A DNA stretch of 64,000 nt, from the NCBI RefSeq assembly GCF_002443295.1, contig NZ_BAOS01000001.1, positions 124,001 through 188,000 of the forward strand. Direction: 5' to 3'. The DNA comes from Candidatus Scalindua japonica. GTDB taxonomy: Bacteria; Planctomycetota; Brocadiia; Brocadiales; Scalinduaceae. Below the pieces are notes generated by a model that did no database searches, was not told the origin of the DNA, and was given only the letters and a program-made list of their open reading frames with translations. Positions 1 through 64,000 of this stretch are shown in pieces. Made by a program: the position numbers and the translations under genes. How positions within the stretch are numbered: the stretch's first letter is position 1; the number at the start of each line of letters is the position of its first letter.

Positions 1-1
1 T

Positions 2-2593
2 GCAAGCCTGAAAGCAAACGCAATAATACTTATCTGTGTTGCATCAGTTTCAATAGTTGTAATTGTTTTCATTACTCACCTATTGATCAAAGCTTTGATT
101 ACAAAACCTATATCAAAGATGTCTCGTGTGATGGCTTCTATTGCTAATGGCGATCTTGACAAAAGGATAAGCATCTCTTCACGAGACGAAATAGGAATGT
201 TAGTTACCTCAATAAATAAAATGACAGAAGATCTACAGAAGACTACCGTGTCTAAGGCCTATGTGGATGGCATTATTGAAAGTATGATAGATACGCTTGT
301 AGTAATAGACCGAAATGGTAAAATAAAAACCGTAAATAAATCAACACTGGATCTCTTAGGTTATGAACAAACTGATTTAATTGGTAACGATATAAATATG
401 ATCCTGAATGATAAAGACAATCCCATTGCGAACCGGAGCTGGAGTGATATTTGGAAGGGAGATGTATTAAAGGATTCTGATATTAGCTATCGTACTCAGA
501 AAAGCGAAGAGATACCTATGAACTTCTATGGGCGTATAATGCGTAATAGTGATGGGGAAGTGGCTAATATTGTTGGTGTCGCCAGAGACATGAGACAGAC
601 AAAAAAACTCATAAGTGAATTATCAGACTTTAAAGAGGCAACTTTGTACATGCTGGGTGATCTTGAAAAAGCTCGTATAGAGCTGGAAAAAGAAGAGAAA
701 AAACTGGATATGATAGTAACCGGGGTTGGAGCTTACTTGTGCCTCATAGATAGAGAAATGAAGATAACGTGGGGTAACAAACCATTCGAGCTGCAGTTTG
801 GAATAGTAAATGATTTACAAAAAGATGCCTGTAATAAAATTTTTGGGTGCGGTAATGTCCCTCCGGAGGACTGCACTACAAAACGTGTATTTAAAAGTGG
901 TAAGATAGAAGAGACAAAAAGATTGGTAGTTGACCGAGATAATGAAAAGAAATATTATCATTTTCTCGGCTCACCGATTAAAGACGATCAAGGCAATATC
1001 ACACATGTACTTGAGTTGGTTCAGGATATTACCAAAATGTGGCAGATGGAACATCAGAAGGAGATTATTTACAACATCAATAGAATTATTACTTCTGGTC
1101 TTATGTCAGATGTGTTTACGTCCATAAGTAATGAACTCAAACGCATTATTGAGTTTGATAGGATTAGTATCTCCCTTCTCGATGAAAAAACAGAAAAGTT
1201 TGAAGTTGTGGCAGTAGATAAATCGTATGACTCCACAGCAATAAATGAAGGTGATTGGTTTCCTAGGGAAGGGAGTTTATTAGATCAGGTAACTTTTACC
1301 GGAAGCCCGTTTATTGTGAAGGATACTTCAAGGAGTACTTTCTGGTCAGATCATTTGTTACTGAAAGAAGGGGTAAAATCCCGGCTTGGTTTTCCACTTG
1401 AATATAAAGGCGTCATTATCGGAACTATTAACCTTGCAAGCTTAAAAGAAAACAATTTCTCTGAAAATCATTTCACAATATTAGAGCAGATTGCCATGCA
1501 ACTAGCTATTGCCATAGAAAATGCCAGATTATTCGCAAAAACAATAGAATCAGAAAAAAGATATAAAGATCTTTATGACAATGCTCCGGACATATATATA
1601 ACAAACGACGAAAATGGAATTATTAACAATTGTAATAAAACAGGCGCAGAGATTCTAATGTACAATACAGACGAATTAATTGGAAGGCACATCTTCGAAT
1701 TTCAAACGGAGAAAAACAGGAATGTAATGGAGAAATTGTTGCCCAAACGTTTAAACGGACAGCTCGTAAAAGGATTAGAACTGCAACTGGTAAAAAAGGA
1801 TGGAAGCGTTATTGATGTCAGCTTGAACGATAATCATGTTTGTGACGATAGCGGTAAGATAATAGCTATCCAGTCAGCTTATCGGGATATAACCGCAAAA
1901 AAAAGTCTGGAATCACAACTTTTAGAAGCGGAAAAATTAGCATCGACAGGAAGAGTGGTTGCGAGTGTTGCGCACGAGATCAATAACCCACTGGAAGGTA
2001 TCGTTAATTACCTGCAATTGCTCCTGGAAAGAATGGAGGATAAAGATGAGAAAAGGAGATATGTTCAGCTTGTCATGGATGGTATTTACAGGATAGCAGG
2101 CATTGTAAGGCGTCTATTAGACTCGAATCTGAATATTTTAGAAGAAGAAGGAGATCACAATATTAATATTAACATACAAAATGTCTTAACTTTATTACAA
2201 AGTAAGCTTTCTCAACATAAGATAACGGTAAAACAGTCTTTTGATAAAAAAGCACCCAATATGAGATGCCATCCAAACCGATTAGAACAGGTATTTACAA
2301 ACCTTATACTCAATGCTGCTGATTCAATGCAAAATGGCGGGATTATCAATATAACAACTCAAGTTAATGATAATGAACTACTAATCGAATTTACTGATAA
2401 TGGTTGTGGAATACCTGAAAAAGATTTAACAAATATCTTTGAGCCATTTTTTAGCACAAAAAAAGGGGTTGGTACCGGTCTGGGCTTATGGATATGCTAC
2501 AATATTATAACTGAACATTCTGGGAGGATCAGCGTTAGAAGCAAACTTAATGTTAAGACAACTTTTCAGATTTCATTGCCTTACAAAAAATAG
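2..2593 (+). CDS. Membrane PAS/GAF sensor histidine kinase, 5'-truncated by window edge
   Basis: The frame is open from base 2, so the gene starts outside the window; the TTG at 83 is probably not its start. The first codons give a hydrophobic membrane segment (about residues 8-28), followed by a HAMP linker, a PAS domain, a second PAS-like domain with three nearby cysteines (around 830-880), a GAF domain (about 1080-1540), a third PAS domain, then HisKA with the H-box HEINNPLEG (His at 1973-1975) and a HATPase domain with N-box NLILNAADS and glycine boxes DNGCGIPE and GTGLGL. It would autophosphorylate on His and pass phosphate to a response regulator. The likely partner is the NtrC-type protein at 3255, which follows after one antisense gene. 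The signal sensed is unknown. Domain calls are firm; pairing is inference. Confidence 0.95.
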   Translation, partial: ASLKANAIILICVASVSIVVIVFITHLLIKALITKPISKMSRVMASIANGDLDKRISISSRDEIGMLVTSINKMTEDLQKTTVSKAYVDGIIESMIDTLVVIDRNGKIKTVNKSTLDLLGYEQTDLIGNDINMILNDKDNPIANRSWSDIWKGDVLKDSDISYRTQKSEEIPMNFYGRIMRNSDGEVANIVGVARDMRQTKKLISELSDFKEATLYMLGDLEKARIELEKEEKKLDMIVTGVGAYLCLIDREMKITWGNKPFELQFGIVNDLQKDACNKIFGCGNVPPEDCTTKRVFKSGKIEETKRLVVDRDNEKKYYHFLGSPIKDDQGNITHVLELVQDITKMWQMEHQKEIIYNINRIITSGLMSDVFTSISNELKRIIEFDRISISLLDEKTEKFEVVAVDKSYDSTAINEGDWFPREGSLLDQVTFTGSPFIVKDTSRSTFWSDHLLLKEGVKSRLGFPLEYKGVIIGTINLASLKENNFSENHFTILEQIAMQLAIAIENARLFAKTIESEKRYKDLYDNAPDIYITNDENGIINNCNKTGAEILMYNTDELIGRHIFEFQTEKNRNVMEKLLPKRLNGQLVKGLELQLVKKDGSVIDVSLNDNHVCDDSGKIIAIQSAYRDITAKKSLESQLLEAEKLASTGRVVASVAHEINNPLEGIVNYLQLLLERMEDKDEKRRYVQLVMDGIYRIAGIVRRLLDSNLNILEEEGDHNININIQNVLTLLQSKLSQHKITVKQSFDKKAPNMRCHPNRLEQVFTNLILNAADSMQNGGIINITTQVNDNELLIEFTDNGCGIPEKDLTNIFEPFFSTKKGVGTGLGLWICYNIITEHSGRISVRSKLNVKTTFQISLPYKK

Positions 2594-2629
2594 GCTGATT
2601 GCTTGTGCCATGAGTCAGAGTTCCCGTTA

Positions 2630-3010
2630 TTATTTGTATTGTATATTAAATGATCTGTCATCACCATGTTGCAAGAAAGCAATTGCCTTTACGTCTTTAT
2701 ATTCACTGTCATCGGCAATATATTCAAGGTTTTGAGTAACCTGGGCAAGATCAACAATCGTATCAAAAAGCCATCTTTCGTATGGCAGAGATACAAGCGC
2801 TAACAGTTCAGAGGCGACAGTTTGTGATATTTCGCCGTCTCTCCAACGCCTGGCAATGACACTTATTTCCTTATAGAGATTCTCTTGAGCAGGAAACCTG
2901 CAATACTGATATCTCTTATTATCTATAATTTTGTCTATTGTAATATCAGGTTCGGAATAAACGGATTGTTCAAAATCTACAATTTTTATGTTTTCCTTTA
3001 TATTTTCCAT
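2630..3010 (-). CDS. Hypothetical protein, 126 aa
   Basis: I do not recognise this protein. It is a soluble acidic protein with no signal peptide or membrane segment. It is accepted as real because a good ribosome binding site (AAGGAG) lies about 7 bases before the ATG. It sits antisense between the histidine kinase and the NtrC-type regulator, ending 36 bp after the kinase stop in a convergent arrangement. The 244 bp upstream is shared with the divergent regulator gene, so the two may share a control region. The motif ARRWRDGE and the Leu-rich stretch after it suggest a mostly helical fold. No function is proposed. Confidence 0.7.
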   Translation of the reverse strand: MENIKENIKIVDFEQSVYSEPDITIDKIIDNKRYQYCRFPAQENLYKEISVIARRWRDGEISQTVASELLALVSLPYERWLFDTIVDLAQVTQNLEYIADDSEYKDVKAIAFLQHGDDRSFNIQYK

Positions 3011-3254
3011 GACAAGCTCCTTTTTAAAATGTAATTAAAACGAATTCTAAAAGATAACTAAGTATATGTTAAGTAGCAATAAACATGCCAGTTGACAATT
3101 GCTCACACAACATATTTTCGTATATGATGTTATGGTTATTATATATTTTAAATAACTTTTTGATGATGGTTTAAATTTGACAATTTTGCGGGGAATTTCA
3201 AAGAAAATGGCAGAAATAAGCCTTTTTGTTAATTTTATGTGGGGTAACTAACCA

Positions 3255-4652
3255 ATGATGAATAATATAAAGCAGATATTGGTAGTTGAGGATGATGAAT
3301 ATGTTCTTGGTAGTATTAAAAGTGTTCTGGATGGTGAAGGGTATAAGGTCAAAACGGCATCAAATGGTTTGGATGCGCTCAATCTCTATAGAAAAGCACC
3401 ATATGCTTTGGTTGTTTCTGACCTTAAAATGCCACAAATGGATGGATTTGAATTATTAAAGCAACTAAAGAATGAGTACCCGGATGTATCTTTGATTATG
3501 ATGACGGCATATGGCAGTGTTAGAACTGCCGTTGAAGCGATGAAGATAGGTGCATATGATTATCTCACTAAACCCGTTTCTGCTGAAGAGTTAAGGCTAG
3601 TTGTCAAACGTGTATTTGAAAAACAGAAATTAATTATAGAAAACAAGTTATTACGCAAGGAACTCGAAGAGAGGTTTGGTTTTGGCAATATAATTGGGAA
3701 GTCACACAGAATTCAGCAAGTTTATGATATAGTCACTCAGGTGGCAGATACAGATGCTACCGTCTTAATAACTGGAGAAACTGGTACAGGGAAAGAGCTT
3801 GTAGCACATGCAATTCATCAGAATAGTAACAGAAAGAACTCGCCTTTTGTTATTATGAATTGTAGCGCCTTACCAGAAACATTACTGGAGACTGAGCTCT
3901 TTGGACATGAAGAAGGGGCTTTTACAGGTGCGATAAAGCAAAGGACAGGTAAATTTGAACATGCTGATAAAGGGACTGTTTTTTTTGATGAAATGAGTAA
4001 TCTGCCCCTTTCTATGCAAGCGAAACTTCTCAGGTTATTACAGGAGAAGTCGTTCGAAAGAATTGGTGGAAACCATACTATTAATGTTGATGTAAGGATC
4101 ATTGCCGCTACAAATAAAGATCTAAAAAAATTATCAGAAGAAGGGAGTTTTAGAAATGATTTATATTACCGTTTAAATGTTGTTCCAATACAATTGCCTC
4201 CATTACGAGAGAGGAGAGAGGATATCCCTTTACTCGTATCACATTTTATCGAAAAATATAATAAATCATTTAAGAAAGATATTAAATCTATTTCACCGAA
4301 TGCCCTTACTATTTTAATGTCTTACTACTGGCCAGGTAATGTCAGGGAACTTGAAAACCTGGTTGAGCGAGCGGTAATCATGATGAAAGGTGATATAATA
4401 AATGAGGTAGATCTATTAATTCCCACAAATAAGCAACAGGAAGAAGGATTAAAAGGACTTTATGATGGTAGAATCACAGATAGTAGTTTAGAAGAGTTCT
4501 TATCACATTGCGAGGAAACATATATAACCAAACTTTTAAAACGATATAAAGGACGTATCGACTCATCTGCGAAAATATCTGGTATCGACTCAAAAACCCT
4601 TTACCGCAAAATGAAGAAATACGATATTAACAAAGATAGCTTCAAAGATTAA
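3255..4652 (+). CDS. NtrC-family sigma54-dependent response regulator
   Basis: The protein has 465 residues in the classic three-domain order. The receiver domain (1-120) has phospho-acceptor Asp56 in VVSDLKMP and the conserved Lys in YLTKPVS. The AAA+ sigma54-interaction domain (about 145-380) has Walker A GETGTGKE, the sigma54-contact loop GAFTGA near residue 221, and Walker B-like FFDEMSNL. The C-terminal Fis-type helix-turn-helix (about 415-460) contains GIDSKTLYRKMKKY. It would activate sigma54 promoters after phosphorylation, probably by the kinase at the left edge. A strong sigma54 promoter at 5086-5101 lies about 430 bp downstream, ahead of the PII/Amt genes, making that operon a plausible target. 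The length is normal for the family. Confidence 0.95.
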   Translation: MMNNIKQILVVEDDEYVLGSIKSVLDGEGYKVKTASNGLDALNLYRKAPYALVVSDLKMPQMDGFELLKQLKNEYPDVSLIMMTAYGSVRTAVEAMKIGAYDYLTKPVSAEELRLVVKRVFEKQKLIIENKLLRKELEERFGFGNIIGKSHRIQQVYDIVTQVADTDATVLITGETGTGKELVAHAIHQNSNRKNSPFVIMNCSALPETLLETELFGHEEGAFTGAIKQRTGKFEHADKGTVFFDEMSNLPLSMQAKLLRLLQEKSFERIGGNHTINVDVRIIAATNKDLKKLSEEGSFRNDLYYRLNVVPIQLPPLRERREDIPLLVSHFIEKYNKSFKKDIKSISPNALTILMSYYWPGNVRELENLVERAVIMMKGDIINEVDLLIPTNKQQEEGLKGLYDGRITDSSLEEFLSHCEETYITKLLKRYKGRIDSSAKISGIDSKTLYRKMKKYDINKDSFKD

Positions 4653-5036
4653 TTATTTTGCTGATTGATGAGAAGATTCAAAGCGAAGCTCCGCCCGCGC
4701 CCGTCCGCCTGCAAACATGTAATAGTCTGGTAGGTGGTCGTTCCTCCCTCAGAATGAGATACGGTATGAAGAACCTGATAAAATACTCTTTTAAGTAGCA
4801 TCGAAACACCTTAACACAGCACATATTTATATTTCAAAAGAACAGAACTACAGCATTTAGTGCATAAATGCCTGAAACTGTCACTCTTGCCAGATTTCTT
4901 ATAAGGCGTTATGCTTTGTATGCTTAGATTTTATTTACATTAAACCGTCTCCTCTTTAGGGCGTTATTACCCGAATTACACATTTTTGAATTTTGTTGGT
5001 AAGGCATTTTTTTATACAAATTAAGTCTAATGTTGA
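4653..5036. other. Non-coding stretch between regulator and PII operon
   Basis: No credible protein gene is visible here. A GC-rich patch (about 4688-4712) stands out from the AT-rich surroundings. The stretch ends in a strong intrinsic terminator at 5037-5070 that is about 400 bp past the regulator stop. Either the regulator mRNA has a long 3' tail or a small RNA is made here; I cannot tell which. Enhancer sites for an NtrC-type activator would also be expected here, but I see no clear TGCAC-N-GTGCA palindrome. Confidence 0.5.
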
Positions 5037-5070
5037 AGGCTACTTAGGAAGATCCTAAGCAGCCTTTTTT
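5037..5070 (+). terminator. Intrinsic terminator upstream of PII operon
   Basis: A 13-bp stem, AGGCTACTTAGGA paired with TCCTAAGCAGCCT (one mismatch), closes a 3-base loop and runs into six T residues. It insulates the sigma54 promoter 16 bp downstream from transcription coming from the regulator side. Confidence 0.8.
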
Positions 5071-5085
5071 CTTTAATTTTGATAG

Positions 5086-5101
5086 TGGTACCTCTCTTGC
5101 T
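5086..5101 (+). promoter_or_regulatory. Sigma54 (-24/-12) promoter for PII/PII/Amt operon
   Basis: The sequence TGGTAC-CTCTC-TTGCT matches the consensus TGGCAC-N5-TTGCW with one change. The invariant GG (5087-5088) and GC (5099-5100) have the required 10-base spacing. A start site near 5112 would leave a leader of about 55 bases before the GTG of the first PII gene. An NtrC-type activator is encoded just upstream. Confidence 0.85.
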
Positions 5102-5167
5102 CTACTACAGCACATCAAAGAGCATAACATTTCTAATTCTAAATTTATTTCAGGAAGGGAGTAAACC

Positions 5168-5593
5168 GTGAAGAGAGTAACCGCATTTATAAAGCCAATG
5201 GCATTGGAAATTTTAGAAGACTATTTTGGGAAGATAGGTTATCCAGTATTAAAGATGTGCATAAATGATGACACTCAGGTTGCTAATAGGACTCTTTTTT
5301 GGCGTGACGAAGAGTACCTCGTTGATTTGATAAAAAATGTCAAGATAGAAGTTATTTTAGATGAAAATGTCGTAGAAGAAGCAGTGCAGAATATTAGTAA
5401 GCATTTATATAAAGAAGATTGTAATGATTGTCAATATGAATATGCGTTACGATTAAAATCAAGTATGGTAAGAGATAATATTATAACAAAAGATGGTAGA
5501 TGGGTATCGTTGCCACAAAGACAGGAACAACTTATTCAGGAGCAGGGACCTGTCGCACAGCAACAAGAAGTTTTGGAAATTATGGATGTCTGA
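5168..5593 (+). CDS. Degenerate PII-like protein (GlnB/GlnK family)
   Basis: A 141-residue protein with a GTG start and the ribosome site AGGAAGGGAG. The first 75 residues follow the PII fold: MKRVTAFIKP, then EEYLVDL aligned with the T-loop Tyr51 region of GlnB, then VKIEVIL. The T-loop sequence (CINDDTQVANRTLFW) is unlike the usual GFGRQKGHTEL. The ATP-binding B-loop TGxxGDGK is replaced by KEDCNDCQ, and the C-loop IRTGE is absent. A Gln-rich tail follows. It probably cannot bind ATP and 2-oxoglutarate in the normal way. It is first in a sigma54-driven operon with a second PII and an Amt, so a role in ammonium transport control, perhaps as a subunit in mixed trimers, is inference. Confidence 0.75.
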   Translation: MKRVTAFIKPMALEILEDYFGKIGYPVLKMCINDDTQVANRTLFWRDEEYLVDLIKNVKIEVILDENVVEEAVQNISKHLYKEDCNDCQYEYALRLKSSMVRDNIITKDGRWVSLPQRQEQLIQEQGPVAQQQEVLEIMDV

Positions 5594-5637
5594 GTTTAAT
5601 TTTTTTTAATAACAAATATTATTTGGGAGAGAAGAAA

Positions 5638-6072
5638 ATGGAAAAAATAGAAGCTGTCATTCGCCCGCAACGATTTATGGCTGTCAGTTCCATGTTATAT
5701 GAAATAGGAATAATTAGTATGAATATTAGTGAGATCAGAGGGCATGGAAATGAAATTGGTGCGCTACAGATGTGGAGAGGAAGAGAATATAAGGTTGATA
5801 TGCATGAAAAGATAAAAATTGAGATTGTCGTCTCTGAAGTAGATGTTGAGTCAGTAGTGAACATAATTCTTAGAGAGGCAAAAACAGGAGCAACTGGGGA
5901 TGGAAGAATATTTATAACACATATAGAGTCTGCTTATAGAATACGTTCAGGTGAGAAGTGGGAAGATGCCGCTAATGCTGCTACAAAAAAACGGGTTGTC
6001 AAAATGCCGCCAAAAAAACAAAAAGAAGTTTCAGCAATGGTTAAATATTCTGAGACAGAAGGTGTTTTTTGA
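5638..6072 (+). CDS. PII signal protein (GlnK-like)
   Basis: A 144-residue PII protein that would form trimers reporting ATP/ADP and 2-oxoglutarate state and gating the neighbouring Amt channel. The start is the ATG at 5638, preceded by GGGAGAGAAG. Visible PII features are MEKIEAVIRP, Tyr51 in RGREYKVD (the uridylylation site in enteric PII), B-loop TGATGDGRIF and C-loop RIRSGE. Departures from E. coli GlnB are Trp for Tyr46 and, in the T-loop, Glu for Gln39, the residue that helps bind Mg-2-oxoglutarate. The C-terminus extends about 30 residues, Lys-rich, past the usual end. It sits 44 bp after the first PII and 74 bp before amt, in the classic glnK-amtB order. Confidence 0.92.
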   Translation: MEKIEAVIRPQRFMAVSSMLYEIGIISMNISEIRGHGNEIGALQMWRGREYKVDMHEKIKIEIVVSEVDVESVVNIILREAKTGATGDGRIFITHIESAYRIRSGEKWEDAANAATKKRVVKMPPKKQKEVSAMVKYSETEGVF

Positions 6073-6146
6073 AGCGTTACTTTCATCAAAGCTAATCAAT
6101 AATTGTCAATCATTCAGCAAAATAAGAATTATAAAAGGAGGTTTTA

Positions 6147-7598
6147 ATGCAAAAAATATTTAGAATAAGAACGGGATCTCTTGGTTTACTCATGTTATGC
6201 GTTACGTCAATGCTTTTTCTCTGGACAAGTTGCGCACTGGCTGGCGATCCCAATGGAGCGTTTACATTTACTAAAAGTCTGGAAGGGTTGACTACTTCAG
6301 GCAATTTTGTATGGATACTGATGGCGGCTTTTCTCATTCTTTTTATGCAGGCTGGATTTATGTTGCTGGGTGGTCTTGTTCGATCTAAGAACATGCTCAG
6401 CTATATGACCCATTGCTTCATGGCTACAACTGCAGGTGCCTTTATTTTCTGGCTCTTCGGTTTTGCACTTATGTTTGGAGGCTCTCATCTGGCACCTGGT
6501 CTTGTAAAAGGTAATTCCTTTATTGGTTACGGAGGTTTTCTACTTTTAGGTGAAACATATGACGTAAAAACAATTCTGCTCTTTATTTTCATGGCGGTTG
6601 TTGCAACTTTTATCGGTAGTATTATAGCTGGTGCTGTGGCAGAAAGGATTAAATTTTCTGCATTTTTAATTTCATGCTTTTTGGTATATGCGTTTGTTTA
6701 TTCATTTTATGGCCACTGGATTTGGGGAGAAGGCTGGCTGGCAGAGTTGGAATTGGGAGTCGGAGTCAAGGACTTTGCAGGATCGGGAGTAGTTCACGCA
6801 ATTGGGGGTATCTGTGCTTTTATGGGTGCATGGGCATTAGGCCCAAGAATCGGAAAATTTAATCCTGACGGTTCTTCCAATCACATACCAGGACATAACA
6901 TCGCCTATGTGCTTATTGGCACGATTATTTTAGCTTTTGGATGGCTTGCTTATGACGCAGGCAGTACCCTTGCTATCTCAGAGTTAAGGTCGTCAATCAT
7001 TGCAGCCAATACATTTCTCGCTGGTATTTCTGGAGCCATCATTGTCGTCTTGTATACATACATAAAAAATAAAAAAGCGGATATAGCAGAAGCCTGTAAT
7101 GGCGCATTAGGAGGGTTTGTAGCTGTTTCTGCATCATGCGCGTACGTTGCACCATGGGCAGCCGTTATAATAGGACTGAGTGGTGGTCTATTAATGTGTG
7201 CTACTGTGTGGTTGGTTGAACAGAAATTTAAAGTGGATGATCCCCTTGGTGCAGTATCTGTTCATGGTGCTAATGGGTTATGGGGACTTCTTGCCGTAGG
7301 GATCTTTGCTGATGGTTCCTATGCAGGAGTAAGTGGTTTGATCACGGGTTCCGGTGGGCAATTTCTTGCTCAGCTGATTGCCTTTGGTACCGCAATTGTG
7401 TGGGCAGGTGTACTTGGTTTTGGCATTTTCTTTGGACTGAAACATACTATTGGTATCAGGGTGTCTAAAACAGAAGAACTTGATGGCCTGGATGTTGTTC
7501 TCCATGGTACTCAGTGTTATCCACCGGATGGCAAATATATTGAGGATATTGACACTGTAGTTCGTAAGCATATTCGGTTAGGCGAATTTGTTCAGTAA
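6147..7598 (+). CDS. amt: Ammonium transporter (Amt/MEP/Rh family)
   Basis: A 483-residue inner-membrane channel for ammonium, with an N-terminal hydrophobic leader and about eleven further membrane segments. Key AmtB features are present: Asp209 and His217 in DFAGSGVVH (AmtB Asp160/His168), His373 in GAVSVHGANG (AmtB His318), the gate region FIFWLFGF, and the C-terminal regulatory sequence GIRVSKTEELDGLD, where PII proteins dock. The ribosome site AAAGGAGG lies 6 bases before the ATG. It is the third gene of the sigma54-driven operon. Its 3' end faces the toxin-antitoxin pair across only 12 bp. For an ammonium-oxidising or ammonium-assimilating cell this is the uptake gene; which of the two applies is not decidable here. 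Confidence 0.96.
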   Translation: MQKIFRIRTGSLGLLMLCVTSMLFLWTSCALAGDPNGAFTFTKSLEGLTTSGNFVWILMAAFLILFMQAGFMLLGGLVRSKNMLSYMTHCFMATTAGAFIFWLFGFALMFGGSHLAPGLVKGNSFIGYGGFLLLGETYDVKTILLFIFMAVVATFIGSIIAGAVAERIKFSAFLISCFLVYAFVYSFYGHWIWGEGWLAELELGVGVKDFAGSGVVHAIGGICAFMGAWALGPRIGKFNPDGSSNHIPGHNIAYVLIGTIILAFGWLAYDAGSTLAISELRSSIIAANTFLAGISGAIIVVLYTYIKNKKADIAEACNGALGGFVAVSASCAYVAPWAAVIIGLSGGLLMCATVWLVEQKFKVDDPLGAVSVHGANGLWGLLAVGIFADGSYAGVSGLITGSGGQFLAQLIAFGTAIVWAGVLGFGIFFGLKHTIGIRVSKTEELDGLDVVLHGTQCYPPDGKYIEDIDTVVRKHIRLGEFVQ

Positions 7599-7610
7599 CG
7601 AGAATAGTTA

Positions 7611-7886
7611 TTAACTAATTGGTTGCTGGCTACAAACATTTACTAAAATAATATCTTTTTCATTGATATAAAATTCTAAAGTTATGCGGTAGGAAATATT
7701 TATTGAAACAGAATGTAGTTTCTTTAATTTTCCTTTTAATTGATGCAGTCTTAAGGAAGGATGTTCAGGATTAATTTCCAATATTTTTAGCGTTTTTTCG
7801 TATTGAGAAACGATATCTGGATGTTTCTTTAAATATTTTTTTGCTCTTTTTATATAACTATCTGTGTAAATGAGTTTATATTTCAT
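7611..7886 (-). CDS. RelE/YafQ-type toxin
   Basis: A 91-residue basic protein of the RelE/ParE superfamily, normally an mRNA interferase acting at the ribosome or a gyrase poison. Matching features are the N-terminal YTDSYIKRAKKYLKKHP, the central LKGKLKKLHSVSI, and SYRITLEF near the C-terminus with the family's conserved Arg. The gene overlaps the 3' end of the antitoxin gene by 11 bases, typical of coupled type II pairs. It ends 12 bp from the stop of the convergent amt gene, leaving no room for a separate terminator. Confidence 0.82.
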   Translation of the reverse strand: MKYKLIYTDSYIKRAKKYLKKHPDIVSQYEKTLKILEINPEHPSLRLHQLKGKLKKLHSVSINISYRITLEFYINEKDIILVNVCSQQPIS

Positions 7887-8133
7887 TTGTTACTCGTTTT
7901 ATGTGATTTTCAACCGTTTCAGTAACAAATTTACCTGCTTGATAATCAGCTTCTGTTTCATGCAAAGCAGCATCAAGTTCGCATTCACGAAGGTAGTTAT
8001 AATGTTGCATATCCATAACTACAAATTTTTCTTTACCGCGAACAGTGATAACTAATTCATTGTCGCTATCAAGATTACTTTCAATTGCGGATATGCCTTT
8101 TGTTTTTAATTGATTCGCTGTTATAGTATTCAT
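7876..8133 (-). CDS. Phd/YefM-type antitoxin
   Basis: An 85-residue antitoxin gene placed before and overlapping the RelE-type toxin. The N-terminus, ITANQLKTKGISAIE, and the central LVITVRGKEKFVVMDMQHY are typical of the Phd/YefM DNA-binding fold; the acidic helical C-terminus would neutralise the toxin. The ribosome site TAAGGAG lies before the ATG. It would repress its own promoter in the 8134-8310 region. Confidence 0.85.
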   Translation of the reverse strand: MNTITANQLKTKGISAIESNLDSDNELVITVRGKEKFVVMDMQHYNYLRECELDAALHETEADYQAGKFVTETVENHIKRVTNEI

Positions 8134-8310
8134 AATAACTCCTTAAAAAGTATATTTATTAGCACTTTATATAGTGCGATAATATTATTAATAGGTTCTA
8201 TAATCAAGTAAATAATTTTACAAACACATTCAGATCGAATTCACTCGTTGCAAGCTCCTCCTGAATCGGCTGATGTCGGCGTAAGAGTTAAATATAATTG
8301 ATACTCGATA

Positions 8311-8437
8311 ATGAATTATTGGTTAACTACTCACTGGCCACCAAGAATTGGAGATGATCCATCAAGTATTGGGTTAGGAGTGTGGATATCCGAACGTTGT
8401 AAAGAAGTAGGAAAAGATTTTAATATTGGAGACCTGC
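8311..8437 (+). pseudogene. Possible 5' remnant of an unrelated gene
   Basis: About 42 codons from an ATG read MNYWLTTHWPP...GVWISERCKEVGKDFNIGDL, which has the look of the start of a real protein (my recollection is of EVE/restriction-related N-termini, unverified). Sense ends abruptly at about 8437, where the DNA becomes the antisense of the BcrAD-like gene's 3' end. There is no ribosome site. I read it as a fragment left by a deletion or rearrangement. Confidence 0.35.
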
Positions 8438-8456
8438 ATCATTTTGATCCAGACGG

Positions 8457-11400
8457 TTATGCATCAGACTTATTCCTCTTCGCCTGGATTGCTATTGTCT
8501 CTAGAAGCCTTCTTTGATTTGTTGATATCGTTGGTCCTTCAACATCAAGAGCGGCATAGGGGATATCGTTTTTGTTTGCTAATGGACGAACTATTGCATG
8601 AGCGTTCATGGCGGGTTGACAGTTAAAGCAGCCAAGGTTTATTAAAGCATCATATACTCCGGTTTTAATAGAGCAGATATATCTTCCTGTTGTAACCGGA
8701 GTTTCACTGAATGCGTTATAAGAAATATGTTTATTGCCCTCCTGTATAATATCAAGAAATGGTATATGCACATCAAACATGAGATTTGATGTTAACATTA
8801 TTTTACGAAGCCGTTTCATTTCTTTTTCAATGAAAGCCATTGTTATTCTGTTTTGTAATGCATTAAAAGCGTTTTTTCTATTTCCGTTAAATAGTGAAGT
8901 CAGAGCTCCTTTCGCTATTGATGTAAAACTGAACTGCTCCTTTAGATCGCTTACACCTCTCTGTAAGCTGAAGTTAAGGACCGGTTTCGAGAAGAGCCAG
9001 AGAATTCCCTCTGTAAAATCAACAACTTTTGGTATGACTCCCTGTTCCAGAAAAAATTCACTTACCGGGTAGTGAACAAATAATAAGTTGAGCCCACCGA
9101 TTATCAGTACTTTGGGCATTTCCTCCAACGAAATTTTACGCGGTATTTCAGCCATCTTTATTGCCCACTCTTTTAAGGCAGGGATAAAGTGCTTATTGCT
9201 TTTTATATATTCAACTAAACGATCTGTCTCTTTATCAAACACGCTTAGTGCTGACTCTTTATTTTGTGCGACACATATAAGTGCGTTCTTTGCTTCTTCA
9301 AGAAAATGTCCTAAAATAATTGCACGGATTATTTCTATTGAATGCATTCTCTTAAGACCAAGGTTCTTATTCTCGGGTAGCCATTGAGTAGAAAACATGA
9401 AGTTTTTCAGATTGAGCTTCTTGACAAAAACTTCGCCTATTGCAGGCCATGAACCGTACTGGCAGGGCCCCTCCATATTCAGATTGACACATAACGTTAT
9501 TTCATCCTCACGCCTGTTTTCATATAAGTCTTTCAAGACGAAACCGGTGATCGCGATAAAGGGGAAGCATTCACGACCTGAACACATCTTTTTACCATAC
9601 TGTATAATTTCAGCACTTGTTTTGTCATTGATTCTACAATTAACACCATACCTGTTAAAGATACCTTTCATCATAAGTTTTGAGTAATGGTTGAAATCGT
9701 AAGTAATAACATGTGTTATTCGAGGATCATTCAATTTAATCCGTTTATTATCACTATCAATAATGTGCTGATAATTCTCTGTAAAACGGGCCTGTTTAAA
9801 TTCTAAATCATTAATTGTGTCTGTGTTCTGTTCTCTTGATTTCAATCTTCTTTTCTTACGTCGTTGAGCATTGATAATATCAAAAAAAGCGCTTAATCGA
9901 GTTTCAAAACCAGCATAAGCAGTGTGTGAATCTATCTCTAAATAACAGAAGGTATGTCCCTGAAGCTCATCTCGAAAATAATGATACATACATGCGTCCG
10001 GGCCACATGAAAAGCAGGAAATAAAACATAAGTAAAAATCAGCATTATTTTTAGCATAAGCTATTGCATTGTCAATCTGTCTTGTATGATGCCATACATC
10101 TCTTTCAGGATATTCACCATCAAATTGTGGGACCATATCGGCGGGTACAACATGATAACCCATGCTGGCAATTTTGCGTGGAAGGGCAAAGTTAACTTCA
10201 GAAGAGCAGGTGACATAAGGTCTTCCCGCGAGGATAATTGTAGGTTTGTTTTTCAACTTTTCAAACTCTGCCTTGCTTCGCTTTTGATACTGCTTCATGT
10301 ACTCGTTATAGTGAGAAAGTGCTTTCTGCCCGGCGTCCTTTATAATATCTTTTTCCAAACCTAATAGAGGACTCAATTTTTCCAATTCAATAGATGTAAT
10401 TCTGTTATAATCATTTGAAAACCAGATACTGGGGGATAAAACCTTGTCATCTAGATCCGGAAAGGCTTTGCGTATAATATCAGGAATTGCGGATGTAGAT
10501 GGGCATGTATAGGAATAAGAATCCTTGCCCAGCTCAATCACTCGTGGCATAAGGATATAATCAACGTTGCGGTCAATAAGATCATAGACCGCTCCATGGT
10601 ATATCTCGCATGGATAACAGATAGGTGATCTGGTTTTCTTTTTACCTTCCTTTGAAGGGTTTGATAAGATTATGTTATACCCCAGTTCATTGATCAGTTT
10701 TGTAAAATAAGGAAAGAGATTATAAGCAGTGAGTGCCATGGGAAGGCCGATTGTACCACGTGCATTTTTTATGGTGTGCGGGCCGAACTCCTTAAACATC
10801 ATCTCATTCCAGACTGCAACCAGGTCACGACCTTCCTTAATTGTATTATCTTTATGACGCACTTTCTCGTATTTGGAACAGAGTCCCCCAAAGGGATATA
10901 TTTTTCCACCGGTCTCTATTCTCTTGATTTCACAATTGTTTTCACAGGACTTGCATCGGAAAGATTCTTTTTCGTTGATCTTGTTTTTTATTATATCCTC
11001 AAGTTTATAATGTTCTTCTTTTGCATCTCCATCTCTTAATAGATCTCTTGCCATCAGGGCACTTCCAACACTTCCCATGAGTTCCGGATGAGGTGGTACG
11101 ACCACCTTTTGCTGTACACGAGAGGCTATTGCCAATGCAACAGATCTGTTCAGGGCAACTCCTCCCATAAACATAAGGTTGTTTCCAATATGCCTGGGTC
11201 CGACAATTCGAGAGATATAATTGTCAGCTATTGAGTATACAAGGCCGGCAATAACATCTTCCTGGTCTGCTTCCTGCTGAAGAGCATTTCGTATATCAGT
11301 ATTGATAAAAGCGGCACATCTTTCACCAAATGATATGGGTTGGGTACTCTTACGGGCAACGTTACTGATATTCTCCATCTCAATACCCATATCTATAGAT

Positions 11401-12758
11401 GCTGATTCTTCAATAAAACTACCCGTACCGGCCGAACAGCCTTCGTTCATTGCATAATCAACCGGGTTTCCGTTTAAAAAGGAGATGAACTTCGAATCCT
11501 GTCCACCAATTTCAAATACGGTTTCTACATCAGGGAGCTCTTCGGATGCTGCTCTTGCATGGGCTAATATTTCGTTAAAACTGAAGCAATTGTCAAGATA
11601 AACAGATACGATTTCTCTTCCGGACCCTGTTACTGCTGTCTGAATAATTCTGATAGATTTATTACCGCGCTGTTTAATAAGTTCGAGAAGACAGTTTTTT
11701 GTCGCCTGAACGGGATTTCCAAGGGTCCTTAAATAGCAGCTTGCCGCGACAACACCATCGTCAATAGGTAACAATACTGCCTTCGTTGTTGTTGAGCCTG
11801 CATCTACTCCAAGGATGTACGATTCATTATCAATTATCGTTTGTTTATTACTTTCAGTCCGAACCCGGTAATCTAAAAATTGTTCTGCTTCACTAAGCGG
11901 TGTTATCTTTTCAAATTCAGTCATAGATTCTTTGAACCATTTTTCAAACGTCAGGCCGGTTGTATTTTCAGGAAGTTCTGACGCAAAAAGAGATGCTCCA
12001 AAAGCCTCTATATAGGGACTTTCCGGTAGTACAATTATATTTGAATTGACAAAAAGTCCGCGTAGTTTCTCAATAAATGGTTCATTCAATGCAACCTGTC
12101 CGCAAATTACGATCAAATCCGTAGACCACTGAGATAATTCTACCATTCGGTAAACTTTAGCGGCCAGATCGTGTATAAGGGTATGGGTTATATCTCCGAC
12201 ACTGCACTCTTTCTGATTCAGTTTATGCGTTACATCAGATTTACAATGAACAGAACATCGTGTTGCAATAGGTACACAATTACCTTTTTTACTCTCTTCA
12301 AGCCCCTCTGAAAGAGAGAGACCTATTCTTTTAAACTGCTGAACAATAAATTCACCGGTACCTGAAGCACATTTTGAACTTGAGAGTATGTCCTTTATTT
12401 TTCCATCCTTCATAGGATACGCATTAAACGTTTCCCCTCCAAGTGAAAGTACCATATCTGGATTGAGGTTATGAAACAACATGGATTTTTCAATACATTC
12501 TGTTTCTGAAAAATAGGGAAGGTTGGTAAGTGACCTGGATGCCTGTCCGGTTGCAGCTATTCTGGAATTATGTGAACATTTATGCCGATCCAGTATTCTT
12601 TGTATGGTTTCTCTGGGTTTTCCTTCATGTCTTTCTACGATAGAGATCGTTTTTCCATTATGAATTCTACGGACCCATTTTACTGATACAGTACCTATTT
12701 CCAGCCCTTCAAAATATGGTACTGATTCACCATTTCTCTTATCTTTTTTGTGGTACAT
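8457..12758 (-). CDS. BcrAD/HgdC-type acyl-CoA dehydratase activase fused to HgdB-like module
   Basis: A giant protein of 1433 residues. I place the start at the ATG at 12758, 9 bp after the UbiB-like stop; a GTG at 12816-12818 would overlap that gene by 52 bp. There are two tandem ASKHA ATPase domains of the BadF/BcrA/HgdC family. The first has GGETFNAYP and CASGTGEF. The second has GVDAGSTTTKAVL, GGQDSKFI, NEGCSAGTGSF and SFGERCAAF, whose cysteines ligate the [4Fe-4S] cluster in HgdC. Next come a Cys cluster (CKSCENNC, GLCSKYEK), a DUF2229-like part, and an HgdB-like part with CFISCFSCGPDACMYH. Activases use ATP to drive a low-potential electron into a dehydratase or reductase. Substrate unknown; it is last in an operon after UbiB and SRPBCC genes. 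Confidence 0.92.
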   Translation of the reverse strand: MYHKKDKRNGESVPYFEGLEIGTVSVKWVRRIHNGKTISIVERHEGKPRETIQRILDRHKCSHNSRIAATGQASRSLTNLPYFSETECIEKSMLFHNLNPDMVLSLGGETFNAYPMKDGKIKDILSSSKCASGTGEFIVQQFKRIGLSLSEGLEESKKGNCVPIATRCSVHCKSDVTHKLNQKECSVGDITHTLIHDLAAKVYRMVELSQWSTDLIVICGQVALNEPFIEKLRGLFVNSNIIVLPESPYIEAFGASLFASELPENTTGLTFEKWFKESMTEFEKITPLSEAEQFLDYRVRTESNKQTIIDNESYILGVDAGSTTTKAVLLPIDDGVVAASCYLRTLGNPVQATKNCLLELIKQRGNKSIRIIQTAVTGSGREIVSVYLDNCFSFNEILAHARAASEELPDVETVFEIGGQDSKFISFLNGNPVDYAMNEGCSAGTGSFIEESASIDMGIEMENISNVARKSTQPISFGERCAAFINTDIRNALQQEADQEDVIAGLVYSIADNYISRIVGPRHIGNNLMFMGGVALNRSVALAIASRVQQKVVVPPHPELMGSVGSALMARDLLRDGDAKEEHYKLEDIIKNKINEKESFRCKSCENNCEIKRIETGGKIYPFGGLCSKYEKVRHKDNTIKEGRDLVAVWNEMMFKEFGPHTIKNARGTIGLPMALTAYNLFPYFTKLINELGYNIILSNPSKEGKKKTRSPICYPCEIYHGAVYDLIDRNVDYILMPRVIELGKDSYSYTCPSTSAIPDIIRKAFPDLDDKVLSPSIWFSNDYNRITSIELEKLSPLLGLEKDIIKDAGQKALSHYNEYMKQYQKRSKAEFEKLKNKPTIILAGRPYVTCSSEVNFALPRKIASMGYHVVPADMVPQFDGEYPERDVWHHTRQIDNAIAYAKNNADFYLCFISCFSCGPDACMYHYFRDELQGHTFCYLEIDSHTAYAGFETRLSAFFDIINAQRRKKRRLKSREQNTDTINDLEFKQARFTENYQHIIDSDNKRIKLNDPRITHVITYDFNHYSKLMMKGIFNRYGVNCRINDKTSAEIIQYGKKMCSGRECFPFIAITGFVLKDLYENRREDEITLCVNLNMEGPCQYGSWPAIGEVFVKKLNLKNFMFSTQWLPENKNLGLKRMHSIEIIRAIILGHFLEEAKNALICVAQNKESALSVFDKETDRLVEYIKSNKHFIPALKEWAIKMAEIPRKISLEEMPKVLIIGGLNLLFVHYPVSEFFLEQGVIPKVVDFTEGILWLFSKPVLNFSLQRGVSDLKEQFSFTSIAKGALTSLFNGNRKNAFNALQNRITMAFIEKEMKRLRKIMLTSNLMFDVHIPFLDIIQEGNKHISYNAFSETPVTTGRYICSIKTGVYDALINLGCFNCQPAMNAHAIVRPLANKNDIPYAALDVEGPTISTNQRRLLETIAIQAKRNKSDA

Positions 12759-12766
12759 AGACAGAA

Positions 12767-14437
12767 TTATTTTTTTCGTAAATAGAAAAACATTAAAATA
12801 ATGAGAAGAAAAATCCACCAGAGTTCTTTTCCGGACGTGATTATCTGTAATAAAAACTCGTTACCTTGTCCTCGTCCCAGGTAGAACAGACCAAAAATAA
12901 TTGTAGAGACAAATATGGAGACGGCCAGCTTATTAAGTCCTTTTTGAATTCCGGTAAGCTGCTTGATTAAACTGGTCTCCTCTATTTCAACTTTAAGCTT
13001 TCCTTCTTTTATTTTGTCTACTATATCCTGAAAGTTTGCAGGATATTTCGAAATGAGCTGTTTATAGTCAAGTAATGACTTTTGCATATCCTGGACAACA
13101 GATTCAGATAAAAATTGAGATTGAATCAGCTTTTTCAGCTTAGGTCCCCAATCCTTCCTCCAGTCAAAATCCACACCTACATATCGAAAAGTTCCATCCC
13201 AGAAGCAGATCGTTCTAAAGAGCAGAACAAATGACGTGGGTAACGTTATCTTGTGTTGATATTGAATGTGATTAATAATTTCCAGCAGATTTCCTACTGA
13301 TATGTCATTTGATGAAGGTTGATAGTGAATTTCATCAATAAAGTCAATGCAGTCATTGCGGAATTCGATTTCATCAATCGGGGCCAAAGGTGTTCCCATT
13401 TTCAAAAAAGTTTCAGCGAACATATCTATGTCACGATAGATTGCAGCATAGTACCATTTCAAGAGAGCATTAACTGTTACTTTGTCGAGGCTTTCTGTCA
13501 TTCCAAAATCTACGATTGCAAACTCACTCTCTTCCATAATGAGTACATTGCCAGGGTGAGGATCAGACTGAAAAAAACCATACTCGAAAATTGACCTGAA
13601 CACACAATCGTTCAGACGTTCTCCCAGCAGATTACGATCACCCTTGTAGTTTTGAATGTATTCTTTTTGTGTAAGCTTTACTCCCTCTATGTACTGCATG
13701 ACAATAAGATGTTTTGTTGTATATTCCCAGTAGATTTTTGGAATGTGTACCCATGGCATTTTAGATAATACTCTTTCCATACGATCCTGACGTTTTGATT
13801 CGTGTATAAAATCGAGCTCCTCCATTAGTGTATTCTTGAATGACGACAGAAGCTCATCAAAACGATGCAGGGCAAGATGAGGTGTTTTGCGCACCGCCCA
13901 TCTGGCCATGGTTTTTAAAATATCTATATCAACGGATATAAGCTTTTTAAGTTCAGGGCGCTGAACTTTGACGGCAACAATCTCTCCCGTTTTGAGTACG
14001 CCGCAGTGGACTTGAGCTATTGAAGCGGATGATATTGGCTGTTGACTGAATTGAGAAAAAATTTCATTAATCGATTTCCCCGTCTCCTGTTCAATCGTCT
14101 GTTTTATCGTTTTAAAAGGGACTTCGGGAAGTCTGTCCTGCAGTTTTTCCAGCTCTTTTAATATTTCAGGTGAGACAAAATCAGGTCTGACACTTAACCA
14201 TTGCCCGAATTTAATAAAAGTTGTTCCTAACTCTTCAAAAATTCTGCGTATTAAAACGGCAAAATCTTCCTGTTTCGTTATTCTGTTTGAGGAATCGAGC
14301 AGTCTGGATACCAGCGTAACAGGGCTAATGACTGATATGCTTTTAGAGATTGATATAACCTGATATTTAACAAGAATAGTTGCTATTGTTCTAAGACGGT
14401 TGATTTTCCTGATCTGTCTGGGGATGTTGAGAATCAT
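12767..14437 (-). CDS. ABC1/UbiB-family atypical kinase
   Basis: A 556-residue membrane-anchored protein of the UbiB/ADCK/ABC1 family, which supports synthesis or transport of quinones and other prenyl lipids. It has the family's KxGQ motif (FIKFGQWLSVRPD), the Ala-rich loop SSASIAQVH, VAVKVQRP with the invariant Lys, QSDPHPGNVL in the catalytic loop and DFGM for metal binding. Two hydrophobic segments at the C-terminus (about 500-550) fit the usual membrane hairpin. Its neighbours are two SRPBCC proteins upstream and the BcrAD-type giant 8 bp downstream, which points to a membrane-associated hydrophobic substrate. This link is inference. Confidence 0.92.
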   Translation of the reverse strand: MILNIPRQIRKINRLRTIATILVKYQVISISKSISVISPVTLVSRLLDSSNRITKQEDFAVLIRRIFEELGTTFIKFGQWLSVRPDFVSPEILKELEKLQDRLPEVPFKTIKQTIEQETGKSINEIFSQFSQQPISSASIAQVHCGVLKTGEIVAVKVQRPELKKLISVDIDILKTMARWAVRKTPHLALHRFDELLSSFKNTLMEELDFIHESKRQDRMERVLSKMPWVHIPKIYWEYTTKHLIVMQYIEGVKLTQKEYIQNYKGDRNLLGERLNDCVFRSIFEYGFFQSDPHPGNVLIMEESEFAIVDFGMTESLDKVTVNALLKWYYAAIYRDIDMFAETFLKMGTPLAPIDEIEFRNDCIDFIDEIHYQPSSNDISVGNLLEIINHIQYQHKITLPTSFVLLFRTICFWDGTFRYVGVDFDWRKDWGPKLKKLIQSQFLSESVVQDMQKSLLDYKQLISKYPANFQDIVDKIKEGKLKVEIEETSLIKQLTGIQKGLNKLAVSIFVSTIIFGLFYLGRGQGNEFLLQIITSGKELWWIFLLIILMFFYLRKK

Positions 14438-14478
14438 GAATGCTGGTAACTTTCTATTCTAATTTGGTCTAATTGGTA

Positions 14479-15087
14479 TTATTTAACAGTGCTCATTAAA
14501 TATCTTTTTCCTGAAAGCCATACTTCCAGACCCTTTTTCGTCTGAAAAATACATATCGACTTTTTTGCTCGTGTTCTGGTATCAATACCTTCGCTTCCAA
14601 CAGTAGGATGCGGTATCTGATCAATTGGTTTTTGCTGTTCTAAGTCTCCAGTAACAGGACTTCTTTTGTAAGCTAATCTTTTATTCAGTGCTTCACCAAG
14701 TTGTGTAAGGTTATTCAGGAATTTAGAGTAGATTATACTTTTAGGAACAAACTTTCCTGTTTCCAGCATTACTGAAATCTTAAGGATTATTCCTGCTCCG
14801 TCAGTGGCTGGCATAAATGTCCAATTGCCTTCATAACGTTTAAACCAACCCTTAATCTGCCTGAATTTAATACTATTCTCAGTGGTTAAATCAAATTCAA
14901 TCGTCGATTTTATCGTAATATGTGATTCTCTGGATACAACATCTAAAACACTTAGACTCCCCTCTTTTTTGACTACGTTAACGCTTTGTACCCCAGGCCA
15001 CCATTGTGACCACTCTTCAAAAGTGAGTAATTCCTGGAGTGTATTTTCTTTTGATACATTGATTTTTATGTATTTGTGTATATTCAC
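14479..15087 (-). CDS. SRPBCC (polyketide cyclase/START-like) protein, copy 2
   Basis: A 202-residue protein of the SRPBCC hydrophobic-ligand-binding fold. The pattern of an N-terminal strand, FEEWSQWWPGVQSVNV, a long beta stretch with a YEGNW turn and a C-terminal helix is typical of cyclase/dehydrase-like members. The start is a GTG that directly abuts the TAA of the preceding SRPBCC gene (TAAGTG), so translation is probably coupled. Its last residues (EVWLSGKRYLMSTVK) match the end of the neighbour (AVWFLGSKYLYKKVE), so the pair arose by tandem duplication. Ligand unknown; a lipid, acyl chain or quinone precursor would suit the UbiB-like neighbour. Confidence 0.8.
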   Translation of the reverse strand: MNIHKYIKINVSKENTLQELLTFEEWSQWWPGVQSVNVVKKEGSLSVLDVVSRESHITIKSTIEFDLTTENSIKFRQIKGWFKRYEGNWTFMPATDGAGIILKISVMLETGKFVPKSIIYSKFLNNLTQLGEALNKRLAYKRSPVTGDLEQQKPIDQIPHPTVGSEGIDTRTRAKKSICIFQTKKGLEVWLSGKRYLMSTVK

Positions 15088-15624
15088 TTATTCGACTTTT
15101 TTGTATAAATATTTCGAACCAAGAAACCAGACAGCAAATCCTTCAGCTTGGAAAGCTTCTTTAATATCGGCGTCCAGACCTGATAGTGGTTGAAAATCCT
15201 GTGTAAAAGTAGAGGGTTGAGAAAACATCTGCGATAGCATATCCAGCCTGCGTTGAAAGATAAGGTTTGACATCTTTGTGTTAGGCTTATAATGCATTGC
15301 TCCTGATATTGTTGTTCCATTTCCTTCCGGTGAATCAATAATATTCCAACTACCATAAAGACCGTTAAAGTGTTTGCCCGTTTCTTCAAATATTCCAATC
15401 TGTTTAAATGTTATCGAAGTTGGTCTTGAACAAACAAATTCAAGTTGATACTTTTCCTCCATTAGCTCAGGAGAGCAAAAATCTGCAACGAAAATATCTC
15501 CTTCCTGAGCGATAACAGATGCATCTTGAATATCCGGCATCCACTCGACGTAACCATTGAAATCGTAAAGAACATTAAAAACCTGTTCCTTTGTTGTATT
15601 ATTGATGTTTACACTTGATCTCAT
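15088..15624 (-). CDS. SRPBCC (coenzyme Q-binding/START-like) protein, copy 1
   Basis: A 178-residue SRPBCC protein. It begins with VNINNTTKEQVFNVLYDFNGYVEWMPDIQDA, the usual helix-grip opening with an aromatic pocket, continues with LYGSWNIIDSPEG and ISGAMHYKP strands, and closes with a long helix and the shared terminal AVWFLGSKY motif. The ribosome site AGGTGAG precedes the ATG. It is directly followed by its diverged paralogue. In known pathways such folds carry or cyclise hydrophobic intermediates; whether this one is a catalyst or a carrier cannot be read from sequence. Confidence 0.82.
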   Translation of the reverse strand: MRSSVNINNTTKEQVFNVLYDFNGYVEWMPDIQDASVIAQEGDIFVADFCSPELMEEKYQLEFVCSRPTSITFKQIGIFEETGKHFNGLYGSWNIIDSPEGNGTTISGAMHYKPNTKMSNLIFQRRLDMLSQMFSQPSTFTQDFQPLSGLDADIKEAFQAEGFAVWFLGSKYLYKKVE

Positions 15625-15732
15625 TTTGAGAAACTCACCTGTTTTTCGTGATAACCCGGGAACTTGCGGTGGTTAATTGAGTTGGTTGTAATATAAAAAT
15701 GTTGTATTGAATAACGCGAACAGGACGTAGGC

Positions 15733-16692
15733 TTACAGTTTGAAAATAGAAGTCAAAGAATCCATAAAATCCCAAAATGAATCGAACAGTTTCTGATTTT
15801 TTCCGCTCATGTTTTCTTTTAAACTCGTAGTTGCCGAACTTACTATTTCCTCACTTTTACTGATCCTCTCTTTCATCGGGCCTTTCCCTATCGCCAGACG
15901 AAACATTTCCTGAACACCCAGTAAATGAATTGTTGAAAATGACATAAGGGATGCGGCAGATAATTGCATGATAGATGAAAACAGATCATCTTCTTTTTCG
16001 TCAGGAACGTCTTCTGTGACTGTCTCCTTTCCTTCTTTAAATGAATCCTCTGTTTTTTGTGTTAATTCATGAGGCTTATGATTTTCAACTTCAGGCTCAT
16101 TATTATTTCCGGTGTTACCATATGATGTACTGTTAATGGTATAACTTTGATCTGAATTTGTGGTCTGTGATAAATCAACAACCATCCTGGAGGATTTTTG
16201 TAAGCGTTTTACAATAATAGGAACAATCCCCCATAGAATTTCCGGTTCACGTTTTACAAGGCCATTAAAACTGTCTCGTGTCAAAAGAAGATATTCGCAA
16301 TCATCTAGAGCCTTGACATTTGCAGACCTGGGCTGTTCATCTACAAGAGACATTTCGCCGACACACTCATTTGCTTTTATAATAGCCAACCGCACATTTG
16401 CAGTATGTCGCTCTTCATAAACCTCCATCTGGCCGGAAGTAATTATAAACATTCCAAGACCGATACTCCCTTTTTTGATGATAATTTCACCTTTTGAGCA
16501 GGTGCGGCGAATAAGAAGGGACGATAACACCTTTATCTGTTTTTTATTCAGCCGTTGAAAGATGTCTAAACTCTTTACTACTATTTCAATAGCTTCTCCA
16601 CTGCCACTGTCAGGTTCCGGTGAACTGAATTCCTCAGGAACATTCTGCTGAAGTTTGCCCCTTTTTTTTTTGAAATATTGTTTTAATTGCAT
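15733..16692 (-). CDS. Cyclic-nucleotide-binding domain protein
   Basis: A 319-residue protein. Residues about 45-165 form a CRP/PKA-type cyclic-nucleotide-binding fold: IIKKGSIGLGMFIITSGQMEVYE, then the phosphate-binding cassette GEMSLVDEQPRSANV, with its Glu and Arg, then hinge helices. There is no C-terminal helix-turn-helix, so it is not a CRP-type transcription factor. After an acidic, low-complexity linker (about 190-240) a helical C-terminal region of unknown function follows, resembling in style the next upstream 112-residue protein. It may tie the cluster to second-messenger signals or act as a scaffold; that is inference. Confidence 0.82.
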   Translation of the reverse strand: MQLKQYFKKKRGKLQQNVPEEFSSPEPDSGSGEAIEIVVKSLDIFQRLNKKQIKVLSSLLIRRTCSKGEIIIKKGSIGLGMFIITSGQMEVYEERHTANVRLAIIKANECVGEMSLVDEQPRSANVKALDDCEYLLLTRDSFNGLVKREPEILWGIVPIIVKRLQKSSRMVVDLSQTTNSDQSYTINSTSYGNTGNNNEPEVENHKPHELTQKTEDSFKEGKETVTEDVPDEKEDDLFSSIMQLSAASLMSFSTIHLLGVQEMFRLAIGKGPMKERISKSEEIVSSATTSLKENMSGKNQKLFDSFWDFMDSLTSIFKL

Positions 16693-16780
16693 TTGCTAAA
16701 TGTGTTTACTGCAAATATCATGTCCTGGTAGAATCAGAACATGCATTCCGCCCAGACTAAAGAATTCTACGGTAAATGGG

Positions 16781-17119
16781 TTATGCCTCCTTATATTTTT
16801 CATTGAATTTATCAACAACCTTTTCTGTTTTATCAATAGACTTGTCTAACGTTTCAAAAAAGGCATCGACCATGTTCTTCGGTAAATCCTTCAGTCTGTC
16901 TTGCAGTTTATCTGACTTGCTTGAGTCGTCTTTTTTGGACATTTCGTCAACAAAGGTACGGGCCATGTCAGCAGTTACTGATAATGATTCAAGTCCTGCA
17001 AAAATAAATCCATGGGAAAGCTTTCTCGCTTCTTCAGGTATTTTCTCCAGTATGTCTTTCTTAGAATGTTCTTCTTCACATTTCTGACTTTTCTGTTTTG
17101 TATCTTTTTCATCAACCAT
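16781..17119 (-). CDS. Hypothetical charged helical protein, 112 aa
   Basis: I do not recognise this protein. It is rich in Lys, Glu and Asp, with no signal peptide, and is predicted by eye to be almost all helix. A central less-charged part (about residues 35-62: GFIFAGLESLSVTADMART) could pack against a membrane or partner. The ribosome site CAGGAGA lies about 8 bases before the ATG. It stands 88 bp upstream of the cyclic-nucleotide-binding protein on the same strand and shares its style of C-terminal helix (SID/LDKSID, FNEKY), so the two may work together. Confidence 0.7.
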   Translation of the reverse strand: MVDEKDTKQKSQKCEEEHSKKDILEKIPEEARKLSHGFIFAGLESLSVTADMARTFVDEMSKKDDSSKSDKLQDRLKDLPKNMVDAFFETLDKSIDKTEKVVDKFNEKYKEA

Positions 17120-17553
17120 GACTTTTCTCCTGAAAAAATTAAAATTATACTAGTGTTAAATTATCATTCCAGATGGAATGTATTTATTTGTTTAATGCTG
17201 TTTTCTGTCGGAGAATGATTTAGAACGGCCTTTATACTAAAACAATATAATGTTATTAATAAAATAGTAACACTTTATTACTCTAAGGTTAAATTGATTA
17301 AACTTTGTACCTGCTTTGCTTCGGTAAAGTAAATAGGCATAAATTGATACATAGGTGTATAGTACAAAAGAAGACGTTAAATGCAATCATATTTTGTGTT
17401 AATTTTCTATCATTTTATCTGATGATCTCCTTTATAACAGGTAATGATGGAGGCAATATTGAGGGTTTTAAGAAGTTGGTAGACTTTACTAATGAAAATA
17501 ATATAGCCTTTTGGCTTTTATGGTCATGAAAGAAATAGTGTTATAATCTGTTC
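17120..17553. other. 434-bp intergenic stretch
   Basis: It separates the PksH-like gene from the 112-residue protein gene, both on the minus strand. It is AT-rich. A small hairpin (AGCC-TTTT-GGCT) at about 17503-17514 lies just past the PksH-like stop but lacks a convincing U tract in the minus direction. No supported gene is seen. A separate promoter for the downstream genes probably lies here. Confidence 0.4.
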
Positions 17554-18333
17554 TTATTCCCATGGAAACTGACCTTTTTCAACAAAGGCTTTGATTTTCT
17601 CCATGTTATCATGCTTGCATAATAATTCTGTGATTTGATTGACCGCGTCCTTCTTCACCTGCTCATTTATTATCCACATCCTTTTGAAATATTCTTTCAG
17701 ATCAACAACTGTTTCTGCCTTTATCCTGTTAACTCTCAGTAAAAACAATCGTACAGATTCATCAGGCGTATTGGTTAATTCATCGATTAAGCCTGATGAA
17801 TAGGCCTTTTCCGCATTAATATTTTGTGTGGTTAATGTCATTAAATATGCCTTCTGGAAACCAGTTCGGCGGATGAGAAAAGGGATAACGCAGGCAGGCA
17901 AAAGTCCGAACAGGGTCTCTGATAAACTGAAAGAAGCTCTTTCGGTTGCAATGGCATAATCACTTGCTGCTACGAAACCAATGCCTCCTGCGGTAGCCTT
18001 TCCGTCTATTATTGAAACAATAATTTTACAAGTTCGGGTAAATCTCTCTAGAAGACTAAAATAAGAACTGGCATACTTTTCTACTTCATCTCTATTGTTG
18101 TGGTCTATCTTTACAACCTCATCAAAATCCATTCCCGTACAGAAAACCTGATTATTGCCCTTCAGGATAACCAGGCGAACATCGGGATTGAGTTCAACAT
18201 TATCAAACAGTAAATTTATCTCATTCAGGAGCAGTATATTTATACTGTTATTATGTTCAGACCTGTCAATAGTAACGGTAACACATCCTGCAGTTTCTTC
18301 AATCCCTAAAGTTTTAAAATGATATCCACTCAT
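17554..18333 (-). CDS. PksH/CurE-like enoyl-CoA hydratase (ECH1 type)
   Basis: A 259-residue crotonase-fold protein. The oxyanion-hole region (VFCTGMDFDE) and the GKATAGGIGFVAASD loop are intact. The stretches SFSLSETLFGL, PACVIPFLIRR and MTLTTQNI and the terminal GQFPWE closely match, from memory, Bacillus PksH and related ECH1 enzymes, which dehydrate HMG-ACP in the HMG-CoA-synthase type beta-branching cassette of trans-AT polyketide synthases. It lies 18 bp after a ketosynthase with the matching decarboxylase signature, the usual partner. No HMG synthase, ECH2 or carrier protein is visible in the window. A stand-alone role in fatty-acyl modification is the alternative. Confidence 0.85.
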   Translation of the reverse strand: MSGYHFKTLGIEETAGCVTVTIDRSEHNNSINILLLNEINLLFDNVELNPDVRLVILKGNNQVFCTGMDFDEVVKIDHNNRDEVEKYASSYFSLLERFTRTCKIIVSIIDGKATAGGIGFVAASDYAIATERASFSLSETLFGLLPACVIPFLIRRTGFQKAYLMTLTTQNINAEKAYSSGLIDELTNTPDESVRLFLLRVNRIKAETVVDLKEYFKRMWIINEQVKKDAVNQITELLCKHDNMEKIKAFVEKGQFPWE

Positions 18334-18351
18334 GTTAACAATATGAAAATA

Positions 18352-19635
18352 TTAGCGATTTAAACACTTTTGATTTTTTACCAATATGCTGCTATTAATA
18401 CCACCAAATCCAAATGAATTTGAAAGTGCGTAATTAATCTTTACATCAGTCAGCACCTTTTTCCCCACAAAATTAACCTGGCGGTCAATAGGGTCGTCTA
18501 AATTTATATCAGGATGGTAAAATCCTTCCTTCATCTGTATAAGTGTGGCAATTAATTCAACAACACCTGCAGAATAGATACAATGCCCAATCAGGGATTT
18601 GGTAGAATTAATATGGATAGATTTCACACACTCCTTAAAAACATGCTTTATTGCATCCAATTCGGTTATGTCTCCTAATGGAGATGAAGTTCCATGGGTA
18701 TTAATATAATCAATCTCTTTGGTTGTAATGCCTGTTTCCTGCAATACAGACTGCATAACTTTTATTTCTCCTTCTATACTTGGGTTTGTAAGATGATTAC
18801 CGTCCAAACCGGAAGCAGCACTTACAATCTCTCCCCTTATTTGAACATCTCTACTCAAGGCACTTTCCATGGATTCTAAAACAACACACCCACTTCCCTG
18901 TCCAAATACAAAACCATCATGCTTCTTGTCAAATGGACGTGAGGCTTTTTCCGGTTGGTCGTTAAAAGTTTGACCGGTCATGGCTCCTAAAATAGAAAAT
19001 GCCTTCAGCTCTAACTCTGAGAAATCAGCTAAAGCTCCTACACAGAGACATGCCTTTACCGTTCCTGCTTGGATTAGTTGATATGCATTGTATAAACCCA
19101 GATTACCACTTGCTGAAGCTCCTCCAACCGAATATCCTATGCCCTTAATATTCAGAATCTCACTGATAGCTCCAATTATATTTGTATCCAAGAAAGAGAT
19201 GGCATATTTTGGATTTATATATTCAGGTTCTTTTAAGAATTTATCGTAGTTATCAATAATATACTTCTGTGATATATTATTGCCGGAGACAATGATGCCA
19301 ATGGAACTACTATCTAATAGAGAATGGATTAATTCAGCATCTAAATAAGCTTGAATAGCTGCACAACTACTGATTTGAGTAGAAAGGTTAGAATTGTTAC
19401 AGACTTTTCGCGATATAGTATATATGCTTTGCGAAATCTCTTCCAGGCTGTTCAAATAGTCAATATAAGAAAAATCTTTTATTTCTGCGCCTATCTTTAC
19501 AGGACATGTATCGGTAGGAATAGTAAGCAGAGTACTGATACCGCTCTTGCCTGATCTTAAACTTTCAGTAAAATCTTCAACATTATGGCCAACACTATTT
19601 ATTACGCCATAACCGGTTATAACAACCCTACCCAT
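18352..19635 (-). CDS. PksF-like decarboxylative ketosynthase (active-site Cys to Ser)
   Basis: A 427-residue beta-ketoacyl synthase fold of FabF size. Both catalytic His motifs are kept: NTHGTSSPLGD and NSTKSLIGH. The nucleophile motif, TACTSG in FabF, reads GGASASG, placing Ser174 where Cys should be. That Cys-to-Ser change is the hallmark of malonyl-ACP decarboxylases (PksF, CurC, MupG type), which supply acetyl-ACP for beta-branching. The gene is followed after 18 bp by the PksH-like gene, and an acyltransferase active-site relic lies at 19817-19909. I infer a polyketide-type origin for the pair; ordinary fatty-acid chain extension by this enzyme is unlikely without the Cys. Confidence 0.9.
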   Translation of the reverse strand: MGRVVITGYGVINSVGHNVEDFTESLRSGKSGISTLLTIPTDTCPVKIGAEIKDFSYIDYLNSLEEISQSIYTISRKVCNNSNLSTQISSCAAIQAYLDAELIHSLLDSSSIGIIVSGNNISQKYIIDNYDKFLKEPEYINPKYAISFLDTNIIGAISEILNIKGIGYSVGGASASGNLGLYNAYQLIQAGTVKACLCVGALADFSELELKAFSILGAMTGQTFNDQPEKASRPFDKKHDGFVFGQGSGCVVLESMESALSRDVQIRGEIVSAASGLDGNHLTNPSIEGEIKVMQSVLQETGITTKEIDYINTHGTSSPLGDITELDAIKHVFKECVKSIHINSTKSLIGHCIYSAGVVELIATLIQMKEGFYHPDINLDDPIDRQVNFVGKKVLTDVKINYALSNSFGFGGINSSILVKNQKCLNR

Positions 19636-19816
19636 TTATTTAGCTATTAATGTGTTTATAAAAAATGTTGACTAAATTATTGATATTCTGTGCATGTCCT
19701 AAATCAACGCTGTGTAAATTTATGGTAATATTAACGAATGACTAAAATTAATTCAAATACAAAACATCAATACATGGCCGATCGCCTACCTTTTTTTAAA
19801 GGGAGAAGTGCATTGA

Positions 19817-19909
19817 CATATTTTGAGTAAAATAGAACAATCAAGGTGCCTTTCTGATTTTGTTGCTGGACATAGTCTGGGTGAATATAACAGTAGAAGT
19901 ATCAGGTAA
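19817..19909 (+). pseudogene. Relic of malonyl-CoA:ACP acyltransferase active site
   Basis: Between two stop codons, about 30 codons on the plus strand read ...SKIEQSRCLSDFVAGHSLGEYNS. DFVAGHSLGEYN is the nucleophile elbow of FabD/PksC-type acyltransferases (catalytic Ser in GHSLGE, preceded by the usual SDF or PDF). Nothing else of the enzyme (GQGSQ start, later His motif) is visible around it. It lies 182 bp upstream of the PksF-like gene on the opposite strand, so it is best read as a fragment of a lost trans-acting acyltransferase. Confidence 0.65.
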
Positions 19910-19976
19910 TTAGTTACAGTACTCTAACCAAAAACGTCACGAATTATTTCAACTGTAATTTTTGATCATCCTATCG

Positions 19977-20909
19977 CTATTGTTGTTGTTGACTCTTATT
20001 TTTCAGATGGTCTTTTATCTTTTCAATCTCTTTTAACGTTATCAACTTTCTGTGTTCCATGGTATCGTACATAGAGTCGGCTATCTCTGACCACTCTTCA
20101 GGGGTATAGTCGTAGTCGTCAGTGTCAGGTAGTGGATGGCAGGCAGTGCATATAAATCTGTAAAGGTAATGACCGAACAGGTACTCATCTTTATTTTTTA
20201 GCTCCTCTTTGGTTAATTCCTTTTTCAGATGGTCTTTTATCTTTTCAATCTCTTTTAACGTTATCAACTTTCTGTGTTCCATAGTATCATACATAGATTC
20301 GGCTATCTCTGACCACTCTTCAGGGGTATAGTCGTAGTCATCTGTGTCCGGCAGCGGGTGGCAGGTAGTACATATAAACCTGTAAAGGTACTGACCGAAC
20401 AGGTCCTCTTCTTCCTTATATAACTCCTCTTTCACCAGCATCTCCTTTGCCAGTTTCTCCTTTGCCAGTTTCTCCTTTGCCAGCTTCTCTTTCGCCAGCT
20501 TCTCCTTCGCCAGCATCTCCTTTGCCAGCATCTCCTTTGCCAGTTTCTCCTTTGCCAGTTTCTCCTTTGCCAGTTTCTCTTTCGTCAGCTTCTCCTTTGC
20601 CAGTTTCTCCTTTGCCAGCTTCTCTTTCGCCAGCTTCTCTTTCGCCAGCTTCTCCTTCGCCAGTTTCTCTTTCGTCAGCTTCTCCTTCGCCAGTTTCTCT
20701 TTCGTCAGCTTCTCCTTCGCCAACTTCTCCTTCGCCAGTTTCTCCTTCGCTAACGTCTCTTTCTCCAACTCTTCTTTTGCTAACTTCTCATTCACCAACT
20801 CCTCCTTTTGGATATCCTTTGTTACCGTTGTTGTACAGCCTGAAATAATCTGCTGAGTAAGAAGCAAAAAAACTATCAAAATGGTATAAACATTAGAACT
20901 TTTTTTCAT
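19977..20909 (-). CDS. Repeat-stalk lipoprotein with two CxxCH heme-binding domains
   Basis: A 310-residue protein. A lipoprotein signal peptide ends in ISGC with Cys25 as lipidation site. Residues 35-164 are 26 tandem pentapeptides (consensus KEKLA, variants KEKLT, KEMLA), which should form one long charged helix or coiled coil. Two near-identical 60-residue domains follow (170-229 and 244-303), each starting [19 protein letters not shown]: CTTCH at 180-184 and CTACH at 254-258 are c-type heme attachment motifs. It would be a membrane-tethered diheme electron carrier on a stalk in the periplasm, or a relay at the outer membrane. The heme axial ligand is not certain; Met206/Met280 and Met210/Met284 are candidates. 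Confidence 0.85.
20001..20180 (-). repeat. Duplicated 180-bp heme-domain segment, copy 2
   Basis: This encodes residues 244-303 of the lipoprotein and is nearly identical at DNA level to 20223-20402, so the duplication is recent or kept uniform by gene conversion. Confidence 0.9.
20223..20402 (-). repeat. Duplicated 180-bp heme-domain segment, copy 1
   Basis: This encodes residues 170-229 of the lipoprotein. It differs from the second copy by a handful of bases, such as CTTCH versus CTACH codons. Confidence 0.9.
20418..20807 (-). repeat. 15-bp tandem repeat array, 26 units
   Basis: The array encodes the KEKLA-type pentapeptides. On the plus strand the unit is TTCTCCTTTGCCAGC with third-base and a few coding variants. 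The multiple-of-three unit means that gain or loss of copies changes stalk length without a frameshift. The complementary strand also stays open across the array, which is an artefact of the repeat. Confidence 0.95.
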
Positions 20910-21265
20910 ATTTGAATCTCCTTTTTATAATCAATAATAATACCTGTTTTGTATATAACAAAAGAAATGGGGGGAATGTATGCATTTAACATACTTAAGA
21001 AGGTAATGTAGTGTTCGCTTATAAGTATGTCTTCTCTATCAATGAAGTCAATACGTAGTCACTGTAACAATAATTGTCTGTAGGCCATGGTACTCCACCA
21101 AATCTATAACTTATGATATTTTTTGAGAGACAGATATTCTCATTTGCCAGTGGATAAATTTCATTGTTTAACAGTGTATGTCCTGACTCTTTTCCGTTAC
21201 TATAAATTTATCTAATATGTCAGTAATCTTTTAACTCAGTTGTGGTCTGAAAAAGTTCTTGATAT
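20910..21265. other. 356-bp stretch with a possible coding fragment
   Basis: No complete gene is seen. On the minus strand about 60 codons without a start (roughly 21205 down to 21019) read protein-like sequence including SYRFGGVPWPTDNYCYSDYV before a stop. I do not recognise it. It may be the 3' end of a decayed gene. The remainder is the promoter region of the lipoprotein gene. Confidence 0.3.
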
Positions 21266-21649
21266 TTATTTTTCACTCAAAGTCTTAGTTATAATTTCCA
21301 AGGCTAACTTGGAATCAAAAACCAGACGACCCTCAAGAACTGGTTCCTCAGCTTTTCCATCAAGCGCGTTTTGCGCGCATAGTAGAGCCTCGTTTGACTG
21401 TTTTATGTTTTCCGAGCGTCGTATTAAGTGGTCGTATATCTTCCATCTGGACCATCGTCTTTCATCACAACTGGTGAACAAATTGTCAGCTACAAAATAG
21501 ATAAGTTTACCTTCTCCTAAGAGCTCCTGCTTTCCTTGTTCAAATACATTCAGGGAGGCGGTGCTCAGGTCAATCAGCACAGCCACTTCTCCTCTCTGTA
21601 CGAAATAATCACCCGTGGTAGTATCCCACAAGGTATTATTCGTAGTCAT
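21266..21649 (-). CDS. Hypothetical protein, 127 aa
   Basis: I do not recognise this protein. I chose the ATG at 21649 because GAGGA lies about 8 bases upstream; a start at 21727 would add 26 residues with no ribosome site. It begins MTTNNTLWDTTTGDYFVQRGEVAVLIDL, then a helical region with CDERRWSRWKIYDHLIRR, and ends in an LALEIITKT helix. It has no signal peptide or membrane segment. It lies between the diheme lipoprotein gene (same strand) and a divergent 107-residue gene. Confidence 0.65.
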   Translation of the reverse strand: MTTNNTLWDTTTGDYFVQRGEVAVLIDLSTASLNVFEQGKQELLGEGKLIYFVADNLFTSCDERRWSRWKIYDHLIRRSENIKQSNEALLCAQNALDGKAEEPVLEGRLVFDSKLALEIITKTLSEK

Positions 21650-21921
21650 GGAATTGTCCTCGTTTTCGAATTGGGAGTTTATAAAATAAATAAGACAAGT
21701 CCATATTAATCCTCTACATCTAATCAATTATTTTTTTTACATAATTTAAGTTTACTCAGTTTTTATTTAATTAGTCAAGACATATAAATAAATAATTTGC
21801 ATGTCTGGGTCAAGTTGGTTTTGCAAGTATAAATATTTATATATAAGCTCAAAAAATCCTGTATAATAAGCGTTAAGGCTTTACTGGAATAAAATTATAA
21901 CCTTTTGTGTGAGGAGAAAAA

Positions 21922-22245
21922 ATGGTATCTAAAATTGTTTTTAAACAGAATGATTTTCATGGTGATATTTCATCAAAGGAATTTACGGCAGATATACTAG
22001 TCGAAGGGATGCATATTAAAGGTGAACCTCTTGTAACACTTAATAATAATGACGGCTTACCAGGTGTAAAAGATATTTACGCTAGATGGGGAGAACCTGC
22101 TGGAAAAGATGAAAAAGCAGAGATAGTGTCACTGACTGTAAGATTTGATGATGAAATAGCGGAACAAGGAAAGCTCAAAGGTTCGCTTTCAGTTAATCTT
22201 TATGTAGAGGGTGCTACAAGTTACGTAATGAATTGGAAATCGTAA
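21922..22245 (+). CDS. Hypothetical protein, 107 aa
   Basis: I do not recognise this small soluble protein. Alternating hydrophobic and polar residues (KIVFKQNDFHGDI, EIVSLTVRFDD, LKGSLSVNLYVEG) suggest an all-beta fold. A strong ribosome site, TGAGGAGA, is 5 bases before the ATG, and a possible -10 box (TATAAT, 21862-21867) lies 55 bp upstream. It leads a plus-strand series with the ferritin-like and flavodiiron genes; a hairpin at 22275-22309 separates it from them. Confidence 0.72.
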   Translation: MVSKIVFKQNDFHGDISSKEFTADILVEGMHIKGEPLVTLNNNDGLPGVKDIYARWGEPAGKDEKAEIVSLTVRFDDEIAEQGKLKGSLSVNLYVEGATSYVMNWKS

Positions 22246-22274
22246 AACATTTATTTTGAATTGTATATTATTGC

Positions 22275-22309
22275 AGGCTGTCTGAGGAACAAGTATTCTC
22301 AGGCAGCCT
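22275..22309 (+). terminator. Hairpin, possible terminator after the 107-residue gene
   Basis: AGGCTGTCTGAG and CTCAGGCAGCCT pair over 12 bp with one mismatch and an 11-base loop. The U tract after it is weak (TTTC), so it may only reduce readthrough or stabilise the mRNA end. Its stem resembles that of the terminator at 5037. Confidence 0.55.
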
Positions 22310-22345
22310 TTCGAAAGACTGAGAAAATCTAAGAGGAGTGTATTA

Positions 22346-22798
22346 ATGGATATATATAAATACGCAATGCAAATGGAGTTAGATGGTAAACATTTTTACC
22401 ATGATTTGTCTAAGAAAACAAATAATACGGGTATTAAGAGTATACTGACTATGATGGCCGAATCTGAGGCCAAACACTATAATGTAATCTTGAGTATGCA
22501 AAAAAATGATAAAACACAATATTCGGCGGATACTGAAGTATTAACAAAGGTAAAAAATATTTTCATGACAATGAAAGAAGAAAAGAAAATTGATATTGAT
22601 AATTCACAAGTAGAAATTTATAAAAAGGCTTTGGACGTTGAGATAAATAGCGAAAAATTTTATCAGGAAAGGGCAGACGCTGAGAAAGACACTTATAGAA
22701 AGGAACTATTTTTAACGTTAGCAAACGAAGAAAAAAATCATTGTGTTATACTGAAAAACTTAGTTAATCTTACGGAAGCACCGGATAATTTGTGGTAA
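22346..22798 (+). CDS. Ferritin-like/rubrerythrin-domain protein
   Basis: A 150-residue four-helix protein of the rubrerythrin-like ferritin superfamily. The di-iron ligand pattern is visible in both halves: MQMELDGKHFYHDL then MMAESEAKHYNVI, and ALDVEINSEKFYQER then LANEEKNHCVIL. It has no rubredoxin-type CxxC domain. Such proteins usually reduce peroxide or store iron. The ribosome site AGAGGAG precedes the ATG. It lies 115 bp upstream of the flavodiiron gene, so an oxygen or NO defence role is likely; the electron donor could be the rubredoxin encoded at 24142. Confidence 0.88.
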   Translation: MDIYKYAMQMELDGKHFYHDLSKKTNNTGIKSILTMMAESEAKHYNVILSMQKNDKTQYSADTEVLTKVKNIFMTMKEEKKIDIDNSQVEIYKKALDVEINSEKFYQERADAEKDTYRKELFLTLANEEKNHCVILKNLVNLTEAPDNLW

Positions 22799-22913
22799 AT
22801 CGATAAAAAATATTACTTTGATTGCCAGATACAAAGTTATTAAATAGTGGTATCGATCCATTTGAAGAACCGAGGCAGATTATGATTATAAAAACTGAAA
22901 ACAGGAATTTGAA

Positions 22914-24131
22914 ATGTCAAAAAATCTGAATGCAATACAAATAGCAGATAAAGTATATTGGGTAGGCGCAATTGACTGGGGCGTTAGAAACATCCACGGC
23001 TACACTACTGACAGGGGAACAACATATAATGCATATCTGGTTATGGACGACAAGATAACTCTCTTTGACACAGTAAAGAAAGAGTTTGAGGATGAATTTC
23101 TATCAAGAATTGCATCAATAGTGAATCCGGAAAAAATAGACTATATCATATCTAATCACTCAGAACCTGATCACAGTGAAGTGCTTCCGGAGATCATAAA
23201 AGCGGTAAAACCGGAAAAGGTATTTGCATCAGTAATGGGCAAAAAGGCCTTAAACGCCATTTACCATGACCTCAACATGGAAATAACCGCAGTAAAGGAT
23301 GGTGAAGAGTTGGGCCTTGGTAGCAAAACGGTGAAATTCATGGAAACAAGAATGCTCCACTGGCCAGACAGCATGTTCAGCTACCTTGTCGAAGACAAAG
23401 TATTACTTACACAAGATGCATTTGGAATGCACCTTGCCTCATCTGAAAGATTCGGGGAAGAGCTCCCGTGGGGAGTTCTGAAAACACATGTATCAGGATA
23501 CTATGCAAATATTATCACGCCATATTCAAGTCATGTAGCAAAACTATTTGAAAAAATAGATACATCTGGACTAGAGGTAAGTATAGTCGCACCAGACCAT
23601 GGGCCAGTCTGGAGAAATATGGACAATTTCAGAAAAGTACTCTCTCTCTACAAGAAGTGGTCTGCAAGGAAACTTGATGAGAAAATAGTAATCGTATACG
23701 ATACTATGTGGGGAAGCACAGAGAAAATGGCAAACCATATTGAAGACGGGGCCAGGTCTTCAGATGTCTCTGTTGAAATGATGCCGCTTTACTCCTTTGA
23801 AAGGAGCATGATAGCATTGGAAATGCTTGATGCGTCTGCTGTTATTGTAGGAGCACCGACTTTGAACAACAACATCTTTCCATCGCTGGCAGATGTCCTG
23901 ACATATATCAAGGGGCTTAAGTTTAAAACACCATACGGAGCAGTTTTTGGCTCTTATGGTTGGAGCGGTGAAGGGAACAATCTTCTCAGGGAGTATCTGG
24001 TCTCCATTGGCGTAGAAATAGTCGATGAGATAAAATCAAAATACGTTCCAGATGATAAAGTAAAAGAAGAATGCTTTTTACTTGGGCAGGCAGTCGCTAA
24101 TAAAGTAAAAGAATTTATTAAAAACCAATAG
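22914..24131 (+). CDS. fprA: Flavodiiron protein (A-type flavoprotein, FprA-like)
   Basis: A 405-residue protein. The N-terminal metallo-beta-lactamase-like di-iron domain (1-250) has [10 protein letters not shown] (the HxExDH ligand motif), LTQDAFGMH and VAPDHGPVW. The C-terminal flavodoxin domain (about 257-400) has the FMN phosphate loop [11 protein letters not shown] and a GSYGWSGEG loop. These enzymes reduce oxygen to water or NO to nitrous oxide using electrons from rubredoxin. A rubredoxin gene follows immediately, with its ribosome site overlapping this stop. Substrate preference cannot be told from sequence. NO scavenging would matter in a nitrogen-cycling anaerobe. Confidence 0.96.
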
Positions 24132-24141
24132 GAGTAATTTC

Positions 24142-24303
24142 ATGAATAAGTACGTATGTGATGTATGCGGATATGTATACGACCCGGAAATAGGAGATCC
24201 GGACAATGGTGTTAGTCCAGGAACCACTTTTGAAGATATTCCAGATGACTGGATATGCCCAACTTGTGCTGCTGGATCAGAAAGCTTTTCTCCTGCTTCT
24301 TGA
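24142..24303 (+). CDS. Rubredoxin
   Basis: A 53-residue protein, [18 protein letters not shown]..., with the two iron-binding knuckles CDVCGY and CPTCAA and the usual rubredoxin core DNGVSPGT and DIPDDWICP. Normal rubredoxins read CPVCGAGKDDF at the second knuckle; here it is [11 protein letters not shown], a mild variant. The ribosome site TAGGAG partly overlaps the stop of the flavodiiron gene 10 bp upstream, so the pair is coupled. It is the expected electron donor to that enzyme. Confidence 0.95.
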
Positions 24304-24692
24304 AGTGTTTGAAATTTTGAATGATTACACAGGGTTTCAGGATAGTGAGTAGTACGTCCACAATTTTTACAGTAGAAATTAGAATCTTTCACCAATGTGG
24401 GTAGTAAATGGGGATAATGCAAAAAAATATTTTTATATAAGAAATTATAAACAGTGTAAGCTGCTTATTTATTGGTACTTATACAAAATAAAAAAACCAG
24501 GGAAAAGATGTGTGGTTTTTGTCTCTTGACAATAGAGAAATCTTAATGTTTAATTACGGTAATATTTTATTTAGTTTATGTGTGTCATAGCGATTCCTGG
24601 ATTGTATAATTTCACTTGATTGAGATTAAAAGGGATTGAATATGGAAATAATTTTGGCTTAATTTATTGTTGGGGAAGGGAGGGTAATTAGG
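24304..24692. other. 389-bp stretch, possible antisense zinc-ribbon remnant
   Basis: There is no complete gene. On the minus strand, about 24422-24290 reads FYCKNCGRTTHYPETLCN, like a short zinc-ribbon protein, but there is no ATG, no ribosome site and the frame runs on into the antisense of rubredoxin. The remainder holds the leader of the PEP-CTERM gene. Confidence 0.3.
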
Positions 24693-25379
24693 ATGAAATT
24701 AAAAAACATTATGCTTTTCATGGGTATGTTGGCGCTGGTAGCAGTGACAAGTAAGCAGGTCAACGCTTCTGTAATCTTTGAGGTAGAGCCTAACGACACC
24801 TTGGCTGCAGCACAGAACATCGATCCACACTTCTCAATAGGGCCAAATCCCAATGTAATTTTTTCTGATGTTGTTCCATGGGTTAGTATCGTAGCACCAG
24901 CAAACAACGATACATTTGATTACTATAGTTTCTCCGTAAACAACGGAGGAGACGTTGGTATATTTGATGTAGACTTCGGAGTCGGAGGAGTAGGAAGTAT
25001 CGACACTACGATAGCTTTATGGGACTCACTTGGTAACGTCCTGCCTTTTGGTTTCAATGACGATTCAAATGCAGCGTTAGGAGCAGCCGGTTCCGTTTCC
25101 GATTTAGATCCGTTTCTTCCCTATGTATTCCAAAACCCCGGCCTGTACATAGTCGGCGTAGCTGGGTCCCCGAGTACAGCAGTACAAGGTGGATGGGATC
25201 TGGCTGGAACAACACTTCCGAGCTTAAGTACATATGTAATTAGCGTATCCTTAGAGAATGGTAACCAGCAGGGTAGCCAGCAACCAATACCTGAACCGAC
25301 AACTATAGCTTTACTAAGCATAGGCCTAATGGGACTTACAGTTGCAGGGGCAAGACGTAAATGGAGGAAAAACTGTTGA
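24693..25379 (+). CDS. PEP-CTERM-anchored secreted protein
   Basis: A 228-residue exported protein. The signal peptide is residues 1-25 (hydrophobic core MLFMGMLALVAV, cleavage after VNAS). The middle part begins FEVEPNDTLAAAQNI and has a PPC-like/DVUA0089-type all-beta pattern rich in Gly and Asp. The C-terminus is a textbook PEP-CTERM sorting signal: IPEPTTIALL, a transmembrane stretch, then the basic tail ARRKWRKN. Exosortase would cleave after the PEP motif and export the protein to the surface, usually together with EPS. The ribosome site is GGGAGG. The EPS genes start 3 kb downstream, but no exosortase gene is seen in the window. Confidence 0.95.
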   Translation: MKLKNIMLFMGMLALVAVTSKQVNASVIFEVEPNDTLAAAQNIDPHFSIGPNPNVIFSDVVPWVSIVAPANNDTFDYYSFSVNNGGDVGIFDVDFGVGGVGSIDTTIALWDSLGNVLPFGFNDDSNAALGAAGSVSDLDPFLPYVFQNPGLYIVGVAGSPSTAVQGGWDLAGTTLPSLSTYVISVSLENGNQQGSQQPIPEPTTIALLSIGLMGLTVAGARRKWRKNC

Positions 25380-25783
25380 ACAGTTAATAAAGGCAGGTAA
25401 TTATTTGCTAAAGGTTGTTTTGCCTTCATCATCTGAAAAGGAATGTGCTTGAGATATAGACATTTCTTTTTGCTTCCATGTTTCTCATTTTGCTTGTTCA
25501 CCATATATACATTGCCTGGCATATAAATAAAACCGTCATTCTCTTACTACTATAATGTTATCAGGTTTCTTAAGATATAAATTACCAATTAGTGGATAGA
25601 GGGAACATACGAAAGATATTTTTGACTTACCCAACAATGATCTGTAGTATTATATGAAGGTGCCGAAAATTTCCTGTTGGAATAAAGGACTTTCAGTACA
25701 GAGCAGTTAAATAAAAAACCTCCTGTATATTGCATGTTGGAATGTAAGAAGATTTGCGATATAAACCAGAAGGAGGAAAAATC
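25380..25783. other. 404-bp non-coding stretch
   Basis: I see no gene, clear terminator or promoter. It lies between the PEP-CTERM gene and the first REPIN-like element. Confidence 0.4.
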
Positions 25784-25894
25784 GTAGGGTGCGTTTTACA
25801 CACCAGAAACATGCCAGCATAATCAAGAATTTGTTTAATAGATAACACCATTGCCATATCCAACGTTGTTAGCGGTGCATGGAATGCACCCTAC
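25784..25894. repeat. 111-bp REPIN-like element, copy A
   Basis: It begins GTAGGGTGCG and ends ATGCACCCTAC, with inverted ends. Each end is itself a small palindrome (GGGTGCG-TTTTA-C[G]CACC on the left, GGTGCAT-GGA-ATGCACC on the right). Copy A has TTTTACACACC in place of TTTTACGCACC. Confidence 0.9.
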
Positions 25895-25937
25895 TTGTCT
25901 GCCCACCAGAAACATTCTGCATCCGGTAACAAAAATC

Positions 25938-26048
25938 GTAGGGTGCGTTTTACGCACCAGAAACATGCCAGCATAATCAAGTATTTGTTTAATAGATAAC
26001 TCCATTACCATAACCAACGTTGTTAGCGGTGCATGGAATGCACCCTAC
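25938..26048. repeat. 111-bp REPIN-like element, copy B
   Basis: It has the same length and ends as copy A, with only a few base changes in the core. It is 43 bp from copy A. The preceding segment TTCTGCATCCGG recurs before copy D. Confidence 0.9.
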
Positions 26049-26113
26049 TTGTCTGGAAAGATTAAAAGTCAGATAATACACCATAATTTAATTTTTCAAA
26101 GAACCACAATTAC

Positions 26114-26134
26114 GTAGGGCAGGCATTGCCTGCC
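26114..26134. repeat. Single REP-like palindrome
   Basis: GTAGGGCAGGCATTGCCTGCC shares the GTAGGG head of the 111-bp elements but has a different palindrome (GGCAGGCA/TGCCTGCC). It lies 37 bp past the stop of the RAYT gene. Confidence 0.7.
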
Positions 26135-26170
26135 GTTATTTATACAAATCCAAAATGAATGGCAATCCAC

Positions 26171-26719
26171 TCATTCACCATAACTCGCATCGTTTGTATC
26201 TGTTCCGTCTCCACCCCAATCCGGTGGATATAGTCCTTTCTTCACACACTTGTGAAACGTGGAATATGGCCAATCCTTAACACTGGTTACCAAACCATGC
26301 TTCACCGGGTTATAATGTATATAATTCATATGTCTATTATAATCATCTTCATCACGGATCATATGCTCCCAGAATCTCCTTTGCCAAATTGTGGATTCAT
26401 TTCGTTTCCGTTTTGATGCATTCATCCAATCATCACGGCGTAAGTCCGGACCACATTGTTTTGTTATGAAACGTTTTATCATAGCCCAGCGAACACCAAA
26501 GTTTGAATCGTCCTCCGGCAGCGTCCATATACAATGAAGGTGATCCGGCAACAAAACCCAACCGTCAATGATCAGTGGATGTTTTGTTTGCACATCACGA
26601 ATACCGTCACGCAACGCCGTTCGAACATTTTCATCGCATAAGAATTCTTGTCGCCGATACGTCACAACAGTAAAAAAATATGTGCCTCCTTTTGCATTAG
26701 CACGCCGGTAATTCGACAT
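26171..26719 (-). mobile_element. REP-associated tyrosine transposase (RAYT, Y1_Tnp family)
   Basis: A 182-residue protein of the IS200-like Y1 HUH family. It starts [23 protein letters not shown], has the metal-binding HUH motif in [10 protein letters not shown], and the catalytic-Tyr helix with [26 protein letters not shown] is a typical family block. RAYTs are domesticated or semi-mobile nucleases that act on REP palindromes. Here the gene is flanked by three complete 111-bp REPIN-like units and fragments, the expected context. It appears intact, so the family may still be active in this genome. Confidence 0.95.
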
Positions 26720-26747
26720 TAATCACATTCCACCGGAAACGAAAATT

Positions 26748-26858
26748 GTAGGGTGCGTTTTACGCACCAGAAACACGCCAGCGTAATCAAGTATTTGTTT
26801 AACAGATAACACCATTGCCGTATCCAACGTTGTTAGCGGTGCATGGAATGCACCCTAC
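26748..26858. repeat. 111-bp REPIN-like element, copy C
   Basis: It lies 28 bp upstream of the RAYT start. It has the same ends and length as copies A and B, with ACACGCCAGCG in the core. Confidence 0.9.
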
Positions 26859-26946
26859 TTGTCTGAATATTTAAATGCAAAACAAATCAGAAATTCTAAT
26901 TTTTTCAATACTCTCCAGAAATATTCTGCATCCGGAAACAAAAATC

Positions 26947-26975
26947 GTAGGGTGCGTTTTACGCACCAGAAACAC
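26947..26975. repeat. REPIN-like element, truncated copy D
   Basis: Only the left palindrome and a few more bases (GTAGGGTGCGTTTTACGCAC...GAAACAC) remain before similarity stops. Confidence 0.85.
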
Positions 26976-28331
26976 TATTACAGATTATGGCTCATTATAA
27001 AACAATAGGGCCAGAAGTTGTGAAATTATGGGAAGTTTAAGCAAGCGCAAGAATTTCGTTATTAGTTTGGTGGTATTAAAGAAACAGGTTTAAATTTTCG
27101 TTTAATAGTTAGTTATTGTACATTATTTCTATGAATTGTACATTGATTCTCTGAGCTGAGGATTAAATTTATTTGTAATTGCCTGTCTGTTTACTTTGCT
27201 TAAAGAGATGATCTATAGAAAAGATTTTATGAAGAGTATAGATACCATAGTTTTTGTGACAACTGCATTTTGAATTGATAGAAGAAACAATTCGTTCTTA
27301 AGGTCTTTATAATTAATGTGTTATCACTGTTTTATTAAAAGTTGCAAAGATAAATTAGCACAAAAAATAAACTAACAAAATGGTTTTTTTCCCCAAAAAC
27401 CAGGATTTAGGCATAATTATTATAATTACGTTATGTAAAGTTTTGTTAGAAAATTGTTCTTTTTATTTGTTGTTTTTTTGGTGCACTGTTTGCGGGTTTT
27501 GTAATAGAGGTGATTTAGCTTTTAATCTTGTTTATGAATCTCCAAGTTACGATTCAAAACTGCAAAAAAGCTGAAAATGTTAATAAAAGTCTTAAAGAAA
27601 TTAACAAAATAAATGTTAACCGTATAAAAATCGTATAAAAGATTTTTAAGATACTTTTTTATAGTGACTTATAATTTTGATACATTTTTTTACATGTAAC
27701 TGAGAGGGCATTGGTATGTACATTGGGTGATTTGTTTTCTGTTAATATAAGAGTTTTCAGGAAAAAACATCAGTAGTCAAACAACTTGCCTGCGAAAATA
27801 ATAATATCTTGCCAAATACACCTGAGTGTAGAAAACGGTATAATTAATTAAGTGTTTTGTTGACTAACTCAATTTTAAAGTGTATAAACTGAATATTTAT
27901 CATAGGGTTTAGGTTGGTACAGCTATATTTTTTACAAATTTTAACATTATAGCCTCTCTGATGATAAGAGGAAACTGTGCTCCCGTAAAGTGCCTTACCG
28001 TGTATAGTGGTCTTTATCATGGTTTTAGCGCAGTTTTGTACATTTTCTGTACACCATTTTCCATTGCGTTGGAGAATAATGAAAACAGGTGCTTTTTTCA
28101 CGGGCGATACGTCCATGTTTTCATTTGAATTGTTTATCACCCAAGGGGGGGGGGTGGAGATTCATCTACTTTGATCTCTTCCTTGAAAGGAGAATATTGT
28201 TCGCATCATTCTGCGGTTCTTTTTAGCAGATGAGCAGAACAGATAAATATCTATCAAACAGTATTACGATTTAAATTTGTTAAAATTGCAATGTGTTTTT
28301 ACATAACCTGATGATAAACCGATATAAATAA
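26976..28331. other. About 1.36 kb of mostly non-coding AT-rich DNA
   Basis: No supported gene is present. Short open frames at 27380-27574 (plus) and 27844-28140 (minus, GTG start) lack ribosome sites and recognisable sequence. A run of ten G at 28145-28154 is striking in such AT-rich DNA. The stretch separates the RAYT region from the EPS locus and may carry its main promoter. Confidence 0.5.
28145..28154. repeat. Homopolymer G10 tract
   Basis: Ten consecutive G residues, about 220 bp upstream of the first EPS gene. Such tracts are prone to slippage. Confidence 0.9.
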
Positions 28332-28363
28332 TGGGAAGTAACCATATTGTTCCCAATTTTTTT
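28332..28363 (+). terminator. Hairpin with T7 tract just before the first EPS gene
   Basis: TGGGAA and TTCCCA form a 6-bp stem with a 12-base loop, followed after one A by seven T residues. It ends 10 bp before the ATG at 28374, and that ATG has no clear ribosome site. It could be a leader attenuator or the end of an upstream transcript. Confidence 0.45.
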
Positions 28364-28373
28364 AAATTGACAA

Positions 28374-29138
28374 ATGATTAAACATATAATTCTTTTTTCA
28401 TCATTAACTGTTTGTTTAAGCTTAATTAGTTGTGCATATATGAACTCTCCAACAGATTTAGAGGTATTAACGTTTGAAGCGGAAAATTCTTCTGCTAGTG
28501 AACCAATTGGTGATTATGTCCTGAAACAAGGAGATTCTCTTGACGTAAAATATTTTTACAATAGCGAACTTAATGTAAATGTTGTTATAAGATTGGACGG
28601 GAAAATATCTCTTCAATTGATTGGTGAATTGGTTGCTGCGGGACTGACACCCTCTGAACTTCAAGCAACAATTATTGAAAAATATAAGGGGATTTTGAGA
28701 AAACCAGAAGTTACCATATTCTTAAAAGAGTTTGAAGAGGAGAAGGTATATGTGGGAGGAGAGGTTGATAGACCGGGAGATTTCTCCATAAATATTGGAA
28801 ATACTACTGTTCTCCAGTCTATTTTTAAGGCTGGGGGGTTTAAAGAAACATCAGATCCTGGTAGTGTGATCATTGTTAGAAGAGGACCAGAAAATATGCC
28901 AGTGACGAGAAAGGTAAATTTAAAAGAAGTTATTTCTGGAAAAGCACCTGAAAAGGATATTTATCTCCAGCCTTTCGATATTGTATTTGTACCTAAGACT
29001 TTTATTGCCAAAGCGAATAAAAGTGTCGAGCAATATATCAAAAACATGATCCCTGTTACACTATCTACAGGATTTTCTTATTTTCGGGGTAAAACGAGAA
29101 CAAAAAACAGTGGAGGAGGCTCTTTTGTTGCGCCTTAG
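28374..29138 (+). CDS. Polysaccharide export lipoprotein (Wza/EpsE family)
   Basis: A 254-residue outer-membrane export protein. A lipoprotein signal ends in SLISC (Cys20). The Poly_export domain spans about 42-118 (YVLKQGDSLDVKYFYNSEL, IRLDGKISLQLIGE), followed by one SLBB domain (VYVGGEVDRPGDFSI, LQSIFKAGGF). It is shorter than E. coli Wza and of the size usual in EPS loci linked to PEP-CTERM systems. It would form the outer-membrane exit channel for the polymer. It is the first gene of the EPS run, ahead of the chain-length protein. Confidence 0.93.
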   Translation: MIKHIILFSSLTVCLSLISCAYMNSPTDLEVLTFEAENSSASEPIGDYVLKQGDSLDVKYFYNSELNVNVVIRLDGKISLQLIGELVAAGLTPSELQATIIEKYKGILRKPEVTIFLKEFEEEKVYVGGEVDRPGDFSINIGNTTVLQSIFKAGGFKETSDPGSVIIVRRGPENMPVTRKVNLKEVISGKAPEKDIYLQPFDIVFVPKTFIAKANKSVEQYIKNMIPVTLSTGFSYFRGKTRTKNSGGGSFVAP

Positions 29139-29267
29139 TAATAATAGAGAGATGAATTTTCAGTATTTATTTTAAAGCAATATTATTATCATCTATGTCT
29201 TATGTAATTTGGTTGCAGATGAGAAATAAAAGGAATTTTGAATTTGCCTAGTAATTAACTTATCAAT

Positions 29268-30785
29268 ATGCTAAAAAACGACAATAGAGTTACCTTAAGA
29301 GATTGTTTATATATATTCTTTAAATACAAAATTACCATAGTAGTATTTACATTATCAACACTCCTCATCGCTACTATCTATGTATATACTCATCATACAC
29401 CATACCAGGCTTCCTCAAAAATCCTTATAAAAATTGGAAAGCAAAGTATTTCACGGGAGGCGGGATTCATCAGTTCACCAGGAATGATTACAACTACAAC
29501 TACTTCTGATATTCTTAATTCAGAATTAGAGCTAATGAGGGGTAGATACGTTGCTGAAGAAATATTTAATGAGCTAGGTGATGAGATACTAAACCCACCA
29601 AAAGAAATACCTCAATCTTTTTGGAAAAAAATAAAAAACTACTTTAAAAAACAAATTTCAGATATTCTCGACTATTTAGATACATTAATTTGTAAATTAG
29701 GTCTTAAAAAGAAATTATCTCTTAAAGAAAAAGTCATATTAGGAATACAACATGGTTTGACCGCAGAATTAGTAAATAGTTCTAATACGGTAAAAGTAGG
29801 TTTCAATTATCCAGATCCTGTTATAGCTGCACGGATAGTTAATTCCGCTGTCTCTGTTTATATTAAACATCAAATGAATATTCACATGACAACAAATGCC
29901 TTAAATTTCTTTGTGAATCAGACTAACAAGTTTAAGAAAAATCTTGAAGTATCTGAAAAAAGCTTAAAAGAATTTCAGGAACATTGGAATATTTCATCCA
30001 TAGAGGAACAAAAAAGTCATCTATTGCACTTAAATAGTGATCTACGGAGCGAGAAAGATAATACAGAAATTGAGCTTACGAGGCTTAATAGTAAGGTTGA
30101 AGGCATGAAAAACCTCTTGCATGAAAGATCATTAGGGTTTTCCACGTTTGATATCAGTAAGCCAGACCAGGTCGTTGATACCATCAAACTAAAGCTTATG
30201 GATTTAAAACTGAAGAAAATTGATATGTCTCTTAAGTATTTTGATGATAATTTGTATATAACGTCAATTGATGATAGTATTAAAGATCTTGAGAGAGAAC
30301 TAAGAAAAGAGGAAGCGAGGTCTGCATATTTAATTGATATTGATTCGTTGAAAGCGAAAAAGGAAAAGATAAATAACATTTTAAGTCGATCAGATGAAGA
30401 GTTGAGAAAAATTAACCAGTTGGATTATGAATTACGAGTTTTAACGAGAAAAGTTAGTGAAAATGAAGATTTCTATAACACTTATTTAAAAAAAGCTGAG
30501 GATGCTCGTATTCTACTCGCTATGGATACTGCTAATATAACAGATGTCAAAATAATAGAACCTGCGTATCCTCCTATTTTGCCAAAAAGACTGATTTCTT
30601 TTATTCCTCAAAAGATTTTTATTTTAATAATGTCATTTTTTATCGGCATTCTACTTAGTGTTTCCATTATCTCACTTATGGAAGTATTTGATCAATCTTT
30701 TAAGTCTGTAGAAGATGTTGAAGAATATCTTAATTTGAAGGTTTTAGGGACAATTTCAGAAAATAAGCACCTCAATAAATTATGA
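29268..30785 (+). CDS. Wzz-type polysaccharide chain-length/co-polymerase protein
   Basis: A 505-residue inner-membrane protein. One transmembrane helix near the N-terminus (about 18-36, ITIVVFTLSTLLIATIY) and one near the C-terminus (about 445-465) bracket a long periplasmic coiled-coil region. The proline-rich approach to the second helix, PPILPKRLISFIPQ, is typical. There is no fused tyrosine kinase; a separate ATPase follows at 31051 across a mobile repeat. It would set polymer length and couple synthesis to the export lipoprotein. Confidence 0.92.
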   Translation: MLKNDNRVTLRDCLYIFFKYKITIVVFTLSTLLIATIYVYTHHTPYQASSKILIKIGKQSISREAGFISSPGMITTTTTSDILNSELELMRGRYVAEEIFNELGDEILNPPKEIPQSFWKKIKNYFKKQISDILDYLDTLICKLGLKKKLSLKEKVILGIQHGLTAELVNSSNTVKVGFNYPDPVIAARIVNSAVSVYIKHQMNIHMTTNALNFFVNQTNKFKKNLEVSEKSLKEFQEHWNISSIEEQKSHLLHLNSDLRSEKDNTEIELTRLNSKVEGMKNLLHERSLGFSTFDISKPDQVVDTIKLKLMDLKLKKIDMSLKYFDDNLYITSIDDSIKDLERELRKEEARSAYLIDIDSLKAKKEKINNILSRSDEELRKINQLDYELRVLTRKVSENEDFYNTYLKKAEDARILLAMDTANITDVKIIEPAYPPILPKRLISFIPQKIFILIMSFFIGILLSVSIISLMEVFDQSFKSVEDVEEYLNLKVLGTISENKHLNKL

Positions 30786-30860
30786 ATTTCATATAGGTAA
30801 ATAATACAAATTACTCCCCATCATAATTTTTGTAACAATAGTCTGAATAAAATTCAGCGT

Positions 30861-31013
30861 CATCCGGTTAGGTTTTTGCGTATTGCAAATTAATGCTCCA
30901 AAACTGTCATTCCGGATGCTTTGAGCGGGAATCCAGATTGAAGAGTCACATAGATACCCGATAAAGGAATTCGGGTATGACAAAAGCGGTATACGCAAAA
31001 ACCTAACCGGATG
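30861..31013. mobile_element. 153-bp MITE-like element with 23-bp perfect terminal inverted repeats
   Basis: The ends CATCCGGTTAGGTTTTTGCG... (30861-30883) and its exact reverse complement (30991-31013) bracket a core holding smaller palindromic pieces: GTCATTCCGG...GGGAATCCAG and ATACCCG...CGGGTAT. No coding sequence is present. It sits between the chain-length gene and its ATPase partner. No target-site duplication is evident. Confidence 0.85.
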
Positions 31014-31050
31014 CTTCTAATTTAAAAAAACGATTTTACTCAAGTATTTT

Positions 31051-31710
31051 ATGGAAAATAGTATTATTAAAATTGGCAAGTTACCTCAAGAAGTAACTAT
31101 AGAATTCAGGAAGTTAAAAAATAATATTTTACAGTCATTAAACAATAAATCGTCTTGTAAATCTATTATGGTTGCCAGTTCAACACACGGAGAAGGGAAT
31201 AGTATTACTACAATTTATCTTTCTCGTGTAATTGCTGAAGAATCCAATTCTAAAGTGCTGCTAATAGATCTGAATTTCCGATCAAAGTCAAGACACTATG
31301 GCAATAGCAAAACAAAAGGAGTGTCTGAATATTTGTTGGAAGGCGTTCCACTGGAAACAACAATCAGTCAAACTGAGGTTGAAAATCTTTTTGTACTGAC
31401 GTCTGGTAACAAAAAATGTGATCTTGCCCAGATTATCAAATCAAAGGGGTTTTCAGATCTCATAGATGAGTTGAAGAATAAATATACATATATAATAATT
31501 GATTCTGCCCCACTTCAATATTATCCTGAATCAATAGTACTTGCTTCAAAAGTTGACGGTGTATTATTAGTCATCCAGGCAGAAGAGGTGAGAAAGCAAA
31601 TTGTATTAGATACAAAAAAGAAACTTTCTGCTGTTAATGCAAATATACTGGGTATTGTTTTGAACAGAAAAAAACATTATATTCCCAAATCAATATATGC
31701 ATATCTTTAA
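31051..31710 (+). CDS. CpsD/BY-kinase-like P-loop ATPase with altered Walker A
   Basis: A 219-residue protein resembling the cytoplasmic tyrosine kinases that pair with Wzz proteins. Motifs in order: Walker A region VASSTHGEGNSITT (about 41-54), Walker A' LLIDLNFRS, Walker B YIIIDSAPL. The invariant Walker A Lys (GEGKS/T) is Asn50 here, and the C-terminal Tyr cluster is missing; the end is HYIPKSIYAYL. It may be a non-catalytic regulator of the chain-length protein. The gene is separated from its usual partner by the MITE-like element. Confidence 0.88.
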   Translation: MENSIIKIGKLPQEVTIEFRKLKNNILQSLNNKSSCKSIMVASSTHGEGNSITTIYLSRVIAEESNSKVLLIDLNFRSKSRHYGNSKTKGVSEYLLEGVPLETTISQTEVENLFVLTSGNKKCDLAQIIKSKGFSDLIDELKNKYTYIIIDSAPLQYYPESIVLASKVDGVLLVIQAEEVRKQIVLDTKKKLSAVNANILGIVLNRKKHYIPKSIYAYL

Positions 31711-31725
31711 AACTCTTGTATAAAC

Positions 31726-33156
31726 ATGCTGCAAGTCCAGGCACAACACCTTTCTAAGATTTTCAAAGTATTTGATATAACTATCGTTATAACTGCATTT
31801 ATTTTAAGTAAATGGCTTCATGATTTCTTAGAACATATACCCTTTACTCATACAACTGCGATTTTAAAATCAAATTTGTTAGAGTTGTTTATTTACATGG
31901 TCGTTTGGCTATACATTTCTTCAGAATGGAAGGTTTATTATTCAAAAAGAATTGCAAATATTTATGACGAATTTTTAATCATAATGAAGGCTTCTTTTAT
32001 CTGTTTTGTATCGATACTTCTTAGCAGCCTGGTCCTGAAATCACAAAAAACTCAAATTGCCCATCTCGTATTATTCTTCGTAGTTAGTTCAATTTTTCTT
32101 ATTTCCTTCAGGTTGTTTTTGCGGACCACATTACGATATGTCCGTTCAAAAGGCTATGATTTTAAAAATATGATAATTATTGGCAAGAATAGTCGCTCAG
32201 CACTACTTGTTAATAAGTTAAGAGAAGAGGAAGAATATGGGATAAAAACTATCGGTTATGTGGATGAACCGTATGAGTCTGGAGATAATATTAATTTTCC
32301 TTCATCAGTAAAATATCTTGGTAAATTAAGCAGCTTAAAGTCAATCTTAAATAATAACATAATTGACGAGGTGTTTATTGCGCTACCAGTAAAATCATTT
32401 TATGATAAAATCGAAGATATTATAGTGATCTGTTCTGAAAGAGGGATTGTTGTAAGGATAGTATCAGATGTGTTTCTTTTAAACCACACAAAAAACTCTA
32501 TCGACCTGCTTGGCAATATTCCCTTGATTAATATCAGCTTAGGGCCGGAAGATACATTCAAATTATTCATAAAAAGATATATAGATATTTCATTATCATG
32601 TTTGTTGTTGATACTCATGTTACCAGTGTTCGTTGTTATTTTCATTCTGATTAAGATTGATTCAAAAGGCCCTGTGTTATTTATACAAGAAAGGATAAGT
32701 TGCAATAACAGACGATTTAAATTGCTGAAATTTAGAACAATGATATCTAACGCGGAAGATATTAAATCTGAACTGATCAAAATGAATGAAATGAGCGGTC
32801 CTGTTTTCAAGATAAAAAACGATCCCAGGATTACCAAAGTAGGAAAATTTTTAAGAAGATTCAGTTTAGATGAAACACCACAACTTTATAATGTTTTAAA
32901 GGGTGAAATGAGTCTGGTTGGTCCCCGTCCACCTTTACAAGATGAGGTAGAGAAATATTCATGGAAGCAGAGGAGAAGATTAAGTGTCAAACCTGGAATA
33001 ACAGGATTATGGCAGGTAAGTGGCAGAAATACATTACCATTTGAAGAGTGGATAGAGCTCGATTTAGAATATATCGATAATTGGTCTCTTGGTATGGATT
33101 TAAAGATTATTCTACAAACTATTTATATTGTCTTGAGTCAAAAGGGAGCGATGTAG
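31726..33156 (+). CDS. Polyprenyl-phosphate glycosyl-1-phosphate transferase (WbaP/WcaJ type)
   Basis: A 476-residue initiating enzyme that puts the first sugar-phosphate on undecaprenyl phosphate. The N-terminal half has about four membrane helices and a Rossmann-like segment (NMIIIGKNSRSALLVNKL, IGYVDEP). The C-terminal catalytic domain has KRYIDISLSCLL, the GPVLFIQERI and FKLLKFRTM blocks, RRFSLDETPQLYNVLKGEMSLVGPRPP and KPGITGLWQVSGR, all diagnostic. It starts 15 bp after the ATPase gene and ends next to the polymerase gene. The actual sugar cannot be read off. Confidence 0.96.
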   Translation: MLQVQAQHLSKIFKVFDITIVITAFILSKWLHDFLEHIPFTHTTAILKSNLLELFIYMVVWLYISSEWKVYYSKRIANIYDEFLIIMKASFICFVSILLSSLVLKSQKTQIAHLVLFFVVSSIFLISFRLFLRTTLRYVRSKGYDFKNMIIIGKNSRSALLVNKLREEEEYGIKTIGYVDEPYESGDNINFPSSVKYLGKLSSLKSILNNNIIDEVFIALPVKSFYDKIEDIIVICSERGIVVRIVSDVFLLNHTKNSIDLLGNIPLINISLGPEDTFKLFIKRYIDISLSCLLLILMLPVFVVIFILIKIDSKGPVLFIQERISCNNRRFKLLKFRTMISNAEDIKSELIKMNEMSGPVFKIKNDPRITKVGKFLRRFSLDETPQLYNVLKGEMSLVGPRPPLQDEVEKYSWKQRRRLSVKPGITGLWQVSGRNTLPFEEWIELDLEYIDNWSLGMDLKIILQTIYIVLSQKGAM

Positions 33157-33157
33157 T

Positions 33158-34669
33158 TTGATACAATCACCTTACCAGAAAAATCTGAATTTAAAAAGAA
33201 TAGGTGTTTATTATTTTTTAATTATTGCGGGGGGGTGTACAACCGGGCTGATAACCTGTTTAGTAACAGGGATGAATCTCAAGTGGTTTGTTGTTTATCT
33301 ACTTGGTATTTTAATGTTACTGCTTTTTGCTTTGTATAGACAACAAAGGAGATTGGCACTTGGGTTATTTGTTTTTTTCATACCGTTCTTTGTGGGAAAA
33401 CAGTTATTTTCCTCCGGATATCCACTGATTTCCGGTGGGCCATCGGCTATCGGAATATTCCTATACGATATACCACTTGTTTTCCTTATTTTATATTTAT
33501 TTAAAGAGAGAGTTTTTCAAAGGGATACTTCGATATATTTACCGCCGGTTTTTTTACCGTTTGTTCTCTATATTATATGGTGTGGAATTTCAATGGTTAA
33601 ATCTGCGGAGCCGGTATTAACAATTATTGAATTTGTGTGGTTTTGCAGGATGGCAGTAATCTTAATCGTTTTGGTAAACCTTGTTAAGGATAAAAGTGAT
33701 TTAATCCTTGTGCTTTCTGTTCTTATCGCGGGTCTTTTCGTACAGGAGCTTGTTACATTTATTCAGGCGTATTTTAAAACCTGGTTCACATTTACAGGTA
33801 ATGTAGAACATACTACACTACAATCTACAACAAAACCGGAAGTATTCCGTGCGGGTGGAACTATTGGTGTACACAATGTTCAGGCAGCATACTATGTCCT
33901 GTTGATTTCGCTGACTACCGGGATATATTTTATCACTCAAAACATAAAACTGAAATTAGTATTGTTTTTAGTTATATCAGGCGGCCTTTTATCAGTGTTA
34001 TTGAGCTATTCAAGAAATGGATATTTGAGCCTTGTTTCTGCATTGACAATTGTTTTATTTTTTGGCTGGCGAAAAAAATATATTAATATTAAGCATCTTA
34101 TCGCAGGTGCATGGCTGATACTTTTTTCAGCTTTTTTTGTATATTACATGTTTGGAGGAGAAAGTATTATTGAACGAATTAAATCAAAGGCGGCTATTGA
34201 TCCTCGAATGGAAGGTATTTACATTTCGCTTAATATGATTCAGCAAAACCCTTTTGCCGGTGTAGGTTTGAACAATTATTCGATTGTAATGGGAGATAGA
34301 AATTATTCACCGGAAGGGATTTCCAATACACAGAAAGGGTATTTTGGAGGAGAATTTTTTGGGACAGTAGTACACAATAAATATTTACTTGTAGCATCAG
34401 AGACAGGAATAGTTGGTCTCATTTTTTTTATCTGGACCCATTTTATTATATTTCTATATGCCTTTAAATTGTTGAAGAGTAGAGATAAATTATACTGGGG
34501 GATAGGTGCTGGTATGATAGCCGCTTTGACTGGGGCGTCAATACAGATGCTATTCAGCATTTACAATGCTGATCTGCTCATTACCGTATACTGGGTCCTT
34601 GTGGGGTTAATCTTTGTTTCTTATAAAATATCCATTCAAGAAGAAAAGAATCTTTGTTTAGAAGCTTGA
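33158..34669 (+). CDS. Wzy-like O-antigen/EPS polymerase or ligase
   Basis: A 503-residue integral membrane protein with about twelve hydrophobic segments and a large periplasmic loop (about 205-240 and 345-410). The Wzy_C/O-antigen ligase signature is visible as SYSRNGYLSLVSA and, after the loop, NPFAGVGLNNY and HNKYLLVASETGIVGLIFF. The start is a TTG with AAAGGGAG about 10 bases upstream, one base after the preceding stop. In this locus it most likely polymerises lipid-linked repeat units. Confidence 0.9.
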   Translation: MIQSPYQKNLNLKRIGVYYFLIIAGGCTTGLITCLVTGMNLKWFVVYLLGILMLLLFALYRQQRRLALGLFVFFIPFFVGKQLFSSGYPLISGGPSAIGIFLYDIPLVFLILYLFKERVFQRDTSIYLPPVFLPFVLYIIWCGISMVKSAEPVLTIIEFVWFCRMAVILIVLVNLVKDKSDLILVLSVLIAGLFVQELVTFIQAYFKTWFTFTGNVEHTTLQSTTKPEVFRAGGTIGVHNVQAAYYVLLISLTTGIYFITQNIKLKLVLFLVISGGLLSVLLSYSRNGYLSLVSALTIVLFFGWRKKYINIKHLIAGAWLILFSAFFVYYMFGGESIIERIKSKAAIDPRMEGIYISLNMIQQNPFAGVGLNNYSIVMGDRNYSPEGISNTQKGYFGGEFFGTVVHNKYLLVASETGIVGLIFFIWTHFIIFLYAFKLLKSRDKLYWGIGAGMIAALTGASIQMLFSIYNADLLITVYWVLVGLIFVSYKISIQEEKNLCLEA

Positions 34670-34676
34670 TTGAGAA

Positions 34677-35830
34677 ATGCTGAAATTAATTTCAAAAAAT
34701 AACTTGAAGAAAATAATACGTAATCCTCGTAATGCCATTGCTAAAGGAAAGAGTAAGATTATTACCCAGGTTGCGGCATCGTATTTAAAGGGATACAGTC
34801 CGTTTCCTCAGAACCTGACTTTTTTTTTAACATATAGATGTAATTTGAGATGTAACGTATGTGGTCAGTGGGGTGACACTGGCTATGTCAAGGATTTCTC
34901 AGCTAGTCAGATGAAGGACGAAGTAGAGATAAGCACATTGAAAAGAGTGATTGCTGAAATATCCCCATACAAACCCAGGATAAATTTGTGTGGGGGAGAG
35001 GTTTTGCTGTACAAAGACTGGTTTAAGTTTCTCAGTTTTGTTAAATCAAAACATCTTGAGTGTTTTTTGACAACAAATGGTACTATGCTCGAAGAGAATG
35101 CGGAGAAGATAGTGGATTTATGTTTAGATAAAATAAGCCTTTCTCTTGACGGACCGGAAAAAATACATAATATTGCAAGGGGAGTCGGTGATAATGTCTT
35201 TAAAAAGGCTATACGTGGCATCGAATCAATTAACAGGTATAAAAATAAAAAAACAAAAAGAAGCCAGACATTGAAATAGGATGTACTATTTCCGAGCAGA
35301 ACTATAAGTATCTTGATGATGTTATAGATATTGCAGAGTCTTTGAATGTCAATTGTCTTATTTTTCTTCATCTTATATTTGTAAAAGAAGATGAATTAAA
35401 TAGACAGATCGCTGTTTTCCGCGAACTATTTCAGACAGAGTCAATTCATTGGGCAGGCTATAGATACAAACCTGACGGAATTGATGTCGAAATTCTGGTA
35501 AAAAAAATTGAGGAGATTAAATCCCGCAAATATAAAATGCCTATAGTTATTCATCCTGATTTTACCAGAGAAGAAATTATAAGATATTATCGTGAACCGG
35601 TTTTTTTATCAAAATCATATAGTAATACATGCATAGCGCCATGGACTTCTGTTTATGTTCTTCCAAATGGCGATATCAGCCCGTGTTCAAGTTTTGTAGC
35701 AGGAAATATAAAGAATGAAAGCTTTAAAAAAATATGGAATAATCAAAAATTCAGACACTTTCGAACCGAACTAAGAGAGAAAAAATATTTTCCGGTATGC
35801 CACAGGTGCTGTGAATTTTATAAGCATTAA
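34677..35830 (+). pseudogene. Radical SAM/SPASM protein interrupted by a frameshift
   Basis: The first part (34677-35279) has the radical SAM motif CNLRCNVCGQW, GGEVLLYKDW and LTTNGT. The frame then ends at TAG 35279. In the -1 frame the protein continues without a break (KPDIEIGCTISEQNYKYL...) to 35830, with a SPASM-like end: WTSVYVLPNGDISPCSSF, NGDISPC and FPVCHRCCEF. The switch lies in an A-rich run (A7 at 35247-35253); one extra A would restore about 385 residues. It could be a real mutation, a sequencing error or programmed slippage. The intact product would be a cofactor- or glycan-linked radical SAM enzyme. Confidence 0.85.
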
Positions 35831-35847
35831 GGACTGATTAATAATAA

Positions 35848-37308
35848 ATGTCAAAATCTTACCTTGCAAAAGGAAGCTTTTTTTTATTTGCCGGAATGGT
35901 ATTTAACATGGTTATTGGCTATGTAAATACTGTGTTGGTTCTGGGGTTTGTTGAAGTTTCTCTATACGGTACAATAATTTTTCTGATTACCATTATGGAG
36001 GTGATCGCGGCAATTTCCCGGCAGGGAATGCATGTGGCGGTAACTAAGTATATTTCAGAATATGTTGGAAAAGGGGATAAAGGTACTGCAAAAAAAATAT
36101 TTAATGATTCTAAGTGGTTCGTTATCTTTGTCGCAATAGTACTAACTGTCGTTTCTCCATTTATTTATAAACTCTTATTACCTCATAAGATAATAAGTCA
36201 CATAAGTTATCCATTATTTTTAATTTGTTTTATTCCATGTGTTTTTCTTAATCCGCTTCTGATTTTAAACCAGAATGGTTTTATGGGCTTAAGATTAAGC
36301 GCGTTAAGCTCAATTACGGGTTTCTTTCTTCAGCCAGTTTTTAGAATAATATGCATCTTATCAATATTGGCTATCTTGCCAACTATTACAGGGTTGATAT
36401 ATGTACAAATTGTTCCTCTGGTACTTGCTTATCTTATATCCGAGATACTAATTAATAACAAGGATTTTGGTTTCACGTTACCATCTTTTAAGCATACTAA
36501 ATTGCTTTATAAATTTTCTGCTCCCTTGATAGGAACTGAGCTGTTAATGTTGTCAATTGATAAGATGGATAAGGTTTTTCTGGGTTATATGGCTACCACT
36601 GAATCTGTTGGAATATATAATGTAGCAAGCAAAATTGCTTTCATTGTGGTTATACCTTTTTGGGCAGGAGCACAGGTGTTGGCACCACTTTTTTCTGAAT
36701 ATTGGTCCAAAAACCAGATTAAACAACTTAATGAAATATACAAATATTCTTCCTATCTATTTTTATTTATAGCAGGTTCGGTTGTGATTTTTTTATGGAT
36801 AAATATCAAATTAATATTAGGGGTTTTTGGTGAACAATTTGTTAATAATGAAGCGGTAGTAGTAACAACAATTTTAAGTTTAAGTCTTTTTTTAACAATT
36901 TTACCTGGCTGCTTTTCTCAGTTAATAAGAATGTCCGGGAAAACGTATCTTTCTACTATAAATACTTTTTTAATAGGTTCTTTAAATTTTGTATTAAATT
37001 ATTTCTTGATTCCAGAATATGGAATGCTTGGGGCAGCCATTGCGACTGCAACTGCTGTTTTATGTGGTCACTTAAACGGATTCATTATTTTAAAATTTAT
37101 TTATAAAGGTACCGTTTCTCCCTTCAGCTATAATTATTTTCTTGTATTAGCAACGATCTCAGGTGTAAGTATTTTAGTTTATTATTCACCGAATTTGATT
37201 TTGGATAATGTATTGGCCTTTTTCATAATGTCACTGATTGGATATGTGATGTTTAGAAGTGAATTAAGTAAGGTAATGGTGAAATTGAGGGCTCGTATCA
37301 ATTTATAA
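35848..37308 (+). CDS. Wzx-like flippase (MATE/MVF superfamily)
   Basis: A 486-residue membrane protein with about 12-14 helices and few charged residues except in short loops. The start SKSYLAKGSFFLFAGMVFNMVIGY and ISRQGMHVAVTKYISEY are typical of polysaccharide biosynthesis flippases. It would flip lipid-linked repeat units across the inner membrane for the Wzy-like polymerase at 33158. The ATG follows the frameshifted radical SAM gene by 17 bp; its ribosome site is weak (AAGGA, distant). Confidence 0.93.
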   Translation: MSKSYLAKGSFFLFAGMVFNMVIGYVNTVLVLGFVEVSLYGTIIFLITIMEVIAAISRQGMHVAVTKYISEYVGKGDKGTAKKIFNDSKWFVIFVAIVLTVVSPFIYKLLLPHKIISHISYPLFLICFIPCVFLNPLLILNQNGFMGLRLSALSSITGFFLQPVFRIICILSILAILPTITGLIYVQIVPLVLAYLISEILINNKDFGFTLPSFKHTKLLYKFSAPLIGTELLMLSIDKMDKVFLGYMATTESVGIYNVASKIAFIVVIPFWAGAQVLAPLFSEYWSKNQIKQLNEIYKYSSYLFLFIAGSVVIFLWINIKLILGVFGEQFVNNEAVVVTTILSLSLFLTILPGCFSQLIRMSGKTYLSTINTFLIGSLNFVLNYFLIPEYGMLGAAIATATAVLCGHLNGFIILKFIYKGTVSPFSYNYFLVLATISGVSILVYYSPNLILDNVLAFFIMSLIGYVMFRSELSKVMVKLRARINL

Positions 37309-37400
37309 CAGAATTAATTTAGCTCGAACACAACTTTTCGGATTTTTTTAAAAATTAATTTGGATTCAAGACGTTTCAATAACATCTGGAATTATTTTAT

Positions 37401-38366
37401 ATGTTACCATTATATCTTTTAAGCATACCCCGCTCTGGTTCTACTCTTGCACAACGAATTCTTGCGTCACATAAGGATGTTGTTACCGTTGCTGAGCCGT
37501 GGTTATTGATTCCCTATCTTTATACATTGAAGAAAAAAGGTGTTTACGCGGAGTATAGCCATAAGATATTATCAGAAGCACTTGAAGACTTTTTCCACTA
37601 TTTACCAAATGGCAAAGACGATTATTTACATAGCATAAGAGAGTTTACGCTCGGTCTTTACCGTAAGGCAGCAAAAATTGAGGTAAAGTATTTCTTAGAT
37701 AAAAGTCCTCGTTACCATTTAGTTGTGGAGGATATCATTACTCTTTTTCCGGAAGGGAAATTTATATTTCTTTGGCGTAATCCTCTGGCGGTAGCCGCAT
37801 CTGTCCTTAATTGGTCTGATGGAAAGTGGAATTTTCATTTTCAAATTGATCTTTTTAAGGGTCTGGCAAATTTGATTGCAGCTTATGATGCACATTCCAA
37901 TTTAGCTATTAGTGTGCGTTATGAAGATCTGCTTATTAATCCACGGGATGAATGGGAGAGGATATTAAATTATTTAGACCTTCCATTTGATCCTGACTTA
38001 TTGTCTAGATTCAGCGATGTTCAGCTTAGAGGAAGAATGGGTGATCCTCATGTTTCTCATGCAGTATACCAGGATGTTAGTACAGAGCCTTTGGATAAAT
38101 GGAAGAATGTTCTGAGAAATCCCTTTCGAAAGGCCTGGTGCAGACGATATTTACGATGGATTGGTGCGGAACGGCTTAATGTGATGGGTTATAATTTAGA
38201 CGAACTTTTAAACACGCTCAATTCCATACCTTCCAGTCCGCGATATCTTGTTTCGGATATAATGCATTTTGTGTTTGGGTTTATCTATTATAATTTGGAT
38301 ATAAGGATTGTAATACATAAGTTACGTGCTTTTTACACCTGGTTTCGTATGCACGGACATACTTAA
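37401..38366 (+). CDS. PAPS-dependent sulfotransferase
   Basis: A 321-residue cytosolic sulfotransferase. The 5'-phosphosulfate loop is LLSIPRSGSTLAQRIL near the N-terminus; the 3'-phosphate site is FIFLWRNPLAVAASVL with the conserved Arg; VRYEDLLINP is the third family block. It transfers sulfate from PAPS to a hydroxyl group, here presumably on a sugar of the polymer. Its presence in the EPS run suggests a sulfated polysaccharide, as expected for a marine or brackish organism. That is inference. Confidence 0.93.
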   Translation: MLPLYLLSIPRSGSTLAQRILASHKDVVTVAEPWLLIPYLYTLKKKGVYAEYSHKILSEALEDFFHYLPNGKDDYLHSIREFTLGLYRKAAKIEVKYFLDKSPRYHLVVEDIITLFPEGKFIFLWRNPLAVAASVLNWSDGKWNFHFQIDLFKGLANLIAAYDAHSNLAISVRYEDLLINPRDEWERILNYLDLPFDPDLLSRFSDVQLRGRMGDPHVSHAVYQDVSTEPLDKWKNVLRNPFRKAWCRRYLRWIGAERLNVMGYNLDELLNTLNSIPSSPRYLVSDIMHFVFGFIYYNLDIRIVIHKLRAFYTWFRMHGHT

Positions 38367-38393
38367 TAAATTTATCAATCAAGAAATAAATTC

Positions 38394-39653
38394 ATGAATA
38401 TCTTAATTGTTTCTCCATTTTTTCCTCTTCCCCTTTCATCGGGTGGACATACAAGATTATTTAATATCATCAAACACCTCTCGTATCGCCATGTTGTGGA
38501 TTTAATTTCTCCTATCACAGAAAAGGAGAAGAATCATGTACAGGAGCTTTCCGGGTTTTGCAGAAATATAGTAACGATTAATATTGATAATCTCTATGTT
38601 AGAGAGAAAGGTTATTTTTTCAGGATTAATAACTACCTCCGATTATTTAACAGAATATATTGTTTCTTTAAAGGTGTTCCGATGGAAATATCAGGTTTTT
38701 ATTATCTCGAAATGCAGAAAAAATTAATTAATCTTTTGAAAAATAACAACTATAATATTGTACAGGTTGAGTTGCCTAAAATGGCACAGAATTTTGATAA
38801 ATCATTTTATAAAGAAAATCGTTCACTTAAGATTCTTGTTGATTACGACATTTCTTTCATCCCCTATTTAAGAAATTATCACTGTGAGAAGAAAAAGTTT
38901 TTGAAATTAAAAAAATATATTGATTACAGAATGCATAGATTTTTTGCCTTAAAAACCTGGAATCAGTTTGATAGACTTGTCGTCATGTCAGAGGTTGATA
39001 GAAGGAAAGTAAATGATATATTGCCGGAGCTCTCTGTACATGTGATACCGAACGGTGTGGATCTTGCCAGTTTCAGGCCTTTTCCAAAGGAAGAAGGAGA
39101 TAACAGGTTATTGTTTTTGGGAGGTGCAGGACACTTTCCCAATGTTGATGCGCTTTTTTATTTTTTAAAGGAAATATTCCCAGAGATCAAGAAACGGATA
39201 AAAAAGTTCTCTGTGGTAGTTATTGGTGATTGTTGGAATAGATACTCTGATCAACTACCCCACGATGCATCAATAGAGTTTACTGGTTTTGTTAAAGATA
39301 TACGGCAGTATATCAACGATTCAACTGTTTTAATAACACCAATACGAATTGGTGGCGGCACAAGGCTGAAAATTGTAGAGGCTATGGCGTTGAAGGTCCC
39401 TGTTGTCTCTACCTCTGTTGGATGCGAAGGCTTTTCAGTTGAGGATGGACAACATATCTTACTGGCTGATAAACCAGATGATTTTGCTATAAAGGTTCAG
39501 GAAGTTTTCTCAAATAAACAATTGTATAATACATTGACAGAGAATGCCTATAAATTGGTAAAGGAAAATTATGGTTGGGACAAATTGGTATTAAAGTTGG
39601 AAGACATTTATGAGTATACAACAGAAGAAAGAAAAATGCAGAAAGCCGGTTAA
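38394..39653 (+). CDS. GT4-family glycosyltransferase
   Basis: A 419-residue GT-B fold glycosyltransferase. The N-terminal domain opens NILIVSPFFPLPLSSGGHTRLFNII. The C-terminal nucleotide-sugar domain has HVIPNGVDLASFRP, LLFLGGAGHFPNVDAL, VLITPIRIGGGTRLKIVEAMALKVPVVST and the EAMA Glu motif. It acts at the cytoplasmic face on lipid-linked intermediates. The next gene starts 44 bp before its stop, so translation is likely coupled. Confidence 0.94.
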   Translation: MNILIVSPFFPLPLSSGGHTRLFNIIKHLSYRHVVDLISPITEKEKNHVQELSGFCRNIVTINIDNLYVREKGYFFRINNYLRLFNRIYCFFKGVPMEISGFYYLEMQKKLINLLKNNNYNIVQVELPKMAQNFDKSFYKENRSLKILVDYDISFIPYLRNYHCEKKKFLKLKKYIDYRMHRFFALKTWNQFDRLVVMSEVDRRKVNDILPELSVHVIPNGVDLASFRPFPKEEGDNRLLFLGGAGHFPNVDALFYFLKEIFPEIKKRIKKFSVVVIGDCWNRYSDQLPHDASIEFTGFVKDIRQYINDSTVLITPIRIGGGTRLKIVEAMALKVPVVSTSVGCEGFSVEDGQHILLADKPDDFAIKVQEVFSNKQLYNTLTENAYKLVKENYGWDKLVLKLEDIYEYTTEERKMQKAG

Positions 39654-40626
39654 TGAAGTCATTACGACAGAGAACACAATAATTTCCATAGTCATTGTCA
39701 ATTATATGACAAAGGAGTTGTTAAGTGATTGTTTGAAGAGCATTTTCAGGGAGGATTATAAAAGAAATCAGATTATAGTCGTTGACAACAATTCAACTGA
39801 TGGAAGTGCGGAAATGGTTGAAGAAGATTACCCAACAGTACATCTTATAAAAAATAAAGAAAATGTTGGTTTTGCTAAGGCAAATAATATAGCAATCAAG
39901 CATGCCATAGGGGAATATATATTACTTTTGAATCCGGACACGGAACTCACTGACTCGACTATCGAAAAACTTGTTGGATTTATGGAAAAAGATACCAGTG
40001 TAAGTGCATGTGGATGTATGGTCTTATATCCTGACGGCAGGATCCAGATTTCCTGTGGTTATTTTCCGTCATTTTCATCTGCTTGTCTGGGAGGTCAATC
40101 AATTAATATGCTGTACAGGAAAATTTTTCCCAATAGTAATTTTCTTGGTGCGTGTGGAATTACCCCTGAGGCCCTGAACTCTATTCAAGAAGTAGAGACT
40201 CTCCTTGGAGCATGTGTTATGATAAGGAGAGAGGTATTGGAACAGGTTGGGCTTTTTGACGAAAATATGTTTCTGTATTTTGAGGAGTGTGACCTTTTTT
40301 ACAGGATAAGGAAGGCAGGGGGAAAAGTGATGTATACACCCGATACTAAAGTCATCCACCATGCGGGTGGGAGTAGTAATAAAAATATTTCCAAAGCGGT
40401 TATGTACTATCAAAATAGCCAGGAATATTATTTTATAAAAAACTATTCATTAAAAAATATAAAATTATTCAAGATGGCAATCATGATCAGCGCAATAATA
40501 AAAACCCCTTTCCTGTCTCTTATGTATGTATTCTGTAATAAGGATAGAAAGTTGGAACAGCGAAGAAAAATAGCCTGGCACTGGTACACGTTTCTCTATC
40601 AATTAAAAATGTTAATTTTACAGTAA
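39610..40626 (+). CDS. GT2-family glycosyltransferase (rhamnosyltransferase-like)
   Basis: A 338-residue GT-A fold enzyme. It has ISIVIVNYMTKELL, VVDNNSTDGS, the DxD-type LNPDTEL, and LGACVMIRREVLEQVGLFDENMFLYFEECDLFYRI, the block usual in WbbL-like transferases. The ATG at 39610, with GGAAG upstream, overlaps the previous gene by 44 bp. The C-terminal hydrophobic stretch (about 285-310) may bind the membrane. Sugar specificity is unknown. Confidence 0.93.
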   Translation: MSIQQKKEKCRKPVNEVITTENTIISIVIVNYMTKELLSDCLKSIFREDYKRNQIIVVDNNSTDGSAEMVEEDYPTVHLIKNKENVGFAKANNIAIKHAIGEYILLLNPDTELTDSTIEKLVGFMEKDTSVSACGCMVLYPDGRIQISCGYFPSFSSACLGGQSINMLYRKIFPNSNFLGACGITPEALNSIQEVETLLGACVMIRREVLEQVGLFDENMFLYFEECDLFYRIRKAGGKVMYTPDTKVIHHAGGSSNKNISKAVMYYQNSQEYYFIKNYSLKNIKLFKMAIMISAIIKTPFLSLMYVFCNKDRKLEQRRKIAWHWYTFLYQLKMLILQ

Positions 40627-40645
40627 AGTTTTTTTAAAAAATATT

Positions 40646-42145
40646 ATGAAGCTTATTATCATATATCCTGACATATTAAAAGGCGCGAACTGGTCCGGTT
40701 ACTATTACACGGGTGTTGGATACATTTCTGCTGCTGCGAAAAAAGCCGGTCATAATGTATCTTTAATGCATATTACCTGCACCCCGGACCAGCATGAATT
40801 CATGAATATGCTCAACAATATCATCTCCCCTGGCAATGAAGCTCTTATAGCATTTTCTGCTACAACAAACATGTTTGGCTTTGTAAAACTCTGGGCGTCA
40901 TGGATAAAAAAAGAATATAAAAATATTATTATTGTTGGAGGCGTACATCCTACCCTAAACCAGGAAGAAACAATCAGTGTAGAAGCTATAGATGCCATAT
41001 GTATAGGGGAGGGAGAGGCTCCTCTGGTTGAATTTATGGATGCATTAGAAAATGGGCGGGACATAACAGGCATACAGAATATATGGACCAAAGTCAATGG
41101 TAAGGTCTGTAAAAATCCTGGCAGGGAAAAAATAAAAGATCTCGATACTTTACCATTTCCTGATAGAGCGATCTTTGATTATAAGAATCTGGACCGTGAG
41201 AGAGAGGGAATTGGTGTCTTTATGGCATCGCGTGGGTGCCCATTTAACTGCTCTTACTGTTGCAACCACGCTATTATGAAAAGTATAGGCGCTTCGAAGG
41301 GATACCTGAGATTCAGGAGTGTTGATAATGTAATAAAAGAGATGAAGCAGGTAGTTCAAGATTATCCATTTATTAAATATATGCACTTCGATGATGATAT
41401 CCTTCCGATGAACAAAGATTGGTTTAAAGAATTCTCAGATAAATATTCAAAAGAGATTTCGTTACCATTTGAATGTAACATACGTCCAAACCTCATAGAT
41501 GAGAATACGATAAAACTTCTCAGCCATTCGGGATGCAGAACACTCAGGATAGGCCTTGAGAGTGGAAATTCTTTCATCAGAAACAAGATATTAAACCGAC
41601 ACCTTTCCGAAGATGAAATCGTCAGGGCCTCTATTATTTGTAAAGATGCGGGCATAAGGCTTTACACATTTAATATGGTGGGTATGCCATTTGAAGATAT
41701 GCCAGCAAGGCTGGATACTATAAAACTAAACGCTAGAATTAATTCAGATGAAGAACAGGTTTCGATCTTTTACCCTTATGAGAAGACAAAGCTGTTTGAT
41801 ATCTGTATGGAGCAGGGTCTTATCAGAAAAAAAGAAGTGACTGACCCATTCAAAGACACATCGTTATCTTTCAATCGAATTCAAAGGAATCAGATTATCT
41901 TTACGGCGTATTACTTTAATTTATTGGTGAGAAATTATAAATTCTACTTTAAATTACCAGAAAGTTTATCAAAAATAATTATTAAAATATCTGATGGGCT
42001 GTTCTCTTCCCGCATTATCGCGCTGACTGTTTTTCCAACTATGAATTCCTTTGTGAGGTTCTTGTCAAAGAATAAAAGGCTTGAAGAATTTGCAAGAAAG
42101 GTGAAACACACCATTTTAAATAGTAGTACAGTCACAGAGGAATAA
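40646..42145 (+). CDS. Cobalamin-binding-type radical SAM protein
   Basis: A 499-residue protein. The N-terminal B12-binding-like domain (1-150) includes YTGVGYISAAAKKAGHNV and IIVGGVHPTLNQEE. The radical SAM core starts with SRGCPFNCSYCCNH (CxxxCxxC cluster ligands) and has MHFDDDILPMNKDW and LRIGLESGN. A C-terminal extension with basic and hydrophobic residues follows. Relatives methylate unreactive carbons or phosphorus, or form rings. It lies within the glycosyltransferase run and ends 2 bp before the next gene. Substrate unknown: a sugar, the polyprenyl lipid or another lipid are all possible. Confidence 0.92.
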   Translation: MKLIIIYPDILKGANWSGYYYTGVGYISAAAKKAGHNVSLMHITCTPDQHEFMNMLNNIISPGNEALIAFSATTNMFGFVKLWASWIKKEYKNIIIVGGVHPTLNQEETISVEAIDAICIGEGEAPLVEFMDALENGRDITGIQNIWTKVNGKVCKNPGREKIKDLDTLPFPDRAIFDYKNLDREREGIGVFMASRGCPFNCSYCCNHAIMKSIGASKGYLRFRSVDNVIKEMKQVVQDYPFIKYMHFDDDILPMNKDWFKEFSDKYSKEISLPFECNIRPNLIDENTIKLLSHSGCRTLRIGLESGNSFIRNKILNRHLSEDEIVRASIICKDAGIRLYTFNMVGMPFEDMPARLDTIKLNARINSDEEQVSIFYPYEKTKLFDICMEQGLIRKKEVTDPFKDTSLSFNRIQRNQIIFTAYYFNLLVRNYKFYFKLPESLSKIIIKISDGLFSSRIIALTVFPTMNSFVRFLSKNKRLEEFARKVKHTILNSSTVTEE

Positions 42146-42147
42146 AA

Positions 42148-43299
42148 ATGAAGCCATTAAGGATCGGCATCAACGCGTTATTTCGTGGTAAACCTACAGG
42201 TGCTGCAAACTACATCATTAACCTGGTTAAGTATTTAGCGAAAATTGACCGGTACAATGAATACTATATTTTTGTTACCGATTCAAATAGAGGTTATTTT
42301 GATCTATCGCAGCATAATCAGCATGAAATATTGTGCTCAGTTAAAGCTGAAAGGCCCATCCTCAGAAGGGCATGGGAACAGATAATATTTCCATTTATTG
42401 TCAGTGAGCAGAAGTTGGACATTCTACACTGCCCTGTAAACGTTGTGCCAATCTTTTCCAGATGCAGGAATGTTGTTACTTTTCTGGATTGTCAGTACTT
42501 TCATGAATCATCGACAAATACATTTTTAAGAAAACTTTTTCATAATCTTTTCATGCGCAAGACATTAAAAAAAGCTGATATCATCATGACGATATCAAAC
42601 AGCATGAAAGAAGAAATTTTACATTATCTTGGTGACAACGATACTACTGTTTTTGTTACACACCTTGGGCAGGATTACAGCAGAACTAATGGCAGACATG
42701 TTGACCCGGAAAGAATTAAACGAGACCTGGGAATAACAAGAAAATATATCCTTTTTGTGGGTTTCCCACAGTACAGGAAGAACCTGACAGGATTACTGAA
42801 GGGATTTGCGAATGCCTGTAAAGAACTTCACGAACCTTATGATTTGATTATATGTGGTGATATTGAGACAAAAATAGAATCAGACTATCCTAACATTTTA
42901 AGGACAATCGATGAACTAAAGTTTAGAAAATATATAAAGTTTACCAACTATCTGGAAACTGATGATTTGCAGGACTTAATAACAGGAGCGGAGTTTTTTG
43001 CATTTCCCTCATTTTATGAAGGTTTTGGGCTTCCCGTCATAGAAGCAATGGCTTGCGGGACACCTGTTTTAGTGTCAGATATACCTGTAATGCGAGAAGT
43101 AGCCGGAGAAGCGGGAACGTATATTGATCCATATGATGTTGATGATATTTCAAGGGGTATATGTCAACTGCTTTTAGATAATGACCTCAGAGAGAAGTTG
43201 CGAATAAAGGGAAAACAAGTCGCATCTCAATTTACCTGGGAAAATACGGCAAGCAGGACCCTGAAGTGTTATCATCAAACGGTTAAAAAAGATACTTAG
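42148..43299 (+). CDS. GT4-family glycosyltransferase (mannosyltransferase-like)
   Basis: A 383-residue GT-B enzyme. The start, LRIGINALFRGKPTGAANYIINL, is typical of WbdA/MtfB-like mannosyltransferases. The donor domain has KYILFVGFPQYRKNLTGLLKGF, FFAFPSFYEGFGLPVIEAMACGTPVLVS and the conserved Glu in EGFGLPVIE. Ribosome site CAGAGG with the ATG directly after the previous stop. The sugar donor cannot be fixed from sequence. Confidence 0.94.
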   Translation: MKPLRIGINALFRGKPTGAANYIINLVKYLAKIDRYNEYYIFVTDSNRGYFDLSQHNQHEILCSVKAERPILRRAWEQIIFPFIVSEQKLDILHCPVNVVPIFSRCRNVVTFLDCQYFHESSTNTFLRKLFHNLFMRKTLKKADIIMTISNSMKEEILHYLGDNDTTVFVTHLGQDYSRTNGRHVDPERIKRDLGITRKYILFVGFPQYRKNLTGLLKGFANACKELHEPYDLIICGDIETKIESDYPNILRTIDELKFRKYIKFTNYLETDDLQDLITGAEFFAFPSFYEGFGLPVIEAMACGTPVLVSDIPVMREVAGEAGTYIDPYDVDDISRGICQLLLDNDLREKLRIKGKQVASQFTWENTASRTLKCYHQTVKKDT

Positions 43300-43327
43300 T
43301 GAGGAATATCCGGTTTAATAAATACTT

Positions 43328-44389
43328 ATGAATAAAGTAATCAGGAATATACAACTTTTCAGACGACATATAAGGTCTTTTTATAGACATAACACACCTG
43401 TAAAATTTGCAAACCTCTGTTCTTTATATTTTCATAGATGGACAAACAGGTCTGTATTAAGTGCGTATCCAATTGAAATAATAATTGATCCTATAAATGT
43501 ATGTGACTTGAAATGTCCCCTGTGTCCCACAGGCCAGAGGGTGAATACAAGACCATTGGGAAGTATGGCCTTTGAAAAGTATCAAAAAATAATTGACGAG
43601 CTTTCCAACTGGCTTTACAAGGTACGTTTTTATAGTTGGGGTGAGCCGCTCATGCATAAGGATATTTATAAGATGATAGCATACGCAACAGATAAGAATA
43701 TAGGTACTGAAATCAGCACAAATTTGAATGTATTTAAAGAGTCGGATGCCAAATCACTAATCGAGTCCGGTCTGGAAGTATTAATAGTTTCTCTTGACGG
43801 AGCAGACGAAAAGGTTTATTCCCATTACAGGGTAGGAGGAGACTTTTCTCGTGTAATCAATAATATCAGAGCTATAGTAAAAGAGAAAAAAAAGACGGGG
43901 GTGAAAAACCCTTTTATTGAAATACAATTTCTTGTTATGAGACATAACGAATTGCAAATTCCGAATATGAAGTTGTTGGCAAAAGAGCTTGGGGTTGATA
44001 GATTGAGGTTTGGTCCAGTAACCGTTAATATGAGAAATGAAGAAGATTTGGATTGGCTTCCTGAAGATGAAAAACTAAGCCGTTATTCCTATAGTGAAAA
44101 GAAAGATCAAATATATTCTGTTAGAAAAAAATGTGAATGGCTGTGGCGGAGCACAGTAATCAATTGGGATGGTACTGTATCTCCATGCTGTGTCTATGAA
44201 GGAGATAAGAGTGTGTTCGGGTCTTTAGCGGACAGTAAATTTGAAAAGTTATGGAATAATGAAAGTTATCGACAATCAAGAAGCGTGTTCACAAAACATC
44301 AGAAAGGAAATAATGGATTGAAAACAATATGTTCGCACTGTAGAGGAATTCCCAGAGCGACAAAGGAGAAACAGCATGGACTATATTAA
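43328..44389 (+). CDS. Radical SAM/SPASM protein
   Basis: A 353-residue protein with radical SAM motif CDLKCPLCPTG, YSWGEPLMHKDI (GGEP equivalent), ISTNLNV and SLDGADEKVYSHYR. A SPASM-type C-terminus has WDGTVSPCCVYEGDKSVFGSL, LWNNESYRQSR and CSHCRG, likely binding an auxiliary FeS cluster. It has no B12 domain. It overlaps the GT39-like gene downstream by 14 bp. Such proteins in glycan loci have been found as aminosugar or lipid-head modifying enzymes; the specific role is open. Confidence 0.92.
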   Translation: MNKVIRNIQLFRRHIRSFYRHNTPVKFANLCSLYFHRWTNRSVLSAYPIEIIIDPINVCDLKCPLCPTGQRVNTRPLGSMAFEKYQKIIDELSNWLYKVRFYSWGEPLMHKDIYKMIAYATDKNIGTEISTNLNVFKESDAKSLIESGLEVLIVSLDGADEKVYSHYRVGGDFSRVINNIRAIVKEKKKTGVKNPFIEIQFLVMRHNELQIPNMKLLAKELGVDRLRFGPVTVNMRNEEDLDWLPEDEKLSRYSYSEKKDQIYSVRKKCEWLWRSTVINWDGTVSPCCVYEGDKSVFGSLADSKFEKLWNNESYRQSRSVFTKHQKGNNGLKTICSHCRGIPRATKEKQHGLY

Positions 44390-46133
44390 GGATAATTCAT
44401 TTAAATATGGAACATTTCTCCTGGCAGGCATACTGTTGCTGGCATTTGTATTAAGGGTATGGGGTATATCATACGGTATGCCGTATCCATACAACCTGGA
44501 TGAAAAGTTTTTAGTCAATCATTCGCTTGCTTTTGGAACAGGTGATCTGAACCCTCATGTTTTTGATTGGCCAGGAACTCTTCTTATGTATGTATTGTTT
44601 GTTATCTTTGTGTTTTATTTTTTAGCGGGATACTTTACAGGCAATTTTATTTCTACCGAAGATTTTGCAATTTCATTTATATCCGACCCTACAAATTTTT
44701 ATCTTATATCACGCTGCTTTACCGTTCTAATCAGTACACTGACGGTGTATGTTACCTATTATATAGGTAAAAAAATCTATAATAGTAGGACTACAGGGCT
44801 GATCGCAGCACTTTTTCTTGCTGTTTCTCCTCTTGTAACCGGCATAGCCCATTTTACATTAACAGATACTCATCTTACATTAATACCAGTCCTCTCTTTT
44901 ATATACATTTATCAAATTGTAAAGGCAGGTAAATCAAAGTATTATTTTTTTTCAGGTCTACTAATGGGTTTGGGTATGTCAATAAAATATAATGCTGCTG
45001 CCTTGATTGTACCAATACTTACCGCACATATATTAAATGTAATACATAACAATCCGGGATTTCTGAAGATTGTTTTTCACAAAGGTATCTTACTTCTATT
45101 TTTTTCAGTAGTTCAGGGATTTATAGTTGGTTGTCCTTTTTCTATCATTGATTATTCTGCATTCTATCATGACATACTTTTCGATATTTCTCGTGTGACT
45201 GAAATGGGTAACATCAATGCCGAATATACATCACCTTTTATGTTTTATATAAAAGTGGCATTGGCAAAGGGTATTGGAATTGCCATTACAGTAATATGTT
45301 TTATTGGGGTTGTTTATGCAATCTATCGCAGAAATTCAGCAAACATTTTATCACTCAGTTTTATAATATTTTATTTTGCGTACATCAGCAGTTGGAAAGT
45401 ATCAATTGATAAATATTTATTGCCGATTATTCCTTTCATAATTATCAATGGGGCAATGTTCTTGACTTTCATATATAATAAGTACGCTTCTAACGTTAAA
45501 TACGGCCGTATATTTTTTGTAATTGGAATTTTTATCATTATAGCTTACCCATTAAAACGCTCTATTATAATTGATATTGCTTTAACTAATAGTGACACAA
45601 GAAGCCTTGCGAAGGAATGGATTGAAAATAATATACCTGGAGGTACGAAGATTGCCATTGATTCAGGGAGAGTTGACATCGCAAAATTCAGCCCACCAAT
45701 AAACGATACACCAGAAAATTATTATAATACATTTATTGTAAAGGCTAAGAGTGGAGACAACAAATATCTTAAATCTGGAGAGGAAATGTTTAACAAATAT
45801 TTTCAGCTTTTGAATAAAATACCTGTTAAGATAAGTTATCCATTAACCAGGATTGTTCTTAGCTCTTATGGTGAAATTGATAAAAATATAAGCCTTCAGC
45901 GTTTCATGGATAACGGAGTCAGATATGTCGTGGTAAGTAGTTATGCCTATGAAGGTTATTTGTCTGATACTTACAAAAGTAATCATCCTGAGGCTGCTGA
46001 ATATTATACTGAATTTTATCAGTCTATTAATGAAGAGTGTATCCTGATAAATGAGTTTCCATCAGAAGTTGGTAAAAGATTAGGTCCAACGATTAAGATT
46101 TATAAGATTCCCTATGAAGAATCAAAAAGGTGA
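44376..46133 (+). CDS. GT39/ArnT-like membrane glycosyltransferase
   Basis: A 585-residue protein with about eleven membrane helices in the first 400 residues and a soluble C-terminal domain. The first periplasmic loop carries the acidic motif YNLDEKFLVNHSLAFG, the expected catalytic Asp-Glu of the GT-C/PMT fold, and FTLTDTHLTL recurs in related enzymes. It would transfer a sugar from a polyprenyl-phosphate sugar, possibly one made by the DPM1-like enzyme at 51005. Ribosome site AAAGGAG; the start overlaps the previous gene. Confidence 0.9.
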   Translation: MDYIKDNSFKYGTFLLAGILLLAFVLRVWGISYGMPYPYNLDEKFLVNHSLAFGTGDLNPHVFDWPGTLLMYVLFVIFVFYFLAGYFTGNFISTEDFAISFISDPTNFYLISRCFTVLISTLTVYVTYYIGKKIYNSRTTGLIAALFLAVSPLVTGIAHFTLTDTHLTLIPVLSFIYIYQIVKAGKSKYYFFSGLLMGLGMSIKYNAAALIVPILTAHILNVIHNNPGFLKIVFHKGILLLFFSVVQGFIVGCPFSIIDYSAFYHDILFDISRVTEMGNINAEYTSPFMFYIKVALAKGIGIAITVICFIGVVYAIYRRNSANILSLSFIIFYFAYISSWKVSIDKYLLPIIPFIIINGAMFLTFIYNKYASNVKYGRIFFVIGIFIIIAYPLKRSIIIDIALTNSDTRSLAKEWIENNIPGGTKIAIDSGRVDIAKFSPPINDTPENYYNTFIVKAKSGDNKYLKSGEEMFNKYFQLLNKIPVKISYPLTRIVLSSYGEIDKNISLQRFMDNGVRYVVVSSYAYEGYLSDTYKSNHPEAAEYYTEFYQSINEECILINEFPSEVGKRLGPTIKIYKIPYEESKR

Positions 46134-46364
46134 GAAGAGAAACCAAATACCTGTTACATAAATATCGAGTCGCCAGTATGTAATGACGGTTATTTCAAAA
46201 AAACTTGCTTTGTATTATTTTGTATTAAGCAATAAATCACTTATGTGCAACAGGATAAAAGATCAAGGTCCTTTCGCTGATATATGAGCTGTATGTTTAC
46301 ACGGTTTATTCTGAAGATTTCTGTTTAAGATACTGGATTATTGGCAGGAAAAAAAATAGAGATA

Positions 46365-47171
46365 ATGATGAAAGATTTAACAATTTCCATTGTAAATTAT
46401 AATTCGAAGGAACATATTTTGAAATGTATAGAGTCAATATATGCTCATGGGGAAGGTATTGATATTGATGTTTATGTAGTTGATAATAATTCCACTGACG
46501 GCAGTGTTGATGATATAAAAAAGAATTATCCTGATGTTAAATTAATTATGAATAATGAAAACAGAGGATTTGGAGATGCTAATAACCAGGTACTTAAACG
46601 GTTTAATTCAAGATACTGTTTAATAACAAATCCTGATATAATTATTCTTTCTGGTACCCTTCAGGAGTTGGTGAAATTTATGGATGCGAATAAGGATGCC
46701 GGCGCGGTAGGATGTAAAGTTTTAAATCCAGATAGATCGTTACAGTATTCTTGTAGAAGGTATCCCTCTTTTATCATGTCAATTAGTAGAGGATTATTGA
46801 TTGATTCAATTTTTCCAAATAATAAGATTATAAAAAAATACCTCATGATGGATTCGGAACATGATAAAGTCATGCCTGTTGAATGGCTTACAGGTTGTTG
46901 TTTAATGGTCAGACACGAAACAATAAAAGAGGTTGGTACATTTGATAAAAACTTTTTTATGTATTTTGAAGATGTCGATATTTGCCGCAGGATAAATAAA
47001 AATTGGAAGGTGTATTATCTACCGGACGTCCAGATGATACATGGGTATCAAAGCAATAGTAGAAGAATTGGAAATTTGAAGCATAAGTTAATTCATTTGA
47101 AAAGCGCAATTTACTTTTTTAAAAAACACGGATTATTTACCAATAATACAGATGTTTTACAGGAGAACTAA
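46365..47171 (+). CDS. GT2-family glycosyltransferase
   Basis: A GT-A enzyme of 268 residues from the ATG at 46365 (a TTG at 46341 would add eight residues; neither has a strong ribosome site). It has LTISIVNYNSKEHI, VVDNNSTDGS, NPDIIIL as the DxD region and EWLTGCCLMVRHETIKEVGTFDKNFFMYFEDVDICRRI. It is related to the GT2 at 39610 but lacks that protein's C-terminal hydrophobic part. The 231 bp before it hold no gene. Its end overlaps the long upstream frame of the next gene but stops just before the chosen start. Confidence 0.92.
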   Translation: MMKDLTISIVNYNSKEHILKCIESIYAHGEGIDIDVYVVDNNSTDGSVDDIKKNYPDVKLIMNNENRGFGDANNQVLKRFNSRYCLITNPDIIILSGTLQELVKFMDANKDAGAVGCKVLNPDRSLQYSCRRYPSFIMSISRGLLIDSIFPNNKIIKKYLMMDSEHDKVMPVEWLTGCCLMVRHETIKEVGTFDKNFFMYFEDVDICRRINKNWKVYYLPDVQMIHGYQSNSRRIGNLKHKLIHLKSAIYFFKKHGLFTNNTDVLQEN

Positions 47172-47172
47172 T

Positions 47173-49386
47173 ATGAAAAACTTAAAAAATATGTTGGTTT
47201 TTGTATTTTCTTTCATCGTAATATTTGCAGCAGTTGTTTCTTGTTCAACACATAAGGGGATTGGAAGCGATATTAGCAGCAATACAATAGTTGATAGTTT
47301 TGAGAATAAACTTAAAGGATGGAGTGTATTTAAACATCCAACGGTTAATATTAAATATACTCTTGATTCAAATAAGGTGAAGGACGGAAGAATGGCTATG
47401 AAGATAGATTATTCCTTCAAGAAGAAAAATCCCTTCATTGCTTTTCTTATTAAAGACCTTGGCACAACCCGGGATTGGTCAGAATATGATTCAATTGGAT
47501 TATGGACTTTTATACCTGAGAAAGCTAAGGGCTTGAGCAATTTATCCATAATGGCATATGATGACGATGGGAACGCTTATATAGCACAGCATGTTAGAAA
47601 TCTCAAGGAAGCTGGCTGGGAAAGATCAACAGTATCTTTTTCACAATTTGTTTACTCAAGCGGTCCATCCAGCGATAAGCCCTTAGACCTGGAACAGATA
47701 AGAAAGATAGCAGTCGGTATATATCAGCCATCCAGTTTCAAGGACAAAAAATTCTCCATTTATATTGATGATATACGACTTATCAGGAAAGGAGACGACC
47801 AGAAACAGGACCCCAGTGGTACTGAAATTACTAAAGAAACTCCTGTGCAGAGAGATGACGGGCAAGGCATTTCCACTGTCAGCAAGCTCCCCAAAGGAAC
47901 TCCATTACAGGGAACTGATTTTTTAGTAGATAATTTTGATTCAGGCCTTTCTGGCTGGTCAACTAATCAGACGAAAACATTAAAACTTAATTATTCCATA
48001 GATGATTCTATAAGAAAAGAAGGGAACCCTTCTCTCAAATTACAATATAAATTTAAAAAGAAGAAACCCTTTCTGGGATTTGTTGAAAAAGATTTAGGCT
48101 CAACCAGAAATTGGAAAGGTTCAGATTCGATCACCTTCTGGTCCCATATTCCTCAAGGGGCAAAAGGCCTTATTGATTTATCTGTCATGTTATACGAAGA
48201 AGATGGAAGCGCGTATATAGCACAGCATGCCAGAGGGTTGAAAACGACTGGTTGGAAGGAAATAACCGTCCCATTTTCAAAATTCTTTTTATCCGGAGGT
48301 AAGAATAAAGATGAAAATGATAGATTAGATCTTGATCAGATTAGAAAAATCGGCATAGGGATTTATCAGCCAAAAAAATTTAAAGATAAAAAATTTATTA
48401 TTTATGTAAATAATATACGCGCAGTACATACTGGTAGCCAGAGGACAGCAACGCAACTACCCGGCACGCGGATAACCAGGCCTGAAGAATTAGGAAAATT
48501 TGAGCCAGAGGATGGTAATGTCTATCATGGAGTGTGGTTTTTTCCAGGTTTGAAGAAGATTGTTGATAAAGGAGGTACCGTTCCATGGGAAAAGCAATTA
48601 GACGAAAATGAGATTTCAGAATACGAAAACCTTGCAGGAAGAACGTCAACAATTTTATCTTTTGGCTGGCCGTTCACTAAGGAATTTCCTATGCAAATGT
48701 GTAAAAAAATAGATCAGATGGGCAAGGTTCCTCACCTGGGTGCCATTGCCAGCAAAACAAAACCTTCAGAGGTAATTAAAGGGAATCTGGACAAAACAAT
48801 TAAAAATTGGGCTAAAGGAGCGAAAGAATTTAGAAAGCCTATATTTTTCAGATTTTTCTCAGAAATGAATGGCAACTGGAATAATTTCAGTGCGGCATTA
48901 AACCCATCAGAGACTCCTCAGATGTTTATTCAAGCATGGCGGCATGTGGTTAATACATTCAGGAAGTATGGAGCGGACAACCTTATATTTGTCTGGGCCC
49001 CTTTAGGTGTAGATATAGGTAGTGTTCACTGGACAGAATACTATCCTGGTGATGAATATGTAGATTGGGTGGGAATCTCGGTGTACTCTTTTCTGGGCAA
49101 CGGTGATCCGGAATCACAGATTATGGGTATATATAATGACTACGCACAACGCAAACCGATAATGATTGCTGAAAGTGCTGCCGGGGATGCAGATAATAAT
49201 CCAAAAAAATATAATCCGGGGAACAGATATGCTGATAGTCCGGAAAAATGGATTAATAGATATTTTGATACGTTAGAAAAAAAAGCACCACGTGTTAAGG
49301 CTTTCATCTGGTTTAACATAGAGAAAGAAAGAGTATGGAGGATCCAGGAGTCACCGAAAAAATTAAAATCTATAAAAAACGTTTAA
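47173..49386 (+). CDS. GH26-like glycoside hydrolase lipoprotein with duplicated N-terminal domain
   Basis: A 737-residue exported protein. The ATG at 47173 is chosen for its ribosome site ACAGGAGAAC. A lipoprotein signal ends in VVSCS. Two repeats of about 165 residues follow (IVDSFENKLKGWSVF... and LVDNFDSGLSGWSTN...), each like a CBM11/CIA30 beta-sandwich. The C-terminal TIM-barrel part (about 440-735) resembles GH26 endo-mannanases: GVWFFPG, FFRFFSEMNGNW (likely acid/base Glu) and PIMIAESAAG (likely nucleophile Glu). EPS loci often carry such a hydrolase to trim or release polymer. This suggests a beta-mannan or related backbone, as inference only. Confidence 0.88.
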   Translation: MKNLKNMLVFVFSFIVIFAAVVSCSTHKGIGSDISSNTIVDSFENKLKGWSVFKHPTVNIKYTLDSNKVKDGRMAMKIDYSFKKKNPFIAFLIKDLGTTRDWSEYDSIGLWTFIPEKAKGLSNLSIMAYDDDGNAYIAQHVRNLKEAGWERSTVSFSQFVYSSGPSSDKPLDLEQIRKIAVGIYQPSSFKDKKFSIYIDDIRLIRKGDDQKQDPSGTEITKETPVQRDDGQGISTVSKLPKGTPLQGTDFLVDNFDSGLSGWSTNQTKTLKLNYSIDDSIRKEGNPSLKLQYKFKKKKPFLGFVEKDLGSTRNWKGSDSITFWSHIPQGAKGLIDLSVMLYEEDGSAYIAQHARGLKTTGWKEITVPFSKFFLSGGKNKDENDRLDLDQIRKIGIGIYQPKKFKDKKFIIYVNNIRAVHTGSQRTATQLPGTRITRPEELGKFEPEDGNVYHGVWFFPGLKKIVDKGGTVPWEKQLDENEISEYENLAGRTSTILSFGWPFTKEFPMQMCKKIDQMGKVPHLGAIASKTKPSEVIKGNLDKTIKNWAKGAKEFRKPIFFRFFSEMNGNWNNFSAALNPSETPQMFIQAWRHVVNTFRKYGADNLIFVWAPLGVDIGSVHWTEYYPGDEYVDWVGISVYSFLGNGDPESQIMGIYNDYAQRKPIMIAESAAGDADNNPKKYNPGNRYADSPEKWINRYFDTLEKKAPRVKAFIWFNIEKERVWRIQESPKKLKSIKNV

Positions 49387-49625
49387 GTAACAAACGATAT
49401 GGTGCAAAACCTGAATAAAATTTATTCAAAATACGCTTTTTTCTGTAGCAGGTAAATTTTTAATTCTGGTGATTAATGCAAATCATTAAAGGCAATAGTT
49501 TGATTAATTTTTTCTATAAAAAAATTAAGGTAAGCAGCTGAATGGTTGTTCGGTATATCATATAGTTAGTTTACATACGAATCTCATAATACCGGTAATA
49601 ACGAATTAGTATAAAGGGAGTTAAC

Positions 49626-50993
49626 ATGAAAGTTGTTTTAATAAATCCACCAGTAGGTGCCGAAAGATACAAATCAAACCAGTCTTGTATACCCAGGGCA
49701 GGACTTGGATATCTGGCTTCTTATCTGGAGAAAAACAGCATACATTGTGATGTAATCGATGGAAAGTTTGAATGGTTATCTGTAGAAGATATCTGTAATA
49801 AAGTTTCTGCCACTAAACCTGAAATAGTTGGGTTTTCTGCGATGACACCTGATATTTTTGCTGCAAGTAATATTGCAAAAAGGATAAAAGAGGTTATGCC
49901 GGACATTTTTATCGTTTTAGGAGGGGCACATGCTATCGCTATGCCCCGGGAAAGTCTTAATGAATTTCCAGAAATTGATTTTGTCGTTACCGGTGAAGGA
50001 GAAGAGACACTTGTTGAACTGGTAAATTCGATTTCCGGCGCAAGGAATTATCGTGAAATATCAGGCCTGGGTTTCCGAAAAGGCAAAGAGATTGTAATAA
50101 ATCCATCAAGAGGTTATATTCGTAATCCTGACTCGTTGCCATTTCCCGCATGGGACAAATTTAAAAATAACAGCAATACCTATTTTGTACTTTCATCAAG
50201 GGGATGTCCATACCAATGCTCTTTCTGTATGAGATCATCGGGTAATGTTGTCAGAGATCGTACGCCAGAGAATGTTGTTAAGGAAATTGAATGGCTGGTA
50301 GAGAAGTTTAATCCAAAAAAAATAATATTTATAGATGAAACATTTACTTTAAGAAAGGCAAAAGTGCTGGAACTAACGAGTCTTCTTTTGAAGAAAGGTT
50401 TAAATAAAAAAATAAAATGGGTTGCCCAGACACGAGTTGATAAAAGAGATCCTGAAGTATTTGCAAGGATGAAGGAAGCAGGCTGCGAACAGATAGAATT
50501 TGGGGTCGAAAGCGGAAATCAGCAAATACTAAATAATGTTGATAAAAGTATAACTTTGACACAAGTAGAAGAGACGGTAAAGCTTGCCAGGAAGACAGGG
50601 TTGTTTATCGCCTGTACTTTTATCATTGGTCATCCTTATGAGACCGAAGAAACAATAAAGGATACTATTAACTTTGCCGTAAAGTTAAAACCTGATTTTG
50701 TGTCATTTGGCATAATGTCGCCGTATCCGGGAACGAAGATATGGGACATGGCGAGAGTGGGAGAAGGCAATTACCGGTTGTTATCACATAACTGGGAAGA
50801 GTATACAAGGTTTGGAGGTGGTTGTCTGGAATTGACAAATCTTCCCAGAAAAAGACTGGAAGTGTTGCAGGTAAAGGCATACGTTTCCTTTTATCTAAGA
50901 ACTTTCAAGATTATAAGGTTTATCCAATATAGTCTTCCAAGGTTAAAACAGTCAAAAGTGGTCTTAAAGAAGGCTTTTTTTGGTAAAGTATAA
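49626..50993 (+). CDS. Cobalamin-binding-type radical SAM protein (group 1)
   Basis: A 455-residue protein. The B12-like domain includes RAGLGYLASYLEKNSIHCDVID, GFSAMTPDIFAAS and VLGGAHAIAMP. The radical SAM core has SSRGCPYQCSFCMRS, FIDETFTLRK, EFGVESGNQQIL and FIIGHPYETEET. It is closely related to the protein at 59903, sharing MTPDI, VESGNQ, GHPYET and MxPYPGTxxW. Ribosome site AAAGGGAG. Family members include BchE-like cyclases and C- or P-methylases. Confidence 0.93.
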   Translation: MKVVLINPPVGAERYKSNQSCIPRAGLGYLASYLEKNSIHCDVIDGKFEWLSVEDICNKVSATKPEIVGFSAMTPDIFAASNIAKRIKEVMPDIFIVLGGAHAIAMPRESLNEFPEIDFVVTGEGEETLVELVNSISGARNYREISGLGFRKGKEIVINPSRGYIRNPDSLPFPAWDKFKNNSNTYFVLSSRGCPYQCSFCMRSSGNVVRDRTPENVVKEIEWLVEKFNPKKIIFIDETFTLRKAKVLELTSLLLKKGLNKKIKWVAQTRVDKRDPEVFARMKEAGCEQIEFGVESGNQQILNNVDKSITLTQVEETVKLARKTGLFIACTFIIGHPYETEETIKDTINFAVKLKPDFVSFGIMSPYPGTKIWDMARVGEGNYRLLSHNWEEYTRFGGGCLELTNLPRKRLEVLQVKAYVSFYLRTFKIIRFIQYSLPRLKQSKVVLKKAFFGKV

Positions 50994-51004
50994 AACTAGG
51001 CTAA

Positions 51005-51721
51005 ATGGAAACTGTTATTGTCATACCAACTTATAACGAGGAAGAAAATATAAAAAAATTACTTGCTGAAATATTTTCTTTAAACATGGATATTGATGTG
51101 GTAGTAGTTGATGACTCCTCACCTGATAAAACAGCTGATATTGTTGAACAGTTAAAAATGAGCAATCAGAGAATTCATCTAATTCGCAGGAACAGGCAGA
51201 AAAGCTTTGCAGCATCTTATCAAGATGGATTTGAATACGCACAAAGTATGAGGCCGAAATATATATTTCAGATGGATGCAGATCTTTCACACCCTTCAAA
51301 GTTTATCCCTGACTTTTTAAAAAATATTGCAGGAAATGATCTGATAATTGGTTCAAGGTATATAAAAGGAATTCGCGTTATCAACTGGTCAATAAAAAGA
51401 CTTGCAATGAGTCTTTTCGCAAACAGGTATATTAAATATGTGCTTAGTCTCCCTTTCGAAGACTGTACCAGTGGGTTCAGATGCTGGGACGCACGGGCAT
51501 TAAGCAATATATGCATGAACCATATGTCTTCAAACGGTTATGCTTTTCTCGTAGAAATGGTATATATCGCGCATAAAAATAAATACACTATAAAAGAGAT
51601 ACCTATCGTATTTGTCGAAAGAAATTTTGGTGTTTCCAAAATGTCGTTCAATTTGATTATTGAATCTACGCTGCTGCCATGGAAACTATTGTTAAAGAAT
51701 ATTATTAGAAGACAAAAATAG
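51005..51721 (+). CDS. DPM1-like polyprenyl-phosphate sugar synthase (GT2)
   Basis: A 238-residue enzyme of the dolichol-phosphate mannosyltransferase type: VIVIPTYNEEENIKKLL, VVVDDSSPDKTADI, QMDADLSHPSKFIP and LIIGSRYIKG. Without C-terminal membrane helices it corresponds to the short soluble class. It would load a sugar from a nucleotide donor onto undecaprenyl phosphate, supplying membrane GT-C enzymes such as the one at 44376. It starts 11 bp after the radical SAM gene. Confidence 0.93.
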   Translation: METVIVIPTYNEEENIKKLLAEIFSLNMDIDVVVVDDSSPDKTADIVEQLKMSNQRIHLIRRNRQKSFAASYQDGFEYAQSMRPKYIFQMDADLSHPSKFIPDFLKNIAGNDLIIGSRYIKGIRVINWSIKRLAMSLFANRYIKYVLSLPFEDCTSGFRCWDARALSNICMNHMSSNGYAFLVEMVYIAHKNKYTIKEIPIVFVERNFGVSKMSFNLIIESTLLPWKLLLKNIIRRQK

Positions 51722-51770
51722 TAAAGCAAAAGAGTTTATAAAAATTGTATGTCAGGAAAGTGAGGCAAAA

Positions 51771-53264
51771 ATGAGGGTACTGTTCTATTACAGAGGGATT
51801 GAAGCGCCCGGGGTTGAATATCTTATGTCGTACCTCAAGATGAAAGGTCATCAGGTAGGGCTGCTGTTTGACCCTGGCCTTGATGACAATCTCTTTCTAA
51901 AACTCAAATTTATGAAAAGGTTCAATCAGTATGAATACCTCCTCGAGAAGGCCAGGGACTTTAAACCTGATATCCTTGCTTTTTCTATTGTTACTAATAT
52001 ATATCCTTTTATTAATGCGATACTCCCCACATTAAAAAAAGAGTTATCTGTCCCGGTTATTGCTGGAGGTCCACATGTATCAGCTCTCCCTGAGTATGTG
52101 CTTCAGAATGAGCATATTGATATGGCTTGCATAGGAGAAGGGGAATTAGCTTTTGCGGAGTTACTGGATAAAATGGAGAGGGGCGTAGAAATATATGATA
52201 CTAAAAATATATGGTTCAAAAAAGACGGCGAGATAATTAAAAATGATCTCAGGGGCCTGGTAGAGGATCTTGACCAATTGCCGTTCCCGGAGAAAGGTCC
52301 ATTTTATGAATACGGATGTTTTCATGACAACCTGGAGGTAGTGACGGGGAGGGGGTGCCCCTACAATTGCACATTTTGTAATATCCATTTTCAGCGTAGT
52401 CAGACAAAAGGGAAAGGAAATTTTTTACGGCAAAGAAGCGGCGCCAACGTTATACAGGAAATAAAAAAGCATCTGGAACTATATGATGTAAAGTGCATAA
52501 CATTCCATGATGACAACTTCACTTCGCATCCGCAGTGGATAGAGGAATTTACAGAACTTTATAGAAAAGAGGTGAACCTGCCTTTTTACTGTTTTGCCTA
52601 TCCAACTTCGGTTAACAGGGAGATTATATCTCACCTGAAACGCGCAAACTGTATGCAGATTTTTATGGGACTAGAGTCTGGGGACCCGAATATTCGCAGG
52701 GATATTCTAAAGAGGCCCATGTCTAATGAGCGGATAATAAGTTCTGCAAATATCATAAAGGATTCCGGTATTAGGCTGCAAATTTCAGGTATATTCGGAT
52801 TTCCTGAGGAAAAACCTGAGTCCATGTGGAAAACAGTTGAGCTGGCAGAAACCATAGCTCCAGACCTGATAACCGGCTATGTATTTTATCCTTTCCCGAA
52901 GACTGAATTATTTAATTACGCAGTCAAGAGCGGATATCTTGGTGAGGAGGAAGTTGAAATGGTAAAAAGAGGCGAAGGTGCAATCCATCATGAAAGTATC
53001 CTCAGGCATCCTGAGAAGAAATTGGCCTCTACGCTTGCCAGGCTCATCCCGATATACATTAAATCGCCATCTCTATTCAAGCCACTAATTAAGAAAATCA
53101 TGGTCAGAAAGAAGGCCAGGCTGGCCCTTTTGATTTATTTAGTATCAATTCCTGTCGCCTTACCTTTTCTGGGTATAGAAGGGATAAAAGTAACTCTCAA
53201 GATGGCCTGGCGTGCATATCATTTGAGGCGCAAGCCGTTAGCTCAAGAGGATCAGGTGTTTTAA
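51771..53264 (+). CDS. Cobalamin-binding-type radical SAM protein (group 2, copy 1)
   Basis: A 497-residue protein, MRVLFYYRGIEAPGVEYL. The N-terminal domain has GLLFDPGLDDN and VIAGGPHVSALPEYVL; the radical SAM core has TGRGCPYNCTFCNIHF, FHDDNFTSHPQW, IFMGLESGDPNIRRDIL and GIFGFPEE. A hydrophobic patch near the C-terminus (LALLIYLVSIPVALPFLGIEG) suggests membrane attachment, so a lipid or lipid-linked substrate is plausible. A second copy follows after 138 bp. Ribosome site GTGAGG. Confidence 0.93.
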   Translation: MRVLFYYRGIEAPGVEYLMSYLKMKGHQVGLLFDPGLDDNLFLKLKFMKRFNQYEYLLEKARDFKPDILAFSIVTNIYPFINAILPTLKKELSVPVIAGGPHVSALPEYVLQNEHIDMACIGEGELAFAELLDKMERGVEIYDTKNIWFKKDGEIIKNDLRGLVEDLDQLPFPEKGPFYEYGCFHDNLEVVTGRGCPYNCTFCNIHFQRSQTKGKGNFLRQRSGANVIQEIKKHLELYDVKCITFHDDNFTSHPQWIEEFTELYRKEVNLPFYCFAYPTSVNREIISHLKRANCMQIFMGLESGDPNIRRDILKRPMSNERIISSANIIKDSGIRLQISGIFGFPEEKPESMWKTVELAETIAPDLITGYVFYPFPKTELFNYAVKSGYLGEEEVEMVKRGEGAIHHESILRHPEKKLASTLARLIPIYIKSPSLFKPLIKKIMVRKKARLALLIYLVSIPVALPFLGIEGIKVTLKMAWRAYHLRRKPLAQEDQVF

Positions 53265-53402
53265 AACGACATCTTGTGGCATTTGAGGCGATTTTTCATT
53301 ATGCAGAAAAGAAAATACGGGTAAAGGTGAAAGCTGGCTAGAGGGATCATCAGTTGCGTTTATATAGACAGTAAAAATATATGTTAGGAAATAAGGGGTA
53401 AT

Positions 53403-54887
53403 ATGAAGGTACTTTTTTACTACAGGGGAATTGAATCTATCGGAGTGGAATATCTTATGTCCTATCTGAAAATGAAGGGACATAATGTAGAACTGATTTT
53501 CGACCCCGGGTTGGATGATAACCATTTCCTGAAACTTAAGTTCATGAAAAAATTTAATCAGTATGAATCCCTCCTGGAAAAGGCTAAAAGTTTTGATCCA
53601 GACATTATCGCGGTTTCCATTCCGACTAATTTATATCCTTTTGTTAATAGAATAATACCTCTCTTGAAAAAGGAATTACCCGTCCCCATAATAGCGGGCG
53701 GTCCGCATGTATCAAGCCTTCCTGAATATGTTCTGGAGAACGAAAATATTGACATGATATGCATTGGAGAAGGGGAAGAGGCGTTTGCAGAGCTTTTGGA
53801 CAAAATGGAGAAAAAATTAAACATCTATGATACAAAAAATATGTGGTTTAAAAAAGAGGGAAGAATTATCAAAAACGGTACCAGGAACTTGATTGCAGAC
53901 TTGGACCAGTTGCCTTTTCCTGATAAAAGCCTGTTTTATGAATATGGATGTTTTTATGATAATCTCGAAATGGTAACCGGAAGAGGGTGCCCATTCAAAT
54001 GCACATTTTGTAATATCCATTTCCAGCGCAGTTTGGCAAAGGACAAAGGTAGTTTTATACGCAGAAGAAGTATTCCAAATATCATACAGGAACTTAATGA
54101 ACATTTGAATCGATATGATATAAAATATATATCATTCCACGACGACAATTTCACTACGAGTATCGATTGGATAGAGGAATTTGCAGAACTTTACAAGAAA
54201 GAGATTAATCTTCCTTTTTATTGTTTTGCGTATCCTACAACAGTTAATAAAGAAATAGTATCACAACTTAAGAACGCAAACTGTATGCAGATATTTATGG
54301 GTATGGATTCAGGCGATCCGGATATTAGAAAGAATCTTCTCAAAAGGCCTATGTCTGACGAGCGAATAGAGATGTCAGCTAAAATCATAAAAGATTCAGG
54401 TATAAAACTGCAATTGTCAACTATATTTGGATTTCCGGAAGAGACCCCGGAGTCAATGTGGAAAACCTTACACCTTGCGGAAAAGGTAAATCCTGATATC
54501 GCATCAGGCTATATATTCTATCCCTTTCCAAAAACAGAACTATATGAATACTCTATCAAAAAGGGGTATCTTGGTAATGAAGAAATCGAGAGGATCAAAA
54601 GGGGTGAAGGTGGTTATCATCATGGCAGTATTCTTAAACATCCTTACAAAAAATTAGCCGTGACACTATCTAAGCTTATACCTGTTTATAACAAAACTCC
54701 ATCAATGTTCAGGCCTTTAATAAAATGGCTCATGGCCAGAGAATGTACAAAGCTGGCTCTTGTTATTTATATAATCTCTATTCCTATAGCTTTTCCATTT
54801 CTGGGTATTGACGGTATAAAAGTGACTCTTAGAATGGCCTGGAAAGCATATAGGATGAAGGTGAAGACAGCAAGGCGTGGGAATTAA
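53403..54887 (+). CDS. Cobalamin-binding-type radical SAM protein (group 2, copy 2)
   Basis: A 494-residue tandem paralogue of the preceding protein, similar over its whole length: MKVLFYYRGIESIGVEYLM, IAGGPHVSSLPEYVLENENI, TGRGCPFKCTFCNIHF, FHDDNFTTSIDW, IFMGMDSGDPDIRKNLL and the same hydrophobic C-terminal patch. In the conserved LESGD block it has MDSGD. The two copies may act on successive positions of one substrate or form a pair. Ribosome site AAGGGGT. Confidence 0.93.
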   Translation: MKVLFYYRGIESIGVEYLMSYLKMKGHNVELIFDPGLDDNHFLKLKFMKKFNQYESLLEKAKSFDPDIIAVSIPTNLYPFVNRIIPLLKKELPVPIIAGGPHVSSLPEYVLENENIDMICIGEGEEAFAELLDKMEKKLNIYDTKNMWFKKEGRIIKNGTRNLIADLDQLPFPDKSLFYEYGCFYDNLEMVTGRGCPFKCTFCNIHFQRSLAKDKGSFIRRRSIPNIIQELNEHLNRYDIKYISFHDDNFTTSIDWIEEFAELYKKEINLPFYCFAYPTTVNKEIVSQLKNANCMQIFMGMDSGDPDIRKNLLKRPMSDERIEMSAKIIKDSGIKLQLSTIFGFPEETPESMWKTLHLAEKVNPDIASGYIFYPFPKTELYEYSIKKGYLGNEEIERIKRGEGGYHHGSILKHPYKKLAVTLSKLIPVYNKTPSMFRPLIKWLMARECTKLALVIYIISIPIAFPFLGIDGIKVTLRMAWKAYRMKVKTARRGN

Positions 54888-54907
54888 CAAGGGAATGTTT
54901 TCTATCA

Positions 54908-56110
54908 ATGGATGTAAGAACTGATAATCAAGGGTTAAACGGTCAAGAGTTTAAAAAGCAGTCTATTGTTCTTGAGTCAAGACCAACTCGCGCGTGGATT
55001 TCATTTGCAGGTAAATGTAACCTTAAGTGTGCCCACTGTCCCCGAGCAAGCTATAATGAGTCGGATTTGAGTTCCAATGACATGTCACTGGAACTATTTG
55101 AAAAACTTAAAATCCTTTTTCCATTACTGGAAAAATGCAAGATTGGAGGCAATAACCTTGGCGAACAGCTTTTAGCTGAACATTGGGAACGTTTTTCAGA
55201 TTGTATTGGTAAATATCCTTTTGAGCGTTATTTAGTAACAAATGGGTTACTTTTAGATTCTGAAAAGATTACTCAATTAGTAAGAAATGGCTGGAGTATC
55301 GATTTTTCTACTGAAGGTGCTACAAAAGAGACCTATCGAAGCATAAGAGGTGGTAATTTTGACAAATTTATTGCTGTTATTCAAGAATGTTGTAACCAGA
55401 AGAAATCTCATGGATCAACTAACGCTAAAGTAAGGATTGGTTTTACCGCTTTTTATGACAATATCAGCGAATTATTATTACTTATAAGAACTGGTGCTGA
55501 CCTGGGAGTGGATGAAATTTTAGTATCACACCTTATACCTACAAAAGAATGTCAAAGAAATCAATCCCTCGTGTATCATAAAGGGTTGTCTAACTCTATT
55601 TTTAACGAAGCAAGGACCCTGGCTCAAGAATTGGGAATTTCACTTAAACTGCCTCCGCCATTTCCCATCAGGAAAATGAAGGGCGAGAATGGGTCTATGG
55701 AAGAGACAACCAGTCAATGGGCAAATAAATTGTGTCATCATCCATGGACATCTATCAGTGTAGATGAAAATGGTGTTGTTATGCCATGCTGTGTTTTTGA
55801 TACACCGATGGGTAATCTGCAGGAAGAAGGTTTTGAAGAGATCTGGAATAACCGAAGGTATCAGAGACTGAGAAAGACCGTTAATTCAAACCCCACTGGT
55901 AAGTGCAGGAATTGCCCACTCAGGGGAAGAGAATATACAGGTATGAATTGCAACGATGATTTGGCGCTATTAAGCGTAATAGGCATAGCAGATCATATTG
56001 ACACCGGCTACTTTCTCCGTTTGAAGGTAAGAGAAGTTTTTGGTCAAACAGGGTGGGGTAAAAAAATGCTGCATAAAATAAAGTCTATCAATAAAAGATT
56101 TACATTTTAG
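54908..56110 (+). CDS. Radical SAM/SPASM protein
   Basis: A 400-residue protein with radical SAM motif GKCNLKCAHCPRAS, KIGGNNLGEQLL, LVTNGLLL and STEGATKETYRSIRGG. The SPASM-like end has KLCHHPWTSISVDENGVVMPCCVFDTPMGNL, IWNNRRYQRLRKTV and CRNCPLRG. It is a relative of those at 34677 and 43328. It follows the tandem B12-type pair by 20 bp and is last in this gene run; a 377-bp gap follows. Confidence 0.92.
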   Translation: MDVRTDNQGLNGQEFKKQSIVLESRPTRAWISFAGKCNLKCAHCPRASYNESDLSSNDMSLELFEKLKILFPLLEKCKIGGNNLGEQLLAEHWERFSDCIGKYPFERYLVTNGLLLDSEKITQLVRNGWSIDFSTEGATKETYRSIRGGNFDKFIAVIQECCNQKKSHGSTNAKVRIGFTAFYDNISELLLLIRTGADLGVDEILVSHLIPTKECQRNQSLVYHKGLSNSIFNEARTLAQELGISLKLPPPFPIRKMKGENGSMEETTSQWANKLCHHPWTSISVDENGVVMPCCVFDTPMGNLQEEGFEEIWNNRRYQRLRKTVNSNPTGKCRNCPLRGREYTGMNCNDDLALLSVIGIADHIDTGYFLRLKVREVFGQTGWGKKMLHKIKSINKRFTF

Positions 56111-56487
56111 AATATTAATCGTGTTTAAAGAAATCAATTATTTTTGAAAATATGAGAAGTTATGTAAATAATGAATGTGTGTGCCAGTTCTTTTCTGGTT
56201 TCCAATGTTCTTTTAGATTGATGTTGGACATGTAACATCTGGAATGGTTTGTTATTGTTTTTATTGTTAAATAGTGTAAAATGGAATACGATTTTTATTG
56301 TTTGGTTAAATGTATAAAAAAATCAAAGACAAGGCGCTTCTGTCGTTCTTCTCTCAGAATAACACTTTGAAGTGTCAGTCTTGTTTTTTTAGTCAAGAAT
56401 ATAACTTGATAGATAATAGAGTTATCGAAAATCTTTAAACATAAAAAAATATTTTTTTAACATGTATGGCCGTATGGAGGTAACGTT
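56111..56487. other. 377-bp intergenic stretch
   Basis: AT-rich. A short palindrome (ACACTTTGAAGTGT, 56362-56375) is followed by a T7 run at 56384, a poor terminator candidate because the loop is too small. No gene is seen. A new promoter for the propeller-protein genes is likely here. Confidence 0.4.
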
Positions 56488-58161
56488 ATGAAGATTCGAA
56501 GTATGATATGTTACACGGTTTTGATATTTTTTTTCCTGCTGGTGTTTTCGAAGATATCATCAGCATGGTTCAGTGACCCTAAAATCAATACACCCATTCA
56601 ACCTGTGACAGTCAGTCAGATAGATCATTCTGCTTTGTCTGATGGTACAGGTGGGGCTATAATAACCTGGGCAGAGAATGTAGGTGGTAACCCTCAAGAG
56701 TTTGATATTTACGCGCAAAAGATAGATTCTCAGGGAAATAGAGTATGGCCTTTCCCAATAGAAATATGCACTGCTCCGAGCTTTCAGGGAATACCAAAGA
56801 TTACGCGTGATGGTGTAGGAGGTGCGATTATCGTCTGGCATGATACGAGAAGTGGATTTGGCCAGGGAGGGCAGGAAGGTGACGAATTTGATAATTTTGA
56901 TATTTATGCACAACGAATAAACGGTGATGGACAGATACTGTGGGCAGAAAATGGTGTTCCCGTTTCTGAATCTGCCAAATGGCAGGTATATCCCGTTATT
57001 GACACGGACGGACTTGGCGGTGCAATTATTGCCTGGGATGACGGGCGGTCTTTTAATTCTCAGGTTTATGTTCAAAGAGTTGACCAGAATGGAAATATTC
57101 TCTGGGGACAGGACGGTTTACTGATTGCGGTGATACCTCCGGAAGATGGTCAGTCAGACCCCAGAATTGTTGCTGACGGATTTGGAGGTGCAATCGTTGC
57201 CTGGACTGACTTGCGATCAGGCATTAATACTGACGCCTACGGACAAAGGGTTGATGGAAATGGAAACAGGTTATGGGGGATAGGCGGCGTTCCGTTGGCT
57301 TCAGTTGTTGGAGACCAGCTCTTGGTTAGAGTAGCGAGTGATGGTGTTGGCGGGGGTATATTTTCATGGACAGACTCGCGTGATGGAAGTGAAGAGTTTG
57401 ATATATATGCTCAGAGAGTAGATGCGGGAGGCACTATTGCCTGGTCTCCTGAAGGGATACCCGTCTGTAATATAACGGGAAGTCAGATAAAAAATGAGAT
57501 AATCAGCGATGGTCTGGGAGGGGCGCTTGTTACATGGGAAGATGGAAGAAGAAGTGACTCGGTAAATAACATTACTCATACAGACTTATACGTTCAGAAG
57601 GTTAATTCTCAGGGACTTACTGTCTGGGACGCTGGAGGGGTTGTAGTAGCTGCTACCGATGAAGCTCAAATACGTCCCTCAATATTGTCAGATGGTTCAG
57701 GAGGAGCGTTTATATCATGGCAGGATTTTTTCAGGGGAGGTACCTGGTGGAACATATACGCTCAACATATTGACGAAAGCGGGCAGGCAAAGTGGAAAAA
57801 TGATGGGATCCCTGTTTCCATTGCAGATGAAATACAAACCGATCCACTTATTATTTCAGATGGGACTGGGGGGGTAATTATTTTGTGGTATGACAACAGG
57901 GCTGGCACTTATTTTAATATATTTGCACAACAGGTAGATTCCCGTGGTCTGCTCGATGGCGGTAAATATAATTTTTTTACAGCTGATAAGGATGGTAACC
58001 CGAAAACCGCATTTGCGCCGGGTGAATTGATTCTGTTTAAATCTTCATGGACTGTACCGGCTCCATTAATATCAGGTACATATCTTGGTTTATCCGGAAC
58101 AGTCATTAATTCAGGCGCTAAATTTCAGGGTGATACTACTACCTATGAGGTAAGTCCATAG
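56488..58161 (+). CDS. Secreted propeller-like repeat protein, copy 1
   Basis: A 557-residue exported protein with signal peptide 1-28 (cleavage after SSA, before WFSDP). Eight repeats of about 50-65 residues follow, each reading roughly (V/S)DGxGGAIIxWxDxR...DIYAQRVDxxGxxxWxxxGxPV, a pattern that suggests an eight-bladed beta-propeller. A C-terminal domain (about 485-557, KYNFFTADKDGNP...TYEVSP) has the look of a beta-sandwich. It has no membrane anchor or PEP-CTERM. Function is not known; surface or matrix protein is likely. Ribosome site TGGAGG. It is followed by its paralogue after 41 bp. Confidence 0.85.
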   Translation: MKIRSMICYTVLIFFFLLVFSKISSAWFSDPKINTPIQPVTVSQIDHSALSDGTGGAIITWAENVGGNPQEFDIYAQKIDSQGNRVWPFPIEICTAPSFQGIPKITRDGVGGAIIVWHDTRSGFGQGGQEGDEFDNFDIYAQRINGDGQILWAENGVPVSESAKWQVYPVIDTDGLGGAIIAWDDGRSFNSQVYVQRVDQNGNILWGQDGLLIAVIPPEDGQSDPRIVADGFGGAIVAWTDLRSGINTDAYGQRVDGNGNRLWGIGGVPLASVVGDQLLVRVASDGVGGGIFSWTDSRDGSEEFDIYAQRVDAGGTIAWSPEGIPVCNITGSQIKNEIISDGLGGALVTWEDGRRSDSVNNITHTDLYVQKVNSQGLTVWDAGGVVVAATDEAQIRPSILSDGSGGAFISWQDFFRGGTWWNIYAQHIDESGQAKWKNDGIPVSIADEIQTDPLIISDGTGGVIILWYDNRAGTYFNIFAQQVDSRGLLDGGKYNFFTADKDGNPKTAFAPGELILFKSSWTVPAPLISGTYLGLSGTVINSGAKFQGDTTTYEVSP

Positions 58162-58202
58162 TATCAATAAGATATTCTTAAAAAAATAAGGAGGTATATG
58201 TA

Positions 58203-59843
58203 ATGAAACTCAATATATTCAATGTAATTATATTTCCATTTGTTGTAATGATGGTTTTTCCAGGGGTATCATTTTCGTGGTTCAATGATCCTCTTCTCAA
58301 TACATCTGTAGCACCGAATACTAATATTCAGGTGGAACAAACCGCTATTGTTGATGGTAACGGGGGTACAATAATATCATGGTCTGAGCAAGCGGCTGGC
58401 GGTACCGGAGAGTTTGATATTTATGCGCAAAGGTTAGATTCCAAAGGAAAACCGTTATGGCCGTCACCGGTAGCAGTTTGTACAGCATCATTTGATCAAG
58501 GTTCTCCCGCGATGATCGGCGATGAATTTGGCGGCGCCATTATTATTTGGGGAGATAGAAGAGAAGTGGCAAATGGTTCTCCTGATGAGTTGGATATCTA
58601 TGCTCAACGAATTAATGGTAATGGACAGGTTCAGTGGGCAACTGACGGTATTCCCGTATCTACAGCTTCCGGATGGCAGACTAACCAGGTTATTGCTCCA
58701 GATGGATTGGGTGGTGCATACATTGCATGGGACGATTATCGCGATGGCAATCATGTCTATGCTCAGAGGGTAGACCAGAATGGCCAGACTATCTGGCAGG
58801 AGAATGGGCTGATAATGCGTGATGTCCCGCCCTCTACATCTTTTCATCAGGTAAAACCGGATATTGTATCTGATGGCTTAGGAGGAGTTTTCATAGTCTG
58901 GACTGATTATCAACCAGTGAGCCTTACCAATATTTTTGCCCAGAAACTGGACCATGATGGGAATAAGCTATGGGGTATAGAAGGACTTGCCATCTGTACC
59001 GAACTCGAGGCACAGTTTGATGCATATGTCGCCAGTGATGGGTTTGGTGGTGCTATATTTACATGGACAGATGGCCGTCTTGGTAATAATGATCTTGATA
59101 TTTATGCCCAGAGAGTAGACGTCGGCGGAAATTTACATTGGCAGGTCCAGGGGGTTCCCATAGTAACCATTCAAGAAAACCAGTTCGTAAACGCGATGGT
59201 AAGTGATGGTGGTGGTGGGGCGATTTTAGTCTGGTCAGATACCAGAAAACAAAACGGAGATACGGACATCTATGCGCAGAGAGTGTCTGCTCAAGGTGCG
59301 CTGATATGGGATATTGGAGGAATGCCTGTCGCAACTACTGATGATTTGCAGAGTAATCCTGTATTAATCTCTGATGGTTTAGGTGGAGCGTTTATAACCT
59401 GGCAGGATTTTTTCAGGGGAGGCACGATGTGGAATGTCTATTCTCAGCACGTAGATGGAAGCGGGCTGCCAATGTGGATAGTAGATGGGATCGCCGTTTC
59501 AATTGCTGATGAAACACAGAATAATCCCTTAATTATTCCAGATGGTTCAGGAGGATTCATAAATATATGGTCCGATGACAGATCAGGGACATACACTAAT
59601 ATCTTTGCGCAACAGGTAGACAACCGTGGACTTTTAGGTGGTGGCAAGTTCCTGTATTATACGGCAGATAAAGATCGTAATCCTAAGACTGTTTTTACCC
59701 AGGAAGAACTTATACGATTTACATCAAGCTGGACGGAAGCTGCCCCCTTAACCCCGGGCACATACCAGGCCGCATCAATAATGATTATAAATAATTTTAC
59801 TGACTTCAGACATGAAACGGTAACATATGATGTAATTCCGTAA
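58203..59843 (+). CDS. Secreted propeller-like repeat protein, copy 2
   Basis: A 546-residue paralogue of the preceding protein. The signal peptide ends near FSWFNDP. Eight repeats with the same ...SDGLGGAFITWxDxR...NxYAQ(R/H)VD...W pattern and the same C-terminal domain (KFLYYTADKDRNPKT...TYDVIP) follow. The two proteins align blade by blade, and blade 7 is almost identical (GGAFITWQDFFRGGT), so the gene was duplicated whole. Ribosome site AAGGAGG. It might dimerise with copy 1 or bind a different ligand. Confidence 0.85.
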   Translation: MKLNIFNVIIFPFVVMMVFPGVSFSWFNDPLLNTSVAPNTNIQVEQTAIVDGNGGTIISWSEQAAGGTGEFDIYAQRLDSKGKPLWPSPVAVCTASFDQGSPAMIGDEFGGAIIIWGDRREVANGSPDELDIYAQRINGNGQVQWATDGIPVSTASGWQTNQVIAPDGLGGAYIAWDDYRDGNHVYAQRVDQNGQTIWQENGLIMRDVPPSTSFHQVKPDIVSDGLGGVFIVWTDYQPVSLTNIFAQKLDHDGNKLWGIEGLAICTELEAQFDAYVASDGFGGAIFTWTDGRLGNNDLDIYAQRVDVGGNLHWQVQGVPIVTIQENQFVNAMVSDGGGGAILVWSDTRKQNGDTDIYAQRVSAQGALIWDIGGMPVATTDDLQSNPVLISDGLGGAFITWQDFFRGGTMWNVYSQHVDGSGLPMWIVDGIAVSIADETQNNPLIIPDGSGGFINIWSDDRSGTYTNIFAQQVDNRGLLGGGKFLYYTADKDRNPKTVFTQEELIRFTSSWTEAAPLTPGTYQAASIMIINNFTDFRHETVTYDVIP

Positions 59844-59902
59844 CATACATTCATGATTTTAATAAAATAGTATGTTCAGGTACCATTCCCGACCCTTTAA
59901 AT

Positions 59903-61327
59903 ATGGACAAGAAAAAAATTAAAATACTTTTAATCAGCCCTTATCCTGATAGTGGACTGACAGATATGAAAGAGCCTCCTCATGGTCTGGCATATATTGC
60001 GTCTAATTTGAGGGATAATGGCTTTAAAGTAGAAGCTATAGATGCCAAACAACGTTTTATGAAAACTCATGTTGTGATAACCGAGGCGGTTAAAAGTAAG
60101 CCGGATCTTGTGGGTATTACAGCAATGACCCCTGATATAACCTGTGCAGCCATTATCGCCGGGGGTATTAAAGCCGCTTTGCCCCGAGTATTTACCGTAA
60201 TAGGGGGGCCTCACGTAAATGCCTTACCTGAAGAAACACTTGAAGAATTTCCTTCTTTTGATCTGGCGGTAGAGGGAGAAGGGGAGTTTACCATGTTAGA
60301 ACTCGCCAATAAACTTGAAAAAGGAAATTTGCCTTCTGCTCTCCCGGAAATTAAGGGTATAGCTTACCGTGATGTTGAAAAAATCATTCTGAACCCTCCT
60401 AGGGATTATATCCATGATCTTGATATACTTCCTCCTCCCGCATGGGACCTTTTCCCATTTTCTCATAATAAATCATATCCTGTATATGCAACTCGTGGCT
60501 GTCCTTTTGCTTGTAAATTCTGTCAGCGTGTGTTGGGCAATAAAGTAAGGAGGAGGAATATTGAAAAAATTGTGAGAGAAGTAACATGGGTCCTGGATAC
60601 GTTTAAAACAAAAGGTTTTTGGTTTGCCGATGAGACATTCGGCGCGAATCGTAAATGGACACACCAACTCTTAGACCACATGATAGAAGCAGGCATACCT
60701 TCCAGGGCTACCTGGCATGCTCAGACAAGGGCGGACTTAATTACAGAGGATTTATTAACCAGGATGAAACAAGCCGGGTGCGATGGGTTGGCTTTTGGCG
60801 TTGAATCTGGAAACCAGGAAATACTGAAAAAAACTAACAAGAATATAAAGCTGGAAGACGCGGAAAGGGCAGTTTCCTTTGCAAAAAAAGTAGGGGTAAA
60901 GACTAGGTCATTCTTTATACTGGGACATCCTTACGAAACTATTGAAACGATAAAAGACACTATTAACTTTGCCGCAAAATTAAATACGGATTTTATATCA
61001 TTTGCAGTTATGGTGCCTTATCCGGGTACTGAGGTCTGGAGGCTTGCCAGTATGAAAGAGGCAGGCTATAACTATGTATCTCGAAATTGGGATGATTATA
61101 GAAAACATCTTGCTGCACCACTGGGGTTTTCTTCAATTCCGGCTGAAACCCTGAGGAATTTAGACAGGAATGCGTATTTGATCTTTTACTGGCGTAATCG
61201 CAGATGGTTTGACTTATTTGACTTCCTCTGGGGACACAGATCTATGATTAAGGCGTACATTTTTAATAAGATAAAGGAAAAGCTATATAGATTCCTGAGC
61301 ATATTCACCTCATGTCCGGTAAAATAA
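59903..61327 (+). CDS. Cobalamin-binding-type radical SAM protein (group 1)
   Basis: A 474-residue paralogue of the protein at 49626. The N-terminal part has EPPHGLAYIASNLRDNGFKVEAIDAK, VGITAMTPDITCAA and VIGGPHVNALPEETL. The core has ATRGCPFACKFCQRVLG, WFADETFGANRKW, AFGVESGNQEIL and FILGHPYETIETIKD. The C-terminus is basic. It sits among secreted-protein genes rather than glycosyltransferases, which may mean it was moved or acts on a different product. Confidence 0.93.
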   Translation: MDKKKIKILLISPYPDSGLTDMKEPPHGLAYIASNLRDNGFKVEAIDAKQRFMKTHVVITEAVKSKPDLVGITAMTPDITCAAIIAGGIKAALPRVFTVIGGPHVNALPEETLEEFPSFDLAVEGEGEFTMLELANKLEKGNLPSALPEIKGIAYRDVEKIILNPPRDYIHDLDILPPPAWDLFPFSHNKSYPVYATRGCPFACKFCQRVLGNKVRRRNIEKIVREVTWVLDTFKTKGFWFADETFGANRKWTHQLLDHMIEAGIPSRATWHAQTRADLITEDLLTRMKQAGCDGLAFGVESGNQEILKKTNKNIKLEDAERAVSFAKKVGVKTRSFFILGHPYETIETIKDTINFAAKLNTDFISFAVMVPYPGTEVWRLASMKEAGYNYVSRNWDDYRKHLAAPLGFSSIPAETLRNLDRNAYLIFYWRNRRWFDLFDFLWGHRSMIKAYIFNKIKEKLYRFLSIFTSCPVK

Positions 61328-61409
61328 TGGGCTGAGGAACATTGATAACCTCTCACTTGCTGAGGAAAAGAATAATACAACTTCATATTATAGAGAAAGG
61401 AGTCTTAAA

Positions 61410-62810
61410 ATGAGAAAAAAATTCAATTTTTTAAGAACTTTGGTTATGAGAAGTATGATTGATATTACTATTCTTTCAACATCTATTTTTCTTCCTATGG
61501 TATGTTTTGCGCTGACTCCAAACCCGGTTATGACAGGGATGGGAGATAGTATCGGTGAAGGAGTTCAATCTGGTGATGCTAATTTTGCAACACAGCCCTC
61601 CAGTTATCTCAACTTACTGACCAGGCAGATTGGCTTTGAATTACATGTTCCACTGATTCAATCAAGTCCTACTGGAGTGGTTGGGGACACTTCAAACCGG
61701 TCTCGCCTTATGCCGTTCGATCAAGCTACAAATCTTTCTGTATCGGGTGCAGATGTAAATTCAATGATTAATGATAAGGCGGACGCGCTGAGTATCGGAG
61801 AAATCGATTCAGAAACCGATTTAGTCTTATTTCCCCAGTTAGGAAGTCAACTGGAAATTGCCGAGTCCCTTAACTCATTGCTTACCGTTTGTTGGATAGG
61901 TAATAACGATGCTCTTTCAGCAGCCACCTCTTTCGATCAGCTGGATGGGTCTCAATTAACCCCTGTTCCAGAGTTTCAATCCGACTTTCAAGAAATTGCT
62001 CAGAGATTAGTTACGCCAGGTAAAGCAGTTGTTTTTGCTAATATTCCTTATGTCTCAGATATTGCTTTTCTTATTGACCGTCAAGATCTGATTAAATTTC
62101 TTGGCTCAGATTTTGGCCTGCCAGAAGGAGATTTAACGAGTATCGTTGTTATGTTTCTTATAATGCTGGGGATAGATGACGGCAGTTTACTCAACAATCC
62201 GGATTATGTTCTCGATTCGGGAGAGATACAACTTATTGAACAAAGAACAGATGTATTTAACCAGATAATTCAAGAGACCGCTGCAGGGCTTGGCATGCCT
62301 GTTGTTAATATTAACGCTTTATTTAATCAGATTGCCGCGAATCCTCCTTCACCTTTCGGCCTCACCCTTACAACCCGTTTCCTTGGTGGTATTTTCAGCC
62401 TGGACGGTGTCCATCCATCAAATTTTGCGCATGCGGTTATAGCCAATGCTTTTATTCAGACAATCAACAGCAGTTTCAACGCGAACATACCTCTTATCAG
62501 TAATAATGACCTCCTGCAAATTCTTATTACTGACCCGTTTGTAGATAAAGACAATGACGGAAGAGTTACCGGCAGATTTGGTGCGGGACTTTTAGAAACT
62601 TTAGCGCCTTTTCTGGGAATATCCGGAGATCCTAATGATTTTGCACCAAATAATTTGCCGAGCAATAGTGACATAGTTACTGCAGACGCTTTCAAAAATG
62701 GTTTTCTCTCTTTAAAAGGAAAAAACCCTGAGCAGGCCACTGAATGGGATAAAGACGAATTTATTAAAATCTTTAAAGATATTTTCAGTCCTGAGATTAT
62801 TTTAAAATAG
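61410..62810 (+). CDS. Secreted SGNH/GDSL-family hydrolase
   Basis: A 466-residue exported protein with a signal peptide ending near CFALTP (about residue 34). The SGNH blocks are GMGDSIGEG (Ser47), WIGNNDALS (Asn near 163) and DGVHPSNFAHA (Asp/His pair). Family members are esterases or lipases, including deacetylases of cell-wall and EPS sugars. A C-terminal part (about 355-466) has DKDNDGRVTGRFG, like a calcium-binding EF-hand loop, and ends without an anchor. Deacetylation of the polymer is a reasonable guess from context. Ribosome site AAAGGAG. Confidence 0.88.
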   Translation: MRKKFNFLRTLVMRSMIDITILSTSIFLPMVCFALTPNPVMTGMGDSIGEGVQSGDANFATQPSSYLNLLTRQIGFELHVPLIQSSPTGVVGDTSNRSRLMPFDQATNLSVSGADVNSMINDKADALSIGEIDSETDLVLFPQLGSQLEIAESLNSLLTVCWIGNNDALSAATSFDQLDGSQLTPVPEFQSDFQEIAQRLVTPGKAVVFANIPYVSDIAFLIDRQDLIKFLGSDFGLPEGDLTSIVVMFLIMLGIDDGSLLNNPDYVLDSGEIQLIEQRTDVFNQIIQETAAGLGMPVVNINALFNQIAANPPSPFGLTLTTRFLGGIFSLDGVHPSNFAHAVIANAFIQTINSSFNANIPLISNNDLLQILITDPFVDKDNDGRVTGRFGAGLLETLAPFLGISGDPNDFAPNNLPSNSDIVTADAFKNGFLSLKGKNPEQATEWDKDEFIKIFKDIFSPEIILK

Positions 62811-62912
62811 TCTCATTCATGTATGTGTCTTCCAGGAGGGAATTCCATAGATCTGAATACATTTGGTCATTTATTTAGATATTATAAAAGAAAGTACTGG
62901 AGGTAAGAAAGA

Positions 62913-64000
62913 ATGGATTTTCCCAGGATTAAAGGTTCATATACAAGTTTTTCCAAGTCTCGTTTCCGTACACTTGCGACAACCTCACTTCTCTTTATGC
63001 TTATCGGTGTAGCACCGGTCCTTAGTACATGCTTGATTTCAGTCTCCTCCATGGCTTCTGTGAAAAAAGATACAGCGGTCAAGCTGCCTGCTGAGGCTTC
63101 AGCAGGCTGGTGGTCTAAAGTGCAGAAACAAATCCGTCAGTCCGAGTATCATGTGGGCTGGCAGGACCACTCTTTTCTTCCGTATGTTAAATCAGCCTAT
63201 CAGGCCCCCAACAGAGCACAAAACCTGCGCACCTATTTCATTCGTGATGGTATCCGGGTAATTCCACGATCTTCAAAAGGAGATGATTGGATCTGGGGTA
63301 TGTCCATGAGTAGTTATGGTTTTAAAGGTGATATCAAGGCGGCTGGACAAGCAATACCCTCATATTCAGGAAATGGTATTTATTACCAGCGGGAAGGCTT
63401 GATCGAATGGTACATAAATGACGAACACGGTCTTGAACAGGGATTTACTCTCGATTCTCCTCCCCGATCAAATGAACCTGACCCGGGAACATGGATTATC
63501 ATTGAAATGGATCTTTATGGTGACCTGAAAGCCAGCCTGAACAGTATGGCTGGTATCGTAGAATTTATAAATACAGATGGGGAAGTAGTGTTATTTTACC
63601 ATAAACTCCATGCGTTTGATTCCTCCGGAAAGGAACTGCCATCCGAACTTGCCCTTTCTGATTCAGGAATTGAAATTCTCGTTGACACAGACCAGGCGTC
63701 TTACCCCGTCACTATTGATCCTCTCATTACGGCTCCCAAACCAAACTGGTCAGCCGAGGGCAACCAGGTCGATGCTGTTTTTGGCTGGTCAGTCTCGACG
63801 GCAGGCGATGTCAATGGCGACGGATATAGCGACGTCATAATAGGGGCAGAATTGTACGATAATGGTGAGACAAATGAGGGTAAGGCCTTTGTGTACCATG
63901 GCTCGTCCTTTGGTTTAAGTGCTACTGCGGACTGGACGGTAGAAGGAAATAAGGAAAATGCCTACTTTGGATTTTTGGTGTCTACAGCAGGCGATGTGAA
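62913..64000 (+). CDS. Secreted FG-GAP (integrin-alpha-like) repeat protein, 3'-truncated by window edge
   Basis: The frame is open from the ATG at 62913 to the window end (362 codons). Ribosome site TGGAGGT. An N-terminal export signal is likely (hydrophobic stretch about residues 22-44, SSMAS). A middle domain of about 220 residues includes DPGTWIIIEMDLYGDL and SYPVTIDPLITAP, a linker often seen before FG-GAP arrays. The first repeats then appear: VFGWSVSTAGDVNGDGYSDVIIGA, with the calcium-binding DVNGDG loop. Large proteins of this kind are surface adhesins. Base composition is richer in GC than neighbouring genes. Confidence 0.9.
   Translation, partial: MDFPRIKGSYTSFSKSRFRTLATTSLLFMLIGVAPVLSTCLISVSSMASVKKDTAVKLPAEASAGWWSKVQKQIRQSEYHVGWQDHSFLPYVKSAYQAPNRAQNLRTYFIRDGIRVIPRSSKGDDWIWGMSMSSYGFKGDIKAAGQAIPSYSGNGIYYQREGLIEWYINDEHGLEQGFTLDSPPRSNEPDPGTWIIIEMDLYGDLKASLNSMAGIVEFINTDGEVVLFYHKLHAFDSSGKELPSELALSDSGIEILVDTDQASYPVTIDPLITAPKPNWSAEGNQVDAVFGWSVSTAGDVNGDGYSDVIIGAELYDNGETNEGKAFVYHGSSFGLSATADWTVEGNKENAYFGFLVSTAGDV

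Follow-up and report, generated by a model that had tools for sequence, protein, structure and literature searches.

A PksF/PksH-like gene pair in the anammox bacterium Candidatus Scalindua japonica: probable parts of a split β-branching cassette of a trans-AT polyketide synthase

The gene pair and its surroundings

In the genome of Candidatus Scalindua japonica we find, next to each other, a ketosynthase with a serine in place of its catalytic cysteine and a hydratase related to PksH. Enzymes of these two families take part in the β-branching of polyketides, and the question raised by this locus is which polyketide synthase (PKS) they may serve and with which partners. The window analysed is a stretch of 64,000 nucleotides, C1:124001-188000, C1 being one of the contigs of a 4.81 Mb, 47-contig draft genome. 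Hydrazine synthase alpha is encoded in this genome (order Brocadiales), so the organism is an anammox bacterium. Both open reading frames were confirmed at the coordinates given by an earlier, sequence-only reading of the window. They are on the minus strand, separated by a gap of only 18 bp:

Window 18352-19635, minus strand: KS0, ketosynthase of the PksF family, ORF of 427 aa
Window 17554-18333, minus strand: ECH1, hydratase of the PksH family, ORF of 259 aa

The surroundings are varied. Upstream of KS0 a lipoprotein-like protein (19977-20909, minus strand) carries an extended KEKLA repeat together with two repeats of the cytochrome-c-like motif CxxCH. Region 8457-15624 (minus strand) codes for a side-by-side pair of START-like (Polyketide_cyc) proteins, after which come an ABC1-type kinase and an activase/DUF2229 protein of 1453 aa; that Pfam names the START-like proteins "polyketide cyclase" is not enough to link them to a PKS. 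Used as a synteny probe, the kinase gave only distant, uninformative matches. What appears to be an exopolysaccharide locus, with Poly_export, a sugar transferase and a glycosidase, occupies 28374-62810 on the plus strand and includes B12/radical SAM proteins at 40646 and 53403. A homology search among relatives showed that the radical SAM family of one window protein is expanded and large in the order.

Identity of the two proteins

The sequence-only reading had noticed Ser174 in GGASASG, at the place of the catalytic Cys, with both His motifs kept. Alignment to FabF/FabB bears this out: Ser174, within VGGASASGN, falls on their catalytic Cys, while His314, Lys346 and His351 are retained. The protein reaches 474 bits with the NCBIfam model NF005490/PRK07103 (cut-off 445) and only 313 bits with the fabF model (cut-off 494). 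In two trees, with 71 and 23 rows, it groups with all Ser-type KS0s and apart from FabF/FabB (supports 98 and 99). The catalytic column is Ser in every protein of the KS0 clade (12/12 and 13/13 in the two trees) and Cys in all FabF/FabB rows. The closest row is the KS0 of a genome of the same genus (G325), with 48% identity. The trees were built with a quick method, and the larger one includes two wrong ORFs with very long branches (planctomycete rows L114 and L117); the cleaned 23-row tree has the correct L114 ORF and is without L117. The FabF genes of the genome itself (C13-C15) failed the motif filter and were left out of the KS tree. A pattern search for KS0 relatives matched mostly ordinary FabF proteins, which served as outgroup, and supplied one Ser-type Streptomyces row.

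Beside the KS0 clade of the larger tree there are branches with Cys-type ketosynthases, one from Myxococcales (L063:10001-11278), with ECH-like genes about 2 kb away, and another from G282 (L116). They are possible Cys-type cousins of KS0.

The hydratase contains the three ECH1 signatures previously reported, SFSLSETLFGL, PFLIRR and GQFPWE, the last of which is identical in PksH (PDB 3hp0). It scores 255 bits with NF005498/PRK07112 (cut-off 250), and its top two PDB chains are 4nnq (1e-52) and PksH itself (3hp0, 9e-45). Aligned to 3hp0, its Asp69 and Glu139 correspond to Asp68 and Glu137 of PksH, whose catalytic roles have been probed by mutation (PMC7501309). It falls within the ECH1 clade (support 98), apart from ECH2 and from ordinary enoyl-CoA hydratases.

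The families first proposed are thus borne out by profile scores, trees, active-site residues and the gene neighbourhoods seen in relatives, and the trees that had been suggested as a check place neither protein with FabF or with fatty-acid hydratases. We classify the ketosynthase as a PksF-like KS0, predicted to be inactive in condensation and to decarboxylate malonyl-ACP, and the hydratase as ECH1, a PksH-like homologue of HMG-ACP dehydratases.

Could the pair instead work in fatty-acid or ladderane metabolism, as a synthase of the FabF/FabB type and a common enoyl-CoA hydratase? The organism is an anammox bacterium, and the top PDB sequence matches of the ketosynthase are FabF proteins. However, no PksF-type KS0 is found among its PDB matches, so that this ranking is uninformative. 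The fabF score far under the cut-off, the Ser for Cys and the position of both proteins in the KS0 and ECH1 clades are all contrary to such a role. Furthermore FabF-like ketosynthases are present in every relative searched, while KS0 is found in all four genomes of the order with a PKS-type HMG synthase (HMGS). As far as profiles and trees go, a fatty-acid or ladderane role is refuted, and we give it practically no credit.

Cassette parts outside the window

According to the sequence-only reading, HMGS, ECH2, a dedicated carrier protein and a PKS were not visible here. This is correct as far as the 64-kb window goes; it does not hold for the genome. Its description of the pair as lacking a polyketide synthase has to be abandoned: a trans-AT PKS is found on the same contig at C1:62.7-113.0 kb, just beyond the window, so the apparent absence was due to the window edge. 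The genome search which had been recommended, for PksG-, PksI- and AcpK-like genes and a megasynthase, gave HMGS, ECH2, an AcpK-like ACP and two PKS clusters. The cassette parts are the following:

C1:61213-62445: HMGS, PKS-type HMG synthase of the C1 cluster
C1:118645-118890: AcpK-like donor ACP, best NCBIfam family NF005502
C10:5739-8519: second HMGS-ECH1-ECH2 set, inside another PKS cluster
C10:7278-8519: HMGS of the second set
C10:5739-6503: ECH2 (362 bits), the sole intact ECH2 found in the genome

These genes do not form one cluster: they are scattered at C1:61, 118.6 and 141-144 kb and on C10. Cassette genes are usually clustered, although their function is not known to depend on it. 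The AcpK-like ACP has 72.6 bits with NF005502, 6 bits under the cut-off of 79. Its identity as AcpK is favoured by an AcpK relic beside KS0 and by a related ACP immediately upstream of KS0 in three other genomes of the order (G325, G294 and G295).

The C1 cluster has no intact ECH2, only a relic, and we found neither a KS0 nor an AcpK in the C10 cluster, which is broken in the assembly. The KS0 and AcpK described above are the only ones detected in the 47-contig draft; a second copy of either could sit in a gap, given the draft state of the genome and the broken C10 cluster. The contig ends of C7-C10 and C22 have only diverged PKS repeats, and the order C10-C9-C8-C7 is putative. At the start of C22 (1-2960) there is a broken stand-alone KS, adjoining a transposase-like ORF. 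A probable Sfp-type PPTase, judged from motifs read by eye, is encoded at C1:56568-57320.

A duplicated block with reciprocal decay

The AcpK-KS0-ECH1 block is present twice, 23 kb apart. Four colinear DNA matches join C1:117846-118971 with C1:141429-143770 (E 8e-25 to 7e-7). The traces in the window, all on the minus strand, are:

Window 19716-19770, minus strand: region upstream of AcpK, one edge of the block; matches C1:118916-118971 (80%, 56 nt, E 7e-7)
Window 19643-19741, minus strand: AcpK relic, last third of the gene (tblastn 67% identity, 33 aa, E 2e-9)
Window 17843-18027, minus strand: middle of ECH1; matches the decayed copy C1:118447-118633 (74%, 189 nt, E 8e-25)
Window 17429-17504, minus strand: downstream flank of ECH1, the other edge of the block; matches C1:117846-117921 (84%, 76 nt, E 9e-18)

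The AcpK relic lies directly upstream of KS0. Its start codon and phosphopantetheine Ser have been deleted, and over 69 nt it has 91% DNA identity with the intact AcpK (C1:118649-118717). In the left copy AcpK is whole, KS0 is lost and the ECH1 behind AcpK (C1:118447-118633) is a relic with frameshifts and stops. In the window copy KS0 and ECH1 are intact, and the front of AcpK is lost. A further relic follows the C1 HMGS: about 50 codons from the end of an ECH2 gene. From the pattern of the two copies we infer duplication of a complete AcpK-KS0-ECH1 block, after which each copy lost complementary genes; this would explain why the cassette is split.

The relics suggest another interpretation: KS0 and ECH1 might themselves be leftovers of a decaying cassette, no longer acting. 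Three relics of cassette genes are found nearby, the C1 cluster has no intact ECH2, the same-genus genome G325 likewise has no ECH2, and a frameshift breaks the first KS of the C1 PKS. However, KS0 and ECH1 are full length and keep every active-site residue, whereas their sister copies have suffered deletions, frameshifts and stops. One intact KS0 and one intact AcpK survive, which is the pattern expected if function has been kept, and the PKS reading frames after the first one are still open. We consider it improbable that the pair is a mere remnant.

The polyketide synthase and its predicted target

The trans-AT PKS and its HMGS extend over about 50 kb (C1:61-113 kb) and end 11 kb to the left of the window. 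The PKS proteins (62.7-113.0 kb) have 1220, 810, 4670, 3703, 2589 and 2305 aa. None of them has an AT domain (no PF00698), and discrete ATs are found at C10:45559, C7:57942 and C4:437530: with AT-less modules and ATs elsewhere, the synthase is of the trans-AT type. The first KS is frameshifted by a perfect tandem repeat of 133 bp (period 134; C1:63267-63533), either a recent mutation or an assembly error. The ORFs which follow are open. An MMPL transporter and a downstream methyltransferase belong to the same locus.

The 4670-aa protein (C1_73208) contains KS3 (aa ~2672), two ACPs (ACP3387 and ACP3557), an ER (3676-3970) and KS4 (~4008). Its only KR and DH lie earlier in the protein, so the module KS3-ACP3387-ACP3557-ER has neither. 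Tandem ACPs with a retained β-ketone are the usual layout of a β-branching module (PMC10006238). Having this expected layout, the module is the predicted target of β-branching. At position Ser+6 both ACPs have Leu, not the Trp flag of many acceptor ACPs; in virginiamycin the acceptor ACPs have Phe at this position, and it has been argued that Trp serves to predict such ACPs but is not required (PMC10006238).

The C1 and C10 loci look like related clusters, since they share B12/radical-SAM-type proteins and an MMPL transporter. Three proteins of the former type lie behind the C1 PKS (C1:113200-118432); the third is 57% identical to the one found beside the C10 PKS (C10:43740-45296). The transporters have 67% identity. 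Between the C1 PKS genes, beside a stand-alone ACP, there are also a CoA-dehydratase activase and two HGD-D proteins (C1:69864-73071). HGD-D is the D-component of 2-hydroxyglutaryl-CoA dehydratase: the set corresponds to an oxygen-sensitive radical dehydratase/reductase system within a trans-AT PKS operon.

Proposed function and sharing between assembly lines

We conclude that KS0 and ECH1 are very probably parts of an HCS β-branching cassette of a trans-AT PKS, whose C1 parts would act together although apparently split by duplication and complementary loss. The PKS served by the pair is most likely the one found just outside the window. In these families KS0 converts malonyl-AcpK into acetyl-AcpK, HMGS adds the acetyl to the β-keto chain, ECH1 dehydrates and ECH2 decarboxylates (PMC10006238, PMC7501309). 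In S. japonica KS0 would decarboxylate the malonyl carried by AcpK, the donor ACP at C1:118.6 kb, and the resulting acetyl would be added by HMGS (C1:61.2 kb) to the β-keto chain on the tandem ACPs of the KS-ACP-ACP-ER module. The HMG-type branch would next be dehydrated by ECH1. To reach a β-methyl it would have to be decarboxylated by ECH2, whose sole intact copy was found in the C10 cluster; the embedded ER may finally reduce the double bond, leaving a β-methyl group.

The C1 line might also make a carboxylated or glutaconyl-type branch, without an ECH2 step, for which AcpK, KS0, HMGS and ECH1 would be the whole cassette. This is a variant of the cassette function just described and does not deny it. 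The ECH2 beside the C1 HMGS is cut to its tail, G325 has no ECH2 anywhere and a methyltransferase is found downstream of the C1 PKS. On the other hand, the intact ECH2 of C10 may act in trans, and a reduced methyl branch is what the ER of the module would suggest. We regard a branch without the ECH2 step as rather unlikely.

The cassette may also be shared. The single KS0 and AcpK, complementary survivors of the two blocks, would supply acetyl in trans to two trans-AT PKSs, the C1 and C10 lines, and the C1 line would either borrow the C10 ECH2 or stop at a branch which is not decarboxylated. We advance this as a tentative proposal, to which we lean somewhat less than to its contrary. If true, two assembly lines would share one cassette in nature. 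The reciprocal decay also provides a test, set up by nature, of whether the enzymes of β-branching can recognise carrier proteins from two different lines, a question which is relevant to engineering.

The enzymes and their chemistry are known, and it is the split arrangement that is unusual: an ordinary mechanism in a moderately interesting arrangement. The finding extends trans-AT polyketide chemistry, including β-branching, to anammox bacteria; our searches of an open literature library gave no earlier description of it.

Relatives and known systems

PKS-type HMGS is found in 4 out of 62 genomes of the order: this genome, G325, G294 and G295. All four carry a KS0 over the cut-off. G294 and G295 have AcpK-KS0-HMGS-ECH1-ECH2 in this order, with a 2-kb gap before ECH1 in G295. 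In G325 AcpK and KS0 are adjacent, while HMGS-ECH1 is 37 kb away; a search of that genome for ECH2 gave nothing beyond a weak 18-aa match. As KS0 is also far from HMGS in G325, their separation is a feature shared within the genus; reciprocal decay is seen solely in the genome studied here. Large PKSs occur in several genomes of the anammox order: G325 has a cluster of about 90 kb (G325:C16:25-120 kb) with PKS proteins up to 7218 aa, while G294 and G295 have many more PKS modules. Outside the order, the five annotated plasmid relatives of KS0 that we examined all belong to ACP-KS0 cassettes with HMGS and an ECH.

In the compact cassettes of G294/G295 (family f94) and of Eleftheria, Pseudoalteromonas pTML1, Enterobacter and Ensifer plasmids, identity to the window proteins is 34-42% for KS0 and 28-45% for ECH1. 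They also have an ACP directly upstream of KS0, with HMGS and ECH1 nearby; here the cassette is split and reciprocally decayed.

Module 5 of virginiamycin, served by VirC (HMGS), VirD (ECH1) and VirE (ECH2), resembles our predicted target in having a KS and two ACPs, the acceptor ACPs being without the Trp flag. It differs in that the module described here also holds an ER and has Leu rather than Phe at the flag position.

A further parallel is the HCS cassette for bacillaene in Bacillus subtilis (AcpK, PksF, PksG, PksH, PksI). Members of the corresponding families, in the case of AcpK a probable one, cover all five functions in S. japonica: KS0 belongs to the same family, and the ECH1 of the window keeps the equivalents of PksH Asp68 and Glu137. 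The bacillaene cassette acts on tandem ACPs of a trans-AT PKS, like the target predicted here. In S. japonica, however, the genes are scattered, ECH2 is found only with the other PKS and relics of duplicated copies are present.

Follow-up and report, generated by a model that had tools for sequence, protein, structure and literature searches.

The window, the 64,000-nucleotide stretch of DNA that was analysed, carries a gene whose product is probably a lipid-tethered diheme class I mini-cytochrome c, an electron carrier mounted on a single-alpha-helix spacer. The gene for this stalked diheme c-type cytochrome lipoprotein (310 amino acids) lies on the minus strand at 19977..20909 (the same place as G000:C1:143980-144909), and the original prediction, which was made from the letters of the DNA, had both its coordinates and its strand right. 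The open reading frame starts with ATG at 20909 and stops at 19977-19979, and the start is preceded by a well-matched Shine-Dalgarno sequence (AAAAAGGAGATTCAAAT-ATG; AAGGAG at 20918..20923, minus strand). A plus-strand open reading frame (20447-20848) was rejected as a gene, being the mirror image of the repeat within the lipoprotein gene. The architecture of the protein, its family, the change of its length in whole units and its restriction to the Scalindua family are established at the level of sequence.

The window belongs to a 4.81-Mb draft genome of 47 contigs which encodes hydrazine synthase alpha, and the host is therefore an anammox bacterium (Scalindua family). Anammox bacteria are a group rich in c-type cytochromes (PMC4222556). 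A plasmid search matched nothing. Near the lipoprotein gene, a rubrerythrin-like protein is encoded beside a flavodiiron-type protein with ODP and flavodoxin domains (22346-24131), a possible oxygen- or NO-detoxification pair. Farther off are genes for an ammonium transporter (PF00909; 6147-7595) and a 1433-amino-acid BadF/BcrAD-type CoA-enzyme activase (PF01869 and DUF2229; 8460-12758). A long series of apparent glycosyltransferase, polysaccharide-export-like and radical-SAM-like genes at 28374-62800, judged from the starts of their translations only, is probably an extracellular polysaccharide cluster.

The protein begins with a signal peptide (residues 1-24; 20838..20909, minus strand) which is conserved in the lipidated relatives and runs into the lipobox I-S-G-C (residues 22-25; 20835..20846, minus strand). 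The lipobox is conserved and matches the pattern [LVI][ASTVI][GAS]C behind a hydrophobic signal. The protein had been predicted to be a lipoprotein, and this reading holds, the signal being identical or nearly so throughout the family. The lipid-acceptor cysteine, Cys25, is kept in 18 family members, and the combination of signal and lipobox with a mini-cytochrome domain is common to 17 relatives. We infer that Cys25 is lipidated and anchors the N-terminus. The cysteine has been lost in a pair of paralogues, L004 (1498-1830; Ser in ISGS) and L042 (540-938; Tyr in ISGY), which otherwise have the family architecture and may be soluble or differently anchored heme proteins; the spacing from the cysteine position to the heme is 33 residues in this pair, which breaks the multiple-of-five rule described below.

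The C-terminal part of the protein consists of two heme domains, at residues 170-229 (20223..20402, minus strand) and 244-303 (20001..20180, minus strand), with a predicted helical linker between them (residues 230-243; 20181..20222, minus strand). They had been described as two nearly identical 60-residue CxxCH domains, and 57 of the 60 residues indeed match, with 10 synonymous codon differences; TRF reported the duplication as a 222-bp unit in two copies (90%). The heme c attachment motifs are CTTCH (residues 180-184; 20358..20372, minus strand), with Met206 as the likely axial ligand, and CTACH (residues 254-258; 20136..20150, minus strand), with Met280 as the likely axial ligand. The CxxCH motif is invariant in all relatives, as are C180, C183, H184 and W199. 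PF13442 (Cytochrome_CBB3) matched 14 of the 19 proteins in the family alignment at E<=0.1 (best 1.2e-8), which supports the predicted heme-c type; the match in the window protein, at residues 172-227, scored 23.8 bits against a cut-off of 27.

All 21 domains compared contain CxxCH, an invariant Trp and then either Met at Trp+7 or, where this Met is missing, His at Trp+8. The Met is present in 15 of the 21 domains, including both of those described here, and the other six have Thr, Arg or Leu followed by His. The Met or His is plausibly the sixth heme ligand in all 21 domains. This alternation of the probable ligand among close relatives may be a natural redox-potential series. The model of the heme domain has three helices at low confidence (pLDDT 65) and gave no PDB match by Foldseek or VIA; structure searches with both low-confidence models were uninformative. 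A PDB profile search with the heme domain returned weak matches only, many of them cytochromes c, and none covered the whole domain at a convincing score. The class I mini-cytochrome c type is the best reading of the two domains, and both are expected to carry covalently bound heme.

Between the anchor and the heme domains lies the stalk (residues 35-164; 20418..20807, minus strand), which is evident in the sequence, in the TRF output and as a model helix (residues 34-183). It comprises 26 tandem pentads of the form (K/N)-E-x-L-x encoded by a 15-bp unit, a copy number that may be wrong given that the array sits in a draft assembly. The original prediction of 26 tandem KEKLA pentapeptides was right for the number and general form of the pentads, but only 15 of the 26 are exactly KEKLA; three are KEKLT, and the remaining types include KEMLV and KEELY. 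TRF placed the 15-bp array at 20427-20807 (25.4 copies, 83% matches, 0% indels). Chance composition does not explain the array: its lag-15 identity was 0.82, whereas 2000 codon shuffles gave 0.45 +/- 0.02 and never more than 0.54. The DNA repeat is imperfect, with adjoining 15-mers identical in only 2 of 26 cases. It contains an exact 50-bp repeat (20455..20504 and 20590..20639, minus strand) whose copies lie 135 bp, or nine units, apart, and this is the trace of a multi-unit duplication.

Members of the cytochrome lipoprotein family were found in 14 of the 17 genomes of the Scalindua family (in G007 by a contig-end fragment only; G003, G005 and G006 have no member), and a profile search (E 1e-8) found none in 293 other genomes sampled across the planctomycete phylum. 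The heme-domain family, which the original prediction proposed to look for elsewhere, is thus specific to this lineage; outside the Scalindua family, the profile picked up a distant tri-heme protein and a few weak single matches in the order, and nothing else. The tri-heme CxxCH protein, with related domains (L005:1356-2184, L029, L031-L035), occurs in many anammox genomes across the order and may share an origin with the lipoprotein family. Most relatives are proteins of 103-125 amino acids with one heme and the same N-terminus, and the window protein is the longest member. At the N-terminus it most closely resembles the five-pentad group L013/L015 (88% over 34 residues).

The stalked diheme form was found in two of the 17 genomes, that of the host and that of Ca. 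Scalindua sp. SI037_bin72 (L036:5659-6492; L036 is the same as L012). Both proteins keep the lipobox and both heme domains. The stalk of the orthologue has 18 pentads, mostly KEELV and KEELA, and a net charge of about -15, vs +11 for the stalk in the window. Since the sign of the charge flips while the helix-forming pattern and its position are kept, a spacer fits better than a charge-specific binding element. The gene neighbourhoods of the two stalked genes are not conserved, and therefore no partner is indicated. A gene for an autotransporter-like protein of 1590 amino acids, highly repetitive and PEP-CTERM-like at its end (L036:7161-11933), adjoins the orthologue and not the window gene. 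In three genomes, short members have a gene for an Sm_multidrug_ex (PF06695) membrane protein within a few kb (L044:6632-7336, L046:10201-10995, L009:8347-9069); these proteins are 74-82% identical and may be neighbours or partners of the family. In two genomes, a short member is flanked by genes for a methyltransferase (PF02636) and for a calcineurin-like phosphoesterase (PF00149) (L048:7285-9885, L047:2483-10927; 78-81% identical).

In 17 of the 18 lipidated members, the lipobox Cys lies 25, 30, 35, 45, 115 or 155 residues from the first heme Cys; the exception is L038, with 36 residues. Being related, the 17 members do not represent as many independent events, although six different lengths fit the rule. 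Because these distances are multiples of five, the spacer appears to evolve in whole 15-bp steps. The distance between the two hemes likewise differs by two pentads (74 residues here, 84 in the orthologue), and the pentad register is intact, with no odd indel, over the 26 units here and the 18 units of the orthologue. Each added pentad rotates a helix by about 140 degrees, and for this reason the most likely basis of the rule is the way in which the DNA changes, by slippage or unequal crossing-over of the 15-bp units, rather than a constraint on heme orientation. The predicted in-frame change in copy number is thus seen between species, in spacers of 25-155 residues and in the 26 vs 18 pentads of the long forms, and the repeat number is not fixed across distant strains. 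Rather than a one-off, the window protein is the far extreme of a spacer quantised in pentads, within a cytochrome family specific to its lineage.

AlphaFold gave a single continuous helix for residues 34-183 with pLDDT up to 87 in a model of mean pLDDT 62.6 and pTM 0.35, with the caveat that the program tends toward helices for charged repeats. Over 135 residues, opposite charges along the stalk form 25 E->K(i+4) pairs and 21 K->E(i+4) pairs; this i/i+4 salt-bridge spacing, together with the model, supports the helical stalk of the original prediction. There is no hydrophobic stripe: the Leu/Ile/Val/Met moment was at most 0.08 here and at most 0.17 in the orthologue (94-108 degrees per residue). 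A coiled-coil stalk was rejected for lack of such a stripe at every angle tested. The stalk has the features of single alpha-helices, namely richness in E and K, opposite charges at i+3/i+4 and no hydrophobic seam (PMC5347031), and it is probably a rigid, non-pairing single-helix spacer. At 0.15 nm per residue, its 130 residues would span about 20 nm, and the 90 residues of the orthologue about 13.5 nm. For comparison, one study of E. coli measured, under the conditions it used, 30-32 nm between the inner and outer membranes (PMC8824477). A right-handed beta helix of the pentapeptide-repeat type was also rejected: Glu, not a small residue, stands two before Leu, contrary to the A(D/N)LxX pattern, and neither the window protein nor the family matched the Pfam pentapeptide entries. 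Matches to LSGANL-type proteins in the search for relatives were low-complexity matches, and Pfam matches to eIF3, histone HC2 and His-Me were below the cut-offs and driven by low complexity.

In a tree of the 21 heme domains, the two domains of the window protein cluster together (97/93), neither of them pairing with the domain at the equivalent position in the orthologue; the four domains of both stalked proteins form one clade (100/99). The pairing within the protein indicates that the duplication happened twice or that the copies convert each other.

In the mechanism that we favour, the signal peptide would carry the chain over a membrane, where lipidated Cys25 would anchor the N-terminus. 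About 130 residues of KExLx pentads would then form a helix of about 20 nm continuing into the first helix of heme domain 1. The helix would keep the diheme end off the membrane, and the hemes at its far end could pass electrons among partners that the tether can reach. Electron transfer and the direction of evolution are what we infer from the sequences. The ancestor of the protein would have been an ordinary lipoprotein of the Scalindua family, short and with a single heme, which was changed (i) by amplification of a 15-bp pentad unit already present in the short spacer and (ii) by duplication of its heme domain in tandem; conversion within the gene or repeated duplication would since have kept the copies alike. 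The periplasm, which the protein was originally suggested to bridge, is one of two or more compartments where it could be placed. In anammox bacteria, current thinking puts the maturation of c-type cytochromes at the anammoxosome, and most of their activity inside it. With the maturation step modelled at the membrane of this organelle (PMC4222556), the protein may face the organelle's lumen rather than the periplasm.

The main rival to the view that length matters is that the stalk is functionally neutral: in a single lineage, slippage or unequal crossing-over would have multiplied the 15-bp repeats, which would be tolerated because they are in frame and soluble, the exact length doing nothing. 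We consider this improbable, yet it deserves the most weight among the alternatives. The long form is confined to the two genomes, its two versions differ in both unit sequence and copy number, and the internal 50-bp repeat is what ordinary multi-unit duplication leaves behind. A turn of about 140 degrees per step does not preserve helical phase, and the steps thus look mutational in origin. On the other hand, both long forms keep the helix-forming pentad pattern despite diverged unit sequences, hold the register without an odd indel, and conserve the lipobox and both heme domains as well. A stronger claim about length, that the array is a step-adjustable molecular ruler, seems doubtful to us, more so than neutrality. 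By this account, selection would act on length: each 15-bp unit gained or lost would change the reach of the carrier by 0.75 nm, and Scalindua lineages, and perhaps populations, would in this way set that reach within a range of about 4 nm to more than 20 nm.

The stalk might instead be an element that attaches or strengthens the envelope by binding peptidoglycan, polysaccharide or membrane, with the hemes secondary, but we regard this as very unlikely. A charged helix of about 20 nm with a lipid end recalls TolA domain II. It likewise recalls Lpp (PMC8824477), and the KEKLA stalk is net positive; however, the orthologous stalk is net negative, the window protein has neither a C-terminal Lys anchor nor a peptidoglycan-binding domain, and the core of the family is the heme domain, not the helix. 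Least probable of all is that the heme domains are tethered heme sensors or receptors for gases such as NO: although the sixth-ligand position varies among the 21 domains (15 have Met; six have Thr, Arg or Leu then His), Met at Trp+7, a usual ligand for electron transfer, is present in both domains here and in the orthologue, and the protein has no attached signalling domain.

Taken as a tethered electron carrier, the protein bears on a wider question. Membrane-tethered cytochromes are common, but a spacer made of one charged helix and lengthened in fixed units would give a clean natural series of tether lengths; for the relation between tether length and electron transfer, the short relatives provide the lower lengths. 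The family also offers a marker confined to marine anammox bacteria, a group in which little is known of the electron-transfer chain, and the stalk is a candidate bacterial case of a single-alpha-helix spacer.

Cytochromes on repeat linkers are already known (PgcA, Neisseria c5/CcoP), and what is new here is that the spacer lengths almost always fall in five-residue steps. The closest systems are the short lipoproteins of the Scalindua family (L013, L015, L016, L002), which share the signal peptide, the lipobox, the mini-cytochrome domain and a pentad-phased spacer; these proteins, however, have 103-125 amino acids, one heme and about 1-5 pentads, against 26 pentads and a duplicated domain in the window protein. 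PgcA, an extracellular cytochrome of Geobacter sulfurreducens, is also a predicted lipoprotein combining CxxCH domains with tandem repeats; 29 PTx units separate its CxxCH domains, and repeat type and heme number vary between species (PMC5732950). Its Pro/Thr-rich repeats stand before and between the hemes, whereas the repeats here are charged, probably helical and placed between anchor and hemes. Membership in the PgcA type was rejected, since the repeats are KExLx N-terminal to the hemes and not PTx/PAx between heme motifs. Neisseria cytochrome c5 and tri-heme CcoP similarly have membrane-anchored heme c domains, low-complexity linkers and modular evolution of heme number, but their linkers are rich in Ala, Ser and Pro and do not resemble the stalk, and they are anchored in other ways (PMC2924362). 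Braun lipoprotein Lpp is a lipid-anchored helix whose length sets distance, a 21-residue extension widening the periplasm; unlike the window protein, it is a heptad coiled coil bound to peptidoglycan and has no heme (PMC8824477). The stalk itself is most like the ER/K single-alpha-helix spacers, which lie between domains, are rich in E and K with opposite charges at i+3/i+4, and lack a hydrophobic seam (PMC5347031, PMC4183817). The well-studied examples are eukaryotic proteins and designed peptides, whereas the helix predicted here contains Leu in each of its pentads and is joined to a bacterial lipid anchor.

Follow-up and report, generated by a model that had tools for sequence, protein, structure and literature searches.

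An exopolysaccharide (EPS) locus of the Wza/WbaP/Wzy/Wzx kind occupies positions 28374–62810 of the window, the whole 64,000-nucleotide stretch of anammox bacterial DNA that was analyzed, and eight radical SAM genes lie within it. We think it rather likely that this is a Wzx/Wzy-type EPS locus whose radical SAM enzymes act in the cytosol, tailoring polyprenyl-linked sugars before these are flipped. The first-pass annotation, which had suggested modification of the polymer or of its lipid carrier, is supported in part: the enzymes are structurally built into an EPS locus and the linkage of their relatives to glycan genes far exceeds background, which makes tailoring of the glycan, or of lipid-linked precursors of it, the best reading.

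Organization of the exopolysaccharide locus

All genes of the locus are co-directional on the + strand. The first genes encode a Wza-like polysaccharide export protein (28374–29138; PF02563, 66.9 bits), a Wzz-like chain-length determinant (29268–30785), a BY-kinase-like ATPase (31051–31710; PF13614, 43.9 bits), an initiating polyprenyl-phosphate sugar transferase (31726–33156; PF02397, and TIGR03025 with 424.9 bits against a cut-off of 295.6) and a Wzy/O-antigen ligase family polymerase (33158–34669; PF04932). The Wzx flippase gene is found at 35848–37308 (PF01943, 64.4 bits), and export protein, polymerase and flippase each scored over the respective Pfam cut-off. Matches of the Wzz candidate were weak, just below cut-off for PF02706 (21.5 bits; cut-off 25.5) and PF13807 (23 bits; cut-off 27.7), and its 101.8 bits for TIGR03007 were also under the family cut-off.

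Between and beyond these genes, the locus encodes a radical SAM enzyme split over 34677–35279 and 35342–35830, a sulfotransferase (37401–38366; PF13469, 90.7 bits), a GT4-type glycosyltransferase (GT; 38394–39653; PF13692, 88 bits), a GT2 glycosyltransferase (39610–40626; PF00535, 102.3 bits), B12-binding radical SAM enzyme a (40646–42145), a GT4-type glycosyltransferase 2 bp downstream of it (42148–43299; PF00534, 114.7 bits) and radical SAM/SPASM enzyme 2 (43328–44389), whose gene overlaps by 14 bp with that of a PMT/ArnT-type GT-C membrane glycosyltransferase (44376–46133; PF13231, 57.2 bits). These are followed by a further GT2 glycosyltransferase (46341–47171; PF00535, 76.5 bits) and a secreted GH26 endo-glycanase with CBM-like domains (47152–49386; PF02156, 60.3 bits), which matched endoglucanase H and mannanases in the PDB. 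B12-binding enzyme b (49626–50993) precedes a DPM1-like polyprenyl-phosphate sugar synthase (51005–51721; PF00535) with a GT2 fold and similarity to the dolichol-P-mannose synthase 5MLZ (E=1.5e-26), which attained no named NCBIfam subfamily. B12-binding enzymes c (51771–53264) and d (53403–54887), which are tandem paralogues, and radical SAM/SPASM enzyme 3 (54908–56110) come next. A pair of secreted repeat proteins (56488–58161 and 58203–59843), 52% identical to each other, separates these from B12-binding enzyme e (59903–61327) and a secreted GDSL/SGNH-type esterase (61410–62810; PF00657, 38.2 bits). The first pair member is probably a beta-propeller; it was modeled as an all-beta repeat protein (pLDDT 66) and matched no Pfam family above cut-off.

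The Pfam matches bear out the earlier description of radical SAM genes interleaved with glycosyltransferases, a flippase and a sulfotransferase. Most of the radical SAM genes are tightly packed among the glycosyltransferase genes, with gaps to their neighbors of 19, 2, 28, −14, 11, 49 and 20 bp. A scan for promoters and terminators gave results at chance level. Wza, initiating transferase, Wzy, Wzx, glycosyltransferases and secreted glycanase are shared with other Wzx/Wzy-dependent EPS loci, from which this one differs in having eight radical SAM genes among its glycosyltransferases.

Two types of radical SAM enzyme

The count of eight radical SAM genes, five with B12-binding and three with SPASM domains, was confirmed by Pfam, and the CxxxCxxC motif was found in all eight. 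Each of enzymes a–e scored 48–85 bits for the B12-binding domain PF02310 (cut-off 32.1) and 74–99 bits for the radical SAM domain PF04055 (cut-off 29.5). By their sequences, enzymes a–e are predicted cobalamin-type (class B) radical SAM enzymes with an N-terminal B12-binding fold and a radical SAM domain.

All three of the remaining genes carry PF04055. In the enzymes at 43328 and 54908 this radical SAM core is combined with a C-terminal SPASM domain (PF13186). The third assignment, made earlier to the open reading frame at 34677–35279, holds for the gene and fails for the reading frame itself, which is 200 aa long and contains the radical SAM half alone (62.4 bits). Its SPASM domain (63.2 bits) sits in another frame at 35342–35830. 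Since full-length homologues cover first one half and then the other, we regard the two pieces as one frameshifted gene; in this assembly the frameshift site falls in an A-rich stretch near 35240–35262. For the enzyme at 43328, the closest solved chains were BtrN and cytosylglucuronate decarboxylase (E 1e-9 to 5e-8).

In a tree whose references were two solved fragments and HpnJ-like proteins scoring up to 430 bits, the five B12-type proteins fell into three lineages, namely enzyme a, the tandem pair c/d (71% identical), and b with e as a sister branch (support 99). The clade of enzyme a contains GT4-adjacent members. The C-terminal segment of enzymes c and d is hydrophobic (19-residue hydropathy 2.4) and both proteins carry a strongly basic tail, sequence features consistent with a membrane-bound substrate.

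Distance from characterized families

None of the eight radical SAM proteins attained any curated family cut-off. Among NCBIfam families, enzymes a, c and d matched HpnJ best (127–149 bits), and across all five B12-type proteins the HpnJ scores were 127–202 bits versus a cut-off of 577.6. In the synthesis of bacteriohopanetetrol cyclitol ether, HpnJ takes a lipid-linked glucosamine to the cyclitol ether as the final step, following the glycosyltransferase HpnI and the deacetylase HpnK (PMC12583986). The HpnI-HpnK-HpnJ system thus also ties a glycosyltransferase to a B12-type radical SAM enzyme acting on a lipid-linked sugar (PMC12583986), but here the setting is an EPS locus with five B12-type enzymes and no hopanoid genes identified, and the locus enzymes form a clade separate from HpnJ. 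BchE, the anaerobic Mg-protoporphyrin cyclase (TIGR02026), was the top NCBIfam match of enzymes b (226 bits) and e (201 bits), which have its domain order in common. The five proteins scored 83–226 bits against the BchE cut-off of 481, however, and no bacteriochlorophyll genes were identified in the EPS locus.

The model of enzyme d (pLDDT 90) matched solved B12-type radical SAM enzymes (AprD4, OxsB, MgmA, CysS) over the whole chain at Z 26–28, with AprD4 at 28.2, MgmA at 27.9 and OxsB at 26.4. AprD4 works on an aminoglycoside sugar, and its structure was solved with the sugar substrate paromamine; to our knowledge, this fold relative does not use B12. Identity over the aligned part was only 15–21%, so the reaction is not transferable to enzyme d. 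More generally, the locus enzymes are too distant from any characterized enzyme for their reactions to be called.

Radical SAM genes in the rest of the genome

The genome contains 83 radical SAM matches and 31 B12-domain matches, and a 36-kb region holds 8 and 5 of these, respectively (binomial p = 2e-7 and 3e-6, both post hoc because the region was chosen for being dense). The earlier statement that ordinary EPS loci have none or one was examined within this genome and stood in part: the glycan-rich stretches of contig C45 (95–135 kb and 150–185 kb) have no radical SAM genes, whereas a glycan-rich region on C11 has nine to ten. With the locus itself left out, 4 of 26 B12-type genes in the genome were near glycosyltransferases, a weak enrichment (p = 0.17).

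Recurrence of the architecture

Conservation of the cluster, proposed earlier as a check, gave a mixed answer. No close Wzy homologue was present in 28 relatives, hence no orthologous locus as judged by Wzy, and the exact locus is accessory. The best match of enzyme b in another genome was 43%, the best same-genus match of enzyme d was 37%, and a search for relatives in viral contigs returned none. The architecture, on the other hand, recurs in a second EPS locus of the same genome, in a locus of >150 kb in another anammox genome, and in loci of other bacterial and archaeal phyla, including those of unrelated uncultured microbes. The order B12-DPM-DPM-B12-PMT recurs in one anammox locus (L123).

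Among 199 sampled B12-type genes, 23, from at least 7 phyla, had a DPM-like glycosyltransferase at most 500 bp away on the same strand, and ten checked glycosyltransferase neighbors were all true GT2, GT4 or PMT by Pfam. External control regions were used because glycan-gene density showed no decay with distance inside 20-kb loci. Glycan genes per 10 kb numbered 0.79 in the surroundings of 80 c/d relatives, and the corresponding values were 1.47 for anammox relatives and 1.55 for the closest relatives of enzyme b, versus 0.07–0.08 in 39 control regions; the ratios for the first of the two compared locus sets are inflated because the glycosyltransferase profiles were partly trained on those loci, and the second set was kept out of training. 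The outcome that would have spoken against a glycan role, scattered housekeeping families with no conserved glycan linkage, was thus not what we observed. As evidence against such a role, alongside the weak enrichment in the rest of the home genome, none of the 19 listed B12-type sites in the complete anammox genome G026 was within 5 kb of a GT2 match, although one site (L136) adjoins an initiating sugar transferase. This result indicates that the glycosyltransferase linkage is confined to some B12-type subfamilies. We found no paper on B12-type radical SAM enzymes in polysaccharide loci, although the closed-journal literature may differ.

Alternative explanations

The B12-type enzymes might instead have membrane lipids as substrates (ladderanes, hopanoids or another glycolipid), the locus making a glycolipid in place of or besides a polysaccharide. 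The host is an anammox bacterium, the nearest named families are HpnJ and BchE, and hopanoids, ladderanes and tetraethers are reported or proposed substrates of non-methylating B12 enzymes (PMC13142503). Against this stand the unmet HpnJ and BchE cut-offs and the region 28374–62810, in which we identified neither fatty-acid nor squalene/hopanoid genes. The ladderane variant raised in the first-pass annotation found no support: the ladderane-associated family TIGR04072 belongs to the same superfamily and bacterial group, but the five proteins scored 88–130 bits against its cut-off of 360 and lie outside its clade. A better TIGR04072 candidate is encoded on another contig of the same genome (G000:C5:315k), also below cut-off and with a truncated match. 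We consider a membrane-lipid role unlikely. Methylation or cyclization of the isoprenoid chain of the polyprenyl carrier itself would agree with the repeated pairing of DPM-like polyprenyl-phosphate transferases with B12-type genes and with the hydrophobic segments of enzymes c and d, but a single carrier modification would not need five different enzymes from three lineages within the same locus, and we rate it as distinctly unlikely.

Chance co-location in a hypervariable island that gathers foreign genes, with no common pathway, would account for the accessory nature of the locus, without close Wzy in relatives, and for tree relatives drawn from many phyla. Overlapping or nearly overlapping genes, and the same glycosyltransferase types adjoining B12-type genes again and again in many phyla, make it very unlikely. 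We give slightly less credence still to maturation of peptides or proteins (RiPPs or glycoproteins): RiPPs are substrates of many B12 and SPASM enzymes and the weak NCBIfam matches include RiPP families, but the cut-offs of those families were unmet. Three gaps searched for RiPP precursors yielded candidate reading frames of 21–55 aa, none convincing.

A model for sugar tailoring and its implications

Under the favored reading, tailoring of polyprenyl-linked sugars, the radical SAM enzymes would act before export, since Fe-S clusters keep them in the cytoplasm. Their substrates may be sugars held on polyprenyl phosphate, either repeat-unit precursors or a monosaccharide that the DPM-like synthase at 51005 would make and the GT-C enzyme at 44376 could afterwards consume. 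Unactivated carbons would be modified, the B12-type enzymes possibly catalyzing C-methylation, deoxygenation or ring rearrangement, and the SPASM enzymes dehydrogenation, epimerization or decarboxylation. The tailored unit would then be flipped, polymerized and exported, with sulfation added by the sulfotransferase. The locus enzymes probably rework sugars by chemistry that is beyond the reach of ordinary enzymes.

A bolder proposal, which we regard as conceivable though doubtful, is a widespread and previously undescribed glycan-tailoring module. In it, B12-type radical SAM enzymes, in partnership with DPM-like synthases and GT-C transferases, would rearrange polyprenyl-linked sugars or contract their rings, and polymers with carbocyclic, C-branched or multiply C-methylated units would result in anammox bacteria as well as in many uncultured bacterial and archaeal lineages. 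Little is understood about the polymers of anammox cells, and few B12 radical enzymes have known substrates. The recurrent pairing of B12-type enzymes with polyprenyl-phosphate sugar synthases offers a concrete, testable substrate guess for many unassigned enzymes of uncultured lineages.

Gene content of the EPS locus

All eight genes that the first-pass annotation had described as radical SAM genes interleaved with the glycan genes of an EPS region were confirmed as radical SAM enzymes, and the CxxxCxxC motif is kept in each. As had also been claimed, five carry an N-terminal B12-binding domain (enzymes a–e, at 40646, 49626, 51771, 53403 and 59903, respectively), and the remaining three are of the SPASM type (34677, 43328 and 54908). 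The assignment of the 34677 gene to the SPASM-type radical SAM enzymes stands, but its open reading frame (34677–35279) is incomplete and stops early, and its SPASM domain lies at 35342–35830 in a different frame. Full-length homologues match the 34677–35279 half first and the 35342–35830 half second, indicating a single gene (34677–35830) interrupted by a frameshift at an A-rich stretch near 35240–35262; either gene decay or an error in the assembly could account for this.

The EPS locus spans 28374–62810, on one strand throughout. It contains export and assembly genes (Wza, a weak Wzz, a BY-kinase-like ATPase, Wzy and Wzx), an initiating sugar transferase exceeding its own NCBIfam cut-off, six glycosyltransferases including a GT-C enzyme (44376), one sulfotransferase and a GDSL esterase, together with a secreted GH26 enzyme and two secreted repeat proteins. 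The latter, paralogues at 56488–59843, are 52% identical, match no Pfam family above cut-off and are probably beta-propellers. Intergenic distances from the radical SAM genes to adjacent genes were 19, 2, 28, −14, 11, 49 and 20 bp.

Upstream of the locus lie an ODP/flavodoxin-type protein (22914–24131) and a PEP-CTERM protein (24693–25379). About 6–18 kb upstream of the window start (L013:2112-14432), a PKS-like protein of 2305 aa (KS, KR, ACP, sulfotransferase domain and condensation domain) precedes three B12 radical SAM genes. Immediately 3' of the window (L014:2-8401) are an FG-GAP surface protein with 20 repeats, two arylsulfotransferases and one more radical SAM/SPASM gene.

Phylogeny and structure of the B12 enzymes

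In a tree of 96 rows, the five B12 proteins formed three lineages and did not behave as the scattered housekeeping families that the first-pass annotation had set against its own reading. Enzyme a groups with proteins mostly adjoining GT4 genes. Enzymes c and d form a tandemly duplicated pair (71% identity) within a clade of 14 rows (SH-aLRT 98), in 8 of which a DPM-like gene occurs no further than 5 kb away, and enzymes b and e are sisters (support 99). Membership of TIGR04072 (ladderane) and of HpnJ is not supported, as the TIGR04072 and HpnJ-like clades lie elsewhere in the tree and the curated cut-offs were missed by a wide margin; the BchE cut-off was likewise missed by a wide margin.

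The model of enzyme d (pLDDT 90) gave whole-chain fold matches to AprD4 (Z 28.2), MgmA (27.9), OxsB (26.4) and CysS (25.8), a predicted likeness that indicates mechanism class and not reaction. The structure of AprD4 was solved with the aminoglycoside paromamine, hence this fold accommodates sugar substrates.

Density, recurrence and linkage to glycan genes

The window lies within contig C1 (124001–188000) of a 4.8-Mb genome. Hydrazine synthase alpha is encoded by this genome and 22 of 28 relatives, and by none of 14 control genomes; the host is therefore an anammox bacterium. The GC content of ~37% and the placement of the host outside the family of G026, a complete 4.4-Mb anammox genome, suggest a Scalindua-like lineage. 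Genome-wide there are 83 radical SAM and 31 B12-domain matches, so that eight and five, respectively, within 36 kb give binomial p values of 2e-7 and 3e-6, which are post hoc, the region having been picked for its density. Elsewhere in this genome, glycan-rich stretches of contig C45 (95–135 kb and 150–185 kb) have no such genes, but C11 carries another EPS locus with nine to ten of them. Across 160 kb of G021:C108, from an anammox genome in a different family of the same order, there are about eleven B12 genes and numerous SPASM genes. The C11 and G021:C108 loci argue that the trait is a lineage property and no freak of the window. The G021:C108 glycan locus (L023–L030) exceeds 150 kb. Wider recurrence beyond the anammox lineage is likewise supported by 80 loci, collected by similarity to enzymes c and d alone, from many bacterial and several archaeal phyla. 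In two Omnitrophota loci (L044, L045), B12 radical SAM genes stand in consecutive runs, with SPASM genes among them.

To measure linkage, glycosyltransferase, flippase and initiating-transferase profiles were used. Control regions had 0.07 (20 regions drawn at random from four genomes) and 0.08 (19 grid regions of the own genome) glycan genes per 10 kb; the 80 loci had 0.79 and the anammox loci 1.47, ratios that are inflated because the profiles were partly trained on these sets. Nine loci around the nearest enzyme b relatives, outside the profile training, had 1.55. Of 199 B12 genes, 23 have a DPM-like glycosyltransferase on their own strand no more than 500 bp away, and ten neighbouring glycosyltransferases were verified by Pfam. 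The window order B12-DPM-B12-B12 (DPM-like synthase at 51005) resembles the B12-DPM-DPM-B12-PMT of L123, from the same genus. In G026, no B12 site among those listed lies within 5 kb of a GT2 match, although one B12 site adjoins an initiating transferase; glycan linkage is thus limited to some B12 subfamilies. Conserved linkage to glycan genes holds in kind, but not gene by gene.

Possible role of the radical SAM enzymes

Radical SAM enzymes are cytosolic and must therefore act ahead of Wzx. A DPM-like synthase and a GT-C enzyme are the usual pair in which the former makes and the latter uses polyprenyl-phosphate sugars. Together, this pair and the pre-Wzx action suggest that the substrates of the radical SAM enzymes would be polyprenyl-linked sugars or NDP-sugars, with methylation, deoxygenation or rearrangement as candidate reactions of the five B12 enzymes. 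The nearest named enzyme is HpnJ. HpnJ acts after a glycosyltransferase and a deacetylase, finishing the conversion of a lipid-linked glucosamine into a cyclitol ether (PMC12583986). According to a recent preprint, ring formation or ring rearrangement is common to all B12 radical SAM enzymes known not to methylate (PMC13142503).

No earlier description of such an organisation was found in the literature searched, and it looks new, though built from known enzyme types and known locus types. The architecture is real and recurrent, and a common role of the radical SAM and EPS genes is plausible.
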